A stretch of DNA of 51,760 bases from a virus. How positions within the stretch are numbered: the first letter of the stretch is position 1; every line of letters starts with the position of its first letter. The notes under the pieces were generated by a model, which worked only from the letters and a program-made list of their open reading frames with translations, was not told where the DNA came from and ran no database searches. This document shows, in pieces, positions 1-51,760 of this stretch. The position numbers were made by a program, and so were the translations under genes. The DNA lies in the IMG/VR virus record IMGVR_UViG_3300046777_001420, positions 1-51,760 of that record, one strand, 5' to 3'.

Positions 1-111
1 CGTCTTGGGGCAAGAGGGACAGGTTTAGGTCCGTTGAATGGCACCATCCGCCGCCTCACCTACTGGACCCGCCGTCTTTCTGACAGCACCCTGCAGGAGG
101 TGACTCGATGA
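1..111 (+). CDS. C-terminal end of a phage tail protein (partial)
   Basis: Frame 1 is open from the first base to a TGA at 109-111, giving 36 residues that end in 'GTIRRLTYWTRRLSDSTLQ'. An ending of the form 'G-IRRLTYWP-RL-D--LQ' is, as I recall, typical of large phage tail or fibre proteins with a LamG-like C-terminal region. The stop overlaps the next start in an ATGA arrangement, so the two genes are translationally coupled. The body of the gene lies outside the window, so the exact tail role is inferred. Confidence 0.65.
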   Translation, partial: RLGARGTGLGPLNGTIRRLTYWTRRLSDSTLQEVTR

Positions 112-389
112 CCCACTACCTCCGCTTTCCCTCCGAAGCCACCGGCCTAGCCGCCCTGGAAGCTACTGGTCTGCTCACGGAAGGCGGCTTCCCAATCACC
201 GCCAGCCACAGCCATGCGCTGGATGTAATCGGAATTATCACTCGTGGTGGTGAGTACGACGAGGATGGCAACGTATTGGTGCCGCCCACGGTGCTGGACG
301 GCTGGCACGTCAACTACATTGGTGAATTACCTAACGACTGGGACCAATACGTAGTACAACCTACGCAACCAGTCAGGGTCTGGGCGTAA
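108..389 (+). CDS. Small tail-associated hypothetical protein
   Basis: A 93-residue protein whose ATG overlaps the stop of the tail gene (ATGA), preceded by a good Shine-Dalgarno stretch (CAGGAGGTGA). It has no membrane segment or signal peptide. The 'VLDGWHVNYIGELPNDWDQY' region and the basic-aromatic end resemble a short protein often found directly after tail fibre or tail tip genes in prophages. That similarity is from memory and the function is unknown. It ends 7 bases before the convergent minus-strand block. Confidence 0.75.
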   Translation: MTHYLRFPSEATGLAALEATGLLTEGGFPITASHSHALDVIGIITRGGEYDEDGNVLVPPTVLDGWHVNYIGELPNDWDQYVVQPTQPVRVWA

Positions 390-395
390 TTACAT

Positions 396-602
396 TTATT
401 CTATTCGTGGTATTTTTGATGTAACTAACTGGCCGTAGTCCCTGGGTTCAGTCACGGGCACATTAATCAAATCACAGACTTCACACTTACCTATATGGTA
501 TGTAGCACAGTGTTTAGGTGGACCAGAGTACACACGCCCCTGGTACCACCTGCCATACTTCATGCCACACTCATGGCATACCCAATGAATTTTACGTTTC
601 AT
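396..602 (-). CDS. Small zinc-ribbon protein
   Basis: A 68-residue protein with CHEC near residues 9-12 and CEVC near 40-43, i.e. two CxxC knuckles that would bind one zinc ion. The segment 'CEVCDLINVPVTEPRDYG' matches a pattern I know from small phage zinc-ribbon proteins of unknown role. It is the last gene of the minus-strand arm and its ATG overlaps the stop of the preceding gene (ATGA), so it is probably translated by coupling. Confidence 0.75.
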   Translation of the reverse strand: MKRKIHWVCHECGMKYGRWYQGRVYSGPPKHCATYHIGKCEVCDLINVPVTEPRDYGQLVTSKIPRIE

Positions 603-826
603 ATTGTGAGTTCTTTGAGAATATTTGTGTAATACAGCACCTTTTGTGCATGGTATGTCTGTTGTTCTTGTAATACCTCAAGAATTCCTTCCGCAATACG
701 GTTAAAACTTAATTGATCTTCAGCGCTTACAACTGTATCTCCAAAGTGCTCAACAAATTCTTTGTAAGCTTTTTGTTCCATCAACTGGTCAAAAGCAGAA
801 GGCTCTGTGTTAGTTGTGTTGTTCAT
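599..826 (-). CDS. Hypothetical helical protein
   Basis: About 75 residues from the ATG at 826, which directly follows the upstream stop. An in-frame ATG at 841 overlapping the previous gene is an alternative. The product is charged and mostly helical, with no Cys and no membrane segment, and ends in 'VLYYTNILKELTI'. It overlaps the zinc-ribbon gene by 4 bases. I do not recognise the family. Confidence 0.6.
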   Translation of the reverse strand: MNNTTNTEPSAFDQLMEQKAYKEFVEHFGDTVVSAEDQLSFNRIAEGILEVLQEQQTYHAQKVLYYTNILKELTI

Positions 827-827
827 G

Positions 828-1046
828 TTAGGAATTTTCATTCTTTTGGTTGAGTTGTACTCTGAGATCAAATCCGAATCGTTGGGTTTCATGAATAAAA
901 TCTTCAATGCATTTGCCGTAGCCTTCAATGAATTCTTCCGGGTTAGGGACCTCTGCATCAGGTGGGTACCCAATATAAGACAGCAAACCCAAATCTAAAT
1001 ACCGAAGCACATGCTTTAACATTGCTTCTACTTCTTCTTTGTCCAT
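828..1046 (-). CDS. Hypothetical acidic protein
   Basis: A 72-residue protein from the ATG at 1046. I chose this start because a perfect 10-bp hairpin (1062-1086) lies just upstream, inside the longer open frame that reaches 1097. The product begins 'MDKEEVEAMLKHVLRYL' and contains 'PPDAEVPNPEEFIEGYGKC'. It is acidic and predicted helical. No family recognised. Its C-terminus overlaps the possible upstream start of the next gene. Confidence 0.6.
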   Translation of the reverse strand: MDKEEVEAMLKHVLRYLDLGLLSYIGYPPDAEVPNPEEFIEGYGKCIEDFIHETQRFGFDLRVQLNQKNENS

Positions 1047-1061
1047 AACAATGTGAAGTAT

Positions 1062-1086
1062 CAGACCCACTTTGGCAGTGGGTCTG
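1062..1086 (-). promoter_or_regulatory. Perfect 10-bp intercistronic hairpin
   Basis: CAGACCCACT and its exact complement flank a 5-base loop. The hairpin lies between the stop of the gene at 1098-1334 and the ATG at 1046, about 15 bases upstream of that ATG. No T-run follows on the minus strand, so it does not look like a standard terminator. A translational control or mRNA-processing role is possible. Confidence 0.55.
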
Positions 1087-1097
1087 AAGAATGTCAA

Positions 1098-1334
1098 TTA
1101 ACCTTTTTGTTTTTGTAATGCTTCATACTGTTTAGCAGCTTCCAGCATTTCAAAGTACCGGTCACGCATAATCGGACCAGCTTCCGTAACACAAAAGCGT
1201 TCCCATAGGCCGGTGTATGTGTGGTCACTAGGCCGATACACATTGTAGAGATGCTCCAAGAAATCAGCTTTTTGCTGCTCTAGCTTAACGCTCCAGTTGT
1301 TAAGAATTTCTTGGTAGTCAAATGAATTAGTCAT
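1098..1334 (-). CDS. Hypothetical protein
   Basis: A 78-residue soluble protein starting at the ATG at 1334, which overlaps the upstream gene by 8 bases. Aromatic-rich middle ('YNVYRPSDHTYTGLWERF') and a helical C-terminus ('MLEAAKQYEALQKQKG'). No recognised domain. Part of a run of tightly packed small genes. Confidence 0.65.
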   Translation of the reverse strand: MTNSFDYQEILNNWSVKLEQQKADFLEHLYNVYRPSDHTYTGLWERFCVTEAGPIMRDRYFEMLEAAKQYEALQKQKG

Positions 1335-1521
1335 TGATCAGTTTGGTTTGCATGTGGTAAACATCTTGAATCTCAGGACGCAATTCATTAACTGCATCAA
1401 AGAGATCATCTTCGACTAGAGCCAAAAGACTATCCAAAGTACGGCCGGTAAATGGGTCATACTCTAGATCCATCTCAAATGAAACCCGAATCGATACAAC
1501 AGACTTAGGAATGACTTCCAT
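1327..1521 (-). CDS. Hypothetical protein
   Basis: A 64-residue protein from the ATG at 1521 ('MEVIPKSVVSIRVSFEMD'). The open frame extends to a TTG at 1548, but ATG is the more economical start. The N-terminus alternates hydrophobic residues like a beta strand and the C-terminus is acidic and helical. It overlaps the next gene by 8 bases. No known family. Confidence 0.6.
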   Translation of the reverse strand: MEVIPKSVVSIRVSFEMDLEYDPFTGRTLDSLLALVEDDLFDAVNELRPEIQDVYHMQTKLIND

Positions 1522-1558
1522 TTCTAGAAGTGTAGAACCCTGCAACAATAGCAGGTTT

Positions 1559-1819
1559 TTACTTTTCTAGAAGTCGTTCCAAAGAATGCATTTGGTTTTG
1601 CTGGTAATAACCAAGCCGTTCTTGAATGACATGAGTGTAGTTAATGGATGCATCAACCATTTCTTCTGCCGTCATAGAAGCAGCTAGGTTTTCATTAGCA
1701 ATCATGGCAGCGGTAAGTACGGTAACTTGCCACTCCATTTTGTTGCCAATCAACGCAGGAAGGGGGGTGCCACCCTGCGTAAATGAATCAAACAACCGTG
1801 TGAGTCCGTCGTCAGTCAT
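1559..1819 (-). CDS. Hypothetical protein
   Basis: An 86-residue protein with ATG at 1819. It is soluble and mostly helical, with a possible helical hairpin around 'VTVLTAAMIANENLAASMTAEEM'. No Cys pairs or catalytic motif. A small hairpin (CCTGC/GCAGG, about 1541-1557) lies between this gene and the next. Function unknown. Confidence 0.65.
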   Translation of the reverse strand: MTDDGLTRLFDSFTQGGTPLPALIGNKMEWQVTVLTAAMIANENLAASMTAEEMVDASINYTHVIQERLGYYQQNQMHSLERLLEK

Positions 1820-1851
1820 GGCACCCTAATCTTTTCTTTAGTTTATTCCCC

Positions 1852-2073
1852 CTAGTTCTTCCCTTTCATCAAATAAAACCAGTACGCATTCCTGGAATTC
1901 ATATGAAACCGCTTGCCACTAAGCAACTTTAGTTTCTTTTCTTCCAGTTCTTGAGCCTTTGCTTCGTTATATGGAAGTGTATCTCCGTTATCACAAAGCA
2001 TTGCCAGCTCAAGATCTACCATCTCAATTTGTAACTGAAAGTCATCTACAGCTTGTTCATGACAACGACACAT
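1852..2073 (-). CDS. Hypothetical protein downstream of the Gp157-like gene
   Basis: A 73-residue protein from the ATG at 2073 ('MCRCHEQAVDDF'), 20 bases after the Gp157-like stop. The longer open frame to 2265 would overlap that gene heavily and is probably not used. It has a long acidic helix followed by a 'LEEKKLKLL' helix and an aromatic C-terminus. The position suggests a role near the recombination or replication genes, but no family is recognised. Confidence 0.6.
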   Translation of the reverse strand: MCRCHEQAVDDFQLQIEMVDLELAMLCDNGDTLPYNEAKAQELEEKKLKLLSGKRFHMNSRNAYWFYLMKGKN

Positions 2074-2092
2074 GATGTGTGCGTCATCAAGA

Positions 2093-2815
2093 TCAGTCGG
2101 TGGCTTCAAGTTCTGGTAGAAACTCTTCTGAATATTGGGATGAAAGATTGTCCATTCCCTTGGTGTGGATGATTCGATTTCGTTTGATGTTGTAGTCTTG
2201 GTGGATTTTGACACCTTGTGGGATTCGTTGTCCTTCTTGGTAAGCACTGCGGAGCTTGTCGGCATTTGGAATAATTTCTGTTTTTGTTACTGGTGTAGCA
2301 GTGCGTTCAATTACGTCACCACTCATGGAAGTTACCACAGTTTCTTTGGTTGTGGTAACGGTTTGTTGCAAACAAAATTCGTTGCGATCTGCCTCATCCC
2401 ATTCCTCTACAGGAATAGAAATTTCCACAGTTAACTCACGTTTTTTGCTAAGAACAAACTCATAGTTTTTCCCAACAATCCTGTTAGAATCTAATGGTGC
2501 CGCACGCCGCAACCAATTGATAAGCCCTTTGATCTTAGTGACCTGAGACTCGTGGTGTTTACGTGCTGTTACCAAAAGCTCTTGTTCTTTCTTAGCACGC
2601 TCTACTGCGTTTTCGTGGTGCGCCCATGCGTAGTACAACCGATCAATCTTTTCAGACCGAAGGGCAAGGCATTGCTCAAGCTCAGCCTGTGCCAACTCCT
2701 GGGATTCAGAATCCAATAAAGGAATAGAGCGTTCAAGGGCACCATAAGTTTCATACAATTTAAAGATACTTAATTTTGTTAAATCTGTTTTAATTAATCT
2801 TGTTTGATTAGACAT
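2093..2815 (-). CDS. Gp157-like (Siphovirus Gp157 family) protein
   Basis: A 240-residue protein with the Gp157 layout: an N-terminal 'IFKLYETYGAL' helix, a long coiled coil (about residues 35-110), then a strand-rich part with 'YEFVLSKKRELTVEI' and near the C-terminus a 'LRSAYQEGQRIPQGVKI' segment like the family's 'I--AL--G--V-GA'. Family members are widespread in phages, usually near SSB and recombination genes, and are linked to phage-resistance phenotypes; the biochemical role is not settled. An insert of about 30 residues rich in T/V ('LQQTVTTTKETVV') interrupts the usual compact C-terminal part. The start overlaps the end of an HNH gene. Confidence 0.7.
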   Translation of the reverse strand: MSNQTRLIKTDLTKLSIFKLYETYGALERSIPLLDSESQELAQAELEQCLALRSEKIDRLYYAWAHHENAVERAKKEQELLVTARKHHESQVTKIKGLINWLRRAAPLDSNRIVGKNYEFVLSKKRELTVEISIPVEEWDEADRNEFCLQQTVTTTKETVVTSMSGDVIERTATPVTKTEIIPNADKLRSAYQEGQRIPQGVKIHQDYNIKRNRIIHTKGMDNLSSQYSEEFLPELEATD

Positions 2816-3341
2816 TGTTAATTAAAGCAAAGCTTGAATAGTGTTTAATAGCTGCAGCGTTATATATTGCAGCAGCTTTAATTTCTGAATCATAAAAACC
2901 TAAATGCATTTTTTTATAATTTACACAAATTTGAGCTTTCCATTTATTCATTTTTTTATCCCAACTTACGCCTTTGTATTTACTGCTATGTTGTTTTTGT
3001 TTTTGTTTGTTCCAACAATTTTCTTGATTTGTAACTAATCTTAAATTCATAATGTTGTTATCAGATCTATCGCCATTAATGTGATCAATTTGAAAACTAT
3101 CAATATTTATTTCATAATATAAATAATAAATAATCCTATGTACTCGATAAAGTTTATTTTTATTTTCTTGTTTAATGCCTACTTGCCAATAGCCGTCTTT
3201 ATTTTTTGATCCCGCAAAGTCTCCCTGCTTTAATCTTAAACAACGTGGATTTTTCCATAGTAAAAAACTAGGCGAAGTAGAAGAAATTTCAAATAAATTT
3301 TTAAGAATTTCTAAAGAAGGAAGTTTTAACATAGTGCTCAT
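2808..3341 (-). CDS. HNH homing endonuclease with AP2-type DNA-binding domain
   Basis: A 177-residue protein. An N-terminal NUMOD-like part ('DGYWQVGIKQENKNKLYRVH') leads into the HNH core 'YRVHRIIYYL...IDHINGDRSDNN..NLRLVT' at about residues 67-105. The C-terminal 'YKGVSWDKKMNKWKAQI...FYDSEIKAAAIYNAAA' is an AP2-like DNA-binding module. Such proteins nick or cut DNA to spread their own gene. AT-rich composition and codon use differ from its neighbours, which fits mobility. Its last codons overlap the ATG of the Gp157-like gene, and it starts inside a truncated copy of that gene's beginning. Confidence 0.88.
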   Translation of the reverse strand: MSTMLKLPSLEILKNLFEISSTSPSFLLWKNPRCLRLKQGDFAGSKNKDGYWQVGIKQENKNKLYRVHRIIYYLYYEINIDSFQIDHINGDRSDNNIMNLRLVTNQENCWNKQKQKQHSSKYKGVSWDKKMNKWKAQICVNYKKMHLGFYDSEIKAAAIYNAAAIKHYSSFALINNV

Positions 3342-3399
3342 ACAATTTAAAGATCGTTAGTTCTTTAAGATTTGTTTTAGTGATTTGAGTTGAGTTCAT
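3301..3399 (-). pseudogene. Duplicated 5' start of the Gp157-like gene, cut off by the HNH gene
   Basis: An ATG at 3399 opens 32 residues beginning 'MNSTQITKTNLKELTIFKLY', closely matching the start of the intact downstream Gp157-like protein ('MSNQTRLIKTDLTKLSIFKLY'). Seventeen bases (ATCTTTAAATTGTATGA) are identical in both copies. The frame then runs into the HNH gene and stops. It looks like the original gene start, separated from the body by the HNH insertion and replaced by a second start beyond it. It may act as a leader peptide. Confidence 0.7.
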
Positions 3400-3402
3400 T
3401 AT

Positions 3403-3516
3403 TCAAGAAAATTGATTGGTGAGTTTGTTTACCATGTAGGCCAGCAAAGCTCCGCATGCTGTCCAAAGAAGATCTTTGACAACAGGAAGAACAACACCAA
3501 GAATAACTTCGAACAT
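3403..3516 (-). CDS. Small single-pass membrane protein
   Basis: A 37-residue protein: 'MFEVILGVVLPVVKDLLWTA' continuing into 'CGALLAYMVNK', i.e. one or two short hydrophobic helices and a polar C-terminus. ATG at 3516 lies 25 bases downstream of a copy of the CGTC/GACG leader hairpin, which supports it as a real expressed gene. Similar tiny hydrophobic proteins recur elsewhere in this arm (5074, 8223, 17756, 17827). Function unknown. Confidence 0.6.
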   Translation of the reverse strand: MFEVILGVVLPVVKDLLWTACGALLAYMVNKLTNQFS

Positions 3517-3541
3517 AAGTAGTAATGAATTGGTTAACAAG

Positions 3542-3565
3542 CAGTTTAACGTCATGCTTAGGACG
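3542..3565 (-). promoter_or_regulatory. CGTC/GACG leader element, copy 1
   Basis: Minus-strand reading: CGTC, loop CTAAGCAT, GACG, then TTAAACTG. It lies 9 bases after the stop of the gene at 3575-3892 and 25 bases before the ATG at 3516. One of ten copies in the early arm. Confidence 0.75.
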
Positions 3566-3574
3566 TATAGCAAA

Positions 3575-3892
3575 CTACTTATCTGTTAGTAGTTCTTTAA
3601 CTTGTTTAATTTCATCCATCAGTTCATCTCGGCTAGGCCCTGGATCCCACGACCTTGCTTTAATTTCATCTGGGTTGTTTTCTTTTTGAATCATGCGTGC
3701 CTGCTCATCAGCAGAGTACACACACTCCATAAACAAATCCCAGATAAACTTGTCGGTAAATCCTTTAAGGCTAATGCCTCTATTAGAAGCTTCAGTGGTC
3801 ATAACTGCTAGGCAGTTAAGAATAAACTCAGATTTGCTGCGCAGAAGTTTATAGTACTCACCTTCAGGCAAGCCATAAGTTTCAAAGCTCAT
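3575..3892 (-). CDS. Hypothetical protein
   Basis: A 105-residue protein from the ATG at 3892, chosen because GGAG lies 9 bases upstream and the overlap with the preceding gene is then only 11 bases. Helical, with 'YYKLLRSKSEFILNCLAVM' and a charged C-terminus 'SRDELMDEIKQVKELL'. No recognised domain. The sequence is typical of small phage early proteins. Confidence 0.65.
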   Translation of the reverse strand: MSFETYGLPEGEYYKLLRSKSEFILNCLAVMTTEASNRGISLKGFTDKFIWDLFMECVYSADEQARMIQKENNPDEIKARSWDPGPSRDELMDEIKQVKELLTDK

Positions 3893-4139
3893 CAGACTCA
3901 TCTCCATTAAGTGCATTGGAAATAGCAGTGGTTAAAGCATCAATAATAAACTGTTGTTGCTTTTCTTCTCCAAGGCTGTTCCACCACTGGAGATCAGCAT
4001 CTTCTTCGTCCCATTCAATTTGAATAGTGCCGCCCCCATTTTCTTCTTCAATAAATCGGATGTCCAACTTAAAGACAGACGCTGGATCAGTACATTCAAA
4101 TTGCATCTGAGCTACGTACTCTTTGCCGGTGTTTTCCAT
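3882..4139 (-). CDS. Hypothetical acidic protein
   Basis: An 85-residue, strongly acidic protein: a strand-rich N-terminus ('QMQFECTDPASVFKLDIRF'), an acidic centre ('IEWDEEDADLQWWNSLGEE') and a C-terminal helix. ATG at 4139 lies inside the end of the upstream SWIM-type gene (28-base overlap). Strong negative charge could mean DNA mimicry, but that is only a guess. Confidence 0.65.
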   Translation of the reverse strand: MENTGKEYVAQMQFECTDPASVFKLDIRFIEEENGGGTIQIEWDEEDADLQWWNSLGEEKQQQFIIDALTTAISNALNGDESDEL

Positions 4140-5077
4140 GCATTACTCAGTTGTGGAAGTGCAATCCCAGGAAAGGGAATGAACCCGTTGTCTAACATGT
4201 TATCAAACAAATCCCAGACATGATGTTGCGTAAAGATCTCTTTTGGTTTGTAAGTACGCCAGGCTTTAAGCGGAGCCATAGAGCCCTGCTTGGTGTATAA
4301 AACAAGAAACCGACCTTCATTAGATGTACCTTCTGGTGGGGCGTACCACCAGGCTACCGCTTGCTCTGCCACTTGACCACGGCATTGTGAACGCGCTTCA
4401 GCACGCTTGACGAGCAACTCACGGTAACGCTGCATCCATGTCAGATGAATGCACCAAGGCTTGTAGCCTTCAATCTCAGCCTGGAACTCAGACAGATTAT
4501 TCAGTTGTCGCTGGAACGAACCACAAGAACAGTATGGATTTGTTTTAGGTTTTTGTATGACTTCACATTTAGCATCCGATTCAGATTCAGGAGCATCAAA
4601 ATCAATGGCACTATCAGCTTCTTGGAAACCATCAGGGGCAACCAGGTGCCCAAGATCAGTTTGATCTGATTGGAGTAACTGAACCAATTTAGTCCGATCT
4701 GAAATATGAATGAACTTATCAGCCCACGCACGTTGCATTTGCGCAGCTTGCGAAAGATATCCCAACTTGTGGCTGTAGTGCCAGCCTTTAAACATGATGT
4801 AAGAGTTGTTGCGCCAGATTGATGGTCCACGAAAGTTTGGTCCTAAGTAAGAGAAAAAATCCTTTAGACGAAAAGTAAACTGCTGGTACGCAGCTTTGAC
4901 TAGTTCCCTGCTGTAAGTTTGCTCAGTACCATCGTTACGCACCACGATAACAAGATCATCTCGCAAATAAATGGCAGAGATTTCCGTGTCATCAAAGTCT
5001 TGGAACGCACGACGAAGATTACTTTTTGTGTAAATGAGTTGTTGAGCTTGATTGAGTTGAGTAATTAGTTCGGTCAT
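4112..5077 (-). CDS. SWIM-type zinc-finger protein
   Basis: A 321-residue protein with C183-x-C185 ('PYCSCGSF') and C209-x-H211 ('PWCIH'), the CxC...CxH pattern of SWIM zinc fingers, which bind DNA or protein partners. The N-terminal half (KTxLxxA-like helix, then 'YLRDDLVIVVRNDGTEQTYS') resembles a small beta domain. The C-terminal part is rich in aromatic residues. I do not recognise the complete family. Its ATG overlaps the stop of a small membrane-protein gene (ATGA), so the two are coupled. Confidence 0.65.
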   Translation of the reverse strand: MTELITQLNQAQQLIYTKSNLRRAFQDFDDTEISAIYLRDDLVIVVRNDGTEQTYSRELVKAAYQQFTFRLKDFFSYLGPNFRGPSIWRNNSYIMFKGWHYSHKLGYLSQAAQMQRAWADKFIHISDRTKLVQLLQSDQTDLGHLVAPDGFQEADSAIDFDAPESESDAKCEVIQKPKTNPYCSCGSFQRQLNNLSEFQAEIEGYKPWCIHLTWMQRYRELLVKRAEARSQCRGQVAEQAVAWWYAPPEGTSNEGRFLVLYTKQGSMAPLKAWRTYKPKEIFTQHHVWDLFDNMLDNGFIPFPGIALPQLSNAWKTPAKST

Positions 5078-5250
5078 TGTTTTGGTGTTGAGTTGTATTT
5101 GGTGCTTTTGTAAACACCTTTAGCCATTAGGTACGTACCCCAAATGGTAATAGCCCAGCCTGCGGGCGTCCCTAGCATAGCAGCAATTGTGCCAGCGACC
5201 AAGCCAGTTGTCAGTCCTGTAGCAAATGCTGCCTTGTCTTCTGGTTTCAT
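5074..5250 (-). CDS. Small two-helix membrane protein
   Basis: A 58-residue protein with two hydrophobic stretches, 'TGLTTGLVAGTIAAMLG' and 'GWAITIWGTYLMAKG', and a basic C-terminus. The stop codon overlaps the next ATG (AATGACC). Too short for most gene finders. It is the first gene of its unit and lies back to back with the plus-strand gene at 5284, so the 33-base gap between them should hold divergent expression signals. Confidence 0.6.
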   Translation of the reverse strand: MKPEDKAAFATGLTTGLVAGTIAAMLGTPAGWAITIWGTYLMAKGVYKSTKYNSTPKQ

Positions 5251-5283
5251 TTGTGTAGTTGTGTGTAGAATTAATTATCCTCC

Positions 5284-5556
5284 ATGGTCCTTATGGAAGA
5301 GCATTACGTACCCCTTAGCAAGTTTGACATTGAACCATCAATTGATGATTTGTTTTGGGAAGAAAAAATTAAACGTTCAATTCAAGAGTGTAACTCAGTA
5401 AGTGCTTTAAAAGAAATGGCGACTCTTTTAGCAAGAATCGCCACACAACGTCAAGCTGTAATCAGGGGGTTAGTAAAAGACATTCACCTATTCAACAATG
5501 TGTTGATTGATGCGAATGAAATTGCTAACCCTGAACTTAAACCTCAGAAAGAATAA
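5284..5556 (+). CDS. Small helical protein on the opposite strand
   Basis: A 90-residue protein (or 87 from the ATG at 5293). It contains 'IKRSIQECNSVSALKEMATL' then 'LARIATQRQAVIRGLVKDI', a pattern I associate with small cyanobacterial and cyanophage proteins. It is a lone plus-strand gene within the minus arm. Its last 13 bases overlap the end of the DUF5895-like gene tail to tail. Function unknown; the orientation suggests separate timing of expression. Confidence 0.7.
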   Translation: MVLMEEHYVPLSKFDIEPSIDDLFWEEKIKRSIQECNSVSALKEMATLLARIATQRQAVIRGLVKDIHLFNNVLIDANEIANPELKPQKE

Positions 5557-6635
5557 TTCTCACCTGTATCAGGATCTTGTGCAGATGCCAAGAGTTTGAC
5601 ATCTACATCACCACCTCTGGATGCAGGAAGAATTTCTACACCTTCTTTAATTCCATAAGCACCACCTAGCTTTTCAGCGTCTTGTTTTGCATGCTGATTA
5701 ATATAGTCAGCAAACATGTCTTGATACTTCCAAGTGGATTCCCGATCTTCATCAGGAATTGACATTTGGTTCAGTGATTCGATTGCTGTTTCTTGGCTGC
5801 TGTAATCAGGGATACCAAAAGATTCAATTGCGCAGATCTCAACGTTGTTGGCACCACGCATCTCATTGGCAAGTACCGGAGCAAATACGGTAGTTGCATA
5901 AAACTTTTCATTGAATGCTAATGGGATCTCAGAGTCCAGTGCTTTGCTCAAGCACTTAGACATTTCTTTTTCATACAGTTTAATCTTGTCGGCAGCATCA
6001 GTGCCATTTAATCCTTTCAAGGTAAGGACCATTGGAATCTTGTGTGCACGCTTGTTATCTTTTGTCAGGATATAAACAAGGTACTTGGTGCGTACACCGT
6101 ACTTACGCTTGTACATCTCACCTTTGCTATTAGCAAGATCAGATGCAGTCTTATCAGCATCAAACAATTCTTTGACGGCTGGGTCATCAAAGGTTCCAAT
6201 CGTTTGCCTCATTCCCATAGTTTCCTCAACCATGAGGGGAGAACGTAAAAGGATTTGAATTCGAGGCTCAACAAAATTAAGTCCTTCTTCAATTGAAGTG
6301 TTGGGAGCCATACCAAAAGTCTGCTTGTAGTTCCAGATAACTGAACCCTTAACAAAGTCACTTTCAGTGGCACTCCATCCGCAAGTATCCAAGTCTGAGT
6401 TCCGCACGAACCAACCTCTTGTCTTTGACTTATTAAGAGGTTGGATGGTGACCAGGTTTTGGTATCCGGAGACAAACCTTTTGTCTTGAAAAAGTTTGAA
6501 CGAATCCAGTCCACGAGTAGCGAGAGCAGATGTTTTCTTAGTGGTCATGATCTTTACAGGAGTTTTGGTAGAGGTTTCAGAAGTTTGTTCAGTGTCAGGA
6601 TCAGGTTGTCTCAGAGCATTAAGAATGGAAGTCAT
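5544..6635 (-). CDS. DUF5895-like protein
   Basis: A 363-residue soluble protein. After a polar N-terminus come 'SKTRGWFVRNSDLDTCGW', 'VEPRIQILLRSPLM', 'YGVRTKYLVYILTKDNKRAH' and 'PMVLTLKGLNG', in the order I remember for DUF5895, a family found in cyanobacteria, their plasmids and phages. No catalytic motif is evident. It is preceded by leader element copy 2 (24-base gap) and lies near SSB and polymerase, so a role in replication or recombination is plausible but inferred. Confidence 0.6.
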   Translation of the reverse strand: MTSILNALRQPDPDTEQTSETSTKTPVKIMTTKKTSALATRGLDSFKLFQDKRFVSGYQNLVTIQPLNKSKTRGWFVRNSDLDTCGWSATESDFVKGSVIWNYKQTFGMAPNTSIEEGLNFVEPRIQILLRSPLMVEETMGMRQTIGTFDDPAVKELFDADKTASDLANSKGEMYKRKYGVRTKYLVYILTKDNKRAHKIPMVLTLKGLNGTDAADKIKLYEKEMSKCLSKALDSEIPLAFNEKFYATTVFAPVLANEMRGANNVEICAIESFGIPDYSSQETAIESLNQMSIPDEDRESTWKYQDMFADYINQHAKQDAEKLGGAYGIKEGVEILPASRGGDVDVKLLASAQDPDTGENYSF

Positions 6636-6659
6636 GGTTGTTTGTTGTTGAGTAACAGG

Positions 6660-6683
6660 CAGTTTAACGTCATGCGTAGGACG
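6660..6683 (-). promoter_or_regulatory. CGTC/GACG leader element, copy 2
   Basis: CGTC, loop CTACGCAT, GACG, TTAAACTG on the minus strand. It starts 5 bases after the stop of the gene at 6689-6922 and ends 24 bases before the ATG at 6635. Confidence 0.78.
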
Positions 6684-6688
6684 GTTAC

Positions 6689-6922
6689 TTAACTAGCTTC
6701 AAGAAAATCTTCTTTAAACTCTTTAAGTTTTTTCTTCATGTCTTTATGTTCATCAACAATGTCTTCCATATACTCAATTACAAAATCTTTGGCAAAGCCA
6801 CAGCCACACATAAACTGAACAAAAGCATCAATAATACTTGATCCTAGTTCAGCATTAAATGAAACTAAGTAGGTAGTGGAATCATCAATGTGTTTGAATT
6901 CGTAGTGATTGTAAATAGTCAT
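6689..6922 (-). CDS. Hypothetical protein
   Basis: A 77-residue protein from the ATG at 6922, five bases after the HNH stop. A beta-type N-terminus ('MTIYNHYEFKHIDDSTTYLV') is followed by a helix with 'FMCGCGFAKDF' and a lysine/glutamate-rich C-terminal helix. No family recognised. The CxC could bind metal with partners, but a single pair is weak evidence. Confidence 0.65.
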   Translation of the reverse strand: MTIYNHYEFKHIDDSTTYLVSFNAELGSSIIDAFVQFMCGCGFAKDFVIEYMEDIVDEHKDMKKKLKEFKEDFLEAS

Positions 6923-6927
6923 TGAGT

Positions 6928-7347
6928 TTAGAACGGAAAACAAAAAGTGTGTCGTTTTGCGTGGCAAGATTGGCAAAGCCAAATTACATCAAGAGGTTTT
7001 GAATAATCTTCATGATGTCCTTCTGGCTTGCAGTTTTTGTTGCAATCGGTACAGATAGACGGTCTATATAAACGACCGTCTCTTATTGCATTGTTAACAG
7101 CCGTATTTGCTTTTTTTCTTTCAGGAGATACACTAGATCCCAGCTTGCGCAGATGCTCTTGACGATAAACATCTCTTTTGTTTCGCATACGATCATATTC
7201 TCGAACATGATCATTTTCTGCTCGATGTTTACGCACACGTGTTCTTGTGCAAGTTTTGCAAATGTTTAGGTGACCATCTTTCATTCGTGAGTGTTTATAA
7301 TAAGCGGAAAGAGGTAAACTTTTTCCGCATTTTCGGCATGGTTTCAT
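6928..7347 (-). CDS. HNH endonuclease with zinc ribbon
   Basis: A 139-residue protein. N-terminal ribbon 'CRKCGKSLPLSAYYKHS...ICKTC' (residues 4-32), a basic helix, then 'CTDCNKNCKPEGHHEDYSKP' and 'LCQSCHAKRH'. The GHHxDYxxP...CxxCH layout is a common small phage HNH endonuclease. It sits directly downstream of the SSB gene (9-base gap) and upstream of a small unknown gene, a typical homing location next to a conserved replication gene. Confidence 0.88.
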   Translation of the reverse strand: MKPCRKCGKSLPLSAYYKHSRMKDGHLNICKTCTRTRVRKHRAENDHVREYDRMRNKRDVYRQEHLRKLGSSVSPERKKANTAVNNAIRDGRLYRPSICTDCNKNCKPEGHHEDYSKPLDVIWLCQSCHAKRHTFCFPF

Positions 7348-7356
7348 TCCAAAAGC

Positions 7357-8169
7357 TTAAAAAGGAAAATCTTCGTCAGAACCAACAGAAGCCAGTGAGT
7401 ACCCAGGCAAATCAGGAAGAGAGTTTCCAGTCTGTGCACCCCAGGGCTCAGCGATGTCTTCAGCGGTCTTGCCGCCCCATAGACTAGCAACACCCGTGTT
7501 AGATGCAACAGTAGTTTGGGGTTCAATTGGCCTGGACTCATTGGACCCTTTGGGGGCCAGGGTCATTGATACCAACTGAATTTTGGTCAGGTTCTTTTTT
7601 TCTTTGGTTTCTTTATCTACCCAAGAATCAGTAACAAGTTTCCCTTGGATGCTAAGACCAATACCTTTACGTGTAAAGTTAACAAGCAATTCCGCATTGT
7701 TTAACTTATCTTCTGCAGTATTAATCGCATAGAAGTTAAACAGATCTGCTTGATTCCTTCCTGTATTAACAGAAAGAGTTTGGTTGCAGATCATTAATCC
7801 ATCTGCGGTTGTTTTGAATGCACGTGCATCATCTTGATCAATGTCTTTAACACAGCGACCACTAAGGATCACAGTGTTCAGAATTGGAAATGATGTGTCT
7901 ACTTGAGTAACAATACCGCCTTGCAATGAATAAGTTTTGGAATTTAAATCATAACGAAGTTTTGAACCATGAATATAAATCTGTGCACCTGCTGGTACAC
8001 GAGCAAAACGCTCAGCAGCTTTGCCGTAAATACTAAGTTGAATAGGTGTTGGAGCTTTATTACCAACAGGTGGCAACAACAGATTGCATACAGTTGCAAA
8101 AGAGTTTTCGCTAATAGCTTTCTCTTTTGGAACTTCGATAGTTTGAGCGCAAAGGAATGAAAGATTCAT
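7357..8169 (-). CDS. ssb: Single-stranded DNA-binding protein (double OB fold)
   Basis: A 270-residue protein ending in the acidic tip 'DEDFPF', the SSB interaction tail. The body shows two OB-like repeats: residues 1-75 ('NLSFLCAQTIEV...IQLSIYGKAAERFARVPAGA') and about 80-210 ('ILNTVILSGRCVKDI...ELLVNFTRKGIGLSIQGKL'). Each has the strand-turn 'G--A......GA-I-I-G' pattern. It would coat ssDNA during phage replication. The start at 8169 is 24 bases after leader element copy 3. The frame continues upstream through that element, but this ATG fits the spacing of the other copies. Most bacterial SSBs have one OB fold of about 170 residues. Confidence 0.8.
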   Translation of the reverse strand: MNLSFLCAQTIEVPKEKAISENSFATVCNLLLPPVGNKAPTPIQLSIYGKAAERFARVPAGAQIYIHGSKLRYDLNSKTYSLQGGIVTQVDTSFPILNTVILSGRCVKDIDQDDARAFKTTADGLMICNQTLSVNTGRNQADLFNFYAINTAEDKLNNAELLVNFTRKGIGLSIQGKLVTDSWVDKETKEKKNLTKIQLVSMTLAPKGSNESRPIEPQTTVASNTGVASLWGGKTAEDIAEPWGAQTGNSLPDLPGYSLASVGSDEDFPF

Positions 8170-8193
8170 TGGATCAGAAGTCAGGTGGTAAGG

Positions 8194-8217
8194 CAGTTTA
8201 ACGTCATACCTAGGACG
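8194..8217 (-). promoter_or_regulatory. CGTC/GACG leader element, copy 3
   Basis: CGTC, loop CTAGGTAT, GACG, TTAAACTG. It lies between the stop of the small membrane gene (8223) and the SSB ATG (8169), with a 24-base spacer. Confidence 0.78.
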
Positions 8218-8222
8218 GTTGG

Positions 8223-8390
8223 TTAGCGCCTGGGGTGAAGGCATGCGTCGTGTAGCAACCAATACAACCAACCAAGGACAAAGCCCTGGGGCCAGGTAAA
8301 AGCAAATGCGTACTTGATTGCTATCACATACAGTGCAAGAGTAAGCACTCCACCAATTACTGTACCAATTAGTTCTTTGTTTGAATCCAT
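8223..8390 (-). CDS. Small membrane protein
   Basis: A 55-residue protein: short polar N-terminus, a helix 'LIGTVIGGVLTLALYVIAI', then an aromatic second hydrophobic stretch ('FAFTWPQGFVLGWLYWLL') and a basic end. Its ATG directly follows the DNA polymerase TAA with no gap. It sits between polymerase and SSB but nothing in the sequence ties it to replication. Holin-like size, though the location argues against a lysis role. Confidence 0.6.
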   Translation of the reverse strand: MDSNKELIGTVIGGVLTLALYVIAIKYAFAFTWPQGFVLGWLYWLLHDACLHPRR

Positions 8391-10211
8391 TTAGTGGGTA
8401 TGAAGCCAGGTGTATCCTACCTTGGCATCGCCTTCAATAGGACAACGGAATCCAAAGAATTGTTGCGCTGCAGGGAATGCGTTTAATGCATGACCTTTTA
8501 ATGTTTCCACAAGGTTTGGTGCACAGCTTAATTGAATTTCGTCATGGATCATGCCTTGTTGTTGCCAGTCAACTCCGTACTGATAACCAGCTTCTTCCAT
8601 TGTTTGGTGCAAACCAATTACAACTTGTTTCATAATTAATGCACCAGAAGATTGTAGTAATACATTCAATCCTTTAAAGTCTGAACGGCAATACAAAATA
8701 CGTTTATCTAATCCATATAACCAGCCACGATCTTGAATCATTAAAGTAATTTCACTTTTCAATCGTTTAAGTGCAGGTAGTCCACGCATGAATGAGTTAA
8801 TTGCATTACTTCCTAGTTTACGTAAAATGTCTTCATCTTTTTCATCCGGATCAATAATAGTTCCAGCCTTTAAAGATCCACATCCATACAAAAGTCCATA
8901 CAGCAAACGCTTACTGATATCTCTGGTAGCAACATTAAACTTCTCTTGATTGTATGTATGAATATCGATGTCTGAGTTGGTCACAACAGAGGCATACTCT
9001 CCGTCATCCCAGATGGCAAGGTATCCAGCGAGGCAACGTAACTCAAGTGCTTTAGCGTCAACACCAATGAGAGCCCACCCGTCAGGAGCATGGAATAAAC
9101 TTCGACATTCTTTTCCATACGGGGAGTAAGCAGCAGGGACTTGGCCCATATTTGGATTGCGGTGTGCGCAGCGCCCAGTAATGCAACCGTTAGTAATAAG
9201 ATCGCCGTGGATACATCCAGTGTCATTGTTAACAAGTTTGAGCCAAGCATTGTTGCCATCAGCAATTTGACCAAGACGTTTCTCAATCAACATATATTCT
9301 GCTAACGGTTTAGCTTCTGGATACGGCAACTTCTCAATGACTTCGTCATCAAGAATTGGATTACCTTTCTTGGTTAATTTTTCAGGTTGCCAATTGTATT
9401 TTTGTTTTAAGCGATCAACAATTTGTTGCCTGGATCCAGGGTTAAATTCTTCAACACGTGTTTTTTCAAATGGTACGCCTTTAACATAGCCACGAGTTTT
9501 GTTATTTACTTTTGGAATAAATACTTCTCTATGTTCAATAGGTGGAAAGATTTCTTTTAAGTGTGTTGCAAGTTCCGTTTCTTTTGTTCTGAGACCATCC
9601 ACCAGATCAAGACATGCATCAACATCAAAAGGAAAACCTGATCTAATTTGTCTTTCAATTGCCAAAGCAAAGTCATGTTCCAGCTTGAGCGCTGGTTCCG
9701 GATAGTTTTGTTTTTGAATGTGCTGGAATAATTTGTAGGTAACTGATACGTCTTGCCTACAGTAGGTCGCCATTTCTTCTGAGTATTCAGAAAAATCTTT
9801 GAAGTCAATCTTGTAATTTGATAAACGATGACCCCAAGCTTTGAGCGACGCTGAGCCACACAAGTTCTTTGGAACCTGCGTATATTGTTCTGTGTCAAGT
9901 TCATAGAGTTTTTCTTTGGGCCAGATAAGTCGAGTACAAATGAGTGTGTCAATAATTCGTGCTTCCGTGTAAAACGGATAAAGCTTACGAATTACTGGAA
10001 TGTCATAAAAAAGAATGTTATGTCCTATAAGAACATGACCGCAAGCCAAATGCTCAAGAGCATCGTCAATGCGGTCAGGCCCATAAGTAGTAGTTTTGTT
10101 TCCGTAGATATCATGAATGACAATGCAGTGAATCTTAGTGACCTTGTCATAAAGATTATCAGATTCAATATCGAACACCAGCCAACGCTCAGTGTCTGAA
10201 TTTGCCTTCAT
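8391..10211 (-). CDS. Family A DNA polymerase, T7 type, with 3'-5' exonuclease
   Basis: A 606-residue protein. Exonuclease motifs: 'FDIESD' (D14, E16), 'GHNILFYDIP' and 'YCRQDVSVTY'. Polymerase motif A 'GVDAKALELRCLAG', motif B 'RDISKRLLYGLLYGCG', motif C 'IHDE' near residue 556. The motif B aromatic is Tyr, as in T7, at the site equivalent to E. coli Phe762; published viral surveys link this residue type to fast lytic replication. No 5'-3' exonuclease domain. Start 10211 gives a 23-base overlap with the upstream gene; the longer frame to 10286 is unlikely. Main replicative polymerase of the phage. Confidence 0.93.
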   Translation of the reverse strand: MKANSDTERWLVFDIESDNLYDKVTKIHCIVIHDIYGNKTTTYGPDRIDDALEHLACGHVLIGHNILFYDIPVIRKLYPFYTEARIIDTLICTRLIWPKEKLYELDTEQYTQVPKNLCGSASLKAWGHRLSNYKIDFKDFSEYSEEMATYCRQDVSVTYKLFQHIQKQNYPEPALKLEHDFALAIERQIRSGFPFDVDACLDLVDGLRTKETELATHLKEIFPPIEHREVFIPKVNNKTRGYVKGVPFEKTRVEEFNPGSRQQIVDRLKQKYNWQPEKLTKKGNPILDDEVIEKLPYPEAKPLAEYMLIEKRLGQIADGNNAWLKLVNNDTGCIHGDLITNGCITGRCAHRNPNMGQVPAAYSPYGKECRSLFHAPDGWALIGVDAKALELRCLAGYLAIWDDGEYASVVTNSDIDIHTYNQEKFNVATRDISKRLLYGLLYGCGSLKAGTIIDPDEKDEDILRKLGSNAINSFMRGLPALKRLKSEITLMIQDRGWLYGLDKRILYCRSDFKGLNVLLQSSGALIMKQVVIGLHQTMEEAGYQYGVDWQQQGMIHDEIQLSCAPNLVETLKGHALNAFPAAQQFFGFRCPIEGDAKVGYTWLHTH

Positions 10212-10464
10212 CGCAAACATAGAGTTTTTCACTGGCGAGACCTGGGGCATTGTCATTAATCCAATCCAAGATTTGTGTTGCGCCAATCCTGTATGGATGG
10301 CAAAAGACTTTAGCTAAATCCGAATCAGATTCTACAGGAATCAAAACAAAAGAATTGGTTTTGCTTTCTGCTCGGATGCAGTAGTTTACATTGTCTTTAC
10401 TTGTTGCAATAACGTAAGGCATAAAAGATTTGGGAAAGCCTGTTAATAATACAAGCTTTCCCAT
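10189..10464 (-). CDS. Hypothetical protein upstream of DNA polymerase
   Basis: A 91-residue protein from the ATG at 10464 ('MGKLVLLTGFPKSFMPYVI'). Mixed alpha/beta with 'FVLIPVESDSDLAKVF' and 'ILDWINDNAPGL'. No recognised family. It overlaps the polymerase start by 23 bases, so the two are translated together. A TGTCATGACA palindrome lies at 10477-10486 just upstream. Confidence 0.65.
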   Translation of the reverse strand: MGKLVLLTGFPKSFMPYVIATSKDNVNYCIRAESKTNSFVLIPVESDSDLAKVFCHPYRIGATQILDWINDNAPGLASEKLYVCDEGKFRH

Positions 10465-10522
10465 TAATTGCAACTATGTCATGACATCAATATTTTACTT
10501 TTTGTAACCAGTCCACTTGTTT

Positions 10523-10996
10523 TTAAATTTCAGGCCAAGAAAGTCCTTTTTTAATTCGATAAACAAGAGATTGAGCAATACCATATTCTTTAGCAATAGT
10601 TCTTTGAGGTCTTAAATCTGTTTTAATTTTTAATGCTTGTTCATATTTTAATTTTGCTAATGGATGCATTTCACCTTTTGGTGTATAATGAGTTCCATGA
10701 TTTTTTCTATCTAGTGCATTTTGTTTTGCAGTTCCCCAATATAAATTCAAATAATAATTATTTAATTTATTTCCATCGCGATGCAATACACATCCTGATT
10801 TTGTTCCATTAAAAAGCATACAAACTAATTTATGTACATAAATAGCTTTACGTTTGTATAAAACTTGATAATAACCTGATTTATTTTGATTTAATTTTCT
10901 GAGGATATTTCTACCCTCAGAAAAAACATGACCATATTCTGAAAACCAAAAAATAGAATTAAAATCTTTTTTCCATTTTATTTTTTTTAGATCCAT
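10523..10996 (-). CDS. NUMOD4/HNH-type homing endonuclease
   Basis: A 157-residue protein from the ATG at 10996. N-terminal NUMOD4-like part ('WFSEYGHVFSEGRNILRKL'), then 'YQVLYKRKAIYVHKLVCMLF' and 'VLHRDGNKLNNYYLNLYWGT', i.e. the VHxLV...xHxDGxxxNN..NLxWGT HNH core. The C-terminal helix-turn-helix reads 'RTIAKEYGIAQSLVYRI'. Very AT-rich and unlike its neighbours. It overlaps the end of the Gp88-like gene by 38 bases, suggesting it was inserted at that gene's 3' end. Confidence 0.85.
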   Translation of the reverse strand: MDLKKIKWKKDFNSIFWFSEYGHVFSEGRNILRKLNQNKSGYYQVLYKRKAIYVHKLVCMLFNGTKSGCVLHRDGNKLNNYYLNLYWGTAKQNALDRKNHGTHYTPKGEMHPLAKLKYEQALKIKTDLRPQRTIAKEYGIAQSLVYRIKKGLSWPEI

Positions 10997-11747
10997 ATCC
11001 GGACCACAATCCGTTTTTACGTCTAATGGCAAGTGCTTTACCAGCACTGGATCCAGCTCGTTGAGAACCATGAACCAAAAGAGCAAATGATTTGTTTCCT
11101 AAACATAACCTATCGTCATGGTCAATGTCGAGACCCATTTGCTCGGCTTGCTCTTCTGTGTACACAACATAAGCAACACGATAAAACACTTCTGGATACC
11201 TGGGAATCAAATAATCAAGAGTGCCACCTACCGATGCAGTTAAGTAAAGGTTATCAGGAATCTCGTGACGCTTTTCGTACCACATGCCTAGTGATTTTGT
11301 AAAAGCATACAGTTTGAGTTTTGGGTTGTTACGTGCAACTTGCAACCAAGCATTGAAATAAACCTGGGTCCAAAAGTCACCTGACTCATGGATACGCAGT
11401 AAATCATACTTAGATCTAACAGGTTGCGCTTGATCAATTGAATGTTGAATCAAGGCAACAAGAGCGTCAGTTGGGTTGCCTGAAGCATACATAGTTTCTT
11501 TAATTAGATCCCAGTTGTGCCAACGACTATCACGTACAGCAGGCCTGGTCTCTGCCATAGCAGCAAAGCAGCGATAGTCTTGCCAGCTTGGACCATTCTC
11601 CTGAGGAAGGTCAGTGATCTTGCCTGTGGTGCGATCAGCCAGTGTTTTACATACACCAGCGTGAGGGCATGAGTAACCAGCGGGCAAGCTAAAGATCAAA
11701 CGCTTGTCAAGCTTGGCGTTACCAGTTGAGAAGTTAAGAAGTTTCAT
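10959..11747 (-). CDS. Gp88-like phage protein
   Basis: A 262-residue protein beginning 'MKLLNFSTGNAKLDKRLIFS' then 'LPAGYSCPHAGVCK', and with 'SKYDLLRIHESGDFWTQVYF' in the centre. The 'LS-GN-KL...FSLPAG-TCP-A--C' opening is that of the gene product 88 (Gp88) family known from mycobacteriophages and others, whose function is unresolved. The C-terminus (basic, 'RRKNGLWSGYGSKKNKMEK') may have been altered by the adjoining HNH gene. Leader element copy 4 lies 54 bases upstream. Confidence 0.7.
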   Translation of the reverse strand: MKLLNFSTGNAKLDKRLIFSLPAGYSCPHAGVCKTLADRTTGKITDLPQENGPSWQDYRCFAAMAETRPAVRDSRWHNWDLIKETMYASGNPTDALVALIQHSIDQAQPVRSKYDLLRIHESGDFWTQVYFNAWLQVARNNPKLKLYAFTKSLGMWYEKRHEIPDNLYLTASVGGTLDYLIPRYPEVFYRVAYVVYTEEQAEQMGLDIDHDDRLCLGNKSFALLVHGSQRAGSSAGKALAIRRKNGLWSGYGSKKNKMEKRF

Positions 11748-11801
11748 TTGAAGTAAGTTGAGTTAAGTACAGACACATTAGTTTTACTAATATGTTGCAG
11801 A

Positions 11802-11825
11802 CAGTTTAACGTCATATCTAGGACG
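11802..11825 (-). promoter_or_regulatory. CGTC/GACG leader element, copy 4
   Basis: CGTC, loop CTAGATAT, GACG, TTAAACTG. The gap to the Gp88-like ATG is 54 bases, the longest of the set. The other side faces two plus-strand genes starting at 11898, so this is a divergent junction. Confidence 0.72.
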
Positions 11826-11897
11826 TAGATGTAACATAGCGAACTACATAAATAACACAATTAACGTACACTGTTTGTAACAACAGCTACCAAAGCA

Positions 11898-12050
11898 ATG
11901 ACGCTTACTTATAGAGGTTGTACTTACAACAAAGAAGAAGAAGCTAAAAAAAATAAAGACTGGTGGAACTTAGCACATCGTCCTTGGCTTGCTTTAACTT
12001 ATCGCAATCTTCGTTATTTACCTTATAAAGTCGGAGGTTTAATCAAATGA
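11898..12050 (+). CDS. DUF4278-like small protein
   Basis: A 50-residue protein starting 'MTLTYRGCTYNKEEEAKKN'. The 'L-YRG--Y' opening is the hallmark of DUF4278, a small family seen almost only in cyanobacteria and their phages. The rest is aromatic and basic ('WWNLAHRPWLALTYRNLRYL'). Plus-strand island within the minus arm. Its stop overlaps the next ATG (AATGA). Role unknown. Confidence 0.65.
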   Translation: MTLTYRGCTYNKEEEAKKNKDWWNLAHRPWLALTYRNLRYLPYKVGGLIK

Positions 12051-12163
12051 AAACTGGATTTATTATTTACCTAACCAATAAAAAAGCAAAAGAGATTCGA
12101 AAAGGAATCGAATCTCTTCATGCTGTTAAAGAATTAGGTAAACAACCTACTGCAGTTGTTTAA
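12047..12163 (+). CDS. Tiny hypothetical protein
   Basis: A 38-residue protein, 'MKTGFIIYLTNKKAKEIRKG' followed by 'IESLHAVKELGKQPTAVV'. It overlaps the DUF4278-like gene by 4 bases and its stop overlaps the convergent minus gene by 4 bases. The coupled start supports it being real. No family recognised. Confidence 0.5.
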   Translation: MKTGFIIYLTNKKAKEIRKGIESLHAVKELGKQPTAVV

Positions 12164-12465
12164 GCTCCATAAAGTTTTGCCGTGTAGTCTTCAAGTACTT
12201 GAGGTAATTCATTTTCAAAACACAGACGAGCTTGCGCATGCTCGCCTGTTGTGTTGTTGTCCCACTTTACTTGGTAATAGGTAGACTCTGTACCATTACT
12301 ATTTCTTCTTTGTCGAGCCATAACAATAGTCCCATAACGTTGTGTGCAATTCTTTGCAACAACATCGGCTTTCCATCTTGAAATGTTTGGAATGAATGTT
12401 GCTTTAGGTTTTTCAGCAACGCGATCACCTGGTTGAAAGCGAACAACTTTTTTGTACTTAGACAT
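12160..12465 (-). CDS. Small SH3/KOW-like barrel protein
   Basis: A 101-residue protein from the ATG at 12465. The alternation 'VRFQPGDRV', 'RYGTIVMARQ', 'TYYQVKWDNN' and 'LCFENELPQVL' is that of a small SH3-like or KOW-like beta barrel, often found in phage proteins that bind nucleic acid or regulators. That fold assignment is inference. Overlaps the upstream zinc-ribbon gene by 8 bases. Confidence 0.6.
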   Translation of the reverse strand: MSKYKKVVRFQPGDRVAEKPKATFIPNISRWKADVVAKNCTQRYGTIVMARQRRNSNGTESTYYQVKWDNNTTGEHAQARLCFENELPQVLEDYTAKLYGA

Positions 12466-12805
12466 GAGACCACATTTGACGTTTGACAATGCGATAAACA
12501 GTTTGATGATGAATGCCAAACCGTTTGGAAATTTCTTTGTAGGTTACGTTTTGCGAAGCAAGTAACCTAATGTCTTTAATGTTTTGTTCTGTTAATACAG
12601 AAGAACCATTAGCTTCACCTCGTTTGATGTGATTAGGATGCAATCGAGTGTATGTTGAACCAATCGGTTTGTTTACTGCATAAGTTTCAATTGTTTTAAA
12701 ACGTGCATCACACTTTAAACATTTGCAATAACGCCAAGTTTCTCTTGGTTTTTTTGTGACAGCAACAACGCGCGTGTCAAGTGAATTGCATTTACGGCAG
12801 TTCAT
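12458..12805 (-). CDS. NrdR-type zinc ribbon fused to homing-type HTH
   Basis: A 115-residue protein. N-terminal 'MNCRKCNSLDTRVV...RYCKCLKCDARFKTIET' has the CxxC...CxxC ribbon and the 'RF-T-E' ending of NrdR ribbons. The C-terminal 'GEANGSSVLTEQNIKDI...YKEISKRFGIHHQTVYRIV..MWSHV' is the helix-turn-helix tail usual in phage HNH endonucleases. No HNH catalytic core lies between them. It could be a regulator or a former homing enzyme that kept only its DNA-binding ends. Confidence 0.65.
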   Translation of the reverse strand: MNCRKCNSLDTRVVAVTKKPRETWRYCKCLKCDARFKTIETYAVNKPIGSTYTRLHPNHIKRGEANGSSVLTEQNIKDIRLLASQNVTYKEISKRFGIHHQTVYRIVKRQMWSHV

Positions 12806-12810
12806 TTGTT

Positions 12811-13152
12811 TTAGTAAGCAATGCGTACAGTAGCGATACCATCCAGAGGTACACCTAATTTATAGGCTGCACCTGCTGATAGATCAATGCTGTTGCAATC
12901 ACAGCGATCAGTTACTGGTACAACCAATGACCGACCTTTGTGATTAACACGGACTTTAGTGCCACATTCCAACCATGGATGTGCTGCTGACACACCCCAG
13001 TGTTGATATGTATTACCACAGTAGGTAATACGTCCGTGGTACCAATCGTGATAAACAGTTGCAGTAACTGGTCTTCCGTGGCCTGTACCGTGGTGTGCAA
13101 AGGCTGGGCCTTGCATAAACATTGCAGCAATAAACAAAATGCGTTTAATCAT
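12811..13152 (-). CDS. Secreted RlpA-like double-psi beta-barrel protein
   Basis: A 113-residue protein with an N-terminal signal peptide ('MIKRILFIAAMFMQGPAFA', cleavage after AFA). The mature part is one double-psi beta barrel: 'ATVYHDWYHGRITYCGNTY', 'AAHPWLECGTKVRV', 'GRSLVVPVTDRCDC', 'IDLSAGAAYKLG', closely following RlpA. RlpA proteins cleave naked glycan strands in peptidoglycan. The 'VTDR...IDLS' Asp residues are kept. Export to the periplasm suggests a role in cell-wall remodelling, lysis or exclusion of other phages. Overlaps its upstream neighbour by 8 bases. Confidence 0.75.
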   Translation of the reverse strand: MIKRILFIAAMFMQGPAFAHHGTGHGRPVTATVYHDWYHGRITYCGNTYQHWGVSAAHPWLECGTKVRVNHKGRSLVVPVTDRCDCNSIDLSAGAAYKLGVPLDGIATVRIAY

Positions 13153-13477
13153 TGTTGTTAGTTGGTTGTTGAATTTTATTTAGCTGAAGAGCATCTAACA
13201 AATAGGTTGTTTGATCTTCACCAAGAATTTTAAATGCATCAATAATTAAATCTTTGTTTGTTTCATTTGATCTGTAGTAATCATCAAGGATTTCAAGTGC
13301 ACGTTCATCACCTAATGGATCTCCTGTTAGTTGTTCAAGAATTTGAGTTGGCATTACATCAACCATTGCATCGATTAGTTGTTCTTTAACAATAGTCCAT
13401 GTCCAATCTGGAATGTTGTCACATATCAGATCAACAAGGTCAAGGTTGATTGCTTTGTTTGGATTGTTTGAAATCAT
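13145..13477 (-). CDS. Hypothetical helical protein
   Basis: A 110-residue, acidic, all-helical protein ('DLVDLICDNIPDWTWTIVKE', 'QILEQLTGDPLGDERALEIL') with an Asn-rich end. No motif recognised. It overlaps the RlpA-like gene (stop/start overlap of 8 bases), so the two may be co-produced. A strong terminator lies just upstream of it on this strand. Confidence 0.65.
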   Translation of the reverse strand: MISNNPNKAINLDLVDLICDNIPDWTWTIVKEQLIDAMVDVMPTQILEQLTGDPLGDERALEILDDYYRSNETNKDLIIDAFKILGEDQTTYLLDALQLNKIQQPTNNND

Positions 13478-13483
13478 GGAAAA

Positions 13484-13507
13484 GAAAAAGCCCCCATTGC
13501 TGGAGGC
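13484..13507 (-). terminator. Rho-independent terminator
   Basis: On the minus strand GCCTCC, loop AGCAAT, GGGGGC (one G-U pair) then TTTTTC. It follows the gene at 13528-13890 and separates it from 13145-13477. Confidence 0.75.
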
Positions 13508-13527
13508 CCCCTGCCTTCGTGTGTAGA

Positions 13528-13890
13528 TTAAACGGCTTGAGCGCTGGTGTCAACAGGTTCACCAACCATTCCAGACTCTCTTAATCGATCAAGCATTTGA
13601 CACATGATCGTGGCATGCTCATGGGTTTTCTCCATGAATGCCATAGCACGGTCTGCTGAAATGGTGTGGACTGTACCGTTGGCTTCTGTGTATTGCCAAC
13701 TACCATCAGGCTGTGGCTGCCCTTGGAGCGCAAGACGCTCTGAGTTACGAACATACTTGAGTTCTAGGTTATGACTATCAGTCAAACCCTCTGGATCAGT
13801 CCATGTGAGTCCAAGGTTATAACGCTTGTCCTCATCCATGTATGCATGGGGTTGAGGAATAAAATGTTTAATAACAGCAAAGATTGACAT
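13528..13890 (-). CDS. Hypothetical protein
   Basis: A 120-residue protein from the ATG at 13890. A beta-rich centre ('LELKYVRNSERLALQGQPQP' and 'GSWQYTEANGTVHTISADRA') is followed by a helix 'FMEKTHEHATIMCQML'. No family recognised. Followed by a good terminator and preceded by the tRNA gene. Confidence 0.65.
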   Translation of the reverse strand: MSIFAVIKHFIPQPHAYMDEDKRYNLGLTWTDPEGLTDSHNLELKYVRNSERLALQGQPQPDGSWQYTEANGTVHTISADRAMAFMEKTHEHATIMCQMLDRLRESGMVGEPVDTSAQAV

Positions 13891-13946
13891 GATGTTTAAG
13901 TTAAGTGTGGAGTTAATGGTTGAGTTTATAGACATCCCAGGTCTAT

Positions 13947-14020
13947 TGCCCGAGGGCGGATTCGAACCGCCGACTGCTCGATTTTAAGTCGAGAACCTCA
14001 TTCCGCTGGGTCACTCGGGC
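13947..14020 (-). tRNA. tRNA-Leu(UAA) with a short variable loop
   Basis: A 74-base cloverleaf: acceptor GCCCGAG/CTCGGGC (7 bp), anticodon arm CTCGA-CTTAAAA-TCGAG giving anticodon UAA, five-base variable loop CAGTC, T arm GGCGG-TTCGAAT-CCGCC, discriminator A. CCA is not encoded. D arm ACC/GGT with a GG pair in the loop. Bacterial tRNA-Leu normally has a long variable arm, so the class I form is unusual. Its 5' end overlaps the stop of the gene at 14011-14226 by 10 bases. Confidence 0.9.
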
Positions 14021-14226
14021 TCACTTGGATTTACACTCACATCTATTGATGTGTGATACCAAGTGTGATCATAAGGTAATGGTTCTGCACCATAATCCCA
14101 CGTATCGTAATCATCTTCGTTACGTGGGTCTTCAATCAATACATACTGTGGTGAGTTGTCATGAATGAATTGACCAATGTTTGCCATTGCCATGGTAAGC
14201 AATTGATCATCTGTGTAGTCAGTCAT
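14011..14226 (-). CDS. Hypothetical acidic protein overlapping the tRNA
   Basis: A 71-residue acidic protein ('MTDYTDDQLLTMAMANIGQF', then 'YVLIEDPRNEDDYDTWDYG'). Its last three codons and stop lie in the first 10 bases of the tRNA gene, so RNase P processing of the tRNA would cut the end of this mRNA. Unknown function. A stable hairpin lies 10 bases before its ATG. Confidence 0.65.
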   Translation of the reverse strand: MTDYTDDQLLTMAMANIGQFIHDNSPQYVLIEDPRNEDDYDTWDYGAEPLPYDHTWYHTSIDVSVNPSEPE

Positions 14227-14236
14227 TGGTTTGATG

Positions 14237-14264
14237 GTGGCCTTAGATACGAGGCTAAGACCAC
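14237..14264 (-). promoter_or_regulatory. 10-bp hairpin directly upstream of a start codon
   Basis: On the minus strand GTGGTCTTAG, loop CCTCGTAT, CTAAGGCCAC. It lies between the PcfJ-like gene stop (14278) and the ATG at 14226. No T-run, so a control or processing hairpin is more likely than a terminator. Confidence 0.5.
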
Positions 14265-14277
14265 CACGCCTGTGGGG

Positions 14278-15999
14278 CTAATGAGATACTAGCTCATTTT
14301 CACGTGCTTGCAAAGCTTGACTAAATGCTGTGGTGTACAGCTCTTGTTGTTCTGGGCTAAGCCTGGAGTTTGATAGCCCAACAATTTGTTTGACAAACAT
14401 TGAACCATTGTTGACTTCCAATTGGACAGTGAACTGTGGCTTGCCATCAATCAAGCACAACACAATGAAGTGTTGTTTCTTACGGACACCCTCTGCATAA
14501 CCAGATGCATTACCAACGCAATTGCGTACGGCTTGTCCCCACTCACCCAGTTGATGTGTATCAATAGGTTGAAAGAATGTCCATTTACTGGAACCAAGTT
14601 CAATCTTGACAGGAACAGGAAACAAATCTTGTGGCAAGCTTTGGTTTGGGTTCTTAATCTTCCAGTTTTCTGCTTGAACATAATCATGAAACTCTTCGAT
14701 GCGCCAACGCTTAGGTGGTGCAAACTCTAAGTCTGGTTTGTCTTCGAGAATCCTGGTAAGCATAGAAGTTGTGTCGTTCCATTCATAGAAACGATAAATG
14801 TGAATACCAAGTTCACCATTTATAGGATACGTTTTTTGCTCTGCTACTTCTTTGTCATAGTATTTAGAAATGATTTGGAAAAATGAAGCAACAGGCATGT
14901 GTTTGCGTAACCATTCCATTGTTACATCACGATGACCATAAGATGAAAAATCAACACTAAGCATTTGTTCAATGTGGTTTTGATAGTAATCAATAGGACA
15001 ATCAGGCCAAATACTATTGACGTAAAGAATACGATCAAATAATTTATTAATAGTTAACCATGGACGCCTAATGTAACTACGGTATTCATTTGCTTCATCT
15101 ACGTATGTTGCGTTAACTTTATTACATTGTTCTTGAATCCATTTCTTAAAGAATGGCTTAGAAATAATATGAAGAATCTTATTGTATCTTCTATAGTTAT
15201 GCCCATAACTACCACTGATGTGCGCATGATATGTAATCAGATTAAACAAAGATTCATAAGATGCTTGCCAAGTTGTTCTATCATCTGTCTCCCAATAAGT
15301 ATTATCTGCATCTGATGAACTAACAAATAAAATTGACGGTAGATTATGTTTGCTTGCAATACGTTCAAAGATATTACTACTGTCTTGCCATACTGAAATA
15401 GTAGTTACTAGTTGTTCTTCAAACTGTTTAATAACTTTATAAAGTTCTTTAGACTTTTGATAATATGAAGTTGCACATGGAATATTCCAATTGCGACTTG
15501 TCTGTCCATTTTGAATTGAATCGATAGTAACCAATTCTTGATGTTGGTACATTACTGAACGACCAGTAACTACTTGTTGATATGAATCAATAGAGTTAGT
15601 AATTACCCGAGGCACAATTTCATGTGCAGCTTTTGTATCTTTAAATGCAAAGGCATAGCCATACACATACTTGCCTTCTTGTCCTTTAGATGGTAGCCAT
15701 GCTGCGTACCAGCAGTGCTCGTAGTGATACAAGATGGCAGTAACAATTACCTCGCCATTAGCGATGCGTGTAAATTTATAGTAACGATCTGCTGCAGGAT
15801 TTGAGTTGATGTGTGTGATTGCATCATCAAGCAATGACTCACGCACCACATCAACAGGGATCAATCCCTTGGGATTACCAAGTGGATGGGTAGATTTTCT
15901 GGCTTTAGGTTTTGGATTGTTGCTGCGTGCCAACTTCTTGAGCACTGGGTCATACGCAAGCAGTTCAGTTTGCAGATTAGAAGGGAGACGAAATTGCAT
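14278..15999 (-). CDS. PcfJ-like protein
   Basis: A 573-residue protein. The C-terminal domain has 'LGEWGQAVRNCVGNASGYAE', then 'HFIVLCLIDGKPQFTVQLEV' and 'VKQIVGLSNSRLSPEQQELY', the core pattern of PcfJ-like proteins (an Asn-Cys-Val-Gly motif at about residue 493, then a 'Q--G--N' motif). The N-terminal two thirds are helical and aromatic-rich. PcfJ-like proteins occur on conjugative plasmids and phages; their activity is unknown. Start 15999 lies 31 bases after leader element copy 5. The longer frame begins inside that element and is not credible. Confidence 0.72.
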   Translation of the reverse strand: MQFRLPSNLQTELLAYDPVLKKLARSNNPKPKARKSTHPLGNPKGLIPVDVVRESLLDDAITHINSNPAADRYYKFTRIANGEVIVTAILYHYEHCWYAAWLPSKGQEGKYVYGYAFAFKDTKAAHEIVPRVITNSIDSYQQVVTGRSVMYQHQELVTIDSIQNGQTSRNWNIPCATSYYQKSKELYKVIKQFEEQLVTTISVWQDSSNIFERIASKHNLPSILFVSSSDADNTYWETDDRTTWQASYESLFNLITYHAHISGSYGHNYRRYNKILHIISKPFFKKWIQEQCNKVNATYVDEANEYRSYIRRPWLTINKLFDRILYVNSIWPDCPIDYYQNHIEQMLSVDFSSYGHRDVTMEWLRKHMPVASFFQIISKYYDKEVAEQKTYPINGELGIHIYRFYEWNDTTSMLTRILEDKPDLEFAPPKRWRIEEFHDYVQAENWKIKNPNQSLPQDLFPVPVKIELGSSKWTFFQPIDTHQLGEWGQAVRNCVGNASGYAEGVRKKQHFIVLCLIDGKPQFTVQLEVNNGSMFVKQIVGLSNSRLSPEQQELYTTAFSQALQARENELVSH

Positions 16000-16030
16000 G
16001 GTGTGTTCAGAGTAAGTTCGTAGTGTAGAG

Positions 16031-16054
16031 CAGTTTAACGTCATGCTCAGGACG
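16031..16054 (-). promoter_or_regulatory. CGTC/GACG leader element, copy 5
   Basis: CGTC, loop CTGAGCAT, GACG, TTAAACTG. Five bases after the stop at 16060 and 31 bases before the PcfJ-like ATG (15999). The ATG inside the loop opens a spurious in-frame extension. Confidence 0.78.
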
Positions 16055-16059
16055 TTGGA

Positions 16060-16260
16060 TTACCAACGCATTACTTCTTTACCATCAACTTTAAAAACAA
16101 TTTGATCATCAAGATCTTTTAAATATTCATCCAATGTAATGGTACGGTTTGACAGCATGACTGGCATCTGTTTAGCAAACCCAAAAGCTGAGTACACTCG
16201 ACCTTTGGGTCCACGGATAACCAGATACCAACGCTTGAATTCAATTGAGAAACCAATCAT
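16060..16260 (-). CDS. Hypothetical protein
   Basis: A 66-residue, strand-rich, basic protein: 'MIGFSIEFKRWYLVIRGPKG', 'RVYSAFGFAKQMP', ending 'VFKVDGKEVMRW'. The ATG overlaps the upstream stop (ATGA). No recognised family. Confidence 0.62.
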   Translation of the reverse strand: MIGFSIEFKRWYLVIRGPKGRVYSAFGFAKQMPVMLSNRTITLDEYLKDLDDQIVFKVDGKEVMRW

Positions 16261-16517
16261 GAGTTTAAGTCCCAGTCAGATGTGTCAACGAGTTCCCACC
16301 GAAGATCGAGGTCAGTAAGATAATTACAGAAGTCATCTTCGCTGGTTGGCATAGGCAGCTCTGGATCCAACTCAAAAGATGTTGTGCACAGAGCTGGAGC
16401 CCACTCTTCAGGCTCATCACGAGTTGCTTTGAATAGAAGACGCATGTCCTCAACAATTGCTGTAACTGTGACATAAATACCATCAATAATTGTTTCTTCA
16501 ATAACAAGGACTGTCAT
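16257..16517 (-). CDS. Hypothetical acidic protein
   Basis: An 86-residue acidic protein beginning 'MTVLVIEETIIDGIYVTVTA', with an acidic C-terminus ('DLDLRWELVDTSDWDL'). A second open frame overlaps it fully but has low complexity and no start context. Overlaps the next gene by ATGA. Unknown function. Confidence 0.62.
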   Translation of the reverse strand: MTVLVIEETIIDGIYVTVTAIVEDMRLLFKATRDEPEEWAPALCTTSFELDPELPMPTSEDDFCNYLTDLDLRWELVDTSDWDLNS

Positions 16518-16520
16518 AAA

Positions 16521-16718
16521 TTAAACCTCCATTAGTGCTTTGGATTTCATGAACTGAGATGTTGGGCCATACTTAGCTACAAGATCAGGAAATACGTCAA
16601 GAATCTTTTGACGATTTACAGGATCTGCGTAGCGTAATGCTGTAGCTAGATGGGATACAAATGTACCACCATAGGTTTGCATGCATTCAGTCATTGCATG
16701 GAACTGAGCTGAGTTCAT
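16521..16718 (-). CDS. Hypothetical protein
   Basis: A 65-residue protein from the ATG at 16718 ('MNSAQFHAMTECMQTYGGTF'), with 'VSHLATALRYADPVNRQKIL' and 'FPDLVAKYGPTSQFM'. The pattern resembles small phage proteins with an 'F...L..A...AD..NR..L...FP....KY' arrangement that I have seen near replication genes; function unknown. Start fits 25 bases after leader copy 6. Confidence 0.68.
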   Translation of the reverse strand: MNSAQFHAMTECMQTYGGTFVSHLATALRYADPVNRQKILDVFPDLVAKYGPTSQFMKSKALMEV

Positions 16719-16743
16719 AGGTTGAGTTGAGATAGGACATGGA

Positions 16744-16767
16744 CAGTTTAACGTCATGTCCAGGACG
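16744..16767 (-). promoter_or_regulatory. CGTC/GACG leader element, copy 6
   Basis: CGTC, loop CTGGACAT, GACG, TTAAACTG; 25 bases before the ATG at 16718. The nearest gene upstream is 114 bases away, so here the element starts a free-standing unit. Confidence 0.78.
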
Positions 16768-16881
16768 TGATCAATGGTTAGTTAATGAATAGTTGTATTA
16801 CTAATAAATAGTATTTACTTGGAAACGTAATAGGGATTACTCCGTGGTACTGGCTGTTACCAGGGGGTTGTAGGGGGATCT

Positions 16882-17082
16882 TTAGATTATCTTTATATTC
16901 CGTTTGCTGATACCAGTGCCTGGAATACTAATAGATCCATGCACACCCGACTCGCGTGCGTTGAATGTTACCTGGAACAGACCAAGTTTAATTGACTTGG
17001 TAAATGATTTAACACCTCGTTCTGTAATGTTAAAGCCCGCGATTGTCTTGTCAAAGTTAATTAGTGATTTCTTTTGAGTCAT
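16882..17082 (-). CDS. DUF4236-like small protein
   Basis: A 66-residue basic protein. 'SFTKSIKLGLFQVTFNARES' then 'GVHGSISIPGTGISKRNI' follows the DUF4236 pattern ('F-K--K-GP---NLS--G-G-S-G--G---S'), a short all-beta family of unknown function. ATG at 17082 lies 8 bases from the upstream gene's stop. Confidence 0.55.
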   Translation of the reverse strand: MTQKKSLINFDKTIAGFNITERGVKSFTKSIKLGLFQVTFNARESGVHGSISIPGTGISKRNIKII

Positions 17083-17090
17083 GGAATTAA

Positions 17091-17261
17091 TTAAATTTCA
17101 GTGATGTCAGATACAACCCAGTTGATAATCTCCTGGTTGTCATCTGAAATAAAGTCTTGATTGATGGCGTCGTTTACAAACTCAGAGTAATCAAACTCTG
17201 CAACTTTGTATTCATGACCATCAATCTCAATAACTTCTTTATAGATAACTTGTTTAGTCAT
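17091..17261 (-). CDS. Hypothetical acidic protein
   Basis: A 56-residue acidic protein from the ATG at 17261 ('MTKQVIYKEVIEIDGHEYKV'), giving an 8-base overlap with the previous gene. A beta hairpin N-terminus and acidic helix. No known family. Confidence 0.6.
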   Translation of the reverse strand: MTKQVIYKEVIEIDGHEYKVAEFDYSEFVNDAINQDFISDDNQEIINWVVSDITEI

Positions 17262-17571
17262 CTTCGTTGTAATCAACAGAGTTAGCAGTGGCAACTACAA
17301 ATTTCAAGACAAAGTAATCATCATCTCCATATTCTGAAGGATAGTATGTGGCATAGAGTCCACCAGATGTTACTTCTGTTTCTTTAATAGATGATCGAAG
17401 CAAGTGACGTGCCATTGCTTTGAGTCTTGCAATTGATGGCACTGCATATCCTTTACCTTCAGTGCAGACCCACTGCCAATCAAGTGCAAGCATGACGCAT
17501 CTAACTTTTTCAAAGTTAAATTTGTCAATGATGTAATCAATTTGTTCTTCATGTTTTAGAGAAGTAGTCAT
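17254..17571 (-). CDS. Conserved phage hypothetical protein
   Basis: A 105-residue protein. 'FNFEKVRCVMLALDWQWVCT', 'VPSIARLKAMARHLLRS', 'SGGLYATYYP', 'DDYFVLKFVVA' follow a layout that recurs in many phages ('FDFEKVHKVM--LDWKW...P----L---A--LL......GGF-A...L-F'). Its role is not known. ATG overlaps the preceding stop by ATGA. Confidence 0.7.
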   Translation of the reverse strand: MTTSLKHEEQIDYIIDKFNFEKVRCVMLALDWQWVCTEGKGYAVPSIARLKAMARHLLRSSIKETEVTSGGLYATYYPSEYGDDDYFVLKFVVATANSVDYNEDD

Positions 17572-17759
17572 TGATTGTAATTAGATAAATTACGAAGCCT
17601 GGTTGATTCAACCCAATAATGATCATTAGGACATTCAATGTTCATTTCATTGCGGTGTTCAGTAGCTGCTTGCAAAGTACTGTAAGCAGCACAGAATCCA
17701 CACTCTAATGATTGAACAATAAATATTTCTGGATCATTGGGTTTAATAGTAATAGTCAT
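17568..17759 (-). CDS. Hypothetical protein
   Basis: A 63-residue protein: 'MTITIKPNDPEIFIVQSLEC', 'GFCAAYSTLQAATEHRNEM', ending 'HYWVESTRLRNLSNYNQ'. Three Cys in the middle but no clear zinc pattern. Overlaps both neighbours by ATGA. Function unknown. Confidence 0.6.
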   Translation of the reverse strand: MTITIKPNDPEIFIVQSLECGFCAAYSTLQAATEHRNEMNIECPNDHYWVESTRLRNLSNYNQ

Positions 17760-17830
17760 TTGTTTATTAGTTGATTTGTTATTAAGTAACCAAGGATAAA
17801 ACAGATGATGAATAATAAGAATGTACTCAT
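17756..17830 (-). CDS. Tiny membrane peptide
   Basis: A 24-residue peptide 'MSTFLLFIICFILGYLITNQ' plus four residues: almost only one transmembrane helix. Its stop overlaps the next ATG and its own ATG overlaps the stop of another tiny membrane peptide (ATGA both times). That chain of overlaps is the main reason to believe it. Confidence 0.5.
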   Translation of the reverse strand: MSTFLLFIICFILGYLITNQLINK

Positions 17831-17907
17831 AGTGAAAGTATTTTAAAAATAATGATTGTTACACAAATAATTGCAACGCATGTTGCTAAAGCATCTGCAT
17901 TAGTCAT
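17827..17907 (-). CDS. Tiny membrane peptide
   Basis: A 26-residue peptide 'MTNADALATCVAIICVTIII' plus 'FKILSL': one hydrophobic helix with a polar start. Lies 4 bases after the upstream gene stop and overlaps the next gene by ATGA. Possibly partners with the adjacent 24-residue peptide in the membrane. Confidence 0.5.
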   Translation of the reverse strand: MTNADALATCVAIICVTIIIFKILSL

Positions 17908-17911
17908 TGGT

Positions 17912-18130
17912 TTACTTAAGGTCATCAGGAAGAAGCATCTGAGTATCTGCTTCATCCATATTTGTCATCATAAACTTTTGTCCATCGGGGGCTACAAAGC
18001 CCCCGACAAAACCCATCCCATTACGATCTGCAGCTTCTTTCATGCGAGCAACAAGTTGCATAGCTTGCAATCGCTGGAGATCTACTGAGTCAGGAATGCG
18101 TGGTTTAGGTGAGTCGTTAAGTGCTGACAT
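17912..18130 (-). CDS. Hypothetical protein
   Basis: A 72-residue protein from the ATG at 18130: 'LQAMQLVARMKEAADRNGMG', 'FVGGFVAPDGQKFMMTNMDE', ending 'LLPDDLK'. Helix followed by a short beta part. Looks like a conserved cyanophage small protein but I cannot name it. Preceded by a multi-arm hairpin region (18172-18225). Confidence 0.62.
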   Translation of the reverse strand: MSALNDSPKPRIPDSVDLQRLQAMQLVARMKEAADRNGMGFVGGFVAPDGQKFMMTNMDEADTQMLLPDDLK

Positions 18131-18171
18131 AGTTTTGAATGATGTGAAGTAGTTGAATGTTGTTAGCTTAT

Positions 18172-18220
18172 CACCCCCTGTCAAGGGGTGTCACCCCGTT
18201 CATGAGTTGTAACACTCACG
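18172..18220 (-). promoter_or_regulatory. Multi-arm hairpin leader
   Basis: Three alternating arms, CACCCC, GGGGTG, CACCCC (plus-strand reading 18172-18197), can pair in two exclusive ways. A further TGAGT-TGTAAC-ACTCA hairpin lies just beyond. The region lies 40-90 bases upstream of the ATG at 18130 and has no T-run on that strand. Confidence 0.4.
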
Positions 18221-18267
18221 TTGGGGGTAATGTCTTAACTATTTCTTAACCTGTGGTAGGCCAGTGT

Positions 18268-18612
18268 TTATCTGGCAGTACCAAGGTTAAGTGTACGAAT
18301 GCGAGCTGCTTTCTCTTCACGTTTGCGTTTAAAATACACAGGACTAATCTGGTCTTCAAACTCAGTTAGTCGTTTGTTCAAACAACTGATTGCCTCTTGG
18401 TACCACTCAGTTTGATTATCAATTAAATCAAGGTCTTTACTTTGGATAATTTCATTTAGTCGTTGTTGAAAGTAATCAATACGAGCTCTGAATAAATTAG
18501 TGATAAGCCACCATTCATCTTCGTGAAGGTCCGTCCAAGTAACAGTGTGTAATCCTTGTGGATAATCAGGTGACACTCCTTTAGTTTTGTCAGCAGCTTT
18601 GGTTCTTGCCAT
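18268..18612 (-). CDS. Hypothetical helical protein
   Basis: A 114-residue protein with a basic N-terminus ('MARTKAADKTKGVSPDYPQG'), a tryptophan-rich strip ('VTWTDLHEDEWWLITNLF') and a long helix ending in a basic patch ('VYFKRKREEKAARIRTL'). Looks DNA- or RNA-binding by charge only. No family recognised. Confidence 0.65.
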   Translation of the reverse strand: MARTKAADKTKGVSPDYPQGLHTVTWTDLHEDEWWLITNLFRARIDYFQQRLNEIIQSKDLDLIDNQTEWYQEAISCLNKRLTEFEDQISPVYFKRKREEKAARIRTLNLGTAR

Positions 18613-18662
18613 AGTGTTTGAAGTAAATAAGATTTAATTCTGTGAAATTAAATTAAATTAAA

Positions 18663-18989
18663 TTACCGATGTGCTTCTTGATGTTCTTTCCATGCAGCAC
18701 TGTGCATCTCAGCCATGGTAATAGGTGGTTCACCATATGAGTCTTCAATTTCATAAGGCCATTCAATTGCTTTCTCAAGTAAATCGATGGCCTCTAGTAG
18801 TAATTCTTCTGAACTGTAAGGAAGATCATTATGTCCCAATGGACGTTCGTCTTCTCGTTTAACGATTGCCTTAAGTTCTTTGATCATGAGTTCAATGCGT
18901 TTGTCGTCATGCATAGGAATGACGCGAGCTATCTCTCCGTTAGGAGACTGCCAAACGCTTGGTTCAAAGTGAAGTTCAGTTTGTTTCAT
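18663..18989 (-). CDS. Hypothetical protein
   Basis: A 108-residue acidic protein: 'MKQTELHFEPSVWQSPNGEI', a helix 'KRIELMIKELKAIVKREDE', 'SSEELLLEAIDLLEKAI' and 'MAEMHSAAWKEHQEAHR'. No domain recognised. It lies 26 bases after leader element copy 7, the copy with a changed stem. Confidence 0.65.
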   Translation of the reverse strand: MKQTELHFEPSVWQSPNGEIARVIPMHDDKRIELMIKELKAIVKREDERPLGHNDLPYSSEELLLEAIDLLEKAIEWPYEIEDSYGEPPITMAEMHSAAWKEHQEAHR

Positions 18990-19015
18990 GATGGATGCAA
19001 AGTTAGTTTGTTAAG

Positions 19016-19039
19016 CAGTTTAAAGACATGCTCAGGTCT
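19016..19039 (-). promoter_or_regulatory. Leader element, copy 7 (AGAC/GTCT stem)
   Basis: AGAC, loop CTGAGCAT, GTCT, TTAAACTG. The loop and tail equal those of copy 5 but both stem arms differ (CGTC/GACG elsewhere) and still pair. 26 bases before the ATG at 18989 and 8 bases after the stop at 19048. Confidence 0.75.
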
Positions 19040-19047
19040 AGCAGACG

Positions 19048-19314
19048 TTATTGAGAAGAGTTCTCGATAACGTTTGCAGGTTTGGTTTCTGGATCTTTAA
19101 TGATCCATCCACCGTAATGAACGGTGTTACGTTCAACGCTAATTAATTGTTTCTCTTCTAGTACTTCCAATGCTCTGAGAAAAGTATTGGACCTAGATTG
19201 AAACATCATTAGCTCTGGTACAAGACAAGCTTTACCTTTGTACTTCTGCTTGTGATGCAGGTAGTACTGATAGATATTGCGTTGAGTTGTAGTGAGACCT
19301 ACTGGTTTAGGCAT
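19048..19314 (-). CDS. Winged-helix regulator-like protein
   Basis: An 88-residue protein from the ATG at 19314. 'LTTTQRNIYQYYLHHKQKYK', 'CLVPELMMFQSRSNTFLRAL' and 'VLEEKQLISVERNTVHYGGW' match a winged helix-turn-helix: helix, recognition helix, then wing ending 'YGGWIIKDP'. Start 19314 is preferred over 19356 because inverted GCCAATA repeats lie between them and would then be an operator in the leader. Probably a phage transcription regulator, possibly autoregulated. Confidence 0.6.
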   Translation of the reverse strand: MPKPVGLTTTQRNIYQYYLHHKQKYKGKACLVPELMMFQSRSNTFLRALEVLEEKQLISVERNTVHYGGWIIKDPETKPANVIENSSQ

Positions 19315-19332
19315 TGGTGCATTAGATGTTTC

Positions 19333-19370
19333 GTATTGGCACATTAGCCAATACATGGGTAGTATTGGCT
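19333..19370 (-). promoter_or_regulatory. Three-fold TATTGGC/GCCAATA operator-like repeat
   Basis: tattggc (19333-19339), gccaata (19347-19353) and tattggc (19363-19369) alternate in orientation. The last two form a perfect 9-bp inverted repeat (19346-19370). Located just upstream of the winged-helix gene, a likely binding site for its product. Confidence 0.5.
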
Positions 19371-19397
19371 ATTTTGACGTGCACTTTAATACTTGAC

Positions 19398-19736
19398 TTA
19401 GATCAGGCCGAGAATCCTAAGCCAGGAGTCTGGGTGATCCGGTTCGACTTCGTCGTCACCTGGCGTGAACGCAACTGAGTCGAAGCACCACTCCTCGATT
19501 TCTTCGTTGGTTGGGATGTCATACCATCCTTCAAGTTCTTTGTCTCCGTAGACAGGCACCCAGTAACAACGCAGGACTCCCTGCTTGTTTCTGTAGACGT
19601 TACCAGTGCAAGCGATGGCTCCTTTAGGTGCGTTCTGGAAGTCGCACTCTGCCTGGTACTGCTGCTGACCTTCTTCTTCGTCAAAGGGTTTGTAGCCAAA
19701 AGTTGAAGCGATTTCTTGGGTGATGGGGTGAAGCAT
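19398..19736 (-). CDS. Hypothetical acidic protein
   Basis: A 112-residue, acidic protein: 'MLHPITQEIASTFGYKPFDE', 'AIACTGNVYRNKQGVLRCYW', 'GWYDIPTNEEIEEWCF', 'EVEPDHPDSWLRILGLI'. Beta-rich middle and two distant Cys. An overlapping frame from an ATG at 19825 covers it (see rejected items), but this frame has normal amino-acid composition. Function unknown. Confidence 0.65.
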   Translation of the reverse strand: MLHPITQEIASTFGYKPFDEEEGQQQYQAECDFQNAPKGAIACTGNVYRNKQGVLRCYWVPVYGDKELEGWYDIPTNEEIEEWCFDSVAFTPGDDEVEPDHPDSWLRILGLI

Positions 19737-19824
19737 GAGATGAGTTCTGTGATAAGGATTGAGATGATAACAATGATGTGCAGTATTACATCATCATTAT
19801 ATTGTTGGGTTTGAAGTTGTTTCA

Positions 19825-19983
19825 TTAGAAGTGAACATTGGGTAGTGTGTGAGTTGATTTGTCAACACCAAGCCATTCCTCTGGAACAGACTCGCGCATG
19901 GCTTGCTCCTGTTCATAGGCTTGGTCCGCCATAGCATCAAGTGCATCAGACGGAATGTCATTTTCAAATTCGTTTGAATGCAT
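19825..19983 (-). CDS. Hypothetical small acidic protein
   Basis: A 52-residue protein from the ATG at 19983 ('MHSNEFENDIPSDALDAMAD'), 34 bases after leader copy 8. Acidic helix then 'VPEEWLGVDKSTHTLPNVHF'. No family recognised. The upstream frame extension begins in the leader and is not used. Confidence 0.62.
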   Translation of the reverse strand: MHSNEFENDIPSDALDAMADQAYEQEQAMRESVPEEWLGVDKSTHTLPNVHF

Positions 19984-20017
19984 GATTTGTCGGAAGTTGA
20001 CTGCAGTGTTTGTAGAG

Positions 20018-20041
20018 CAGTTTAACGTCATACTCAGGACG
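20018..20041 (-). promoter_or_regulatory. CGTC/GACG leader element, copy 8
   Basis: CGTC, loop CTGAGTAT, GACG, TTAAACTG; 11 bases after the stop at 20053 and 34 bases before the ATG at 19983. Confidence 0.78.
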
Positions 20042-20052
20042 TGTCCTAGTTG

Positions 20053-20412
20053 TTACGGATAAGGAATAAAGTTTGATTCCTTACCTGTTAACTGCTGGAT
20101 CGTTACACAATCTTCTTCTATTTCTTCAAGTGATTCATATTCATTCGTCTGATCTTCGACGACTTCGCAACCGACGTCCTCTAGTTCATTAACGAACTGA
20201 GCCCATGAGTTGGCATTGCCATAGACATGGGCATAACGTCCGGATGCATCAGCGATTAATGCAACGTATGTCATAGGTTGAGTTTCAGTTAATGTGAATG
20301 GTCTTTGATCTGCTGCCATGACAAGTGCATGGACAGCAGCTAGTTCTCTGGTTGATAGCTCACCGTTGTGTTTCCATTTGAGCGTTGTTTGGTTTAGATA
20401 ATCTTGTGGCAT
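20053..20412 (-). CDS. Hypothetical protein
   Basis: A 119-residue protein: 'LSTRELAAVHALVMAADQRP', 'TYVALIADASGRYAHVYG', 'WAQFVNELEDVGCEVVED', with an acidic end. Alternating helix and strand, no catalytic motif. Overlaps the end of the small membrane gene upstream by 53 bases. Unknown function. Confidence 0.65.
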   Translation of the reverse strand: MPQDYLNQTTLKWKHNGELSTRELAAVHALVMAADQRPFTLTETQPMTYVALIADASGRYAHVYGNANSWAQFVNELEDVGCEVVEDQTNEYESLEEIEEDCVTIQQLTGKESNFIPYP

Positions 20413-20521
20413 CGTCTAGGTTAAATGTGGTGACATCATAACCAAGCATTGCACCGGCAGTGATGACTGCGATGCAAAAGGTAATGAGTACACCAAAGAC
20501 TTTGCCAACGGCATTATCCAT
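20360..20521 (-). CDS. Small membrane protein
   Basis: A 53-residue protein from the ATG at 20521: 'MDNAVGKVFGVLITFCIAVI' continuing 'TAGAMLGYDV', one transmembrane helix, then a polar tail. The start has a good Shine-Dalgarno (AAGGTGA, 4 bases away) placed inside a perfect AATCACC/GGTGATT hairpin. The frame extends to an ATG at 20593, which could give a longer form or a leader. Confidence 0.6.
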   Translation of the reverse strand: MDNAVGKVFGVLITFCIAVITAGAMLGYDVTTFNLDDATRLSKPNNAQMETQR

Positions 20522-20545
20522 GTAATCACCTTGGTGATTATAGGT
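20521..20545 (-). promoter_or_regulatory. Hairpin that covers a ribosome binding site
   Basis: AATCACC-AA-GGTGATT on the minus strand, with the AAGGTGA ribosome site in its 3' arm, directly before the ATG at 20521. A second inverted repeat, GGTATCA/TGATACC, lies just upstream. Translation may depend on unfolding. Confidence 0.45.
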
Positions 20546-20677
20546 ATCAAGATGGATGTAACGGCTGATACCAAGCTTGATGATTTGTTTCATGGTGATA
20601 GGTCTGAGTGAAAGGAATCAACCTAACGGTTGATGGGCGACTAGTATAATTGTACTAGTGGTGATGGGAATAGGGGA

Positions 20678-20696
20678 GCAGGATGTTAAGTCCTGC
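20678..20696 (-). promoter_or_regulatory. GCAGGA-CTTAACA-TCCTGC hairpin
   Basis: Six-bp stem with loop CTTAACA, lying directly after a terminator. The same loop type (CTTCACA) recurs at 21015-21031, suggesting a second family of leader hairpins. Confidence 0.5.
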
Positions 20697-20700
20697 AGAA

Positions 20701-20731
20701 AACCCACTCATCACAATGGATGAGAAGGGTT
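20701..20731 (-). terminator. Rho-independent terminator
   Basis: On the minus strand AACCC-CTCATC...GATGAG-GGGTT followed by TTTTC. It ends the unit containing the gene at 20743-20985. Confidence 0.65.
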
Positions 20732-20742
20732 AAGTGCAGGAA

Positions 20743-20985
20743 TCAATCCATCATATGTTCTTGTTCCCACTTGAGAAGCGCACGATTAAGATCGACTTTC
20801 TTCTCAAGGACAACAACAAATGGGATTAGATCCTGGAACTGAGCCAATCCGTCTTGCCATTGGTAAAAGATTTCAAGCGCTTGTTGCCGTGCACTCTCAA
20901 TCTCTTGGTCAATAACAGGTGCATCTCGACGAGCGAGAAGCCTGGCGTCTTGGATCAGAAGTTGTTCAACACTTGCAGGAGACAT
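20743..20985 (-). CDS. Hypothetical helical protein
   Basis: An 80-residue protein: 'MSPASVEQLLIQDARLLARR', 'EIESARQQALEIFYQWQDGL', 'LEKKVDLNRALLKWEQEHMM'. Almost entirely amphipathic helix, probably a small coiled-coil dimer. Preceded by the CTTCACA-loop hairpin (29-base gap) and followed by a terminator, so it is its own transcription unit. Confidence 0.65.
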   Translation of the reverse strand: MSPASVEQLLIQDARLLARRDAPVIDQEIESARQQALEIFYQWQDGLAQFQDLIPFVVVLEKKVDLNRALLKWEQEHMMD

Positions 20986-21014
20986 AGTCCTAGGTGGGTT
21001 GAGTTGAATTGAGT

Positions 21015-21031
21015 GCAGATGTGAAGTCTGC
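21015..21031 (-). promoter_or_regulatory. GCAGA-CTTCACA-TCTGC hairpin
   Basis: Five-bp stem, seven-base loop CTTCACA, 29 bases before the ATG at 20985. Sister of the hairpin at 20678-20696, with one more pair there and the loop kept. Confidence 0.5.
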
Positions 21032-21033
21032 AG

Positions 21034-21057
21034 AAAACCCTGGTGTTACTCAGGGTT
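21034..21057 (-). terminator. Rho-independent terminator
   Basis: Minus strand AACCCTG, loop AGTAACAC, CAGGGTT, then TTCTG. A perfect 7-bp stem after the stop of the gene at 21069-21317. Confidence 0.6.
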
Positions 21058-21068
21058 AGTTGCAAACA

Positions 21069-21317
21069 TCAGTCTGCCATTGCCATGCGTCGTTCAAATT
21101 CGCACACCTGGCAATAGTTATAAAACTCTTGCATATGAGTGAACATCTCACTCATGCTCGTGGGTATACCACTACCAAGAGGTTGGACATTGCGGTCTAT
21201 CCAGTCGGGATTACCATCCCAACCGTCGACCTGTTGTTCATAATGCAACTGGGTTGATTCACCGCCGTGCCATACAACACGATCGGTTGAGTTGATTTGA
21301 GGTTGATAGATCATCAT
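21069..21317 (-). CDS. Hypothetical protein
   Basis: An 82-residue protein: 'MMIYQPQINSTDRVVWHGGE', 'QVDGWDGNPDWIDRNVQPLG', 'FTHMQEFYNYCQVCEFERRM'. Contains a CxxC in the last third but only one pair. Overlaps the upstream stop by ATGA. Function unknown. Confidence 0.62.
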   Translation of the reverse strand: MMIYQPQINSTDRVVWHGGESTQLHYEQQVDGWDGNPDWIDRNVQPLGSGIPTSMSEMFTHMQEFYNYCQVCEFERRMAMAD

Positions 21318-21481
21318 TTGACTTGAGTTTCGATAGTCATGAATGCATCCTTAGGCATGATTACTGCCGCAAGACGGACACGATACTCATGCACCTTAGA
21401 TGCAATAGTCTCTTTCGTTGTATCAGTCTCCAGCTTCGTAGCTGTTAACTTGAGGATGTTAGCCAGATTCTTACGAATCAT
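21314..21481 (-). CDS. Hypothetical basic protein
   Basis: A 55-residue protein from the ATG at 21481: 'MIRKNLANILKLTATKLETD', 'TIASKVHEYRVRLAAVIM', 'DAFMTIETQVK'. Helical then beta. Two hairpins lie just upstream (21492-21510 and 21519-21539), the nearer one 10 bases from the ATG. No known family. Confidence 0.58.
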   Translation of the reverse strand: MIRKNLANILKLTATKLETDTTKETIASKVHEYRVRLAAVIMPKDAFMTIETQVK

Positions 21482-21491
21482 GGGTCTATGA

Positions 21492-21510
21492 GCCACTCTC
21501 AGTGAGTGGC
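21492..21510 (-). promoter_or_regulatory. GCCACTC/GAGTGGC hairpin at a start codon
   Basis: A perfect 7-bp stem with a 5-base loop (ACTGA), 10 bases upstream of the ATG at 21481. Confidence 0.45.
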
Positions 21511-21518
21511 AATAACTA

Positions 21519-21557
21519 GACCAGGGTTTGCACCTGGTCACCCGCTTTTACGGATCA
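21519..21557 (-). repeat. TCCGTAAAAGCGG + hairpin element, copy A
   Basis: Begins with the TGA stop of the gene at 21555, then TCCGTAAAAGCGG and a hairpin GACCAGG-TGCAAAC-CCTGGTC. A second copy with the same 13-base core lies at 21786-21826. Confidence 0.65.
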
Positions 21558-21764
21558 GTTGTCAACAGACTTAAACTCCTGAATCTTCAGATACAAGTCT
21601 TCAATCTGTTTATGGTCCAATACGACTTCTTTGCCTTCGATATCTGTAAACGAAACCGGTGTGCCTGCGCCGAAGTCGACGCAGAACAAATCGATGCAAT
21701 GCATCAGGAAGTCAGCCTGGTTGAAGTCGAGCTGCATAACATTAAGCAATGGTGCGGTACCCAT
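21555..21764 (-). CDS. Hypothetical protein
   Basis: About 69 residues from the ATG at 21764; an ATG at 21737 is an alternative. 'MQLDFNQADFLMHCIDLFCV', 'GAGTPVSFTDIEGKEVVLD', 'LYLKIQEFKSVDN'. Strand-helix-strand with a DNA-mimic-like acidity. No family recognised. Flanked by the two copies of the TCCGTAAAAGCGG element. Confidence 0.58.
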   Translation of the reverse strand: MGTAPLLNVMQLDFNQADFLMHCIDLFCVDFGAGTPVSFTDIEGKEVVLDHKQIEDLYLKIQEFKSVDN

Positions 21765-21785
21765 CTCCGCTGGGGGTAATACTGA

Positions 21786-21826
21786 GCCTGGGGGTCGCAC
21801 CCAGGCATGCCGCTTTTACGGACTCA
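21786..21826 (-). repeat. TCCGTAAAAGCGG + hairpin element, copy B
   Basis: Begins with the TGA stop of the gene at 21824, then GTCCGTAAAAGCGG and a hairpin GCCTGGG-TGCGACC-CCCAGGC. Core identical to copy A and loop nearly so, while stem bases differ but still pair. Confidence 0.65.
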
Positions 21827-22102
21827 GCATCCAAGCATCTCGTCCACATAGGACTTGATGACCTGGAGGTGGTCTCGATCAAGTGTCTGGCTACGGCCAT
21901 ACTCAAGCAGGTCAAGGACCTGGAGCATGACCTTTTCACCAGCCTCTTCACGAGACGGCACGCCACACATATCGAAGATCTCATCACGTGACATCTGAGT
22001 GATGTCAACGCAATCGATCTGACGAACGGTGGCGATAGTGGTGTTGGTCACAGTGTTACTCCTAGTGAGCTTGGACTTACACTGCTGAATTGCAGATGCC
22101 AA
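21824..22102 (-). CDS. Hypothetical protein
   Basis: A 92-residue protein: 'MASAIQQCKSKLTRSNTVTN', 'CVDITQMSRDEIFDMCGVPS', 'VLDLLEYGRSQTLDRDHLQV'. The C-terminal helical part is well formed, the N-terminus polar. Leader element copy 9 lies 28 bases upstream. No recognised family. Confidence 0.63.
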   Translation of the reverse strand: MASAIQQCKSKLTRSNTVTNTTIATVRQIDCVDITQMSRDEIFDMCGVPSREEAGEKVMLQVLDLLEYGRSQTLDRDHLQVIKSYVDEMLGC

Positions 22103-22130
22103 GTTGTGACCAACCGTTGAGTTGTCTGCT

Positions 22131-22152
22131 GCGTTTAACGTCCAGCTTGACG
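22131..22152 (-). promoter_or_regulatory. CGTC/GACG leader element, copy 9 (short loop)
   Basis: CGTC, six-base loop AAGCTG, GACG, TTAAACGC; 28 bases before the ATG at 22102. Same stem as most copies but a different, shorter loop shared with copy 10. Confidence 0.72.
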
Positions 22153-22178
22153 GGCCAATAATTAAAATCCCCTGGTAC

Positions 22179-22358
22179 TCAGAACGGAAACACTTCTATC
22201 ACAAGCAGATCTTGCTCCCAATCTTCAAAAGATTGGAAATATTGAACCGCCTGTTCCTCTGTGTCGAAGCTGCGTTCACTTCCTTGAAAGTACGCATCAA
22301 TAGATGTGTAATCCGCATAATCTGAGTAATCTCTTTTGACCTGAACTGAATAAACCAT
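22179..22358 (-). CDS. Hypothetical acidic protein
   Basis: A 59-residue protein from the ATG at 22358: 'MVYSVQVKRDYSDYADYTSI', 'GSERSFDTEEQAVQYFQSF', 'EQDLLVIEVFPF'. Beta-helix-beta with many Tyr and Asp. Start is 25 bases after leader copy 10; the long upstream frame crosses the origin-like region and is not real. Unknown function. Confidence 0.65.
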   Translation of the reverse strand: MVYSVQVKRDYSDYADYTSIDAYFQGSERSFDTEEQAVQYFQSFEDWEQDLLVIEVFPF

Positions 22359-22383
22359 TGTGTTAAGTTGAATAGGACATGCT

Positions 22384-22405
22384 ACGTTTAACGTCCAGCT
22401 TGACG
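22384..22405 (-). promoter_or_regulatory. CGTC/GACG leader element, copy 10 (short loop)
   Basis: CGTC, loop AAGCTG, GACG, TTAAACGT; 25 bases before the ATG at 22358. It lies between that gene and the DnaA-box cluster. Confidence 0.72.
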
Positions 22406-22500
22406 GGTCAATCGCTGAGATCCCTTGCAACGACAGTCTTTTCAGCGAATTACCTCTCGCGGAAGTGCCCCAAAAAAGGTCAGAATACCCGAGTAAATAG

Positions 22501-22569
22501 GTCGGGATTAAGTCGGGATTAAGTAGTTTTCCACAGGTAACATGTAGTTTTCCACAGGGTTGTGGAAAA
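22501..22569. other. Candidate replication origin: DnaA boxes and 11-bp tandem repeats
   Basis: TTTTCCACA occurs at 22527-22535 and 22548-22556 (21 bases apart, about two helical turns), and in reverse at 22561-22569. Two tandem 11-base repeats GTCGGGATTAA lie beside them at 22501-22522. TTTTCCACA is the DnaA-box form reported for Synechococcus. The 288-base stretch 22359-22646 has no credible gene and lies close to the switch between the two arms. Confidence 0.6.
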
Positions 22570-22604
22570 GTTGATGATACGACAGCGGGTGAGTGCTGCA
22601 TAAA

Positions 22605-22624
22605 CCCCTGACTCGTGTCAGGGG
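22605..22624 (-). terminator. Terminator hairpin
   Basis: Minus strand CCCCTGAC-ACGA-GTCAGGGG followed by TTTATG, downstream of the gene at 22647-22919. Perfect 8-bp stem, short T-run. It shields the origin-like region from upstream transcription. Confidence 0.6.
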
Positions 22625-22646
22625 AAGAGGCAACAATCAATTGTAG

Positions 22647-22919
22647 TCAGTTAACTTGCTTCGCACTGGCAATTGCTTTCCCATTCTTCACAAGAACCGA
22701 CAGCTTATACTCAGGCGAGCAGCTACCCTCTAGGCAATCTGCTGGGTCATAGCACTCGACTGCAATAGCATTGTGTAGATCCACAAGCCACTGCTTCACG
22801 TCAGTACCGAACTGACCCAACACTTCAAGGTGAATGCTCACCTTCTTGCCTTTCATCAGATACTCTGCTGCCTGATCGCAACGGCCAAAGTAAACTTCAG
22901 CCTGCTCAATTGTACGCAT
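22647..22919 (-). CDS. Hypothetical protein
   Basis: A 90-residue protein: 'MRTIEQAEVYFGRCDQAAEY', 'LMKGKKVSIHLEVLGQFGTD', 'ECYDPADCLEGSCSPEYKLS'. Four Cys, three of them in a 'CYDPADCLEGSC' cluster that may bind metal. It is the single gene between the origin-like region and the early control region, so it could act in replication start or early regulation, but this is only position-based. Confidence 0.62.
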   Translation of the reverse strand: MRTIEQAEVYFGRCDQAAEYLMKGKKVSIHLEVLGQFGTDVKQWLVDLHNAIAVECYDPADCLEGSCSPEYKLSVLVKNGKAIASAKQVN

Positions 22920-23049
22920 TGAATTGAATGCAATGGAACTCTGCGTTACACGGATGCGCAGCCCCCGTTACACTACCTACCACCCCGCTATTCTTTTTTT
23001 TCTTCCCACAACTCACTACATGTAGGTATGTGGAGAACAGTCAGGTAAT

Positions 23050-23148
23050 TTTGCACCCAAATGGTCCTAAAAGTTGGCGCCTCCCTGGAGCGCACAACAA
23101 AATAAATGTGTAAAAAAATATAAAATCCCAAATGAGTACCTAAAAGTC
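23050..23148. repeat. Two copies of a CCCAAATG...CCTAAAAGT element
   Basis: CACCCAAATGGTCCTAAAAG at about 23056-23075 and TCCCAAATGAGTACCTAAAA at about 23126-23145 share both halves with a 2-base spacer difference; a third half (TCCCAAAT) lies near 23157. They lie 70 bases apart in the 304-base gene-free stretch 22920-23223, which is otherwise rich in A/T runs (T8 at about 22994). Likely regulator binding sites. Confidence 0.45.
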
Positions 23149-23177
23149 TCGTCTATCCCAAATATTTACACAAAAAT

Positions 23178-23200
23178 GCCGGGTTTTTAGGCCCGGCTTT
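23178..23200. terminator. Bidirectional terminator
   Basis: GCCGGG, loop TTTTTAGG, CCCGGC, with TTTTG after it on the plus strand and ATTTTTG after it on the minus strand. Placed after the stop of the gene at 23224-23436. Confidence 0.8.
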
Positions 23201-23223
23201 TGATCGTTGATAAGTATTTGTAC

Positions 23224-23436
23224 TTAACTTTGTTTTTTACGTTGGTAAGCTTGTGTTGCTTTCACTGCTTTTTTAAAAGCTTCTTCATCAGGAAGCTCAT
23301 AAGCCAATTCTTTCTTTGCGCTGGTTACAAAATCACGCACTTCTAACGAATCACGCCCTTCTTTTGCCATGTCAAGGGCTTTTCCCTTAATACTTTCTAG
23401 CGCATCTACGCGTTTTTGGCGTATACCTGCGTCCAT
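23224..23436 (-). CDS. Small helical basic protein, first gene of the minus arm
   Basis: A 70-residue protein: 'MDAGIRQKRVDALESIKGKA', 'LDMAKEGRDSLEVRDFVTS', 'EEAFKKAVKATQAYQRKKQS'. Highly charged helices with a basic end. It is transcribed away from the virion arm, starting about 100 bases from the divergent gene at 23539, and is closed by a strong terminator. Could be an early regulator; no family recognised. Confidence 0.65.
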   Translation of the reverse strand: MDAGIRQKRVDALESIKGKALDMAKEGRDSLEVRDFVTSAKKELAYELPDEEAFKKAVKATQAYQRKKQS

Positions 23437-23482
23437 TTCACAAAACTACGCTGTTATTTACTTAATATAAGACATACACTCT

Positions 23483-23511
23483 TTGGATTAGCAGCCAATA
23501 GAATGTAAACA
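23483..23511 (+). promoter_or_regulatory. Possible promoter of the virion arm
   Basis: TTGGAT, 17 bases, TAAACA, ending 27 bases before the ATG at 23539. Spacing fits a host-type promoter but both hexamers are imperfect. The opposite strand of the same gap (with TATATT) should serve the gene at 23436. Confidence 0.35.
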
Positions 23512-23538
23512 GCACAAAAGTTAATGTAATAACTTCAA

Positions 23539-26500
23539 ATGGCTCTTTCTCCGGCGGATTTCTACTCTTACAGCCGTGCTACTGGGGCACCAGTCCCCGA
23601 AGATCCGGAAGAAAGGGCAAGAATGGCGCCTGAGGTACTTGAGTACAGGCGTAATCAACTCAAGGCCCCCCGCCAAGAGCAGCAACAAGGGCCTGATCCC
23701 CTTTCTGTGGGACTTGGAATCGGCATTGCACTAGCTGGTGGCGCTGCTGGTGCTTATGGTCTTAATAAGTTACTGCGTGGCCCTAAGCGTTCGGCTAATG
23801 CTGGTGTCAGGCAGACTGATCTTAGTAGTTTTTTTGACACATCTACAAAATTAAAGTCAGAACCCCAAGAAAAAGACTTTTCTGAATGGCAAGCAAAGCA
23901 ATCTTCTGAACCCCAACCTTCTAAGCAACCGGTCGCGGTAACAGAAGAGCCTGTTCGGCAAGTTCCAGATGTTGCACCAGAACAAGAAGTAACAGTCCCT
24001 GGGCCACTAGAAACTGATAGGGATGTTGCTCAAGAATTGTTAGATGAATATGTACGCAATGTTGGGTTAGAAACCAAACGTCAACAAAAAATTCAACGTG
24101 ATATTGCTACCCAAAAAGAGGGTATGGCAATGCGTGTTATTGATGAATTAAGGCAAGAAGCAAAGCAAGAGGCTGTTCAACCCAAAGGTTTTAATCCTCG
24201 TAAATATATTGAAGATACGGGTGCTGTAGCTCCTGCTGAAGATTTAACTACTAAACAACAACTTCAGGAACCCGCTGTTTCTAAACAAAGCGCTGAAGCC
24301 GTTGATACAGGTTTAGATCAAACAATTCAAAATATTGATGCTATTCAGCAAAGGGATACAGATTCTGTTAAAGAAGGTGGTTTTGTTTCTTCTGCTAATA
24401 CAAGCACCAATGAGGCTTTTGCCGAATTAACGGTTAATCCAAATGAGTCTGTTGTTGCACAATTAAACAAACGTAAAGCGCTGCGTCAACAAGCGTTAAA
24501 TCAAACTCGAACTTCTTTGGGCATCAGCGCAGAAGACGCTCCTTTACCAGAAGGGTTTTCTGTTCAAGCAACACAAGCAGAAGGATTCCAAGTCGATCCT
24601 AATGCTGTTGGAACTTTAGCAGAACAAAAACTTGAAGAAGCAAAACAGCGTCGTCAAACGCCTCCTCCTGCACCTATTACAGATTCATACCGTCAAGCTT
24701 TATTTGATGAAAACGGATTGCTGAGGCCTGAGATTATTGCTAATAATTTAGGTGATGAAAATGTTTTCCCTGGAGAGTTAGCCAAAGAATTAAGAGATGC
24801 AATGTCTACTCGGTCAACAATACAAGCTAGACGCGAAGGTGGCGATTTAAGCAAGATTGTAATTCTAAATCCTGGTGCGCATTTAAGAGCTACTAAACGC
24901 GTTCGCGATTTGTTATCACAGGATAATGCCAACACTATTAAAGATTATTTGATTTCCGGTGGAGAAATGCAGGCTCCACGGACAAAAGGTTTTGGCTATA
25001 CAGGTACTAGTTCTTTAAAAACTGAAGTAGTTACTATTACCGATAAGGGTGGTCAACAAGTAATTTCCGTATCTGGACCCAAGGCTGCTGCTCGTTATGA
25101 TCGCAGTGATTTAGAACCTCTTTATTATGATTCTGCTACAGGATCTTATCTTCGTAAATCAGATATTGGTGCAACTCAGTCAAGTGAAGCTCAGGCTGGT
25201 AGTGGCATTGGCGAAGAAATAGGCCAGGCTATTGGATTTGTTCCAAGAGAAAGTGTTGAAAAATTTACCACATCTCCTGGAACCTCAGCAGCAGGCAAGT
25301 ATTTAGGACAAGAGCAAGGCCAAGTTAATTGGTCTGATGATTTAGATAATTTACTTAATAGTGCAATTGACGAGGAACTGGAACAACTGAATAAAAAACA
25401 AGGTGTGGATTATGCAATTGGTGGTGTTAAAGAGTATGGAAGCGGAAAAGAATCTCGCTTTTTGGAAATTCAACCGCGTCCATTGTTCAATACTCATTAC
25501 GAAGCAATGGATGCCGATAAAATTAAACTTACAAACAATGGCAATCCATACTTAAAAATTGATAAATTAACTTTAATTGCTAATCCAGGGTTAGAGCAAT
25601 ACATTGATCCAAATTATGGAACTTTATTTAAAAATCCTTACACCAATCGTCAGTTTACTAGTCCGCAAGAAGCAACTGATACTTATAATCGCTTGACAAA
25701 TAATTTAAATGTAAAGTTGATTGAGCGTGCTGAAAATCGCATTAGCGGTTTAGAGAAAGGTGAGAACTTAAATATTGAATTAAGCAAGAGCAGAACTACA
25801 GGAAAAAATGTTACTACACGTTTAAATCCAAATCTTGTTATTGATCAAGTTGTAACACGCGATCCTTCTGGTGCAACACGGACAACTGATGTAACTTTGG
25901 CCCAAGCTTTACGTGGGCAATTGTTAAATAAAAATTTAATTCAAGAACATCGAATTATCAATGATGATGGTTCGGAAGGAGCAAGGTTCTTCAAACAAAC
26001 AAAGTATAAAGTCCCCGAAAATCGCATGTATGTAGATAAAACAACAGGAGAAAAACAGCCATCTATTCTTGGTTTTGATGATGCCAATTTGCCTCCTGTT
26101 GATGTTACAAAAGCCGATCAAGTTCCTTCAGCTAAAAACCATTACTTATTCTTGCAAGGAGTAAATGATGCTTTAGAAGATATTACGGGACAGCGCGTTA
26201 AAGTTATTGACGATGCAATTAATTTAGGCAAAGATCCGAATTACGGATTTTTAGGTGGGCCCACAAAAAATCCAATTTTACGTGAGGCTTTAATCGTTGC
26301 AAATACTTTAGCTGATACATCAGAAACTTCTCGTATCCGGATGCAAGCACCAGGTACAGATACAGGTCTTGCTGGACGCTACGGCTTAGGTGCAAGAGAG
26401 TCAAGGAGAGCAGAGTCTACAGTACCAAGTCGCTTGCGTTCTCTTGAAATGCCAGCTCAGCAAGTAAAAGAGATAATGATGACAGATCCTGATATGGGAG

Positions 26501-27045
26501 GATTAAAACCTGTTAGTACCCTTGCATCAACAAAACGAACTCAAACTGTAGCAGCTTCGCCTGAAATAACAGGAGCCAAGCGATTAGTCAATGCTTTAAC
26601 AGATCATAAGCAAAGAACGGGTAAAGCTTTAGATAAAGCAAATGTTTTGCAATTTGCATCAAGTATTGCTCAGCAAGAAAACGCTGATGTTGACGAGCTT
26701 TTAATACAAGCCTCATTGCTTGCCAAAGGAGCCGGTCAGCAAGCAACTATTGGCAAACAAATGAGTCAAGGGCGCAAAGCCCTTGGTTTAATGGATGTAA
26801 TTTCTCCAGAAGAAGAAATTGCACAAACAGTACTTGAATATGATTTTGGCGAAACAGTTGGCGATGATCTTGCCGACTATTTAGAAAAATACAGCCCACA
26901 GGCTCCTGGAGCTACAATGACAGAAGCACAACAAAAACGAGCACAGGTCGAACCCCCTGGCATAGACCAAGAAATGCTTAGTAATGTAATGAATCAATTA
27001 CGTGCGCAAGCTGGTCGTCGTTCTGGTAAACGTCGTAACAGGTAA
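23539..27045 (+). CDS. Large putative virion protein (1168 aa)
   Basis: First gene of the virion arm. N-terminal polar part, then a glycine-rich hydrophobic helix at about residues 54-78 ('LSVGLGIGIALAGGAAGAYG'), followed by more than 1000 mostly polar, Q/E-rich residues with long helical stretches and 'APGTDTGLAGRYGLGARESR' near residue 930. No enzyme motif visible. Size, membrane-type segment and position suggest a capsid-internal or ejected protein, like the internal proteins of podoviruses, but no homologue is recognised. Only a 2-base gap to the next gene. Confidence 0.75.
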   Translation: MALSPADFYSYSRATGAPVPEDPEERARMAPEVLEYRRNQLKAPRQEQQQGPDPLSVGLGIGIALAGGAAGAYGLNKLLRGPKRSANAGVRQTDLSSFFDTSTKLKSEPQEKDFSEWQAKQSSEPQPSKQPVAVTEEPVRQVPDVAPEQEVTVPGPLETDRDVAQELLDEYVRNVGLETKRQQKIQRDIATQKEGMAMRVIDELRQEAKQEAVQPKGFNPRKYIEDTGAVAPAEDLTTKQQLQEPAVSKQSAEAVDTGLDQTIQNIDAIQQRDTDSVKEGGFVSSANTSTNEAFAELTVNPNESVVAQLNKRKALRQQALNQTRTSLGISAEDAPLPEGFSVQATQAEGFQVDPNAVGTLAEQKLEEAKQRRQTPPPAPITDSYRQALFDENGLLRPEIIANNLGDENVFPGELAKELRDAMSTRSTIQARREGGDLSKIVILNPGAHLRATKRVRDLLSQDNANTIKDYLISGGEMQAPRTKGFGYTGTSSLKTEVVTITDKGGQQVISVSGPKAAARYDRSDLEPLYYDSATGSYLRKSDIGATQSSEAQAGSGIGEEIGQAIGFVPRESVEKFTTSPGTSAAGKYLGQEQGQVNWSDDLDNLLNSAIDEELEQLNKKQGVDYAIGGVKEYGSGKESRFLEIQPRPLFNTHYEAMDADKIKLTNNGNPYLKIDKLTLIANPGLEQYIDPNYGTLFKNPYTNRQFTSPQEATDTYNRLTNNLNVKLIERAENRISGLEKGENLNIELSKSRTTGKNVTTRLNPNLVIDQVVTRDPSGATRTTDVTLAQALRGQLLNKNLIQEHRIINDDGSEGARFFKQTKYKVPENRMYVDKTTGEKQPSILGFDDANLPPVDVTKADQVPSAKNHYLFLQGVNDALEDITGQRVKVIDDAINLGKDPNYGFLGGPTKNPILREALIVANTLADTSETSRIRMQAPGTDTGLAGRYGLGARESRRAESTVPSRLRSLEMPAQQVKEIMMTDPDMGGLKPVSTLASTKRTQTVAASPEITGAKRLVNALTDHKQRTGKALDKANVLQFASSIAQQENADVDELLIQASLLAKGAGQQATIGKQMSQGRKALGLMDVISPEEEIAQTVLEYDFGETVGDDLADYLEKYSPQAPGATMTEAQQKRAQVEPPGIDQEMLSNVMNQLRAQAGRRSGKRRNR

Positions 27046-27047
27046 TC

Positions 27048-27266
27048 ATGGCTGAAGAAAAAAAGAAAGACAAAAAGTGGATTCAAAAGGCTGATATTAA
27101 AGAAGGTGCCTTTACTGCCAAAGCCAAGCGTAAAGGTATTACCTCTGCTCAGCTCCAAGAGAACGTTCTTGCAAATCCCGAGAAGTACGATGAACGTACG
27201 GTAAAACAAGCTAGACTTCGCAAAACTCTTGTTGGTTTACACGGCAAAAAGAAAGGTAAGGAATGA
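27048..27266 (+). CDS. Small basic virion-type protein
   Basis: A 72-residue, very lysine-rich protein: 'KKWIQKADIKEGAFTAKAKR', 'KGITSAQLQENVLANPEKYD', 'ERTVKQARLRKTLVGLHGKK'. A pattern I have seen in many phage structural modules, where such small basic proteins may bind packaged DNA. Two bases after the large gene, 4-base overlap with the next. Confidence 0.7.
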   Translation: MAEEKKKDKKWIQKADIKEGAFTAKAKRKGITSAQLQENVLANPEKYDERTVKQARLRKTLVGLHGKKKGKE

Positions 27267-27901
27267 AAGACCAACGTCTTGAACTAAATCGTTATATCTC
27301 TAATCCTTTTGATAACAAGGGACGCATTGCATCCCAGTTAAATTTTCGTGAGTTATTCAGAAATAAATATGACACTGAAACAGGTGGTTCCCCATGGGTC
27401 CCATCCCGATACACTTCGGAAGACTTACTTAAAGCAGTTCAAAACAGGAAGGTAACTCTTAATCCACGTCTTAATTTTGTACCCAACTCCCCTTTCTGGG
27501 ATACAGAAAATCAGTTACCGCCCGAAGACTATGAAATGTTTGCGGGCCTCGGTAGGTTTAAACGCTCTGATTACGACTTTGATAATGGCCGTGCATTAAC
27601 TAAAGCACGGCCACAGCAACAACCTGATTTCAGAGAAGAGTGGGTTGAAGCTTATAAGTTAAGTCCCACTGTTAATCCTGGTAAGCGTGCAAAGAATCCA
27701 ATGCCGCGTACCGCTAATCCTGATCCCAATGGTTTCATTATGTCAATGGCTGAGAATAGAGCTGAAAGTGAAGCAGAAGGCAAAGTTTCTGTTGCACAGC
27801 TTCTTCAGAATAAAAAGTTAAACCCAACAGAGGAACGAGAAGGTAATCAAGTTATCAGCAAAGAAGAAGAGAATATTTCCCCTGGTAAAACAGTTGGTTA
27901 A
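27263..27901 (+). CDS. Putative virion protein (212 aa)
   Basis: A polar 212-residue protein with many Asn/Pro ('LNPRLNFVPNSPFWDTENQL', 'NPGKRAKNPMPRTANPDP'). No membrane segment or known motif. Coupled to the previous gene by a 4-base overlap (ATGA). Virion role is inferred from the neighbourhood. Confidence 0.7.
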   Translation: MKDQRLELNRYISNPFDNKGRIASQLNFRELFRNKYDTETGGSPWVPSRYTSEDLLKAVQNRKVTLNPRLNFVPNSPFWDTENQLPPEDYEMFAGLGRFKRSDYDFDNGRALTKARPQQQPDFREEWVEAYKLSPTVNPGKRAKNPMPRTANPDPNGFIMSMAENRAESEAEGKVSVAQLLQNKKLNPTEEREGNQVISKEEENISPGKTVG

Positions 27902-27903
27902 TT

Positions 27904-27909
27904 TAGAAT
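27904..27909 (+). promoter_or_regulatory. -10-like box TAGAAT
   Basis: TAGAAT in a 21-base gap, 13 bases before the ATG at 27923. One of a recurring set of such hexamers in gaps of the virion arm. Confidence 0.35.
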
Positions 27910-27922
27910 AAAAAATAAAACC

Positions 27923-28492
27923 ATGTTAGCAGGACTGCTGAAGAGACTAGGAAGTAAAACGTCAGTTGAAGCGGCTAAAGCTGCTCTCCCCGGAGCCGGA
28001 CTCAACTTTCTTCTTGGTACGCTAGGCGGAGGCCCAACAGCAGGGCTTGCGTATGCTGCTGGTGATTTTCTTTTAAATTACCCAACGGTTGCGGCAGCGC
28101 GTAAATTTTTCCCTGGGACTCCTGGTGGTAAAGCGGTTATTGATATAGGCGGTGGTAAAACAATTACCAAACAACTTGACTATGCTCCTTCGAGAGTTGA
28201 AGGTGCAGCCAACTTAGCAGCTTCTCTTGCGTCAATGCCTGTAGTTGACTACGTAACACAAAAAGCATTGCTTCCTACTGCACAAGTTGAGCCACCAAAT
28301 ATTTCTCAAGAACGTCAAGTCGCTCAACAGAACAGTCAGCGACAAGCAGTTAACAACTTAATGCAACCACAAACTGTTGCACCTGGCACCCAGTTCCAAA
28401 CTCAAGGAATTGAACAGACACTTCATTATCCAGGCATTACGCTTCCTCCAGAAATTTTGGCGCAGTTACAACAACAACAGAGGACGGCATAA
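27923..28492 (+). CDS. Glycine-rich putative virion membrane-active protein
   Basis: A 189-residue protein. Residues about 20-55 form a Gly/Ala-rich hydrophobic region ('GAGLNFLLGTLGGGPTAGLA', 'YAAGDFLL'), then a polar Gln-rich C-terminus with two 'Q-PQTVAPGTQ' type segments. Resembles proteins that insert into membranes during DNA ejection, by composition only. Stop overlaps next ATG (TAATG). Confidence 0.68.
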   Translation: MLAGLLKRLGSKTSVEAAKAALPGAGLNFLLGTLGGGPTAGLAYAAGDFLLNYPTVAAARKFFPGTPGGKAVIDIGGGKTITKQLDYAPSRVEGAANLAASLASMPVVDYVTQKALLPTAQVEPPNISQERQVAQQNSQRQAVNNLMQPQTVAPGTQFQTQGIEQTLHYPGITLPPEILAQLQQQQRTA

Positions 28493-29496
28493 TGGCAAGC
28501 ACTCCGTTGCGTCAAGGAGTTCGTGGTGGATACCAAGCTGCCAAAGAACTTTTAAAAAATCTTGATCAAGATGCTAATCGTTACAGAAGAAATATTTTTT
28601 ATGATCCCGAATTTAAACAGGGTCTTCAAACTGCAGGTATTAATGTTAAAGAAACTCCAGGCGCCTTCTTGGGTGCCTACACAGCACGTCTTGGAGCTGA
28701 TTTAACTTCTGATGAGATGCGCAGTTTTTACTGGGGCATTAGTCATCCCGCTGAAATATCTAATCAAATTTTTAAAAAAAATGTTGATCCTCAAAATCAA
28801 TTAGGACGTTACGGCCGTGGGATTGTATCTCTTGCCGCTGTGCAACCAGCCCTTGCTTTAACAGGCGCATATAATGTTTTAAATGTAAGCGAGCTTGGAA
28901 GACCAACAGGATTCAAACAAAATGAACCAGATCCAGAAGATCCAACTAAAACAACTAACCCTGCATCAGAACTTTTTCAAAGATTTTTCTTAGGCCGCAC
29001 CGGCCGTCCATTGGCATACGAAAAAGCTAAAGAAGAGATTCCTGATCTTACTAAACAACGTTACGCAAACTACATGAATTTTTTGTACAACGATCCCGGT
29101 CCAATTGGTCAAGCAACCTTAGGACTTGTCAAAGTAACACCTGAAAATTTACAGGGTGACCCAGAGGCTCGAATCTTGGGTTATCCAGTTAGTATTCCTT
29201 ATGCCGGAACATTAGCTGGTGGTGTACTTGGTGCACGTATTGGTGTTAATAAATCTCCTTCTGTCACTCAAACAGTACAGCCAAGTTTATTGGCAGGTCA
29301 GAAAGCAGAAGTGTCACGTGCCATGACAAAGCGTACACCTTCTATTGTTCGTGGTTTGGCAGGTGGCGCAGTTGGTTCTGCTGTTGGTGCAGTTATTGGT
29401 ACTCTTACCAACCAAGCTATTGCTGCTGCTGGTAATTCAATGAACAAATTACCAACTCAACAAGAGTACCAAAATATTTCTGCTGGTAGAATTTAA
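28492..29496 (+). CDS. Glycine-zipper putative virion protein (334 aa)
   Basis: N-terminal helical domain, a hydrophobic middle ('GIVSLAAVQPALALTGAYNV') and a C-terminal glycine zipper ('GLAGGAVGSAVGAVIGTLTN', about residues 283-303). Similar zippers occur in several neighbouring proteins. Likely virion-internal and membrane-active; no homologue recognised. Confidence 0.68.
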   Translation: MASTPLRQGVRGGYQAAKELLKNLDQDANRYRRNIFYDPEFKQGLQTAGINVKETPGAFLGAYTARLGADLTSDEMRSFYWGISHPAEISNQIFKKNVDPQNQLGRYGRGIVSLAAVQPALALTGAYNVLNVSELGRPTGFKQNEPDPEDPTKTTNPASELFQRFFLGRTGRPLAYEKAKEEIPDLTKQRYANYMNFLYNDPGPIGQATLGLVKVTPENLQGDPEARILGYPVSIPYAGTLAGGVLGARIGVNKSPSVTQTVQPSLLAGQKAEVSRAMTKRTPSIVRGLAGGAVGSAVGAVIGTLTNQAIAAAGNSMNKLPTQQEYQNISAGRI

Positions 29497-29519
29497 AATA
29501 TAGAAAAGTTACTAATTCG

Positions 29520-30497
29520 ATGGCAATACCTGGCTATAACTTAGGAATGTCAGGAACTTCTGGAGGCGCACCAGGTCCTGGTTTTGATCCTTCTGATTAT
29601 TTTCAGAAGATGATGCAAAACATGGGCGCCTTTGGAAAAGATTTTGAAAAGAATTTAGAATCCCCTGGTGGATTGTTTAGGAATAAAGAAGGTGCATATA
29701 GACGAGCAGGTGGTGGTAAAACAGGTGCTGTTCTTGGTGCCGTCGAGACAACACTCCAGGATCCAATAGCAGGTCTTGCTAGTGCGCCTATTGGACTTGT
29801 CGCTGGCCAAGCAACAAATATGTTAACTAACGCTCTTACTAAAGGATTGCTAGAAAAAGGTCCTTTACCAGTCAGGGCTGCTGGTATGGCACTGAGGTAC
29901 TTAGCTCCTTCGTTTGTTGGTTATCAAGCGCAACAAGCTGCCGCCCGTGGCGTACAAGGAATAACAGGCTCAGCTCCTGAAGCTGCTCAAGGTGCAACAC
30001 AAGCACTTGCAGGAAGCGGAGGTCTTTTTGGCCTTGGTAGCGGTATGCAAGATCTTTCTCTTAATTTACCAATCCTTGGGAAAGTTAATATTGGTGAACG
30101 CGCAAAGATGCGTTCCGCCGCAGCGTTTAATCGCGAAATGATTTCGTTAGATCAACAGATGGAGTTGGATAGACAACAAAAAATGAATCGAATGAATATG
30201 ACCAATGAAATTGAATATATGAAAGCTGCTGGTCAAATTGACAGTCAAAATAGACTTAATTATCTCAAATCAATGCAACCTATTATTGAAAGAGCGCAGC
30301 GAAATGAGTTAGCCGCAAATCAAGCAATGATGAATACTCAAATCGCAGGTGCGCAAAGTTTAGCCCGGATGTCGGGTATGTTCCAGTTAGTGGATAGGTC
30401 TAAGGCCGAAGAAGGAGCACTTGCTCGTACCCTGGCAGCAAACAGCCCATACAATGCGGCAATGCTTCCCATGCCACAAATTCAATTTGGAGGTTAA
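29520..30497 (+). CDS. Glycine-rich putative virion protein (325 aa)
   Basis: Residues 65-110 carry 'GGKTGAVLGAVETTLQDPIA' and 'GLASAPIGLVAGQATNMLT', a Gly/Ala hydrophobic region. A long coiled coil follows (about 200-290: 'MISLDQQMELDRQQKMNRMN'), ending in 'LPMPQIQFGG'. Membrane segment plus coiled coil suits an ejection-type protein. Start context AATTCGATGG; the next gene begins 3 bases after the stop. Confidence 0.68.
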   Translation: MAIPGYNLGMSGTSGGAPGPGFDPSDYFQKMMQNMGAFGKDFEKNLESPGGLFRNKEGAYRRAGGGKTGAVLGAVETTLQDPIAGLASAPIGLVAGQATNMLTNALTKGLLEKGPLPVRAAGMALRYLAPSFVGYQAQQAAARGVQGITGSAPEAAQGATQALAGSGGLFGLGSGMQDLSLNLPILGKVNIGERAKMRSAAAFNREMISLDQQMELDRQQKMNRMNMTNEIEYMKAAGQIDSQNRLNYLKSMQPIIERAQRNELAANQAMMNTQIAGAQSLARMSGMFQLVDRSKAEEGALARTLAANSPYNAAMLPMPQIQFGG

Positions 30498-30499
30498 TA

Positions 30500-31021
30500 A
30501 TGGCTAATCCATCATTTCCCATGGCTGGCAATTGGGATCCTACAGAGTTTAAAAAAGTTTTTCCGGCACAAGGACAATCTTTTTATGGTTCTCCTCAAAC
30601 TTCTCAAAATAAAATTTTTGAAATATATGAAAAATACAAAACTTCTCCACAAGAAGATCTCAACAAGCTTTCTGAAAATGAACGGATTCTTGCTAGATTG
30701 ACAGGTTTTAATCCGGCACAAGCTGCTATGACATCAGAACTTCAGAGAATAAATGCAGAAGATGCCTCCAGGTTATCCAGGGAAAACATTGATTATGCCG
30801 TTTCTCAGCAAGGCAAGTACGAAAAAGAAAGAGACGAAAGACGTTTTAAATATGGGATGCTTGCTAATTTGGCTCAACTTCCTGGACAAATTTTTTCTCA
30901 AAATGCAGCCTATAAAATTTTAGGCTCTCAAATGGGTACTCAATCCCTGGCAAATGTTTTAAATACACCTACTCCTAATTTTGTTACTGCTTCTTTCCAG
31001 CCCCAAAAATACCTTAGTTAA
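30500..31021 (+). CDS. Putative virion protein (173 aa)
   Basis: A polar, helical protein with aromatic start ('MANPSFPMAGNWDPTEFKKV') and 'QQGKYEKERDERRFKYGML' coiled stretch. Strong ribosome site GGAGG upstream, only a 2-base gap after the previous gene. No family recognised. Confidence 0.68.
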   Translation: MANPSFPMAGNWDPTEFKKVFPAQGQSFYGSPQTSQNKIFEIYEKYKTSPQEDLNKLSENERILARLTGFNPAQAAMTSELQRINAEDASRLSRENIDYAVSQQGKYEKERDERRFKYGMLANLAQLPGQIFSQNAAYKILGSQMGTQSLANVLNTPTPNFVTASFQPQKYLS

Positions 31022-31027
31022 AATAAA

Positions 31028-31597
31028 ATGAGCTTCCCAGATTATCCGTATTTTTCAAATCCTTCTTTTGGGTATAGCTCTTCTTTGAATCCCTTTCAAG
31101 GGGGTTCATCTTCTCAATTAAAAAGCAGTAGTTCAAGCGGAGGTTCGAAATTGGATCCCTTTTCAATAGCAATGGCCGGTGTCGGTGGACTCGGCTCTGC
31201 AGTAGGAGGTATCTTTGGAAGCCAAGGCGCTGCTCAAGCTGCTTATCAAAACGCGGTTATGGCTGGAGCTGGTCTCCAGTATAAACAAGCAGAAGCACTT
31301 GGTTCCTTAGGGCAAGCGCGTTGGGTACCAATGTTTGGCACTGGCACTGGTGGCGATATTTCATTTACACGAGAAAAAGAAGGCGAAAAATTTAAAAACT
31401 TTTTTAGCCGCCCCCAGGATTTGTTATATGGAACTGAAGCAGCAGAAAGAGCTAATCTTAGTAAAACTACGCCAGCTGCTCAAAAAGCTGCTTTATTCGA
31501 AGCCGAGTTAAATCGAAGAAATCAAATTGCTTTCGATCAAAGTAAGTTGACTGGTATGTTTGGTCCAACTAGTTTTGGCAACCGTTTTATCGGTTAA
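31028..31597 (+). CDS. Small glycine-rich virion-type protein (189 aa)
   Basis: A Ser/Gly-rich N-terminus ('SSSQLKSSSSSGGSKLDPFS'), then a short glycine zipper 'IAMAGVGGLGSAVGGIFGSQ' and helical polar parts. Same composition class as the preceding three genes. Function inferred from context only. Confidence 0.68.
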   Translation: MSFPDYPYFSNPSFGYSSSLNPFQGGSSSQLKSSSSSGGSKLDPFSIAMAGVGGLGSAVGGIFGSQGAAQAAYQNAVMAGAGLQYKQAEALGSLGQARWVPMFGTGTGGDISFTREKEGEKFKNFFSRPQDLLYGTEAAERANLSKTTPAAQKAALFEAELNRRNQIAFDQSKLTGMFGPTSFGNRFIG

Positions 31598-31630
31598 AAT
31601 ATAAATAACTAATAAGAAAATAAGAAGGGT

Positions 31631-32506
31631 ATGGGATCAGCACCTACTTACACTCCACCACCGCCCGACGATAGCTTTAAAAAATATCTTGAATATACAA
31701 AAGAGAAAGAAGCCGTTCTAGAAGAACGTGCCGCTAAAGAGCGCGAAGAAGCTAAAGCTGAGTCAACAGCACGCAAAGCCGCAGGTGCAGCAGCATATAG
31801 TGGTTTAAAACAAACAACTCAACAACAATTAGCTCAAGGCTTAATTGGATATGAGTCTGCTGCTAATCAATTGCGTGATTATGCAGCTAAATATGAGATG
31901 ACTCCGCCAGAAGCGGACATCCAAGAACTGACTCAACAATACACAGCATCTCTCCCTGGAAAGAGAGCCACGGGGATCTCAGCGGCGTATGAAGAGCTTC
32001 TTGGTAGGCAAGCCACAGGAGAAGAGCTTGCCAAGGCTCAGACGCGATTCCAAGAGGGTTACTACGGGACCATGGAGGACTTTAAAGGTTCTCTTGCCAA
32101 AAGTCCTGAGTATCAAAAGAAATTTAATCAAAGTTACCTGGATAATTACTATGACACGATGTTTGGCAAACAAACAGTCGATGAAAAAGGTGAAAGAACA
32201 GGTAAACGTGCATTTAAATTTGATAAGTCGCTTCTTCCTCAGTATTCTGGAGATCTTGCCGAACGAACTAAAGTTACAACTCCTGATTTTGGTCAAGAAG
32301 TTACTGGTACTCCTTTTGAACTTCAAGAGCAAGTACAAAACATTCGTGATACCAGACAGTATCTTTACAGTGCTGGCTTGACTAATCTTCAAGGCGAAAT
32401 TGATAGTCAAGTACAGAAATTAAAGAACGAAGGATCTAAAGAAGTAGCTAAAATTAGTAGCTGGGGCAACGTTATGTCTAGCGCGTTGTCTGGATTCTGG
32501 AGTTAA
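31631..32506 (+). CDS. DUF4214-like putative virion protein (291 aa)
   Basis: N-terminal charged coiled coil ('KEKEAVLEERAAKEREEAKA'), then 'SAAYEELLGRQATGEELAKA' to 'DFKGSLAKSPEYQKKFNQSY', which follows the DUF4214 pattern ('YR-LLGR-AD--GL--W...L..S-EY'), a domain seen in cyanobacterial surface and phage tail proteins. The C-terminus has a coiled 'YLYSAGLTNLQGEIDSQVQK'. Possible adhesion or tail role, not certain. Confidence 0.68.
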   Translation: MGSAPTYTPPPPDDSFKKYLEYTKEKEAVLEERAAKEREEAKAESTARKAAGAAAYSGLKQTTQQQLAQGLIGYESAANQLRDYAAKYEMTPPEADIQELTQQYTASLPGKRATGISAAYEELLGRQATGEELAKAQTRFQEGYYGTMEDFKGSLAKSPEYQKKFNQSYLDNYYDTMFGKQTVDEKGERTGKRAFKFDKSLLPQYSGDLAERTKVTTPDFGQEVTGTPFELQEQVQNIRDTRQYLYSAGLTNLQGEIDSQVQKLKNEGSKEVAKISSWGNVMSSALSGFWS

Positions 32507-32514
32507 TTTACACT

Positions 32515-32523
32515 TGCTATAAT
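32515..32523 (+). promoter_or_regulatory. Extended -10 promoter element TGCTATAAT
   Basis: TGCTATAAT is a perfect extended -10. It lies 22 bases before the first of the small paralogous genes (32546). No clear -35. Confidence 0.5.
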
Positions 32524-32545
32524 TTGTTTAGCGAATCTTTTTATA

Positions 32546-32716
32546 ATGACTGCTTCTTCTGGAACTGATTACGCAACTGATTTTGACCTAAATCGTTTTC
32601 AGGAACTGTTAAATCGCCTGGAAGCTTCCAAAGGTCGTCAGCAACGCCAGAAATCTGTTGAAGGTCGCCGCGATATCTTCTCGCAAGGCCTCGCTAGTAT
32701 GATGTCTAATTTCTAA
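32546..32716 (+). CDS. Small tandem paralogue 1 (56 aa)
   Basis: A 56-residue protein 'MTASSGTDYATDFDLNRFQE...' with a 'LLNRLEASKGRQQRQK' helix and 'GRRDIFSQGLASMMSNF' end. 54 of 56 residues equal those of the next gene while the DNA differs at many third codon positions, showing selection on the protein. No known family; likely a small virion or DNA-packaging protein. Confidence 0.75.
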   Translation: MTASSGTDYATDFDLNRFQELLNRLEASKGRQQRQKSVEGRRDIFSQGLASMMSNF

Positions 32717-32739
32717 TTGTTTAGTAAAATTTTCCTACA

Positions 32740-32910
32740 ATGACTGCTTCTTCCGGTACCGATACCGCAACTGATTTTGATCTGAATCGTTTTCAGGAAT
32801 TGCTAGATCGTTTGGAAGCTTCCAAAGGTCGTCAGCAGCGTCAAAAATCCGTCGAGGGTCGTCGCGATATTTTCTCGCAGGGCCTTGCTAGTATGATGTC
32901 TAACTTCTGA
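32740..32910 (+). CDS. Small tandem paralogue 2 (56 aa)
   Basis: Differs from the preceding protein only at residue 9 (Tyr to Thr) and 23 (Asn to Asp). Synonymous differences are frequent, so the duplication is not very recent or the copies evolve under strong constraint. ATG at 32740, TAAAAT 9 bases upstream. Confidence 0.75.
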   Translation: MTASSGTDTATDFDLNRFQELLDRLEASKGRQQRQKSVEGRRDIFSQGLASMMSNF

Positions 32911-32915
32911 TCGAT

Positions 32916-33056
32916 ATGCAAAATTCAGGCCAAAACCAACCTTTAGGTCCGGAATTTGACCTGGATAAATATCGCAATCTTTTGGAGCGGCTTCAACAAT
33001 CTAAACGAGATAAAGAGCGTTTAGACAAAAAACTTCCTTTACCAAAGTCGGCATAA
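32916..33056 (+). CDS. Small tandem paralogue 3, diverged (46 aa)
   Basis: 'MQNSGQNQPLGPEFDLDKYR' followed by 'NLLERLQQSKRDKERLDKKL'. The 'FDL--(F/Y)--LL-RL--SK' core aligns with the two preceding 56-residue proteins, so it is a diverged copy without the C-terminal GRRD segment. ATG lies 5 bases after the previous stop. Confidence 0.65.
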   Translation: MQNSGQNQPLGPEFDLDKYRNLLERLQQSKRDKERLDKKLPLPKSA

Positions 33057-33065
33057 TTTGTTATT

Positions 33066-33314
33066 ATGACTAGCAGTGTTCCCGCTGGACAAACCGATGT
33101 TGATGATTGGTTTGATCTAGATAAATATCGTCAGGCGGCTGGTGTTGCCTACGAATTTTCCAAAAAGAAAATGGAGACTGCTGGTGAGCAAGAACGAGAA
33201 ACTATTGGCAAAGGAGCAGAAGAGCAACGAACCTCTTCTGAACAGTCCCAGCAATTCAAACAAGCCGATGAGGCGCGGGACTACGGTCAGTCCCAACGAG
33301 CTTATCGATATTGA
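33066..33314 (+). CDS. Small tandem paralogue 4, extended (82 aa)
   Basis: Begins 'MTSSVPAGQTDVDDWFDLDK' then 'YRQAAGVAYEFSKKKMETAG'. The 'DDWFDLDKYR' start matches paralogue 3, and the rest is a charged Gln/Glu-rich helix. Overlaps the next gene by 47 bases in another frame. Probable fourth member of the tandem family. Confidence 0.6.
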   Translation: MTSSVPAGQTDVDDWFDLDKYRQAAGVAYEFSKKKMETAGEQERETIGKGAEEQRTSSEQSQQFKQADEARDYGQSQRAYRY

Positions 33315-33801
33315 GCTGTTTGATCAGTGGGTTGATAATTTAGACTCAGCTACTCAAGAGAGTTTTCTTGAATTTGCCAAGAAAACATACTCTGTAATTG
33401 AGATTTATTTATATTCTAGGTTCCTTGGGTACAGAGGATCCATCACAGGTTGCAACGCCTGGGTATTGACTCATTACAAAAAACCAGATCACTTGCGTGT
33501 TCTTCTTAACGAGATCGAAGAGATCCAAGAAGACATGCGTAAGTTGCGTGAAGATATTGAGAATCTTGCCGTTAAGCGTGACGCCGGTGTTGCCAGGCTT
33601 GCGGCAATGACAAAAGAATTGCGTGGCACCATTAATCAAGTTGAATCGTACACAATCGTTAAGGACCGCAAAGGCTTACTGATGGCTGGTGCTGATCAAG
33701 CCATTCGTGAGTTGCTTGCAGTATTCAAAGATGATCCTATTGAAGGTCCACTGCAAGAAGCATCAATGTCAGTGTGGGCTAAAATGCAATTAAATGAATA
33801 G
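33268..33801 (+). CDS. Candidate small terminase subunit
   Basis: A 177-residue protein if started at 33268; the frame is open from 33142. 'DQWVDNLDSATQESFLEFAK', 'VIEIYLYSRFLGYRGSITGC' (helical, HTH-like), then a long coiled coil ('LNEIEEIQEDMRKLREDIEN') and a C-terminal helical end. An N-terminal DNA-binding part plus coiled coil, 350 bases before TerL, is the usual place and layout for TerS. No specific motif proves it. Confidence 0.5.
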   Translation: MRRGTTVSPNELIDIELFDQWVDNLDSATQESFLEFAKKTYSVIEIYLYSRFLGYRGSITGCNAWVLTHYKKPDHLRVLLNEIEEIQEDMRKLREDIENLAVKRDAGVARLAAMTKELRGTINQVESYTIVKDRKGLLMAGADQAIRELLAVFKDDPIEGPLQEASMSVWAKMQLNE

Positions 33802-33806
33802 TGTCA

Positions 33807-33956
33807 ATGCAACAACAGCAACCACCAACTAATGTTCCTATCCGTTCCGGAATTATTTTTGGTCCTGGCCGTTCCACTCGTCTGCCTGATCCTGGTACGC
33901 CTGAGTACAAACAACTCGTAGATCGCATGCGTAACGCCGCACAAAACAATAAATGA
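33807..33956 (+). CDS. Small proline-rich protein (49 aa)
   Basis: 'MQQQQPPTNVPIRSGIIFGP' then 'GRSTRLPDPGTPEYKQLVDR'. Short and Pro/Arg-rich, between the TerS candidate and TerL. Overlaps the next small gene by ATGA. No known function. Confidence 0.6.
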   Translation: MQQQQPPTNVPIRSGIIFGPGRSTRLPDPGTPEYKQLVDRMRNAAQNNK

Positions 33957-34114
33957 CAAAAGGTAAGATGCCACCTCAACTGGTGGAACACTTTAAAAAG
34001 AAAGAAGCCAAAAAAGAAGATGGTTCCGAGATGAATGACAAAGAAAAGCGCAAAGCAGCTTTAGATAAGGCACGTAAATATCAAGAACAAAAACGCAACA
34101 AGACGAAAGAGTAG
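33953..34114 (+). CDS. Small lysine-rich protein (53 aa)
   Basis: 'MTKGKMPPQLVEHFKKKEAK' and a highly basic helix. Starts within the previous stop (ATGA) and ends 30 bases before TerL. Such short Lys-rich proteins often appear around terminase or head genes of cyanophages; the function is not known. Confidence 0.6.
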   Translation: MTKGKMPPQLVEHFKKKEAKKEDGSEMNDKEKRKAALDKARKYQEQKRNKTKE

Positions 34115-34144
34115 GTTAGTATTAACTAACTTACTGGCTATATC

Positions 34145-35671
34145 GTGCCTGCACATCTTCATCAAGCTTACAGGCGTAATGCTCAAGCCGCTGCACAAAA
34201 GCATCGCGTTCGTAAGCACGATAATGAAGATATCTTGGAGCAGGCGAGAGAAGACTTTGGTTTTTTCTGTGATTACGTAGCCGATAAGCCACCAGCTAAA
34301 CATCACCAGGACTGGCATCGGCACCTGGTAACCAACCAGGACAGCTCTTGTTTACTCAAGGTTGCTGGTCCCAACATTGACCTATTGGCGCCTAGGGGCT
34401 CAGCTAAGTCCACTGTCGCAGGTTTGTTTGCGGCATGGGCCATTGGTGTCCATACGGCAGCCAAAAGACCGTTACAGATTCTTTATCTTTCGTATACTGT
34501 TGATATTGCACGATCTAAATCGGCAACCATTAAAAGACTTATTGAAAGCAAAAAATATCAAGAAGTTTTTCCAACTGTAAAACTACTCAAGAACGTAACG
34601 AGTAATGAGTACTGGTCAATTGATCATCGTTTTGCGGGTATCGATATTGCCGGTGAAGAACAATTTACTCTTTGCGCTGCAGGCCTAAAGGGTTCAGTTA
34701 CTTCAAAACGAAGTCAACTTGTAATCATCGATGACGCTATCAAAAGCTCATCAGATATTTCCAATCCTGACATCAGGAAAATGATGCAGGATAACTGGAA
34801 CGCAGTTATTGCACCAACCATGTTCGAAGGTGGTAGGGCGATCTGTCTTGGCACCAGATTTAGGCATGATGACATTCATGCAACTACTTTTAATTCGCAA
34901 AACAACTGGACGCAGATTGTTCTTTCTGCTATTCAAAGTGATCCAGAAACTGGAGATGAGGAGTCTTATTGGCCAGAAATGTGGTCTCTTGACTACTTAA
35001 AAGAAAAGAAACGGCAAGCACCAATTGCTTTTTCTTTTCAGTACATGAATCAAATCGTCAGGCAGAATGAACTATCTCTTGCGCCTGAACTGATTGTTAA
35101 AGCTGAGATTGCAACTGAGTTTGATGCTCTTGGGGTTGGGGTTGATCTCTCTGCTGGTACTAAAGAAAAGAATGATTACACCGTATTTGTTCTTGGCGGA
35201 CGGCTTGGTGACAAAGTTCACATCATTGATTATCGCCGCATGCGTGTCATGGGTAACTTAGAAAAACTTGACGCTTTAAAAGAGTTACTTAATGACTGGT
35301 CAATTATAGGTAGAGATAGTAACGGCAATTATTTCCCGACTTACAATACGTGTGATATTTGGGGAGAAGCTGTACAGTATCAGGCATCTCTGGAAGCTGA
35401 CTTTAAACGTATTTGTTTAAACGGAGATAATCTTTACAATTTAATTTGGCATCCAGTTAAAGGTTTTAGGGCAGATAAACTAGCTCGCTTCAGAGGAATT
35501 ATGGGTATGTTTGAAGATCGAAAGCTCATCTTTAATCGCTACCGAAACTTCACTGCTATGTTTGAAGAACTTACTAACTTTGGTGTTAGTAGTCACGACG
35601 ATACCGTCGACGCGCTCGTTTGGCTCGTAAACGGATTAGCAAAGAAAGGGAATCTTCAAGTTGATTACTGA
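34145..35671 (+). CDS. terL: Large terminase subunit (TerL)
   Basis: A 508-residue protein with GTG start. ATPase: Walker A 'LAPRGSAKST' (residues 81-90), Walker B 'LVIIDDAI' (about 192-199), coupling motif region 'LGTRFRHDD'. Nuclease: 'GVDLSAGTKEKNDYTVF' (catalytic Asp about 334) and 'SSHDDTVDALVWLVNG' near 484. It packages DNA into the prohead through the portal and cuts the concatemer. Inverted GTTAG/CTAAC repeat lies at 34115-34130 before the gene. Standard size. Confidence 0.95.
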   Translation: MPAHLHQAYRRNAQAAAQKHRVRKHDNEDILEQAREDFGFFCDYVADKPPAKHHQDWHRHLVTNQDSSCLLKVAGPNIDLLAPRGSAKSTVAGLFAAWAIGVHTAAKRPLQILYLSYTVDIARSKSATIKRLIESKKYQEVFPTVKLLKNVTSNEYWSIDHRFAGIDIAGEEQFTLCAAGLKGSVTSKRSQLVIIDDAIKSSSDISNPDIRKMMQDNWNAVIAPTMFEGGRAICLGTRFRHDDIHATTFNSQNNWTQIVLSAIQSDPETGDEESYWPEMWSLDYLKEKKRQAPIAFSFQYMNQIVRQNELSLAPELIVKAEIATEFDALGVGVDLSAGTKEKNDYTVFVLGGRLGDKVHIIDYRRMRVMGNLEKLDALKELLNDWSIIGRDSNGNYFPTYNTCDIWGEAVQYQASLEADFKRICLNGDNLYNLIWHPVKGFRADKLARFRGIMGMFEDRKLIFNRYRNFTAMFEELTNFGVSSHDDTVDALVWLVNGLAKKGNLQVDY

Positions 35672-35675
35672 CGAT

Positions 35676-35681
35676 TAGAAT
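35676..35681 (+). promoter_or_regulatory. -10-like box TAGAAT
   Basis: TAGAAT, 19 bases before the ATG at 35701, in the gap after terL. Confidence 0.4.
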
Positions 35682-35700
35682 AAGAAAAAAAGCTTTTGCC

Positions 35701-35991
35701 ATGGGACCTGAGTACCTGGCGATTCTGATTACAACTGGTATTGCAGGCATTTCAGGTGGTACCTGGGCAGCCAATAAGTTGTTATCCAGGTCGCATGAAC
35801 GAATCAAACAGCTCTCTGATCGCGTGACGATTCAAGAAAAAAAGGTTGAAAATCTTGATGATAGTTTCAACCGCATGCCCCTGGAATACGTATTAAAGGT
35901 TGATTTTTTACGGGAAATTCAGCATATGCACGACACCTTTAAAGAAATTAATAGTAAGCTGGACAGAATGATGGATCGCCTTTTGAAATGA
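35701..35991 (+). CDS. Membrane-anchored coiled-coil protein (96 aa)
   Basis: N-terminal hydrophobic helix 'EYLAILITTGIAGISGGTW' (residues 4-22), then a coiled coil to the end ('RIKQLSDRVTIQEKKVENLD', 'FKEINSKLDRMMDRLL'). This layout is shared by small phage holins, spanin-like and other membrane proteins; no lysis gene is adjacent, so the role stays open. Overlaps the next gene by ATGA. Confidence 0.65.
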   Translation: MGPEYLAILITTGIAGISGGTWAANKLLSRSHERIKQLSDRVTIQEKKVENLDDSFNRMPLEYVLKVDFLREIQHMHDTFKEINSKLDRMMDRLLK

Positions 35992-36173
35992 CCAGCTACA
36001 TTATTGAGATTCAAGAAGATCAAGACGGAGAACTTTTTATTGAGTTTCCCGAAGAAATTATTGAAGAACTTGGCTGGCAGGAAGGAGACATTCTTTCATG
36101 GGACCTCAAAGGAGAAGGTATTGTCCTTTCTCGTTTGAATGACGAAAGTGGTTACGAAGTAATAGAAGAGTAA
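35988..36173 (+). CDS. AbrB/MazE-like DNA-binding protein
   Basis: A 61-residue acidic protein. 'LFIEFPEEIIEELGWQEGDI' then 'LSWDLKGEGIVLSRL' matches the swapped-hairpin AbrB/MazE fold (short strand, 'P-E----LG---GD', strand). In cyanophages such proteins are common and may regulate transcription. No toxin gene is beside it, so a phage regulator fits better than an antitoxin. Confidence 0.7.
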   Translation: MTSYIIEIQEDQDGELFIEFPEEIIEELGWQEGDILSWDLKGEGIVLSRLNDESGYEVIEE

Positions 36174-36177
36174 AATA
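36172..36177 (+). promoter_or_regulatory. -10-like box TAAAAT
   Basis: TAAAAT overlapping the previous stop codon, 22 bases before the ATG at 36200. Confidence 0.35.
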
Positions 36178-36199
36178 GAAACAAGATAACAATATAACA

Positions 36200-36514
36200 A
36201 TGGCTGGTCTTTACGGCACGTTCATGGGTAATGAAGCGGGCATACAAAACACTATTGCTGGTAATCCGGCTGAGTTTTTAATCCCAGGACGAGCTCGCCG
36301 GACTACACAACCCAAGCTCCCAGGAGAGGATCCAAGAGCAATTGAAAGTGTCTATGGTTCTCCTAACAAAATTCCTGTTCCGGTGCCTGGTCAAAACGCT
36401 TTGCCACAAGCTTTTATGCCCGGCATGAATCCCATGGGTAACGCAGGTTTTTACCTGGGACCTCAAATCGGTCAGCAGCTTCCGGCAGGTTTCTTAAATA
36501 AATATGTTTCCTAA
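36200..36514 (+). CDS. Small Pro/Gly-rich head-region protein (104 aa)
   Basis: A Gly/Pro-rich protein with little secondary structure. The C-terminal 'NPMGNAGFYLGPQIGQ' (residues 77-92) closely resembles 'NPMMPNNASFYMGPQAGQ' of the major capsid protein (residues 258-275). It could bind the same partner as that capsid loop. Sits between the AbrB-like and portal genes. No family recognised. Confidence 0.68.
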   Translation: MAGLYGTFMGNEAGIQNTIAGNPAEFLIPGRARRTTQPKLPGEDPRAIESVYGSPNKIPVPVPGQNALPQAFMPGMNPMGNAGFYLGPQIGQQLPAGFLNKYVS

Positions 36515-36524
36515 TCAAAACTGT

Positions 36525-36530
36525 TAAACT
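36525..36530 (+). promoter_or_regulatory. -10-like box TAAACT
   Basis: GTTAAACTAA, with TAAACT 25 bases before the portal ATG at 36556. The same hexamer ends the early leader elements. Confidence 0.4.
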
Positions 36531-36555
36531 AATTCCATTGGGTTGAAAATAGTTA

Positions 36556-38910
36556 ATGGCTGCCGACGCTAAATCTCGTCTTAAAGAAATTGTTGATTCC
36601 TATCTTGAGAAAGACGGTGGGATTGGCGTAGACACTGGCGTTGTTGCAGCCCACTTAGCACAGATGAAAATGTTTGGCATCCGGCAGGGTGTTGAATTTT
36701 TTCCAGCTCAAGACAACTTTGGAAGTCAACGAAAAGACTTTATCGACCGAGTAGTCAAATACAATCAAATTGACACTCATTTGGATTCCATTTGGGACTA
36801 CTTCTTGTGCGACGGCCAGGGCTTGTTTTATATCCGTCCTACTCAAAGCAACTATCGTCTTTACTTCTTCCGTAAGCACGAGTATCGTTCTTATTACAAC
36901 GTTGATGGTGAACTGGATGAGGTCGTTATCATATACAGCTATAAAGTCAAAAATGGTTTTGGCTTTAATCAAGATATTAATCAAGGTTCAATCACTGGAA
37001 TGGAAACCCTTGGGGGCCAAGGCACCAAGCGTTACATTCGTCTTTCAATCAAAAGAAAAACAATTGAAGAAACTCATTCAGAAGGTGAGATTTCTTTTGA
37101 CCAGCCCATGGGTGTAACCCCTGGTAAAACAAAGACATATCGCAATACTCTCGGCTTTATTCCCTGCGTAGAGATCTTTAACAATCCCAAGGGATTTTCT
37201 ACAGAGGGCGTTGGTGAATTTGATGCACTTGCCAATCACATTGTTACGCATGATGAAATGATCCGCACAATGCGGAAAAATGTTCAATTCTTTGGTAACC
37301 CAACACTTCTTTCCTCTCGTCCAAAGACTGACCTTATTGAAGCTGGTAATGATGGCGTTGTTCAACGTCCTTCTATTGCAGCAAATTCTGGCTTTGGTAG
37401 TGCATCTTCTTTAAGTCGTTCTACTTTCAAAGCAGATCCAATTAGTCGTGGTGTTGATGGACAGATCCGAGTTCCACGCATCATTGCTAACCTGGAGCCA
37501 AACGATAGGGTTGGTTACATCGTTCCAGATGCCATCACTGGTGACCAGAACGCCTTTGCTCGCCAATACAGAGAAGAGATTCGTACTGCCCTTGGTGGCG
37601 TTGATGAGCTTTCAATTTCTGCTGGTGTTACTGCCACAGAATATAAATCGTTGTTTGGTCGCGTAGCTGCTACTTCCAAGAAAAAAGCAACTGCTATTTA
37701 TACGTATGGTGTTTGTCGTTGTCTAGAATTAATTATCTTCCAAGAAGAACGTCTTTTTAGGGAAACCCTTGCTGCAGCAGCAGGACTTGAAAAGCCTGTG
37801 GAACCAGCAGAAGACGCATCTGAAGGAGAGATTCAGATGTATAAAGATGCTCTTATTGGTTTTGAAGAACGGATTAAACAACTGATGATGGCATGCGTAA
37901 GAACTCAGCAAATTCCGCCAGGAGTGCTGGGTCTTATTCCTGATGGTGACATCACAATTCAATGGCGTTGGTTAGGGCCTGTTTATGAGGATTCCACTCA
38001 GGACATCCTTAACAACTCCATCGTGGTGCGCAACTTACAAGAATTAGGTGTTGATAGCATTGAAGCACTGAAATACCTCTTCCCGTCAAAAACGGATGAG
38101 GAGCGGGCCGAGATGTTATCTGGGTTCCCGTTCAGGATGGTGGGTGAATTGCAGAATGCCTATTCTTCATTCGCTCGCTTGGTGGGAGGCATGATGCAGA
38201 CCCCTCACCCGCAATCACCGGACTTACCGATGGCTGCGGATCCCAGACTGGATTTAACCCCATATCTGTATCGAACTCTCGAAGCTTTACAAAAGGAGAT
38301 GAGTTATGCAGGACGCTACCGTCCAATCGATCCCACAGACGAGCCAAGCACAGGTGGCCGTAGCTCCCAGCAGTTACGTGACTCCGGCTCCGTCCAGCCA
38401 ACCGGTCAGCTACCAGGTGGCGCCCCAAGCGTACCAAGTGGGTACCAGCTACCCGCAAGCGGTACCTCAGGCGAGCCCCAATTACCAATCAGCCCCGTCT
38501 CAATACGCCCCCCAATCCCAACCGGCGGACTCCCAGGGCAACCCATGGGAATCGGCGTTCAACAAGGTGGTGAACCTGCTGAGCGCACCAGTCCAATCCC
38601 CGTTCCAGGGTCAACCCTCCGCACCGACGACAGCGTATACCCCGGCGAATTACGGAATTCCCAGCAGCCCAGCTACGCAACAATCGGCTCCGCAGACTTG
38701 GTCGCCCAACCCGGCCTCATTGCCCAGCTCTTCCCAAACTTCCTCGAGTCCCTCCTTGGAGCAAATCGCGGATTACCTGGGAATGAGCGGGGAAAGCCGT
38801 CAGGTGATGGACGCGTTCGGGATCGAGGCACCGGGAATCCTGAACAACTACGCTCTGAACCTGGAGCAAATGCTGGACAGCGCCGTCGCGTGGGGAAATC
38901 GCGCCGCTAA
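36556..38910 (+). CDS. Portal protein
   Basis: A 784-residue frame. Residues 1-590 look like a portal: N-terminal alpha/beta ('IDTHLDSIWDYFLCDGQGLF', 'YRLYFFRKHEYRSYYN'), central 'LSISAGVTATEYKSLFGRVA', and 'ITIQWRWLGPVYEDSTQDIL' to 'YLFPSKTDEERAEMLSG', typical of phage portals of cyanobacteria. It forms the dodecameric DNA gate to which terminase docks. The last 200 residues are Pro/Gly/Ser-rich and share DNA with the scaffold gene in another frame; this tail may be new or dispensable. GC rises sharply from about 38100. Confidence 0.85.
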   Translation: MAADAKSRLKEIVDSYLEKDGGIGVDTGVVAAHLAQMKMFGIRQGVEFFPAQDNFGSQRKDFIDRVVKYNQIDTHLDSIWDYFLCDGQGLFYIRPTQSNYRLYFFRKHEYRSYYNVDGELDEVVIIYSYKVKNGFGFNQDINQGSITGMETLGGQGTKRYIRLSIKRKTIEETHSEGEISFDQPMGVTPGKTKTYRNTLGFIPCVEIFNNPKGFSTEGVGEFDALANHIVTHDEMIRTMRKNVQFFGNPTLLSSRPKTDLIEAGNDGVVQRPSIAANSGFGSASSLSRSTFKADPISRGVDGQIRVPRIIANLEPNDRVGYIVPDAITGDQNAFARQYREEIRTALGGVDELSISAGVTATEYKSLFGRVAATSKKKATAIYTYGVCRCLELIIFQEERLFRETLAAAAGLEKPVEPAEDASEGEIQMYKDALIGFEERIKQLMMACVRTQQIPPGVLGLIPDGDITIQWRWLGPVYEDSTQDILNNSIVVRNLQELGVDSIEALKYLFPSKTDEERAEMLSGFPFRMVGELQNAYSSFARLVGGMMQTPHPQSPDLPMAADPRLDLTPYLYRTLEALQKEMSYAGRYRPIDPTDEPSTGGRSSQQLRDSGSVQPTGQLPGGAPSVPSGYQLPASGTSGEPQLPISPVSIRPPIPTGGLPGQPMGIGVQQGGEPAERTSPIPVPGSTLRTDDSVYPGELRNSQQPSYATIGSADLVAQPGLIAQLFPNFLESLLGANRGLPGNERGKPSGDGRVRDRGTGNPEQLRSEPGANAGQRRRVGKSRR

Positions 38911-39271
38911 TACCATTCAGGGTTACGCTCAGTTCGCTGTCAATGAGCACCAGGAGAACCTGGCTTACAACGAAATCTTGACTAATCCTGATGTCCTTAG
39001 CGATTACACGCTGAAGTTCTTTGGTCCCGAAGGTCCGTACCCTGTGTACGAAAGTGAGCAGCAACTGGAGACTCCTGGTTACCGCACTGAGCCTGTCAAT
39101 CCTCAGTATGGTCAGCTTCCTGCTCCTCCTGCTGCCGCTGCTCCTCAGCAACCTGAAAACTTCTGGGGCACCTTTAACGATGTGATGGCACGTGATCCCC
39201 AGAACGCCTGGCGCGTCATCAACCAAGCTCAGCCTCAAGTCCTGGCTAACAAACTGTTTGTGATGGAGTGA
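38306..39271 (+). CDS. Scaffold-like head protein (321 aa)
   Basis: Starts inside the portal gene with a strong ribosome site (AAAGGAG, 8 bases before ATG). First 150 residues are Gln/Pro/Ser-rich and disordered; the rest is helical ('PSLEQIADYLGMSGESRQVM', 'LNLEQMLDSAVAWGNRAANT') and ends 'QAQPQVLANKLFVME'. Disordered plus helical, acidic to neutral and just before the capsid genes fits a scaffold or head-assembly protein. 605 bases are coded in two frames with the portal. Homology to known scaffolds is not evident. Confidence 0.7.
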   Translation: MQDATVQSIPQTSQAQVAVAPSSYVTPAPSSQPVSYQVAPQAYQVGTSYPQAVPQASPNYQSAPSQYAPQSQPADSQGNPWESAFNKVVNLLSAPVQSPFQGQPSAPTTAYTPANYGIPSSPATQQSAPQTWSPNPASLPSSSQTSSSPSLEQIADYLGMSGESRQVMDAFGIEAPGILNNYALNLEQMLDSAVAWGNRAANTIQGYAQFAVNEHQENLAYNEILTNPDVLSDYTLKFFGPEGPYPVYESEQQLETPGYRTEPVNPQYGQLPAPPAAAAPQQPENFWGTFNDVMARDPQNAWRVINQAQPQVLANKLFVME

Positions 39272-39272
39272 T

Positions 39273-39806
39273 ATGAATAGGTTCGCCCTTTATGGCGTTC
39301 CTGCTGCTCTTGGTGCCGTTATTGGCGGCGCCAAGGGTGCCCAGGAAGATGGCTTAACAGGAGCTATTGGTGGAGCTGCAGCAGGAGCAGGTCTAGGTGC
39401 GTTGGGCATGGGATTTGGGCGTGCGGTTGCGCCAACCTCTGGTCCCATTGCAGGTAAATTTGCAGAATATCTTACAGGAGCACAGAATCTTGGTTCACGA
39501 GGCCTTACTAAATTAGCCGGAAGAACAAAGAGTCTTGCACCAGATCTTTCGGCCAATATGGAAAGACTTGGAGCTCGAATGTATGCAGGCCAACCTGGAT
39601 CCTCGCAAATGTTGAAAAATCAAATGCTTGTGAATCAGCTTGGTACAGCAGCACTCGGAGCAGGTAGTGCGGCTGGCGGAATTGAATTGGCTTCTAATTT
39701 GATTCCAATGATTAATCAAAATGTAATTACTGATCCCGAACTTGCGGGTTCTAGTAATACACCAGGGGCACGTTCGAGTACCCCTACTCTTCGCTACATT
39801 AGTTGA
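39273..39806 (+). CDS. Glycine-zipper head protein (177 aa)
   Basis: Begins 'MNRFALYGVPAALGAVIGGA' with a long glycine zipper ('GLTGAIGGAAAGAGLGALGM', about 28-48), then a helical polar part and a second short hydrophobic stretch ('AALGAGSAAGGIELASNLI'). Sits 1 base after the scaffold gene and directly before the capsid gene. It may insert into a membrane during ejection or line a channel. Function inferred. Confidence 0.68.
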   Translation: MNRFALYGVPAALGAVIGGAKGAQEDGLTGAIGGAAAGAGLGALGMGFGRAVAPTSGPIAGKFAEYLTGAQNLGSRGLTKLAGRTKSLAPDLSANMERLGARMYAGQPGSSQMLKNQMLVNQLGTAALGAGSAAGGIELASNLIPMINQNVITDPELAGSSNTPGARSSTPTLRYIS

Positions 39807-39819
39807 TAAATTATCAACT
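39801..39819 (+). promoter_or_regulatory. 19-base perfect palindrome before the capsid gene
   Basis: AGTTGATAAATTATCAACT, which contains the stop of the preceding gene and is followed at once by the TAAAAT box at 39822. No T-run. Could be an operator for the capsid promoter or a 3' mRNA-protecting hairpin. Confidence 0.45.
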
Positions 39820-39821
39820 GC

Positions 39822-39827
39822 TAAAAT
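39822..39827 (+). promoter_or_regulatory. -10-like box TAAAAT of the capsid gene
   Basis: TAAAAT in GCTAAAATTTG. A 5' hairpin (AGACA-TTTCT-TGTCT, 39840-39854) follows in the leader, then the GGAGG ribosome site before the GTG at 39901. Confidence 0.4.
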
Positions 39828-39900
39828 TTGTTTTAGATAAGACATTTCTTGTCTGAATCTTTCACCCGACAAAGTCCTGCGTACTGGAGGATAAACTAAA

Positions 39901-41064
39901 GTGTTTCTTGATACCGATTTCCCCAAGATTTTGGGTGCAGAACTGTATCGCCCCCACCCGGCGTACATCTGCGAAATGGCCGTAGAGCCTGTTGTTGTTC
40001 ACGACTTCACTCGTCAACCTGGTCAAACCGTTCAGCTCGACCGCTACAAGTTCTGGGGTACCCCTGGTACTAAGGACAGCCGTGAGCGCATTGCTGACCA
40101 GACTATTGGTACTGCTAATAGCCGTAACATCACCAAGGAAAAGGTCCTGGTGGTGCTTAAGGAATACACCGGTCCTGCTGACCCGGGCGATCCGACTCAG
40201 CCTTCGACCTTCAAGATTGCTCGTGAAACTCTGGTTACCGCCCAGCGTCTGCTGCTGGACACCGGCAACCTGAATATGTTCCACCAGTCGATCGGTAGCC
40301 TGACGCTGCTTGACGACTATCGCCGTTGGCGTGACCGCGTCTTCATTGACGAACTGGCCAAAGCCGAAGCCAATGGTGCAGCTTCTACCACCCAAGGCGG
40401 TTACTTCTTCCCTGGTGGTAAGACCAAGAACTCTTCCGGTCAAATCACCTACACCGCTACTGAATATACTGCCGACCTTCAGCAATTCTCGGTTCGTACC
40501 GACCTGCTGACTGTTGTCAAGGATATGCGTAAGCGTAACGTGCCGACCTTCACCGATGGTCTGTATCGTTGCATTTGCGATCCCACTTTCATGATGCACC
40601 TGCGTCGTGATCCTGACTTCCGTGAGATCGCTCGTTACAGCGGCAATCCTGGCCAAGGCATGTACATGGGTAACCCCATGATGCCTAACAACGCCAGCTT
40701 CTATATGGGTCCCCAGGCTGGTCAGGCTTATTTCCTGGCTGGTGAACCCGTCATGCCGACTGGTGTTCAGTTTGAAGGTGTGAAGTTCTTCGAGTCGACC
40801 AACTTCCCCACCAAGACTGTTTCGGCTAGCTTTGCTACTCCTGCTTCCTACTCCAACCAAGAAGTTGCTCAAGGTTTCTTCTTTGGCCCTCAGGCCGTTG
40901 GTGTTGGTATTGGCGGCCCCAATGCTCAGGTGCTGATCAACAATAACGACGACTTCAGCCGTTTCATTATTCTGATCTGGCAACTGTACGCTGGTTTCGA
41001 AGTTCTGAACAAAGACTTCATCACCACCGCTTACAGCTTCGTTTCCGATGACGGCAGCGTCTGA
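39901..41064 (+). CDS. Major capsid protein
   Basis: A 387-residue protein with GTG start and strong ribosome site (GGAGG). Features: 'AVEPVVVHDFTRQPGQTVQL', 'RERIADQTIGTANSRNITKE', 'KVLVVLKEYTGPADPGDP', 'FHQSIGSLTLLDDYRRWRDR', 'RCICDPTFMMHLRRDPDFRE', like the N4-gp56 type of HK97-fold capsid. Codons end in C far more than in nearby genes, as expected for the most abundant product. The leader carries a palindrome and a protective 5' hairpin. It forms the icosahedral shell. Confidence 0.85.
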   Translation: MFLDTDFPKILGAELYRPHPAYICEMAVEPVVVHDFTRQPGQTVQLDRYKFWGTPGTKDSRERIADQTIGTANSRNITKEKVLVVLKEYTGPADPGDPTQPSTFKIARETLVTAQRLLLDTGNLNMFHQSIGSLTLLDDYRRWRDRVFIDELAKAEANGAASTTQGGYFFPGGKTKNSSGQITYTATEYTADLQQFSVRTDLLTVVKDMRKRNVPTFTDGLYRCICDPTFMMHLRRDPDFREIARYSGNPGQGMYMGNPMMPNNASFYMGPQAGQAYFLAGEPVMPTGVQFEGVKFFESTNFPTKTVSASFATPASYSNQEVAQGFFFGPQAVGVGIGGPNAQVLINNNDDFSRFIILIWQLYAGFEVLNKDFITTAYSFVSDDGSV

Positions 41065-41100
41065 TAAGTAAAAACATAAGTAAACCATACGGAGAAATAA

Positions 41101-41895
41101 ATGACCTATCTCTCGTCTAAAAAAATCTACCCCGGTAACTGGGCAGAGCCGCTGAACGGTTGGTACAAGAACATTGATGCCGACTACGCTGGCACCAATG
41201 ATGGTTCAAAAGGTGGCCCCACTTCGGTGTTGGCTATCCCTGGCTATCGCTACTTCCAACAGCGTGGTTATGTGCCCGTCACCACCAACTCCGGTGATGG
41301 TGCTGTTGCTTCCGGTAACGTTATTGTTCCTTCCCCTTATCGGAACGATGACACTCGTACTGACATCACCGGCATGGTGATCAGCGGTTCCTCGACCCTT
41401 CCTGCTTACGTTTATCGTGCAACCATCTCGGTTGCTTCGGGCTGGGGTGATGGCCGCGTTGCTTCTGGTGTGTATGCCACCACTGGTCGCGTCATCTCCT
41501 TTGCTACCGGCCTTGTGTCGAGTGGCACTGCTGGTGAAGGCGTTGCTCAGGCCAACCTGGCTAGCACCGTTTCCGGTGGTCAAGAAGGTGAAATCTTCTT
41601 CGCTGGTGGTACCGCTGCTTATAGCACCAACCCTCTTCTTACTGCCACTGGCGCAGCAGGTGTGGACGCTGGTTCGATCTACAAGCAGATCACTAGCGCT
41701 GCTACCTATAAAGTGTTCTCGCGTACTTCTGCTACTGTTACCAGTGGCACTGCAGGCGGTTGGTATCTTTCCGATGCCGACAAGTCTGCTGGTCGTACCG
41801 GTTACTTCGTGGTTGAAGTGTGCTACATCCAACCTGATGAAGCTCCTGGCTACGAGGACATCGATGGCTACCTCCTGGGTCGCACTGTTAGCTGA
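41101..41895 (+). CDS. Highly expressed virion surface or decoration protein (264 aa)
   Basis: A 264-residue Thr/Ser/Gly-rich, mostly beta protein ('AVASGNVIVPSPYRNDDTRT', 'VYATTGRVISFATGLVSSGT'). Ribosome site CGGAGAAATAA before ATG. It shares the strong C-ending codon bias of the capsid gene, so it is probably also abundant in virions: a decoration or second capsid protein is the natural reading. Distinct acidic end 'IQPDEAPGYEDIDGYLLGR'. Confidence 0.68.
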   Translation: MTYLSSKKIYPGNWAEPLNGWYKNIDADYAGTNDGSKGGPTSVLAIPGYRYFQQRGYVPVTTNSGDGAVASGNVIVPSPYRNDDTRTDITGMVISGSSTLPAYVYRATISVASGWGDGRVASGVYATTGRVISFATGLVSSGTAGEGVAQANLASTVSGGQEGEIFFAGGTAAYSTNPLLTATGAAGVDAGSIYKQITSAATYKVFSRTSATVTSGTAGGWYLSDADKSAGRTGYFVVEVCYIQPDEAPGYEDIDGYLLGRTVS

Positions 41896-41901
41896 TTAGG
41901 T

Positions 41902-41907
41902 TAAACT
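41902..41907 (+). promoter_or_regulatory. -10-like box TAAACT
   Basis: GGTTAAACTAGG, with TAAACT 25 bases before the ATG at 41933. Confidence 0.4.
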
Positions 41908-41932
41908 AGGACCAGATACATTTTCTGGTCCT

Positions 41933-42364
41933 ATGTCTGTTCTCTCTGAAGAAATTCTTCATCGTCACCGCAAAACAGGAGCAAGAGTTCGAATCATTAG
42001 CGAATGGGATAACGGCGATTGGTTCATGGTTGAAGATCAAGATGGTCGCCTTTATACCGCTTATCGAACCGAACTCTCTCCTGATGAGCCAGCAACGAAG
42101 AAGGTAAAAACTCTTCAGGTGAAAGACAAAGCAGCTAACGAAGAACCTCGCAACTTTCCTCCTGATACGCGTCTCAATATCAACGGTGCTACGGCACAGA
42201 TGATTGCAGATCATATCAAAGGAATTGGATTAAAGACTGCTCGAGAGATTAAAGATTTACAACTGTCACTTTCCGGTGAAAGATTCAGTAATCTCGACCA
42301 GTTGCGTCAAATTCGTCGAGTTGATTGGGACTCCGTTTTTGCCGCTGATCTGATCCGCATCTAA
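41933..42364 (+). CDS. Helix-hairpin-helix protein (143 aa)
   Basis: N-terminal SH3-like strands ('TGARVRIISEWDNGDWFMVE', 'DGRLYTAYRTEL') and a C-terminal HhH domain 'RLNINGATAQMIADHIKGIG', 'LKTAREIKDLQ' (about residues 85-115), as in ComEA-type DNA-binding modules. Located between capsid and connector genes, so it could bind DNA in the head or help packaging. Followed by a strong terminator. Confidence 0.72.
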   Translation: MSVLSEEILHRHRKTGARVRIISEWDNGDWFMVEDQDGRLYTAYRTELSPDEPATKKVKTLQVKDKAANEEPRNFPPDTRLNINGATAQMIADHIKGIGLKTAREIKDLQLSLSGERFSNLDQLRQIRRVDWDSVFAADLIRI

Positions 42365-42381
42365 ACTACATCTCCTTATTG

Positions 42382-42404
42382 CCCCTGGGAAACCAGGGGT
42401 TTTT
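42382..42404 (+). terminator. Strong rho-independent terminator
   Basis: CCCCTGG-GAAA-CCAGGGG followed by TTTTT on the plus strand. A perfect 7-bp stem with a GAAA tetraloop. It ends the capsid unit. Confidence 0.9.
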
Positions 42405-42409
42405 AGTTT

Positions 42410-42415
42410 TAGAAT
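42410..42415 (+). promoter_or_regulatory. -10-like box TAGAAT
   Basis: TAGAAT immediately after the terminator, 15 bases before the ATG at 42431. It probably restarts transcription. Confidence 0.45.
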
Positions 42416-42430
42416 AAAAAGAAAACAATA

Positions 42431-43162
42431 ATGGCGTATTACACAGAAAGATCTGGATTCACTGCCCCTCCAGGAAAAGGCGGTAGCGGAACTCCTTATC
42501 ATCAAGATTTAAAACTTTTGCAATCTTTACCTATTGCTGAAAAGGTAAAGATGGTTGATGCTATTGCAAGACAAAATAAATCAATTGGAAGAGAAATTGA
42601 ATTTTCTAACACTGCAGTTTCTGGTCAACGTTGGAATCCAGATGCAAAGTTAGCCGAGAAAGCAGCTCTGCTAGAAAGAGCTGCTGCTGCACACGGACAC
42701 AGTCAACATACTGGATGGCAATCACTAGATTACTTTACACCTTTTATAGGCAAGAGTCGATTTGCTAAAGGTGCAGTAGAAGACGCATCTATTTATATAC
42801 CTGCTGTTGCTGGAGGAAAAGTAAGGCGAGGTTCCGGCGGGGGTTATGGATACTTCTCTGAGTCCTTGGATCCAAGTGGACGTGTTATTGCACGTGTTGG
42901 TCACGGCAATATTGATCGTCCTGAAGCAGGGGATGTAAATGTATTGGGGGCAATCCCTCAGGCTCCCCAGCTCCCTGGAGATAGTAGGCAACAAAATGAG
43001 CAAAGGAATGATAAATTGTTGGCCGAACTTTTAGGAAAAGAAGATTTAATTCAAAGTGTTTTGCAAACTGCTTTAGCACGTCGCAATGCATCAATGCAAG
43101 CACCTTCCCCCCTGCAAGCAGGTATCATTACCCCTGAACAAGCAATGCAACTCTTTGCTTGA
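42431..43162 (+). CDS. Putative virion protein (243 aa)
   Basis: 'MAYYTERSGFTAPPGKGGSG', a helical charged part ('SLPIAEKVKMVDAIARQNKS'), 'GHSQHTGWQSLDYFTPFIGK', 'GYFSESLDPSGRVIARVGHG' and a helical C-terminus. No certain domain; several His residues but no clear peptidase signature. First gene after the terminator, upstream of the connector gene. Confidence 0.68.
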   Translation: MAYYTERSGFTAPPGKGGSGTPYHQDLKLLQSLPIAEKVKMVDAIARQNKSIGREIEFSNTAVSGQRWNPDAKLAEKAALLERAAAAHGHSQHTGWQSLDYFTPFIGKSRFAKGAVEDASIYIPAVAGGKVRRGSGGGYGYFSESLDPSGRVIARVGHGNIDRPEAGDVNVLGAIPQAPQLPGDSRQQNEQRNDKLLAELLGKEDLIQSVLQTALARRNASMQAPSPLQAGIITPEQAMQLFA

Positions 43163-43173
43163 TTACTTCAATT

Positions 43174-43179
43174 TATAAT
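43174..43179 (+). promoter_or_regulatory. -10 box TATAAT inside an inverted repeat
   Basis: TATAAT within CTTCA-ATTTATAA-TGAAG, 23 bases before the GTG at 43203. The inverted repeat around it may be an operator. Confidence 0.45.
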
Positions 43180-43202
43180 GAAGATTAAATAGGGCGCAAG
43201 CT

Positions 43203-43664
43203 GTGCAGCTCAGTGATTTTGATAAGAGTAGAGTTCGGTACCACTTAGGTTACTATGTGGTGTCGGTTCCTGCTGGTGACTACGCTCGTTTAGAGGAATC
43301 ACTTAACACTGTTCCGGACTCTTACTTTTACGACAAGATCATCATTCAGATTGGTCGTTGTGATACGGCCGAAAAGAAAACTGAAGTTGCTCTAACGCCT
43401 TCCACCCGCGTTGAGAATATTGTTGGCGACGTTGATCGTACAATTCGTTCCAGTAATGCCAGAGAAGCATTAAAGGTCTGGGACGAAATTTACCTGTACG
43501 AAACAAATCGTCTAGCACATATTCTTTACGTCCCCAACTACAAGGATCCATTCCAGGCTCGTTATCGTTACGAAAGGTCTGGCGCTGAATTTATTCAGGC
43601 GCTTCCAGGCCCTGCTGACGTTTCTGTTGGGTCACGTCTTTATTTACATGAGGTTTGCCGGTAA
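43203..43664 (+). CDS. Head-tail connector (neck) protein
   Basis: A 153-residue protein with GTG start. 'SRVRYHLGYYVVSVPAGDYA', 'RLEESLNTVP', 'QIGRCDTAEKKTEVAL', 'ALKVWDEIYLYETNRLAHIL' and 'YRYERSGAEFIQALPGPADV' match a neck protein type recurrent after capsid genes of cyanophages (from memory). It likely extends the portal channel to the tail. Stop overlaps the next ATG. Confidence 0.65.
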   Translation: MQLSDFDKSRVRYHLGYYVVSVPAGDYARLEESLNTVPDSYFYDKIIIQIGRCDTAEKKTEVALTPSTRVENIVGDVDRTIRSSNAREALKVWDEIYLYETNRLAHILYVPNYKDPFQARYRYERSGAEFIQALPGPADVSVGSRLYLHEVCR

Positions 43665-44494
43665 TGGATTTATCAATACTCAGTAAACTTGGTGGTTTAG
43701 GAAGTCAAGCGACAGGCTTAAGTGGTTTGCTTTATGGAGCCGATAAGGTTCAGCAAATACTGGGAAATGCAGGCCTAATGCCAACGCGTGAAGATAGAAA
43801 AAGAATGTCTACAGGCGTCGCCAATCAAGGTAAAAACTATACAGTCAATGGAATTGAATATGATTTCAAAACAGGCAGAGCAATAAATCCACCACCCTCT
43901 ATTTTTCAGCCAGCCGTTAATACACCTTCTACTTTTGCAGCCGCAGAAACTGCATTTCGAAACCCCGAGGAACGTGCTTATCAACAAGAAAAATCTTCTA
44001 TAGCTCAACAAACAGCTCAAGATCCTCTTGTTAAAAAGTATCAAGTGGCTGAGTTAACTAAAGCATATAACGCAGCAAGTCCCGAAGACAAAGAACGGAT
44101 TGGTCTTCAGATCTGGGCAACTACTAACCCTACGCTTGCAAAACAAGTAAGGCCTGGACAGGTGGGCTACCAGACATCTGCATCAATGTCGGGATCTCAA
44201 GTATTTGGTAAGGATATTCCTGGTGTTACACAAACCATGTATCAACAGGCCAGTGAACAAGTTGGTGCACCAGGTGGAGTGCAGTTCCCTGGCTCAGCAC
44301 AAGCCGGTAATATGAATGCATTTGGTATGGGCGCAAACGCACAGCAGCTTGGCGTTAGCGTGCCAGGGCAAGCACCTTCTTCAATGATTGGTGAGAACGT
44401 TTTCAAGAAAGGATTTGACGTTCCTTCTTCTGAGGATCTGACTCAGACTCAACTTGCATTACTCAAGCGTGCTTTCGAAGGACGCTTAAAATAA
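43664..44494 (+). CDS. Putative virion protein (276 aa)
   Basis: From the ATG at 43664, overlapping the connector stop (TAATG). Polar, Gln/Ala-rich, with 'GKNYTVNGIEYDFKTGRAIN' near residue 55 and a Gly-rich segment ('GVQFPGSAQAGNMNAFGMGA') before the helical end. No domain recognised. Followed by a possible structured RNA. Confidence 0.68.
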   Translation: MDLSILSKLGGLGSQATGLSGLLYGADKVQQILGNAGLMPTREDRKRMSTGVANQGKNYTVNGIEYDFKTGRAINPPPSIFQPAVNTPSTFAAAETAFRNPEERAYQQEKSSIAQQTAQDPLVKKYQVAELTKAYNAASPEDKERIGLQIWATTNPTLAKQVRPGQVGYQTSASMSGSQVFGKDIPGVTQTMYQQASEQVGAPGGVQFPGSAQAGNMNAFGMGANAQQLGVSVPGQAPSSMIGENVFKKGFDVPSSEDLTQTQLALLKRAFEGRLK

Positions 44495-44598
44495 CCCTTT
44501 GGTAAACTAGGGTTACTTGGCGCCACATTTGTGGGTAAGTCCACCTGCTGGATAACAGATCATTTGATCTACGGAGACCAGCGTCCTTGCAGTAACCC
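44493..44598 (+). ncRNA. Candidate structured RNA or leader switch
   Basis: GGGTTAC (44510-44516) pairs with GTAACCC (44592-44598), enclosing CCAC/GTGG/CCAC alternatives (44523-44544), GCTGG/CCAGC (44547-44551, 44578-44582) and AGATC-ATTT-GATCT (44557-44570). The AGGGTT part can instead pair with the upstream AACCCT (44493-44498). It lies in a 235-base gap before the transglycosylase gene. It is not a tRNA: no T arm is present. Confidence 0.4.
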
Positions 44599-44599
44599 A

Positions 44600-44716
44600 A
44601 TGATTCTTTGCCGTAATTTCCTTCGACGCCTCACTGCCAAACTGAGTTTAGTTGTGGCTCTCCAAGCAGTATTTGTCCCTGGTCTTAAGGCAAATTCAAA
44701 TTGGGTAGGAGAATAA
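44600..44716 (+). CDS. Possible small membrane protein (38 aa)
   Basis: From the ATG at 44600: 'MILCRNFLRRLTAKLSLVVA' then 'LQAVFVPGLKANSNWVGE'. A basic start and one hydrophobic helix. No ribosome site is visible. The frame also opens at a GTG (44531) inside the RNA-like region. It lies just before the lytic transglycosylase, so a holin-like partner is conceivable but unproven. Confidence 0.35.
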   Translation: MILCRNFLRRLTAKLSLVVALQAVFVPGLKANSNWVGE

Positions 44717-44729
44717 AGACTCAGTTATC

Positions 44730-45395
44730 ATGCCTGCTCCACGCGTTGGTACTCTCCCCCATGAAGAGCGGATGGCCATCTTCCGTGGGGCGCAAAAATT
44801 AGGTTTAGATCCTTATGAATTTGGCGGATTCCTTTCTCTGGAGTCAGGCCCCAACATGGATCCCAATATTGTTGGTGGTGCGGGCGGTCGACATAAGGGC
44901 TTGATTCAGTTTGGACAAAACGAACAAAAGCTTTATGGCATTTCTGGACCTCAAACAAGAGCCGGGCAGATGCCCGCTGTTTTAAAATATTTTGAAGACC
45001 GTGGTTTTAAACCCGGTCAAATGGGTATTGATCGCGCTTATGCAACTGTTCTTGGTGGCAATCCAAACGTATCATTAAAAGCCAAGGATTCTTTTGGTAC
45101 TTCAGTATCTAGCGCTCTTCCTAGGTTTAAAAAAGGTGGCGATTTATATGAAAATGCTCGTCGCGTTCTTGGTGATTTACCTGTAACGCCTGAAAGTCCT
45201 GCAGCTCCTGTAGCCTCAACACCTGTTCAAGATGGCAATAGGCTTGGCGCCAATTTACTTCGCACTATCATGGGAGTAATTCCAAATTTTCAAAGACAAC
45301 AAAGTTTTTTACCTGAAGTTAATATGAATGCAGATGTGTATCTTCAAGATTTCTTAGATCGACTAAGAGCTGGCGACGAGGAGGATTTTGTGTAA
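44730..45395 (+). CDS. Virion lytic transglycosylase-type protein (221 aa)
   Basis: Residues 10-110 hold a lysozyme-like domain: 'EERMAIFRGAQKLGLDPYEF', 'GGFLSLESG' (Glu probably catalytic), 'GRHKGLIQFGQNEQKLYG', 'MPAVLKYFEDRGFKPGQMGI', 'AYATVLGGNPNV'. This is the 'ESG...GLIQFG' pattern of tail-associated peptidoglycan-degrading domains. The C-terminus is a polar linker and helical end. It likely opens the wall during entry rather than serving as an endolysin. Stop overlaps the next ATG. Confidence 0.78.
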   Translation: MPAPRVGTLPHEERMAIFRGAQKLGLDPYEFGGFLSLESGPNMDPNIVGGAGGRHKGLIQFGQNEQKLYGISGPQTRAGQMPAVLKYFEDRGFKPGQMGIDRAYATVLGGNPNVSLKAKDSFGTSVSSALPRFKKGGDLYENARRVLGDLPVTPESPAAPVASTPVQDGNRLGANLLRTIMGVIPNFQRQQSFLPEVNMNADVYLQDFLDRLRAGDEEDFV

Positions 45396-45664
45396 TGGCT
45401 AGGTTTTCTGAAATTGTTGATTCCGATGCCTATCTTCCAAGTGATGCTAGATTTGCGGGCTTAGATGAATATCGTCAGTACCCGCAGCAAGTCTCAGATT
45501 ACATTAGGAAAAAACAATTTAAATTCCAACCCAAATCAGATGTTGGAGAATTGTTTCAAACTTTTTTAAATCTTCAATCTAATCCCGAACTCTTATTCAG
45601 TTCAACTGCAAAGATGCCTAGTGAGCCTTTTAGCATGGCTCAATACACGGCTATGGGTGTCTAA
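45395..45664 (+). CDS. Hypothetical virion-module protein (89 aa)
   Basis: 'MARFSEIVDSDAYLPSDARF', 'GLDEYRQYPQQVSDYIRKKQ', 'GELFQTFLNLQSNPELLFS'. Polar, helical, no motif. Starts at the stop of the transglycosylase gene (TAATG), so the two are coupled and probably interact. Confidence 0.65.
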   Translation: MARFSEIVDSDAYLPSDARFAGLDEYRQYPQQVSDYIRKKQFKFQPKSDVGELFQTFLNLQSNPELLFSSTAKMPSEPFSMAQYTAMGV

Positions 45665-45670
45665 TTGATT

Positions 45671-45676
45671 TATAAT
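45671..45676 (+). promoter_or_regulatory. -10 box TATAAT
   Basis: TATAATAAAAA, with TATAAT 23 bases before the ATG at 45700. Confidence 0.45.
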
Positions 45677-45699
45677 AAAAACAACCTAGGTACAGTTAC

Positions 45700-46482
45700 A
45701 TGTCGTCGACCGCCACAAACAAGTCCCCTGTTTTTATTGACAGGCCGCTTTATGATGCCGTCAGGGTAACTACTCAGATTGCTGGTAGTGCAACCAATAA
45801 TACTCTGTTTGTGCAGGGCGGCCAAGTTCCGGCGATTCTTGTCGATATGGACGCAACGTTGAGTGAAGATAATAACAATGGTGGTGTCGTTGATTCGGTC
45901 AAGATTGTTCGTAATGATTTCTATCGTGCTGCTGATTACACAGTAAGCGCCTCAACGTCTGGAACGATAGTTTCCTTTGTTAGTGGTCAGATCGTTAACG
46001 TGACCGCTACAGGCATCCTCACGGGCAGCGGAGCGGGCAGTGGCGTTGGTTACTACACCTACACCGGTTCGACCACGCTGACGGGCGTCAACACCGCCCT
46101 CCACTACTCTGGGGGCATCGCACAAGGGTTTACGTACAACGGGACTAACTACGGCACTCAACCAGCCGTGACTTTTGTGTTGTACCATACTCGCGGCACA
46201 ACCAATCCCGTCCCTGCTTCCGGGGACTACCGTGTTGTGTTTGCTAAGACCGTTCCGGCTAACACACAGGAGGTTGACTGTTCAGATGTCCTCCCGACTC
46301 TTGCTGCTCCTGTCATGTCTGCTGGCAATACCACTGGCTTGGGCAGCACTGCTCCTCTTCGCAATAAAGGAGTGTACTTAGAGCGTGGTGATCGCCTGTA
46401 CGTTGGCGTCTTCCCGGATGGTCCTAACATCTCTGGCTACACCCCTGGCGCACATGTCATTGCACAGGGTGGTTTCTTCTGA
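45700..46482 (+). CDS. Beta-rich virion protein (260 aa)
   Basis: 'PVFIDRPLYDAVRVTTQIAG', 'NNTLFVQGGQVPAILVDMDA', 'SVKIVRNDFYRAADYTVSAS', a Thr/Gly/Ser-rich middle, 'PSGDYRVVFAKTVPANTQEV' type strands and 'NKGVYLERGDRLYVGVFPDG'. All-beta; GC-rich codons in the middle similar to the capsid gene. Probably an abundant tail or surface protein. Starts a unit with the next gene 3 bases downstream. Confidence 0.68.
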   Translation: MSSTATNKSPVFIDRPLYDAVRVTTQIAGSATNNTLFVQGGQVPAILVDMDATLSEDNNNGGVVDSVKIVRNDFYRAADYTVSASTSGTIVSFVSGQIVNVTATGILTGSGAGSGVGYYTYTGSTTLTGVNTALHYSGGIAQGFTYNGTNYGTQPAVTFVLYHTRGTTNPVPASGDYRVVFAKTVPANTQEVDCSDVLPTLAAPVMSAGNTTGLGSTAPLRNKGVYLERGDRLYVGVFPDGPNISGYTPGAHVIAQGGFF

Positions 46483-46485
46483 TAA

Positions 46486-48012
46486 ATGGCCAAAAAAAGT
46501 GGCAATAACTTTGGTAATTTCCAAGAAGTAAAGCCATTTAACCCTGGCGTCATTAAACCAATCACAACAGAATTCTCTAAGGGCAGCGTCCCAGATTCAA
46601 TCTACGCTGCCAATAGGGAATCAGCTTGGTCAAGATGGAGAAAAGGATATGAACTTGCTAATGCCTACACATACAGTAATGAATATACATTCTCGTTCAG
46701 ATACGAAACACCAGATAGCGCAAGTTCTGGTAATGCAAACACTGTAATTTCTGGTGCATTTGTTGGCTTCCCAACAAGCAACAAAGAGCTTGGGATGCAT
46801 TGGGCCATTTGGCGTTATGCAGGTTCTGTACGCACAGATCAATTAACAGATCCTGTTAGCACTCAAAAGCTATCCGTAGAGAGTGTAACGGAAGATTCTT
46901 TCTATTGGTATGTAAAACTAACTGGAACTTGGAGCTCTGCCAACCCACTTCCAGCGCCATTTTATATTCCAGTACCAGGGCAACCTAATGGTTTAAAACC
47001 TGCCAATACAGAAATCTTTGAAGATCGTGTCCTCGTTCAAGACGGTCCTATCATTACAAGTGACACAATTAATCCCAACACTCAAACTAGATACGGTTAC
47101 GTTCAAGCAGTTGTTGTTGCAATCAATCAAGACACCGGTATCTTGACATTCAAAAAATCAGGTTCCGTTTACGTATCACCAGATAAACAATTTATTTCTC
47201 CTTCTCCTGTTGGTTTTACCCCTGGCAGATTCTTGATTACAGGATCGAGATATGCTTGCACTTGCCAAGATTTTACGCATAGAGATTATTCATTTGTAAT
47301 GGGAGGGGCAAATACAACCAAGAAGTTTTTCCCAAGAACAAATGTATCTGCTATTAAACCTGGTCGTTTTGAAGTTACGCAAGTAGATGGGGTTGTCAAC
47401 AACAGTGCAATGACAGCACCAGGTGTCAATCGCAGCTTGGATGTATACGCACCTGAAGGATTTGAGTTAGATTACACCGTTACCGATGCATCAAATACCG
47501 ATATAAAAGCAACACGTGACAACCCTGGTGTCTACAGAGAGTTTGGTGCGATCTACAAAAGAAGCACGTCTAACATCTCCATCCCTGGCTCCACGGCAGA
47601 AGGTATGCCAGGCTATGACGATTACAGTACTTTTTCCTTGGAAACAGATGGTAACTCAATCCCTCAGGACATTATTCTTTCGATTTCAGATAACTGGACT
47701 CCATTGTTAGATGAGTTGAGATATTGCAAACACATCTATGCACTTAAATTCAGGGACAAATTATTTCCGCCAGAACCATCTGATTTTCCTGTAGGTATTA
47801 CAGGCATGGTTGAATGGGAACAAAGGCTTGTAAAACAAACTGAAATTAAAATTCAAAAGGATAGAGAATACTTTAAAACAGTGCGTTCTCTTTCTGTCAT
47901 GGATGTTCCACCACGTAATGCGCAATCACCAATTTTGTATCCCGTAATTCAAAAGCTGTTCAACATTGCAACAGATAAGATATTGATAGAAAACTTTACA
48001 ATGTTGGATTAG
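46486..48012 (+). CDS. Putative tail protein (508 aa)
   Basis: Mixed alpha/beta protein: 'SIYAANRESAWSRWRKGYEL', 'FVGFPTSNKELGMHWAIWRY', 'YACTCQDFTHRDYSFVMGG' (two close Cys and a His, SWIM-like but not diagnostic), 'VYREFGAIYKRSTSNISIPG' and helical end. Large and adjacent to virion genes, so a tail or baseplate protein is likely; family not identified. A TATACT box and hairpin follow. Confidence 0.68.
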   Translation: MAKKSGNNFGNFQEVKPFNPGVIKPITTEFSKGSVPDSIYAANRESAWSRWRKGYELANAYTYSNEYTFSFRYETPDSASSGNANTVISGAFVGFPTSNKELGMHWAIWRYAGSVRTDQLTDPVSTQKLSVESVTEDSFYWYVKLTGTWSSANPLPAPFYIPVPGQPNGLKPANTEIFEDRVLVQDGPIITSDTINPNTQTRYGYVQAVVVAINQDTGILTFKKSGSVYVSPDKQFISPSPVGFTPGRFLITGSRYACTCQDFTHRDYSFVMGGANTTKKFFPRTNVSAIKPGRFEVTQVDGVVNNSAMTAPGVNRSLDVYAPEGFELDYTVTDASNTDIKATRDNPGVYREFGAIYKRSTSNISIPGSTAEGMPGYDDYSTFSLETDGNSIPQDIILSISDNWTPLLDELRYCKHIYALKFRDKLFPPEPSDFPVGITGMVEWEQRLVKQTEIKIQKDREYFKTVRSLSVMDVPPRNAQSPILYPVIQKLFNIATDKILIENFTMLD

Positions 48013-48014
48013 TG

Positions 48015-48044
48015 TATACTTGTATTGAGTCTATTAAGACTCAA
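48015..48044 (+). promoter_or_regulatory. TATACT box and perfect inverted repeat before the integrase-like gene
   Basis: TATACT (48015-48020) followed at once by TTGAGTC-TATTAA-GACTCAA (48025-48044). The repeat would start near the transcription start, a good operator position. A second hairpin, GTTTAG-TTGGC-CTAAAC, lies at 48090-48106. No gene is present in 48013-48117. Confidence 0.45.
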
Positions 48045-48117
48045 CAAGATTTCCACATTAATGCGTCCCTGGGCCTGGTAAGGTTTAAGGTTTAGTTGGC
48101 CTAAACGCCAGAGACCA

Positions 48118-48555
48118 ATGAAACCTATCCATCCCCCTCCGCCCGATCAGGCGATCGTAGACGATTACTTTCAGTTATCTAGGATCAAAAGTTTTGGTGC
48201 TGCAGCCTGGCTCTTTGGTATGGCAGCAACTTATGGTGTACATCCAAAAGAATTAAAGAGTTTTACCTGGAACTCAGACAACACAATTTCAATTACAACA
48301 AAGAAAAAGAAAATCAAACCACTACATCCACAGTGGATTATCTTGTTTCAACTAAAAGAAAAGCAGCCTTCAAATCTTGAAGACTGCTTTGATAAGATTA
48401 AAAGTAAACTTAGCAATTCAATTGAAACTCAAAAAGTTTCATTAAACATCACTGACCTTCAACTCGCATATCAGTTGAGGAAGTCGTTGTACTTCCCAAA
48501 GAAAGTGGATCAACAAAAGGAATCCCTTTCTTCCTTAATTCCTTGCGCACGCTAG
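48118..48555 (+). CDS. Degenerate tyrosine recombinase-like protein (145 aa)
   Basis: 'FGAAAWLFGMAATYGVHPKE' and 'NTISITTKKKKIKPLHPQWI' look like the start of the catalytic domain of cyanobacterial phage integrases ('ATYGLRP-E', then 'TK-G-R---PL---W'), but the catalytic Arg position is His ('GVHPKE') and the later R-x-x-R and Tyr motifs are missing in a protein of only 145 residues. It reads as a truncated or repurposed integrase. Overlaps the convergent excisionase-like gene by 107 bases. Confidence 0.5.
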   Translation: MKPIHPPPPDQAIVDDYFQLSRIKSFGAAAWLFGMAATYGVHPKELKSFTWNSDNTISITTKKKKIKPLHPQWIILFQLKEKQPSNLEDCFDKIKSKLSNSIETQKVSLNITDLQLAYQLRKSLYFPKKVDQQKESLSSLIPCAR

Positions 48556-48721
48556 TAAGATTCCAACGATACGAGTCACGCGAGAACGTGTCTTTAAATG
48601 CGGCGTAATGGGGACCCAGGCGGAGGGTCCCATCGTCGCGCATTTTGAAAAGGGTTTTCTTGTCAAGTCCCAGGGACTCGCATGCTTTGTTGGCTGTAAC
48701 CCAACCTGTTGTGGCCGCCAT
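48449..48721 (-). CDS. Excisionase/MerR-type HTH protein (90 aa)
   Basis: From the ATG at 48721: 'MAATTGWVTANKACESLGLD', 'KKTLFKMRDDGTLRLGPHYA', 'SRDSYRWNLTSVRKELRKKG'. The 'W-TA--A---LG----TL---R--G-L--G-HY...S...YRWN' pattern is that of small winged-HTH proteins found beside integrases in cyanobacterial prophages and phages. A directionality factor or regulator is the likely role. Lone minus-strand gene in the virion arm, convergent with the integrase-like gene. Confidence 0.62.
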   Translation of the reverse strand: MAATTGWVTANKACESLGLDKKTLFKMRDDGTLRLGPHYAAFKDTFSRDSYRWNLTSVRKELRKKGIPFVDPLSLGSTTTSSTDMRVEGQ

Positions 48722-48847
48722 GAAAAACAAGGGCGTGTTCAGATATACACTACCTTGATGACAAGGCATGTCAAGGGTTCTTTACGAAATTTTAAAACTT
48801 TAAATTGGCTTGGGAATCTTAAAATATATTAACGGCAACTAAAGAGT

Positions 48848-49210
48848 ATGTTCCATGACGAGCACGCGCCCCTTGCTCTTCTGGTCGAATTAACTCCAAA
48901 GTTAGCAAAAAAGAAATTTAGAGAATCTATTTACGAGTTCTGGGATTACAAATGTGCTTATTGTGAAGACGTTGCTACAAGTCTTGACCACATTGTCCCA
49001 AGGTTTAAGTCCGGTTCTAGCAATAGAAATAATTTGATTCCTGCCTGCCGCCGTTGCAATAGTAACAAAGGCAGTACTGCTGTAGAACAATGGTATCAAC
49101 AACAAGAATTCTTTACTCAGGTTAAGATGGAAAGAATCAAAGCTTGGATGTCACAGGAAGTTGTTGACATTTTTTCTTATCCATTACAAGAGTTAAAACC
49201 GGCAGTTTGA
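48848..49210 (+). CDS. HNH endonuclease (120 aa)
   Basis: Classical HNH: 'FWDYKCAYCEDVATSLDHIV' (residues 30-49), 'PRFKSGSSNRNNLIPACRRC', 'NSNKGSTAVEQWY'. CxxC...CxxC zinc frame, DH of the beta hairpin and N-helix Asn-Asn kept, so probably active. Such enzymes are common in cyanobacteria and cyanophages as homing enzymes or as parts of packaging. The next gene starts 1 base after its stop. Confidence 0.9.
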   Translation: MFHDEHAPLALLVELTPKLAKKKFRESIYEFWDYKCAYCEDVATSLDHIVPRFKSGSSNRNNLIPACRRCNSNKGSTAVEQWYQQQEFFTQVKMERIKAWMSQEVVDIFSYPLQELKPAV

Positions 49211-49211
49211 C

Positions 49212-51760
49212 ATGGGACTTTCATATGATCCAGCAGCGCGTAAGTGGAATCTTGTCTATGAAAAAACTGATTATCCAACAATAGAAGGCGGCCAACTTAA
49301 ATTATTACCAACTGATTTACCAACAAATCTTACCATGCCAGAAGTGCAGTGGTACAGAGGTGCTGGCTGGATTAAAACAGGTCGAGATATTCCTGACACT
49401 AAAACCAATAACGCCAATCAAGCCATCAACAATAAGAATGCAGAAGAGAATAAAAAAATTCAAGAACTCAGCGCTGTAAATCAAGAATTAAATACAAGTA
49501 ACACAAATAAAAATAATGCTTATAACAAAGTTCAACAAGTTACTGCATCTACCCAGGGGGGTGATTATGTAGGACAAAGAAATATTATTAGAGGCATACA
49601 AGGTATTGATGACACATTAAAAGGAACTCTGGAAAATTATTACAAAGCTTATTACACAACAGAAAAACTTCAGCAATGGGACTCTAACCTTGGAGCTAAA
49701 CCTCCATTTGGTGAGTTTGATCCAAGTTATTACAAACAACAAAACCCTGAAGTTTTTCAACAATGGGCTGCTGCTGTGGCCGATGATAACGTTGATATTA
49801 CTCAACGCTATGGTGAGAATGGTTTTTATTTAAACCATTACACCAATCAAGGGAAACCTGCTGGTTTCCGTGGAAACAAAGCAGAGGAGCTTGCCGCTTC
49901 TAAGCAGTATGTAGAACAAAAGCCGACCGACAAAGATCTTCAGGACGTACGTAATATTCAATTAGGTCTTAATACAGATACGCAGGCAGAACGACTTTTA
50001 AATGTTCCAGAAGTTGCAAGCGCTTGGGAAGCCGCAAAAACTGGTGATACTTATTGGAAAAATTTAGGTAAAAAATATTTTCTTGATCCAAACAAAGAAG
50101 ACGAATTTGCCGTCTTGTTTAGGATGTCCGACCGTCCTGAAGACAAAGCAATTTCTTTTCAGTACAACATCAATGCTGATTATGGCATCACTGAACTGGA
50201 AGACGCATTAAATCAAGCAGTCGGTGAAAAAGCAATCGTTGACGTAAAACGATTTGGCGCTTTGGCACAAGATGTATTAAAGCAAACTATTGCTGAAATG
50301 AAAAAAGCTAAAGCAAAAGAACAAGAACTCGCTTTGTTTTCTAACTTTGATTCACTGGGAGAAATTACCAATATTAATAAAGATCTGGCTAATTCAATCC
50401 TGGGAGATTCTGGTGTTGGTGGAATACTATCTTTTACTGGGGGTAAAAAATCTCAAGAATCCCTAGAAAAATCGCTTCAAAAAATTACTGGCATTAATAA
50501 TTCAGTTACTTATAACTGGCAGCAATGGTTTGATAATACATTAAAAGCTAAATACCAAGAAGATTTAGAGCTTGGCTTGACAAAAGATGAAGCAGAAGAA
50601 CGTGTAAAAATTCAAGGTCAATTTGCTAGAGACTTTATCGATCAATACTTGATTCCAAGATTTAATGAATCAAAGTCAATGAATGAATTCATTGAGTACA
50701 TTGACGTTGGCAAATCAGAGCAAAACCCATTTCAAACGCAAGACATTCTTAATGCTGTCAAATTAGTTGCTGATCTTCGCGCTCAACAATACATTGACCA
50801 GCTTAAACAAACTCCAGAACGATACTTTGACTCTGCGTTTTATTTCAATCCAACTGGAAATAAAGCTCGTGAAGAAAAATATGTAAATCAAGCATCAACT
50901 GTTAATGCAGACTGGGAAGCAGCAAAGAAAGGTGATCCGTATTGGACTTCGCAAGCCTACCGGTTTGGCGTTAACATCAACGACAAGGATGCGTTTGCTC
51001 GCATGCATTTCCAAGTTAAAGGACAAGGACAGGGCTACGACGCTGCCGATGACATCCTTAACGCATCAAAAGTAAGTGATGAAATCTACAGTAAAATTCT
51101 TCCAGCTCTTAAGGAAGAAGCCTTAAAGCAAGGAACAATTTTTGGTCAATTTATTAAACCAGAAGAGTTTGCGGATGAGATGCTCAAAGGTTTAAATCCA
51201 AACGATAAAACTACATGGGATCAAGTTTTAGAGCGATATAAATTAAAAGATTTTTCTGGTGATATAACTGATTTAAAAAAAGAAATTACCGAAACTATAA
51301 GGACTAGTTCTGCGCAAGATATTAGAGAGCAAATTAAATTTTTAAACGAAAGAAAAGAGAAACCCACGCAAGAACTTCTTGGTGTTACTTACATTCAACG
51401 AGAAGAAGATTACAAACCGGTTGAAAGTACAGGGGAGGAAACTGCGCTTTATAAAACATTTCAATCTGCTGGGTTCCAGGGAACAGAGGATGAGTTTTAC
51501 GAAAACTTCTTCCCTGACCTTGACAGGTCAGAACAAGCCGCACTTACCAAAGCTGGTACAAGTCAATCATTTAAAGCCACCGGACTTGATTATTCAGATC
51601 CATTTGCATCACTTGGAACTATTGAAAACTTCTTTGGTGAAGACAAAGAAACGACAACACAAACACCTACAAAATCAAGTTATTTTACAATTGATGAAGA
51701 TGAAGACTTACCCGCAAAATCAAAAGCCGGTCAAGGTTTCCTAGATGAGTTCACATCTTT
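49212..51760 (+). CDS. Large virion-type protein (partial, at least 849 aa)
   Basis: Open from the ATG at 49212 to the window end. Polar, Lys/Glu/Gln/Asn-rich with long helices. Residue 169 starts 'FDPSYYKQQNPEVFQQW', followed by 'YLNHYTNQGKPAGFRGN', the 'FDP-YYL--NPDV...HY---G--EGR' repeat known from bacterial surface proteins. An internal repeat around 'WEAAKTGDTYW' (residue 272) and 'WEAAKKGDPYW' (568) shows duplication. It may be a tape-measure-like or virion-internal protein; no enzyme motif is seen. Confidence 0.72.
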   Translation, partial: MGLSYDPAARKWNLVYEKTDYPTIEGGQLKLLPTDLPTNLTMPEVQWYRGAGWIKTGRDIPDTKTNNANQAINNKNAEENKKIQELSAVNQELNTSNTNKNNAYNKVQQVTASTQGGDYVGQRNIIRGIQGIDDTLKGTLENYYKAYYTTEKLQQWDSNLGAKPPFGEFDPSYYKQQNPEVFQQWAAAVADDNVDITQRYGENGFYLNHYTNQGKPAGFRGNKAEELAASKQYVEQKPTDKDLQDVRNIQLGLNTDTQAERLLNVPEVASAWEAAKTGDTYWKNLGKKYFLDPNKEDEFAVLFRMSDRPEDKAISFQYNINADYGITELEDALNQAVGEKAIVDVKRFGALAQDVLKQTIAEMKKAKAKEQELALFSNFDSLGEITNINKDLANSILGDSGVGGILSFTGGKKSQESLEKSLQKITGINNSVTYNWQQWFDNTLKAKYQEDLELGLTKDEAEERVKIQGQFARDFIDQYLIPRFNESKSMNEFIEYIDVGKSEQNPFQTQDILNAVKLVADLRAQQYIDQLKQTPERYFDSAFYFNPTGNKAREEKYVNQASTVNADWEAAKKGDPYWTSQAYRFGVNINDKDAFARMHFQVKGQGQGYDAADDILNASKVSDEIYSKILPALKEEALKQGTIFGQFIKPEEFADEMLKGLNPNDKTTWDQVLERYKLKDFSGDITDLKKEITETIRTSSAQDIREQIKFLNERKEKPTQELLGVTYIQREEDYKPVESTGEETALYKTFQSAGFQGTEDEFYENFFPDLDRSEQAALTKAGTSQSFKATGLDYSDPFASLGTIENFFGEDKETTTQTPTKSSYFTIDEDEDLPAKSKAGQGFLDEFTS

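Follow-up and report, generated by a model that had tools for sequence, protein, structure and literature searches.

A compact H-type pseudoknot behind phage stop codons: a candidate 3′-end element of the upstream message

A 51,760-nucleotide stretch of an S-EIV1-like cyanophage (IMG/VR record IMGVR_UViG_3300046777_001420, positions 1 to 51,760; hereafter the window) contains ten copies of a small element that covaries as an H-type pseudoknot and whose position, across phages, tracks the upstream stop codon rather than the next start codon. We give roughly even chances to the interpretation that this pseudoknot is an intercistronic 3′-end element of the upstream gene, acting as a roadblock to 3′-5′ RNA decay after transcript cleavage; both this mechanism and the purpose, blocking of decay, are what we infer from its position and neighbors.

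An earlier sequence-only reading of this DNA reported a repeated leader hairpin, and its ten repeats are genuine: the pattern CGTC-N6/8-GACGTTAAAC has nine exact copies in the window, with none expected from 100 dinucleotide-preserving shuffles, and the tenth (19012-19039) reads AGAC...GTCTTTAAAC, a compensated change in the first stem. As reported, all copies lie on the minus strand. The bases of the apparent hairpin loop, however, pair with those just 3′ of TTAAAC, yielding an H-type RNA pseudoknot of ∼28 nt composed of stem P1 (NNNC/GNNN), loop L1 (C), stem P2 (approximately UGAGYA/URCUCA), a single spacer base, and loop L3 (NWAAAC). The element extends 5-6 bases farther 3′ than first described, these bases being the loop's partner, and the original comparison with the T4/RB69 gp43 operator, a hairpin with an eight-base loop, was abandoned because the loop covaries with downstream bases.

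This fold is documented by an alignment of 93 sequences, in which pairing over the whole pseudoknot holds in 94.7% of cells (77.8% when shuffled) and the stems contain 146 double changes (36 when shuffled); slid-register controls all fell far below the true register. With P2 held fixed and P1 free, P1 is fully paired in 36 of 55 distinct combinations, as opposed to 4.3 in shuffles (maximum 11), while P2, with P1 held fixed, is fully paired in 26 of 38 (13.5 shuffled). The stems covary freely; the loops are near-constant in sequence. Frequent U-G wobble in P2 favors RNA as the acting form, and the pseudoknot is presumably transcribed and folded in vivo.

Six of the window copies lie close behind an ORF, at stop-to-element gaps of 9, 5, 5, 5, 8 and 11 nt in the ORF table: 3538-3565 (P2 UAAGCA/UGCUUG; after ORF 3575-3916), 6656-6683 (P2 ACGCA/UGCCU, with one C-C mismatch; ORF 6689-6982), 8190-8217 (P2 AGGUA/UGCCU; ORF 8223-8390), 16027-16054 (P2 GAGCA/UGCUC; ORF 16060-16260), 19012-19039 (compensated P1 AGAC/GUCU, P2 UGAGCA/UGCUUA; ORF 19048-19356) and 20014-20041 (P2 GAGUA/UGCUC; ORF 20053-20412). 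No ORF terminates within 12 nt of the other four, and three window copies have no upstream ORF end within 100 nt. These four are 11798-11825 (P2 AGAUA/UGUCU), 16740-16767 (P2 UGGACA/UGUCCA), and two copies of a variant type with L1 AA and P2 GCTG/CAGC or TAGC, at 22128-22152 (CGUC-AA-GCUG-GACG-UUAAACG-CAGC) and 22381-22405 (CGUC-AA-GCUG-GACG-UUAAACG-UAGC). Profile matches bear out the gene assignments made from the sequence: an SSB gene (PF00436, 1e-7) follows the copy at 8190, a DUF5895 gene (5544-6635; 3e-11) the copy at 6656, a GP88-family gene (10959-11747; 2e-38) the copy at 11798, and a PcfJ-like gene (14278-16044, the likely ATG being internal to that ORF call; 4e-6) the copy at 16027. 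In S-EIV1, the ortholog of the 8190 site carries a compensated P2 (CAAGCA/UGCUU), likewise ahead of an SSB gene, and that of the 11798 site has P1 UGUC/GACA and P2 AAGCA/UGCUU.

The pseudoknot reaches beyond this cyanophage: two scans placed it in at least 230 IMG/VR contig stretches, and it is present in named phages of Staphylococcus, Lactobacillus, Arthrobacter, Mycobacterium, Nostoc, Roseobacter, Paracoccus and Moorella, with many phages of unrelated hosts harboring a single copy beside varied genes. A structural scanner identified 384 matches in 2.4 Mb and zero in shuffled sequence; among these, tandem copies are rare (4 neighboring pairs within 120 nt), and all copies share one strand in 82 of the 84 loci with two or more. 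Exceptions to this dispersal include a few tandem copies (loci L088 and L226) and a degenerate array in a Phytoplasma MAG, and a plausible copy was identified in an Acinetobacter plasmid. By comparison, 257 Gb of bacterial and archaeal contigs yielded 7 stretches, one of which (L128) is cyanophage-like, Bacilli and Clostridia gave few matches above a reversed-pattern control, and 5,426 E. coli genomes had none (Vibrio matches, which fall inside or beside annotated CDS, were left out of the counts). This near-absence from host genomes, which led us to reject them as a source, indicates that the pseudoknot is essentially a phage element. In agreement with the earlier reading, which knew of no named family with this exact motif, no Rfam family matches the window element at E values up to 1, and no description was found in the literature searched.

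Across these phages, it is the distance to the preceding stop codon that is constrained. In 300 cases, a gap of exactly 5 nt is the mode (61 of 300) and gaps of 0-4 nt do not occur, with gaps of 5 to 11 nt all populated, and no reading frame favored, among the non-cyanophage cases. The spacing to the following start codon, in contrast, is widely scattered outside cyanophages, although rarely below 19 nt; that the downstream gene begins only about 20-28 nt past the pseudoknot in the window reflects the compactness of this genome. Simple ORF calls revealed 27 cases in which only the upstream gene is co-directional and 8 in which only the downstream gene is, and upstream genes recur (phrog_1221 in 15 of 44), whereas downstream genes are diverse. 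The sequence-only reading was right that a functional-looking RNA element is repeated over the early arm, but mostly wrong about its nature and about the gene that owns it: it is associated with upstream stops, not with the start codons behind it. The S-EIV1-like cyanophages depart from this pattern, their downstream families recurring at least as much as upstream ones (entropy 4.6 bits downstream vs. 5.3 upstream, in a comparison where short upstream ORFs cluster poorly), with SSB sites having 7 different upstream families and GP88 sites 8; this recurrence counts against a 3′-end role. A DNA operator or promoter was also considered and is disfavored by the ribosome-footprint spacing, the co-orientation with genes and the U-G wobble, all of which favor RNA.

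Neighboring features are distributed asymmetrically as well. Within 100 nt of a pseudoknot, 23 tRNAs lie downstream (20 of these within 13 nt) and 1 upstream, the 23 not being independent events, since a DUF932-pseudoknot-tRNA-Asp arrangement recurs within one lineage. Streptomyces phages that carry the DUF932 gene showed no pseudoknot after it in our scan; AlphaFold modeling of the DUF932 protein gave a structure of unusable quality. Type III hammerheads start a few nt past the pseudoknot in loci L151 and L154, and by hand reading in L092; an Rfam search did not detect these three ribozymes, which were identified by checks of core and stems. Promoter-like sites, counted when 11 or more of 12 consensus bases agree, lie past the pseudoknot on the same strand in 16 cases and on the opposite strand in 2. 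Terminator-like sites are about equally frequent on either side (8 vs. 9), and an association with terminators was rejected on this basis. Where a tRNA, hammerhead or promoter comes next, as is often the case, the pseudoknot cannot be the leader of the downstream mRNA, which contradicts the role first assigned to it.

Under the 3′-end interpretation, the pseudoknot would occupy untranslated RNA directly past the stop codon, as near as a terminating ribosome permits. Cleavage of the long phage transcript farther downstream, whether by endonucleases, by a hammerhead ribozyme or, where a tRNA follows, by RNase P, would then leave the upstream mRNA with the pseudoknot at its 3′ end or close to it, where the pseudoknot could halt 3′-5′ exonucleases before they enter the coding sequence. 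An existing proposal holds that hammerheads flanking phage genes divide long transcripts into mRNAs of one gene each (PMC3088659). The interpretation fits poorly in several Firmicutes phages, in which the pseudoknot sits between a terminator-like hairpin and scaffold/capsid genes. A broader proposal, which we advance tentatively and rate a little short of even, is that the pseudoknots constitute a previously undescribed family in tailed phages of cyanobacteria, Firmicutes, Actinobacteria and Alphaproteobacteria, serving as a general 3′-end stabilizer that acts in concert with cleavage by RNase P and hammerheads, so that single-gene mRNAs are released from long transcripts and capped.

Several other roles deserve consideration, and the first is close to the original proposal: a phage RNA-binding protein, such as SSB (cf. 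T4 gp32), could bind the element and repress translation of the gene that follows, and so coordinate the early arm. About ten window copies do lie 20-50 nt ahead of early genes, SSB included, downstream families recur in cyanophages, and the SSB operator of T4 gene 32 is itself a ∼28-nt pseudoknot with UUAAA repeats (PMC535899), reminiscent of the UUAAAC read by L3 of the element. Such an operator is nevertheless unlikely, as the pseudoknot stands outside the footprint of an initiating ribosome (19 nt or more) without overlapping the start region, precedes tRNAs, hammerheads and promoters, and keeps its constrained distance to the stop codon; the notion of one protein coordinating the whole arm finds no support in single copies residing beside unrelated genes in phages of many hosts, although such a protein may act in cyanophages, given their recurrent downstream families. 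Protection of the other message, by a 5′-end stabilizer that stops a 5′-3′ exonuclease (e.g., RNase J) or covers a 5′ end left by processing, that of scaffold/capsid mRNAs for instance, has slim prospects too: it would suit the recurrent cyanophage families, and also Staphylococcus, Lactobacillus, Streptococcus, Enterococcus and D6E phages, where scaffold and major capsid genes come directly after the pseudoknot, but processing or initiation at a following tRNA, hammerhead or promoter would split the pseudoknot from the next gene. The Acinetobacter plasmid copy also argues against it, this lineage being generally held to lack RNase J, and with that copy we dropped the idea of an RNase J-dependent host range.

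Strongly conserved loops, as expected of a protein-recognized RNA, could instead point to a decoy or antitoxin-like RNA that rides in untranslated gaps and mimics or neutralizes a host ToxN/type III ribonuclease toxin or another host RNase. Type III antitoxins are pseudoknots, and pseudo-ToxI repeats of phage PhiTE neutralize ToxN (PMC3475682); the tandem copies at L088 and L226 and the Phytoplasma array are compatible with this idea. We consider it improbable, since close pairs are so few among the 384 matches, solitary copies scattered after stop codons do not resemble an array processed by ToxN, the 23-to-1 tRNA asymmetry is left unexplained, and the window has no Rfam match. Least probable of all, and in our view a long shot, is a ribosome-facing element that promotes readthrough, frameshifting or termination-reinitiation at the stop codon. 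The 5-nt mode does resemble the similar spacer of viral recoding pseudoknots, but no slippery sequence is apparent and the same pseudoknot is used ahead of tRNAs; readthrough and frameshifting were rejected for want of any frame preference.

Shared by phages of such different hosts, the element would act as a general punctuation mark in phage transcripts, one overlooked by genome annotation. A block to 3′-5′ decay would explain the stability of individual messages released from a cleaved polycistronic phage transcript, and would provide RNA researchers with a very small, portable 3′-end protector of natural origin. The placement rules (at least 5 nt past a stop, at least about 19 nt ahead of a start, at least 3 nt ahead of a tRNA) should make the element easy to annotate and test.

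Among known RNAs, the STAXI motif (RF01728) is a simple pseudoknot near SSB, integrase, topoisomerase and antirestriction genes of mobile elements (PMC2864571), and shares with our element the proximity to an SSB gene. STAXI, however, is built from two or three pseudoknots in tandem, in which UUCG tetraloops are common, whereas the element is a single 28-nt unit after stop codons that lacks a tetraloop: window copies are single, and the 28-column alignment of 93 copies contains no UUCG. Searches with RF01728 gave no match in the window (E≤1) or in six records with the element, though control genomes were also silent, and the preQ1-I riboswitch (RF00522) likewise had no window match at E≤1. ToxI and phage pseudo-ToxI RNAs are also small pseudoknots borne by phages or plasmids (PMC3475682), but ToxI forms 36-nt units in tandem repeats cut by its own toxin, in contrast to the mostly single, dispersed copies described here; no ToxN family was detected among the window proteins scanned, which cover part of the window.

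Luteovirus-type (BWYV) frameshifting pseudoknots, 28 nt long with a very short L1 beginning with C, one junction base and an A-rich L3, are nearly identical to the element in size and topology, but they stimulate frameshifting at slippery sites inside genes. The operator of gene 32 in T4, T2 and RB69, a ∼28-nt H-type pseudoknot in phage mRNA next to the SSB gene (PMC535899), resembles the element in its UUAAA motif as well, and the copy at 8190-8217, like its S-EIV1 counterpart, does lie in an SSB leader. That operator is autogenous, serving one gene from a position 5′ of the Shine-Dalgarno region, whereas the element is reused behind many genes, tied to their stops, and precedes DUF5895, GP88 and PcfJ genes, capsid operons, tRNAs and ribozymes. 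In its proposed working principle only, the element may be compared to xrRNAs on pegRNAs, where an appended structured motif shields the RNA end from decay (PMC8986804); xrRNAs use a ring fold against 5′-3′ enzymes and pegRNA motifs are engineered appendages, while the pseudoknot is natural to phage mRNA and its resistance putative. Its location directly 3′ of coding sequences is that of REP and 3′ stem-loop roadblocks to decay.

In the window, nine matches to CGTC-N(6-12)-GACGTTAAAC all lie on the minus strand, with none in 100 shuffles, and a tenth site, near 19016, reads AGACCTGAGCATGTCTTTAAAC. The ten minus-strand copies counted in a sequence-only reading are thus borne out as nine exact copies and one degenerate-looking but compensated one, with AGAC paired to GTCT; the genes listed behind them indeed include the SSB, DUF5895, GP88 and PcfJ families. 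That reading had also described a leader hairpin, but the bases of its supposed loop complement those directly 3' of TTAAAC (GAGCA/TGCTC, GGACA/TGTCC, AAGCA/TGCTT, GGTCA/TGACC), so that the element is instead an H-type pseudoknot. The window phage is related to Synechococcus phage S-EIV1 (DNA polymerase identity, 74%), and the orthologous sites before the SSB and GP88 genes of the two phages carry compensated versions of one pseudoknot.

Both stems covary. In a search with the first stem (P1) fixed, pairing of the second (P2) was complete in 26 of 38 distinct P2 combinations, against 13.5 when shuffled; with P2 fixed and P1 free, P1 pairing was complete in 36 of 55 combinations (expected 4.3, maximum 11), and the alternative P1 stems of relatives (GGAC, TGTC, AGAC, AGTC, GGTC) are each accompanied by their complement. 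In an alignment of 93 sequences, mostly drawn from these two scans, 94.7% of paired cells were complementary versus 77.8% when shuffled, with 146 double changes versus 36; the middle two P1 pairs show no failures and four pair types apiece, and the signal is lost when the partner is slid by 1-3 columns. A structural scanner for the consensus, NNNC-C-UGAGYA-(U/A)-GNNN-NWAAAC-URCUCA, returned 384 matches in 2.4 Mb of loci and none in shuffled sequence, the loci having been fetched with the motif, so that this count is itself no enrichment.

A variant with loop L1 AA or GA and P2 GCUG/CAGC occupies window positions 22128-22152 and 22381-22405 (minus strand), and recurs in the fetched loci L015, L024, L029, L042, L049, L095 and L107; its context, caagggatctcagcgattg..., is conserved, and it is possibly part of a larger RNA. 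Elsewhere in the window, a protein with HNH_3 and AP2 domains (2808-3341, minus strand) is likely a homing endonuclease.

Two collection scans found the pseudoknot in at least 117 and at least 120 IMG/VR stretches. Named carriers include Staphylococcus SA13, Lactobacillus phiEF-1.1, Streptococcus Javan271 and Moorella MTATph1, the T4-like cyanophages S-H35 and S-RIM4, Arthrobacter Molivia, Mycobacterium Labelle, Nostoc NMeng1, thermophilic phage D6E, Paracoccus ParMal1 and ParKuw1, Roseobacter SIO1, Lentibacter ICBM1 and Celeribacter P12053L; of these, the strict scanner did not list SA13, Javan271 and ParMal1, which match in part or as variants. The pseudoknot is rare outside viruses: it occurred in seven stretches among 257 Gb of contigs from bacteria and archaea and in none of 5,426 E. 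coli genomes, and matches in 791 Bacilli and Clostridia genomes were little above a reversed-pattern control, which itself gave no match in 30 pseudoknot-carrying records. In a Candidatus Phytoplasma vitis MAG (CP097583.1, ~3800-4200, minus strand; L132), roughly ten pseudoknot units form a degenerate tandem array after a coding region.

Among 300 copies with a co-directional upstream ORF, the distance from the stop codon is exactly 5 nt in 61 and 0-4 nt in none. The next start codon lies most often 19-22 or 28 nt away across the whole set, in which compact cyanophages predominate; elsewhere the spacing is scattered up to 1 kb. The pseudoknot therefore keeps clear of the footprints of terminating and initiating ribosomes, with the stop as its anchor. 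In simple ORF calls, 27 copies have a co-directional gene upstream but not downstream, and eight the reverse; loci with several copies carry them on a single strand in 82 of 84 cases. In the non-cyanophage set, DUF932 (phrog_1221) is the upstream family in 15 of 44 cases, while any one downstream family accounts for at most 3 of 41; this contrast partly reflects one lineage.

Twenty-three tRNAs begin within 100 nt downstream of the pseudoknot (20 of these within 13 nt), against one upstream. A conserved block with tRNA-Asp directly behind the pseudoknot recurs in phage contigs L153, L164, L165, L171, L181, L190, L199, L225, L241 and others, many with a DUF932 gene upstream whose relatives are actinophage genes; the early-arm tRNA-Leu of the window (anticodon TAA, 13947-14020, minus strand) has no adjoining pseudoknot. 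Two type III hammerhead ribozymes start a few bases 3' of the pseudoknot, in phage contigs L151 (13785-13834, plus strand) and L154 (minus strand), and a third, identified by hand, directly follows it in L092 (minus strand); Rfam scans of these three loci did not report them. Further hammerheads lie at 5334 and 9957 (plus strand) of phage contig L177. Promoter-like sites (at least 11 of 12 consensus bases) after the pseudoknot number 16 on the same strand and two on the opposite one.

Where it comes after a stop codon and the next feature is a self-cleaving ribozyme, a site for RNase P or a new promoter, the pseudoknot belongs to the upstream transcript. It has been proposed that hammerheads flanking phage genes divide long phage transcripts into messages of one gene each (PMC3088659). 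Cleavage would place the pseudoknot at the 3' end of the upstream transcript, leaving a short tail, where it could keep 3'-5' exonucleases out of the coding sequence. Such a block would be the simplest function; we infer that the pseudoknot is expressed, folds in vivo and resists decay. Counting against a 3'-end element are the S-EIV1-like cyanophages, in which downstream families recur no less strongly than upstream ones, the four window copies for which no ORF ends in the 12 nt before them, and the Firmicutes phages, in which a terminator-like hairpin lies on one side of the pseudoknot and the scaffold gene on the other. In these two groups it may serve the downstream gene, or both genes.

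A second conserved hairpin, CGTGGCGTTGCACG / CGTGGTCGTTGCCACG, lies between pseudoknot and scaffold gene in L134, L121, L126 and L127; L136 and L143 share GGGGCTTATGCAA in its place. The leaders of genes that follow the pseudoknot, on the window's minus strand and in contigs of related cyanophages, are rich in C and A (ACTCAACTCAACC-ATG), and no Shine-Dalgarno sequence is obvious in them.

No Rfam family matches the element, and it is not described in the literature searched, which covered few subscription journals and no preprints. ToxI-type antitoxins, which phages can mimic, are tandem pseudoknots (PMC3475682), whereas the present copies are single and dispersed. The T4 gene 32 operator, a pseudoknot with UUAAA repeats (PMC535899), is similar in size but, unlike the present element, tied to one gene. 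The nearest described motif is STAXI, whose tandem pseudoknots lie near SSB and antirestriction genes (PMC2864571). The STAXI Rfam model matched neither the window nor six related records, where control genomes were silent as well; tandem arrangement is rare in the present pseudoknot, which also lacks the UUCG loop, and a distant kinship between the two is possible.

Follow-up and report, generated by a model that had tools for sequence, protein, structure and literature searches.

The motif that recurs in the window is an H-type RNA pseudoknot of 27–28 nt, an assignment about which we have very little doubt. By the window we mean the whole stretch of DNA that was analysed, the 51.8-kb virus record IMGVR_UViG_3300046777_001420 (positions 1 to 51,760). 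The motif is a widespread cis-acting phage RNA at cistron boundaries and is present in phages of many bacterial phyla. Its fold (by covariation), its distribution and its placement were observed directly.

The strand order is S1 (4 bp), L1 (C), S2 (5–6 bp), L2 (1 nt), S1′, L3 (UUAAAC) and S2′, which is ordinary H-type geometry. Across relatives the general form has an S2 that ends in YA/UR and an L3 of NNAAAC. All standard copies have an 8-nt loop whose central bases can pair with those that follow TTAAAC (GAGCA/UGCUY, GGACA/UGUCC, AGAUA/UGUCU, etc.). With loop and tail complementary, the element is a pseudoknot rather than a hairpin.

A preliminary description of the window had proposed an RNA hairpin, based on one copy in which the stem reads AGAC/GTCT where the others have CGTC/GACG. 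On the minus strand, from 19039 down, this copy reads AGAC-CTGAGCAT-GTCT-TTAAAC-TGCTTA. The bases are as described: both arms are changed and pairing is kept. Relative to the other copies, two S1 pairs out of four are replaced (the outer C–G becomes A–U and the third U–A becomes A–U). The loop CTGAGCAT is indeed the same as that of the copy that begins at 16054, and the tail TTAAACTG, said to be shared with that copy, is common to all eight standard copies. The proposed RNA stem thus stands, but the hairpin gives way to a pseudoknot, since the loop pairs with the tail. The description had missed this loop–tail complementarity as well as two divergent copies, in which the loop is 6 nt long.

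The nearest named relative of the window is the freshwater cyanophage S-EIV1, with 82.5% identity in a 784-aa structural protein and 74% in the family-A DNA polymerase. Replication genes and small genes occupy the minus strand of the left half, and structural genes the plus strand from 23539. The motif copies are confined to the minus strand and to the module that holds the replication genes. A tRNA-Leu (TAA) gene at 13947–14020 is also on the minus strand and is transcribed in the same direction as the motif copies. Between the structural genes, the plus strand carries a tandem 194-nt direct repeat (32534–32921, 83% identical).

A relaxed descriptor of the fold gives 8 matches in the window. 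The variant copy (19012–19039; S1 AGAC/GUCU, S2 GAGCA/UGCUU) has an upstream ORF whose stop codon starts 11 nt before S1, and an ATG at 18989. CGTC/GACG forms S1 in the seven other standard copies, whose first S1 bases are 20041, 16767, 16054, 11825, 8217, 6683 and 3565. At 20014–20041 (S1 CGUC/GACG), S2 is GAGUA/UGCUC and the likely start is the ATG at 19983. The copy at 16740–16767 has a 6-bp S2 (UGGACA/UGUCCA) and an ATG at 16718. At 16027–16054, S2 is GAGCA/UGCUC, the upstream stop codon is at −8 relative to S1, and the ATG at 15999 opens a protein that matches phrog_16315. S2 is AGAUA/UGUCU at 11798–11825 (ATG 11747) and AGGUA/UGCCU at 8190–8217. The latter has a stop codon at −8 and lies 21 nt ahead of the ATG (8169) of a single-strand DNA-binding protein (SSB) gene (phrog_44); S-EIV1 also has a motif copy ahead of its SSB gene. 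The copy at 6656–6683 has one mismatch in S2 (ACGCA/UGCCU), again a stop codon at −8, and an ATG 21 nt downstream at 6635. The copy at 3538–3565 (S2 AAGCA/UGCUU) precedes the ATG of a 37-aa ORF at 3516.

The two divergent copies, which begin at 22405 and 22152, read CGTC-AAGCTG-GACG-TTAAAC-G-YAGC on the minus strand. Both have the 6-nt loop AAGCUG. The one at 22380–22405 has a possible S2 of GCUG/UAGC and an ATG at 22358; the one at 22127–22152 has a possible S2 of GCUG/CAGC and no clear gene start adjoining. They are part of two minus-strand 48-nt repeats that are 83% identical.

The pairing was examined far beyond the window. Among 2.9 million viral contigs, a scan with S1 and the loops fixed and most of S2 left free returned at least 117 stretches, and S2 pairs at 5/5 positions in most of these, among the matches listed. 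A second scan of viral contigs left S1 free, save that its first base was not C. Of 106 distinct matches among those listed, S1 is fully paired in 87, at least three of four pairs form in 104, and none has fewer than two. AGAC/GTCT, the variant of the 19012–19039 copy, is among the commonest alternative stems. The preliminary description had named what would refute it: stem changes in related phages that break pairing as often as they keep it. Changes in S1 keep pairing far more than they break it, and the RNA-level reading therefore survives. The variant copy had also been called the best single argument for action as RNA. It points in the right direction, but alone it is only modest evidence.

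Both stems hold up against controls. In 76 distinct sequences, S1 positions 2, 3 and 4 each pair in 75/76, two-sided changes occur at all four pairs, and 93.6% of cells are paired, compared with 23–43% when the partner strand is slid; no shuffle reached the covariation score. With S2 left free (59 sequences), 93.4% are paired versus 14–52% in slid controls. S1 varies widely, with at least 40 pair combinations; CGUC/GACG is the commonest, and UUAAACU is the commonest strand after S1′. The descriptor imposes the C, A and AAAC of the loops, so their constancy can be read only from a scan with the stems fixed and the loops free (n=104 among the matches listed). There, L1 is CT or CC in 95/104, L3 ends in AAAC in 89/104, and L2 can be any base.

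No Rfam 15 family matches at or above its gathering score, and none does up to E=10 with the copy itself as query. Neither did we find pseudoknot, xrRNA or coremin elements reported in phages in the open-access literature; most subscription papers and bioRxiv were outside the scope of this search. As an RNA class, the pseudoknot is supported by covariation and lacks an Rfam 15 entry; the phage contigs that carry it number at least several hundred.

The recurrence of the motif is far above chance expectation. The relaxed descriptor matches 489 times over 3.5 Mb of fetched loci, and shuffling this DNA with a first-order Markov model leaves no match. These loci were chosen for holding the motif, and the abundance figures from the contig scans are lower bounds. 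In 84,980 prokaryote genomes the strict form has 4 matches, at least one of them in an apparent phage contig, and a plasmid collection yielded one weak match only. The pseudoknot occurs far outside the phage lineage of the window. The fold was checked in sequence in phages of Synechococcus, Nostoc, Microcystis, Mycobacterium, Arthrobacter (with a longer L3), Lactobacillus, Streptococcus, Moorella, Christensenellales and Lentibacter, in Roseobacter SIO1 and thermophilic phage D6E, and, with S1 paired at 3/4, in Paracoccus phage. It was likewise checked in one Vibrio phage group, in one E. coli group (Chaseviridae, S1 3/4) and in one crAss-like phage from the human gut (S1 3/4); a second crAss-like phage is equal by BLAST. 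Conclusions on gammaproteobacterial and Bacteroidota hosts rest on few phage groups; gammaproteobacterial carriers amount to two groups, in a collection to which such phages contribute a large share. BLAST matches in Aeromonas 1233, Rhizobium N28_1 and S-WAM1 were dropped as chance matches without the fold, and 85 Staphylococcus matches were left out of the list of named carrier phages.

The motif sits between genes in a defined way. Genes in the contigs were called as simple ORFs. Among 376 resolved matches, the downstream gene is on the same strand in 351, the upstream gene in 333, and both in 314; where only one neighbor is on the same strand, it is the downstream one in 37 and the upstream one in 19. 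In 113/413 matches the stop codon of the upstream ORF begins at −8, leaving a 5-nt gap to S1; in only 5 is it closer. It falls within −12 to −6 in 202/413 matches but at only 7/482 random positions. The edge persists over 185 upstream-protein clusters, with 38 at −8, then 17, 11 and 15 further out, 4 at −7 and 1 at −6. On the other side, ATGs cluster 20–23 nt past S2, and start codons are mostly at least 20 nt past S2. Intercistronic regions that bear the knot are hardly ever shorter than 52 nt (5+27+20). In 13/417 matches a tRNA 5′ end lies 3–12 nt past S2, compared with 0/1251 controls within 20 nt. The copies had been described as leaders. They do precede protein genes, but since they also adjoin tRNAs, they are not leaders of protein genes alone.

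When the stop codon occupies the A site, the ribosome opens the mRNA up to roughly the start of S1; at initiation, its footprint reaches about 20 nt upstream of the start codon. From these footprints and the observed spacing, we infer that the knot fits as tightly as possible between terminating and initiating ribosomes without being melted. The downstream genes have no shared theme: 80 proteins, one per cluster, include SSB, PhoH, ThyX, scaffold, integrase and methyltransferase. In phages of several Firmicutes and in D6E (L342, L350, L390 and L393), a capsid scaffold gene follows the knot by about 30–65 nt, and the knot heads the scaffold–capsid gene pair.

A second structured RNA, (CU)GGGCAUCC-hairpin-GGUGUAAGUCCC(AG), was seen in the same niche, at L019:2810-4401, L310:5082, L323:3862 and L035:5555, and in at least about 120 viral contigs. 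Its free outer stem pairs match in 90/102 among the matches listed. Upstream stop codons peak 8–10 nt ahead of the GGG, and start codons mostly lie 23–34 nt downstream. In the leaders of orthologues of the gene behind the 19012–19039 copy, this second RNA takes the place of the pseudoknot. A stretch holding four copies of it had no credible Rfam match.

The known RNA that most bears on function is coremin (GUCCGAAGACGUUAAACUAC); this plant-virus element halts Xrn1 in vitro and also blocks scanning ribosomes, in eukaryotic lysate (PMC10520033). That 2023 paper does not mention phages or bacteria (PMC10520033). Coremin (xrRNA-C of beny-, cucumo- and other RNA viruses) and the phage knot both have a 4-bp first hairpin (hp1), commonly CGUC/GACG. 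In coremin and the 8-nt form of the knot, the first loop base is C, the penultimate loop base is A, and a UUAAACU strand follows. Both are in sense orientation, coremin in untranslated regions and the knot between cistrons. The phage knot thus meets the coremin test of a 4-bp hp1 followed by a UUAAACU spacer, and the features in common are the most constant parts of the knot. The published loop consensus (YGAD or YGNNAD) is not met: loops in the window are 8-nt CUNNNYAU or 6-nt AAGCUG, and where coremin has G at loop position 2, the 8-nt loops of relatives nearly always have U or C. A second hairpin (hp2) directly past the spacer is not found either, as the phage tail pairs back into the loop. 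Coremin belongs to RNA viruses, whereas the knot lies between cistrons of dsDNA phages, has S2 in place of the second hairpin, and has only an inferred nuclease resistance. Because the loop consensus and the second hairpin are unmet, we do not file the phage element as coremin. Hexaloop coremin forms (YGNNAD; CGAAAU, CGCAAU) also occur in phage contigs; UA follows in about 20, some of them before tRNAs. In one contig (L049:1535 and 2603, minus strand), an octaloop pseudoknot and, no more than about 10 nt behind it, a coremin-type hexaloop hairpin (CGTCCGAAATGACGTTAAACTA) occur in tandem twice.

Since its core matches that of coremin, which stops Xrn1 in vitro, we tentatively propose that the knot serves as a roadblock in the RNA at cistron boundaries, by which neighboring segments are made to decay separately. 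We would put this at somewhat short of an even chance. The knot would stay folded while the genes on both sides are translated and would halt enzymes moving along the transcript during decay. Neighboring polycistronic segments, or an mRNA and a tRNA, could then be processed and degraded independently. That decay is stopped, and from which side, is inferred. Against the proposal, there are no transcript, half-life or nuclease data for any carrier phage, and the analogy to coremin suffers from the unmet loop consensus and the missing second hairpin. A structured xrRNA of another class (flavivirus) stops bacterial RNase J1 in vitro (PMC5760640). Flavivirus xrRNAs are likewise proteinless exonuclease-stopping folds, but they are larger and ring-like and have no sequence relation to the phage knot. 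Resistance to RNase J as the sole function was rejected: none of 61 Bacteroidota genomes exceeds the RNase J family cut-off, yet two crAss-like phages have the motif, and its presence in Vibrio and E. coli phage groups also counts against RNase J as the only target. The target must therefore be broader, such as the linear 5′-end scanning of RNase E, 3′-to-5′ exonucleases acting on the upstream mRNA, or ribosomes.

That last target leads to a different role, in which the knot would bar ribosomes, whether terminated or scanning, from moving on beyond the stop codon, and so insulate downstream initiation or a tRNA from upstream translation. The 5-nt gap after the stop codon suits contact with a terminating ribosome, scanning ribosomes are stalled by coremin in eukaryotic lysate (PMC10520033), and such a role would be compatible with all host phyla. 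The pile-up of stop codons, however, could equally mark how near a terminating ribosome can come without melting S1. Moreover, in Lactobacillus and Streptococcus phages the scaffold leaders lie 125–172 nt past the previous annotated gene, without a nearby terminating ribosome. We consider this role unlikely, though still possible.

It is improbable that the knot is a translational operator bound by a phage protein, perhaps SSB, which would control an early-gene regulon in the manner of T4 gp32. The precedent is the T4 gene 32 operator, a pseudoknot of ~28 nt followed by unstructured, A/U-rich leader RNA with UUAAA repeats (PMC535899). The phage knot is also a pseudoknot of about 28 nt upstream of a weakly structured leader, and an SSB gene lies downstream of one copy in the window. 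About ten copies occur in the window, only in the minus-strand replication-gene module. But the T4 operator is a single, gene-specific site for gp32, whereas the same phage core is found with unrelated proteins and hosts across many bacterial phyla, and before tRNAs and capsid scaffold genes, so that a common protein partner is hard to see. The linkage to SSB expected of a gp32-type operator is not met: the SSB leader is 1 of about ten in the window, and elsewhere SSB accounts for 2/80 downstream proteins (one per cluster). In most cases the knot also lies too far upstream of the start codon (at least 20 nt) to overlap the expected ribosome binding site.

The knot could instead serve only the upstream mRNA, as a stabilizer of its 3′ end: RNase P (at tRNAs) or another endonuclease would cut immediately past the knot, which would block 3′-to-5′ exonucleases. 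The tightest spacing is indeed to the upstream stop codon, and tRNA 5′ ends lie 3–12 nt past the knot. Next to a tRNA, where a 5′-to-3′ block would shield little on its downstream side, the knot might equally well protect the upstream 3′ end. As the only role it is quite improbable, as the scaffold leaders and the crAss primase leader have their nearest upstream gene 125–500 nt off and the downstream gene close, and single same-strand neighbors are more often downstream than upstream (37 versus 19).

Known frameshift and readthrough pseudoknots have the 5-nt-type spacing seen here between the stop codon and the knot, as would be expected if the knot stimulated recoding. Plant-virus frameshift pseudoknots and preQ1-I riboswitches also share its H-type topology, short L1 and A-rich L3 along S1. 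We nevertheless regard a recoding signal as highly improbable: a slippery site is present in 1/43 independent cases, stop codons and their contexts are mixed, and the median frame-0 extension is 18 codons with no conserved long one. Unlike preQ1-I riboswitches, the knot has no metabolic theme downstream and no Rfam riboswitch match. A metabolite riboswitch was rejected for want of a theme among the 80 downstream proteins; with tRNAs included among these themeless genes, neither such a riboswitch nor a pure translation switch is likely to be the general role. Least tenable, with next to no chance, is a DNA-level palindrome such as a repressor or phage promoter site: in one genome the S1 inverted repeat and the conserved TTAAAC could pass for a binding site, but the many S1 pairings, the covarying crossing helix S2, the sense-strand bias and the fixed stop/start spacing exclude a DNA-binding dimer as the main reading, and there is no promoter-like consensus upstream of the motif. 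The preference of the preliminary description for action as RNA over a dimeric DNA-binding protein is thereby borne out.

More broadly, and with less assurance than for the decay roadblock itself, we suggest an undescribed class of cistron-boundary RNA that may be common in dsDNA phages of most major bacterial phyla. It would comprise the minimal pseudoknot and the second, unrelated fold in the same niche, remain folded between translating ribosomes, and set the fate of transcript segments through the Xrn1-stopping core of plant viruses. Even without a function, there remains an RNA class that covariation supports, that Rfam 15 lacks and that several hundred phage contigs or more contain. If the roadblock reading is true, phages of many bacterial groups split their operons into independently decaying parts with a 28-nt RNA, and a very small RNA-stability part would be gained. 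There would be a testable account of differential expression in phage operons without internal promoters or terminators, and plant RNA viruses and bacterial DNA phages would be using the same small fold against RNA decay.

Follow-up and report, generated by a model that had tools for sequence, protein, structure and literature searches.

The DNA upstream of the early leftward genes of an S-EIV1-like cyanophage carries three exact copies of the cyanobacterial DnaA box, TTTTCCACA, and this module may well be a control site through which early leftward transcription responds to the DnaA of the host. Control of early transcription is our best reading of the boxes, with a role in a replication origin, as put forward in the original prediction, being possible and secondary. 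The boxes themselves, their recurrence at the same place in related phages, their host-like phasing and their position before an early gene can be read directly from the DNA.

The stretch analysed (the window) is the entire IMG/VR record IMGVR_UViG_3300046777_001420 (51,760 bases, positions 1 to 51,760), which is classed as linear and is probably a fragment of a phage genome. Among annotated genomes, the closest relative is that of Synechococcus phage S-EIV1 (KJ410740, 79,178 bp, complete, circular map), with which the window is collinear in gene order and shares 74% identity in the DNA polymerase. The left arm of the window is transcribed leftward and contains the genes for SSB and a family-A polymerase; the rightward right arm contains terminase and portal-like genes. 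The strand switch lies at 23436/23539, between position 23539 and gene X (23224–23436, minus strand), a conserved marker of 70 aa with no assigned function that was used as the query to retrieve 66 related loci. Gene X, the strand switch, a bidirectional intrinsic terminator after gene X (23178–23197) and a conserved core element are common to the window and S-EIV1. In contrast, the complete S-EIV1 genome has no box cluster, and its one exact copy of TTTTCCACA is found within the terminase gene. Two further proteins of the window are also conserved in S-EIV1, an early one of 588 aa with a weak PcfJ-like domain (14278–16044) and one of the GP88 family (PF17338, 10959–11747).

Box 1 (22527–22535) and box 2 (22548–22556) are on the plus strand in the same orientation, 21 bp apart, and box 3 (22561–22569) is inverted, on the minus strand, 13 bp start-to-start from box 2, with which it forms a 9-bp dyad. 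The predicted arrangement of two direct boxes 21 bp apart and one inverted box was thus located with three exact matches; the 21-bp direct pair sits in a 15-bp direct repeat, GTAGTTTTCCACAGG. These are the only exact copies in the window and all fall inside 43 bp. Their number by itself is ordinary (shuffle mean 1.13, with 3 reached in 14 of 100 shuffles), and since the window-wide count is uninformative, clustering and cross-genome enrichment were used as tests instead. The clustering is non-random: three exact boxes within 60 bp occurred in 0 of 400 dinucleotide shuffles, two in 1 of 400, and three relaxed boxes (TTWTNCACA) in 0 of 400. The window therefore has a cluster of a species-specific box that goes beyond chance.

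In most cyanobacteria, among them Synechococcus PCC 7942 and Anabaena PCC 7120, the published DnaA box is TTTTCCACA (PMC4674748; DoriC), in agreement with the earlier identification of this 9-mer as the Synechococcus DnaA box. The 11-bp tandem TTTTCCACAGGTTTTCCACAGG was used to scan 84,980 species genomes. Among the matches listed, most were from cyanobacteria, with some from spirochaetes, Saccharibacteria and others, and 40 of the 80 loci kept contained DnaN or DnaA homologues, as in a Nostoc locus (L190) whose boxes are flanked by dnaN and dnaA. In these 40 loci, again among the matches listed, direct spacings peaked at 11 (53 cases), 21 (21 cases) and 12 bp (19 cases), with a further class at 31–32 bp, and inverted pairs at 12–13 bp were rare. 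Cyanobacterial oriC regions beside dnaN (Synechococcus elongatus PCC 7942, Anabaena PCC 7120, Cyanothece ATCC 51142) resemble the phage lineage in the 9-mer TTTTCCACA, often with GG next to it, and in direct spacings of 11, 12, 21 and 31–32 bp. They differ in having up to 12 boxes, whereas the phages have two or three boxes that lack an accompanying AT-rich stretch; the inverted pair of the window-type module is atypical of oriC, which seldom has one. One multi-box TTTTCCACA array is also shared by the low-GC ‘viral’ contigs L316, L319, L326 and L337 (and partly L357), with identical spacings in the first four (13, 43, 16, 56, 21, 11, plus 54 where covered); these contigs may be host oriC fragments or belong to another phage group.

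Sixty-eight loci were compared (the 66 retrieved via gene X, the window and S-EIV1). Within 1.2 kb of gene X on its early side (72 kb in total) there were 17 exact boxes, versus 2 in the remaining 604 kb, which corresponds to a raw binomial p of 4e-15 when relatedness is ignored. After collapse to 44 lineages, there were 13 boxes in 8 lineages versus 2 outside, with about 0.3 expected. Two of the 17 early-side boxes (singles in L109 and L150) were discounted because they fall within a reading frame. A relaxed scan that took in five further near-complete genomes (∼ 410 kb with S-EIV1; ∼ 80 loci) found box pairs solely in the switch region. In all, at least 12 relatives have box clusters at the early side of the switch, in several arrangements. 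The window and L105 combine a direct spacing of 21 bp with an inverted one of 13; G158 also has the direct 21, and its inverted partner is degenerate. L182, G018 and G006 pair direct 12 with inverted 12, some of their boxes being degenerate. G019 has an inverted 13 and a direct 31, and G157 a comparable 30. A direct 11 is seen in L136, L154, L346 and, with one degenerate box, L177; the distantly related G153 has two 11-bp spacings, and L163 a direct 12. A partner of the box 3 type at 12–14 bp, exact or degenerate, is present in L105, G158, L182, G018, G006, G157 and G019. The direct spacings of the lineage (11, 12, 21 and 30–31 bp) fall on the main oriC peaks among the matches listed (11, 21, 12, then 31–32 bp), and the changes between them are close to whole helical turns, as predicted for co-operative binding along a single helical face. 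In eight relatives with diverged flanks, the box blocks contain most of the invariant columns. The module is nonetheless dispensable in the lineage, since 6 of the 41 gene-X lineages that offer sufficient sequence have box pairs, and S-EIV1 has none. When lineages without exact boxes were searched for one-mismatch variants, no host-specific variant cluster was seen besides TTCTCCACA and TTTTACACA, most copies of which are part of the conserved core and the terminator tail.

The gene-free stretch in which the boxes had been placed is real, but extends only from 22359 to 22646 and is flanked on both sides by small leftward genes. Upstream of the module is a gene of 90 aa (22647–22919, minus strand), replaced by unrelated genes in relatives; downstream is an early gene of 59 aa (MVYSVQVKRDY..., 22179–22358, minus strand), the ATG of which is 211 bp from box 3 and which has related genes in its place in L105, L177 and L182. 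Between the boxes and this early gene lies a conserved leader element (TTGACCCGTCAAGCTGGACGTTAAACGTAGCA, 22380–22427, minus strand) with a second copy at 22127–22174. Window-like lineages share the order small gene, stem-loop, boxes, leader element (GTCAAGCTGGACGTTAAACGTAGC or a variant) and early gene. The stem-loop, CCCCTGAC-TCGT-GTCAGGGG (22605–22624, minus strand), is located 3′ of the 90-aa gene, and its stem is kept with changed sequence in G018, G006 and L182. As the terminator proposed to shield the boxes it is weak; it has a weak T-run and the terminator scan did not call it. Nor do the boxes adjoin the arm switch, which is ∼ 0.9 kb away with two leftward genes between. The two tandem 11-bp repeats said to precede the boxes, (G/A)GTCGGGATTA, are present as GGTCGGGATTA AGTCGGGATTA at 22500–22521. 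They are not conserved: L105, which is 89% identical to the window, has a single copy, indicating a recent duplication that is probably non-functional.

In every window-like or tandem-box lineage examined, the first box is 49–283 bp from the start codon of the early gene, a fixed short distance of the kind expected of a DnaA-regulated promoter or leader. The boxes of the 11-bp type (L136, L154, L346) are in the leader, 67–84 bp before the first early gene, and L154 has a sigma-70-like promoter (TTGACA-18-TATTAT) 104 bp upstream of the first box; no such promoter was recognisable at the window's own boxes. The match to the published cyanobacterial box, the recurrent position and the helical spacing together make borrowing of host DnaA likely, and we consider that host DnaA probably binds the boxes. 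That part of the original prediction holds up, whereas its purpose, the first round of replication, is not supported. We suggest that a host-DnaA binding module has been built into the promoter or leader of the leftward early genes. Host DnaA would be available from the moment of infection and would occupy the two direct boxes, which share a face of the helix, together with the inverted third box, so that early leftward transcription might be switched or tuned according to host DnaA activity. The effect of DnaA on transcription at the boxes, and the direction of that effect, are what we infer from this layout. Binding could also assist DNA opening for the phage PrimPol-SF3 replicase.

The cluster had been proposed to be, or to be part of, a phage replication origin at which host DnaA binds, melts the duplex and initiates the first round. 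We regard this as rather doubtful. The boxes are those of cyanobacterial DnaA (PMC4674748), the 11/12-bp tandems of L136, L154, L346, L163 and G153 copy the host oriC with a GG spacer in most, and the region is a non-coding, multi-motif junction between the arms that includes a strongly conserved core. On the other hand, there are only two or three boxes, and the AT content at them is 0.50–0.56, under the window average; the nearest AT-rich stretch (0.67) is ∼ 550 bp away, leaving no adjacent unwinding element. The extremes of GC skew, a check suggested with the prediction, lie away from the switch in the window and in five relatives (S-EIV1, G001, G006, G018, G019), a measure that is confounded by gene orientation. 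S-EIV1, like most relatives, lacks the cluster and replicates without it. The prediction also held that the phage has no visible initiator or primase-helicase, and recommended a search outside the window. S-EIV1 encodes a protein (AHV82140) with Prim-Pol, PriCT_2, D5_N and DUF5906 domains (SF3-type helicase), and a PrimPol-SF3 protein was found in 14 of the 20 records searched, including all 14 of at least 69 kb. The gene is missing from the window because the window is a fragment, and G001, G018 and G019 possess both the protein and the boxes. PrimPol-SF3 helicase proteins usually open their own origin, usually without the need for DnaA. Phages P1 and 186 do replicate using host DnaA, and the P1 origin has DnaA boxes; these are, however, unrelated enterobacterial phages that have initiators and iterons of their own.

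Activation of transcription is compatible with origin activity, as at the phage lambda ori, and the lambda pO/ori region is the closest described parallel. There, DnaA-box-like sequences near the pO promoter were footprinted with DnaA, which stimulates transcriptional activation of the origin (PMC3985674). Two such sequences lie downstream of an early lambda promoter, in a region coupling transcription to the start of replication (PMC3985674). Lambda differs in relying on its own O and P proteins and on host DnaB, whereas the lineage of the window has PrimPol-SF3, with DnaA binding predicted from sequence. A separate candidate for the true origin, or for a promoter or packaging site, is the core at 22991–23065 (minus strand; AATTACCTGAC..TTCTCC..GTGGGAAGAAAAAAAAGAA), the most conserved non-coding element of the switch region and distinct from the boxes. 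It is found at the strand switch in the window and in L105–L170 (AATTACCTGACGCTTCTCC..GTGGGGAGAAAAAAAAGAA) and is strongly conserved in ∼ 35 lineages, the alignment of which gave no consensus RNA fold.

Proteins other than DnaA have to be considered too. Inverted pairs at 12–13 bp are rare in oriC loci and a different dyad-binding protein is therefore possible, in which case the module would be the operator of a phage- or host-encoded regulator and its resemblance to DnaA boxes coincidental. The 3–5-bp spacer of the window-type inverted pair, unusual for oriC, would fit such an operator, as would the enrichment of other operator-like palindromes such as GATACGAATTCGTATC in the same region. Relatives with direct repeats only have no dyad, however; what all have in common is the 9-mer followed by GG, exactly as in the host box, and their direct spacings agree with host arrays, so that we consider an operator of this kind unlikely. 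A decoy of the datA type, where the boxes titrate host DnaA and thereby stop host replication, is less probable still. Multi-copy phage DNA with three boxes each could hold substantial DnaA late in infection, and titration needs no fixed box geometry; yet the helical-phase geometry is kept, the position before an early gene is fixed and there are very few boxes per genome. That the inverted repeat works instead at the RNA level, by forming a hairpin in the early leader, seems to us highly improbable. The window sequence does fold better as RNA than shuffles (z −2.9), but L182 does so weakly (−1.3) and the direct-box lineages do not fold (z −0.1 to −1.1), for which reason a hairpin was rejected as the feature common to the lineages; moreover, no T-run follows and no Rfam family matched at a meaningful score. 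The palindrome GATACGAATTCGTATC is enriched in the switch regions of 18 lineages among L105–L170, and repeats CGTAGTCAG likewise in 11; the palindrome overlaps a putative −10 after which comes a conserved CGCGCC.

A DnaA-responsive control site ahead of early genes has a counterpart in cyanobacterial chromosomes. In 117 sampled genomes of the cyanobacterial phylum, box pairs formed two classes, 11/12-bp and 21-bp, more than 1 Mb apart in, for example, G034 and G097. Genomes of 1.7–2.3 Mb, looked at for the spacing used in picocyanobacterial hosts but possibly from non-photosynthetic Cyanobacteriota, almost never carry a pair (G145 is an exception). Pairs of the 21/22-bp class precede genes of the DUF2811 family (PF10929): in 29 of 30 loci (L421–L450) at least one box lies within 700 bp upstream of the DUF2811 gene, the boxes occurring as singles or as a direct pair or triple at 21/22 bp. 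All 53 boxes are oriented with the gene, and three boxes were found in the other 73 kb. These arrays resemble the window in the direct TTTTCCACA at 21/22 bp, in similar flanks (TTTTCCACAGGTAGTTGGCAGTTTTCCACA versus TTTTCCACAGGTAACATGTAGTTTTCCACA in the window) and in having a small gene downstream; they differ in being chromosomal, in lacking an inverted box and in being placed, almost without exception, 239–608 bp from the DUF2811 gene. The resemblance favours a promoter-type over an origin-type DnaA site for the window pair. A literature search found no paper mentioning DUF2811, and the boxes are possibly an undescribed DnaA-linked site outside oriC. We speculate, at odds that we think are against us, that S-EIV1-like cyanophages repeatedly gained early-control DnaA-box modules that mimic the promoter type of the DUF2811 arrays; by reading host DnaA activity, and thereby the replication or growth state of a polyploid cyanobacterium, such modules would time early expression and replication.

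A few enterobacterial phages are known to have host DnaA sites, but our literature search found none reported for a cyanophage. With its host-like helical phasing and its recurrence in at least 12 relatives within a freshwater lineage, the 43-bp module is a well-delimited target for footprinting and mutagenesis, and would reveal how a cyanophage couples early gene expression to the replication apparatus of its host. Judging by the DUF2811 arrays, cyanobacteria may also possess DnaA-linked sites beyond oriC, which can be tested independently.

An intergenic cassette is repeated between small early genes (21501–21562 and 21747–21828 in the window; around 6985–7055 in L136). It consists of a stem-loop and a second hairpin whose loop holds a GGAGAT Shine-Dalgarno sequence, and relatives have a tRNA T-arm-like version (GAGGGATCGAATCCCTC). 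The cassette is present in many copies per genome and had no match in Rfam; the sole match at gathering threshold in the Rfam scan was tRNA-Leu, the other two being at chance level. Among the contigs retrieved via gene X (L105–L170), ∼ 31 of 66 stop on the early side within 4.4 kb of gene X, seven of these within 300 bp, compared with two on the late side; such ends reflect either a physical end or repeats that interrupted assembly.
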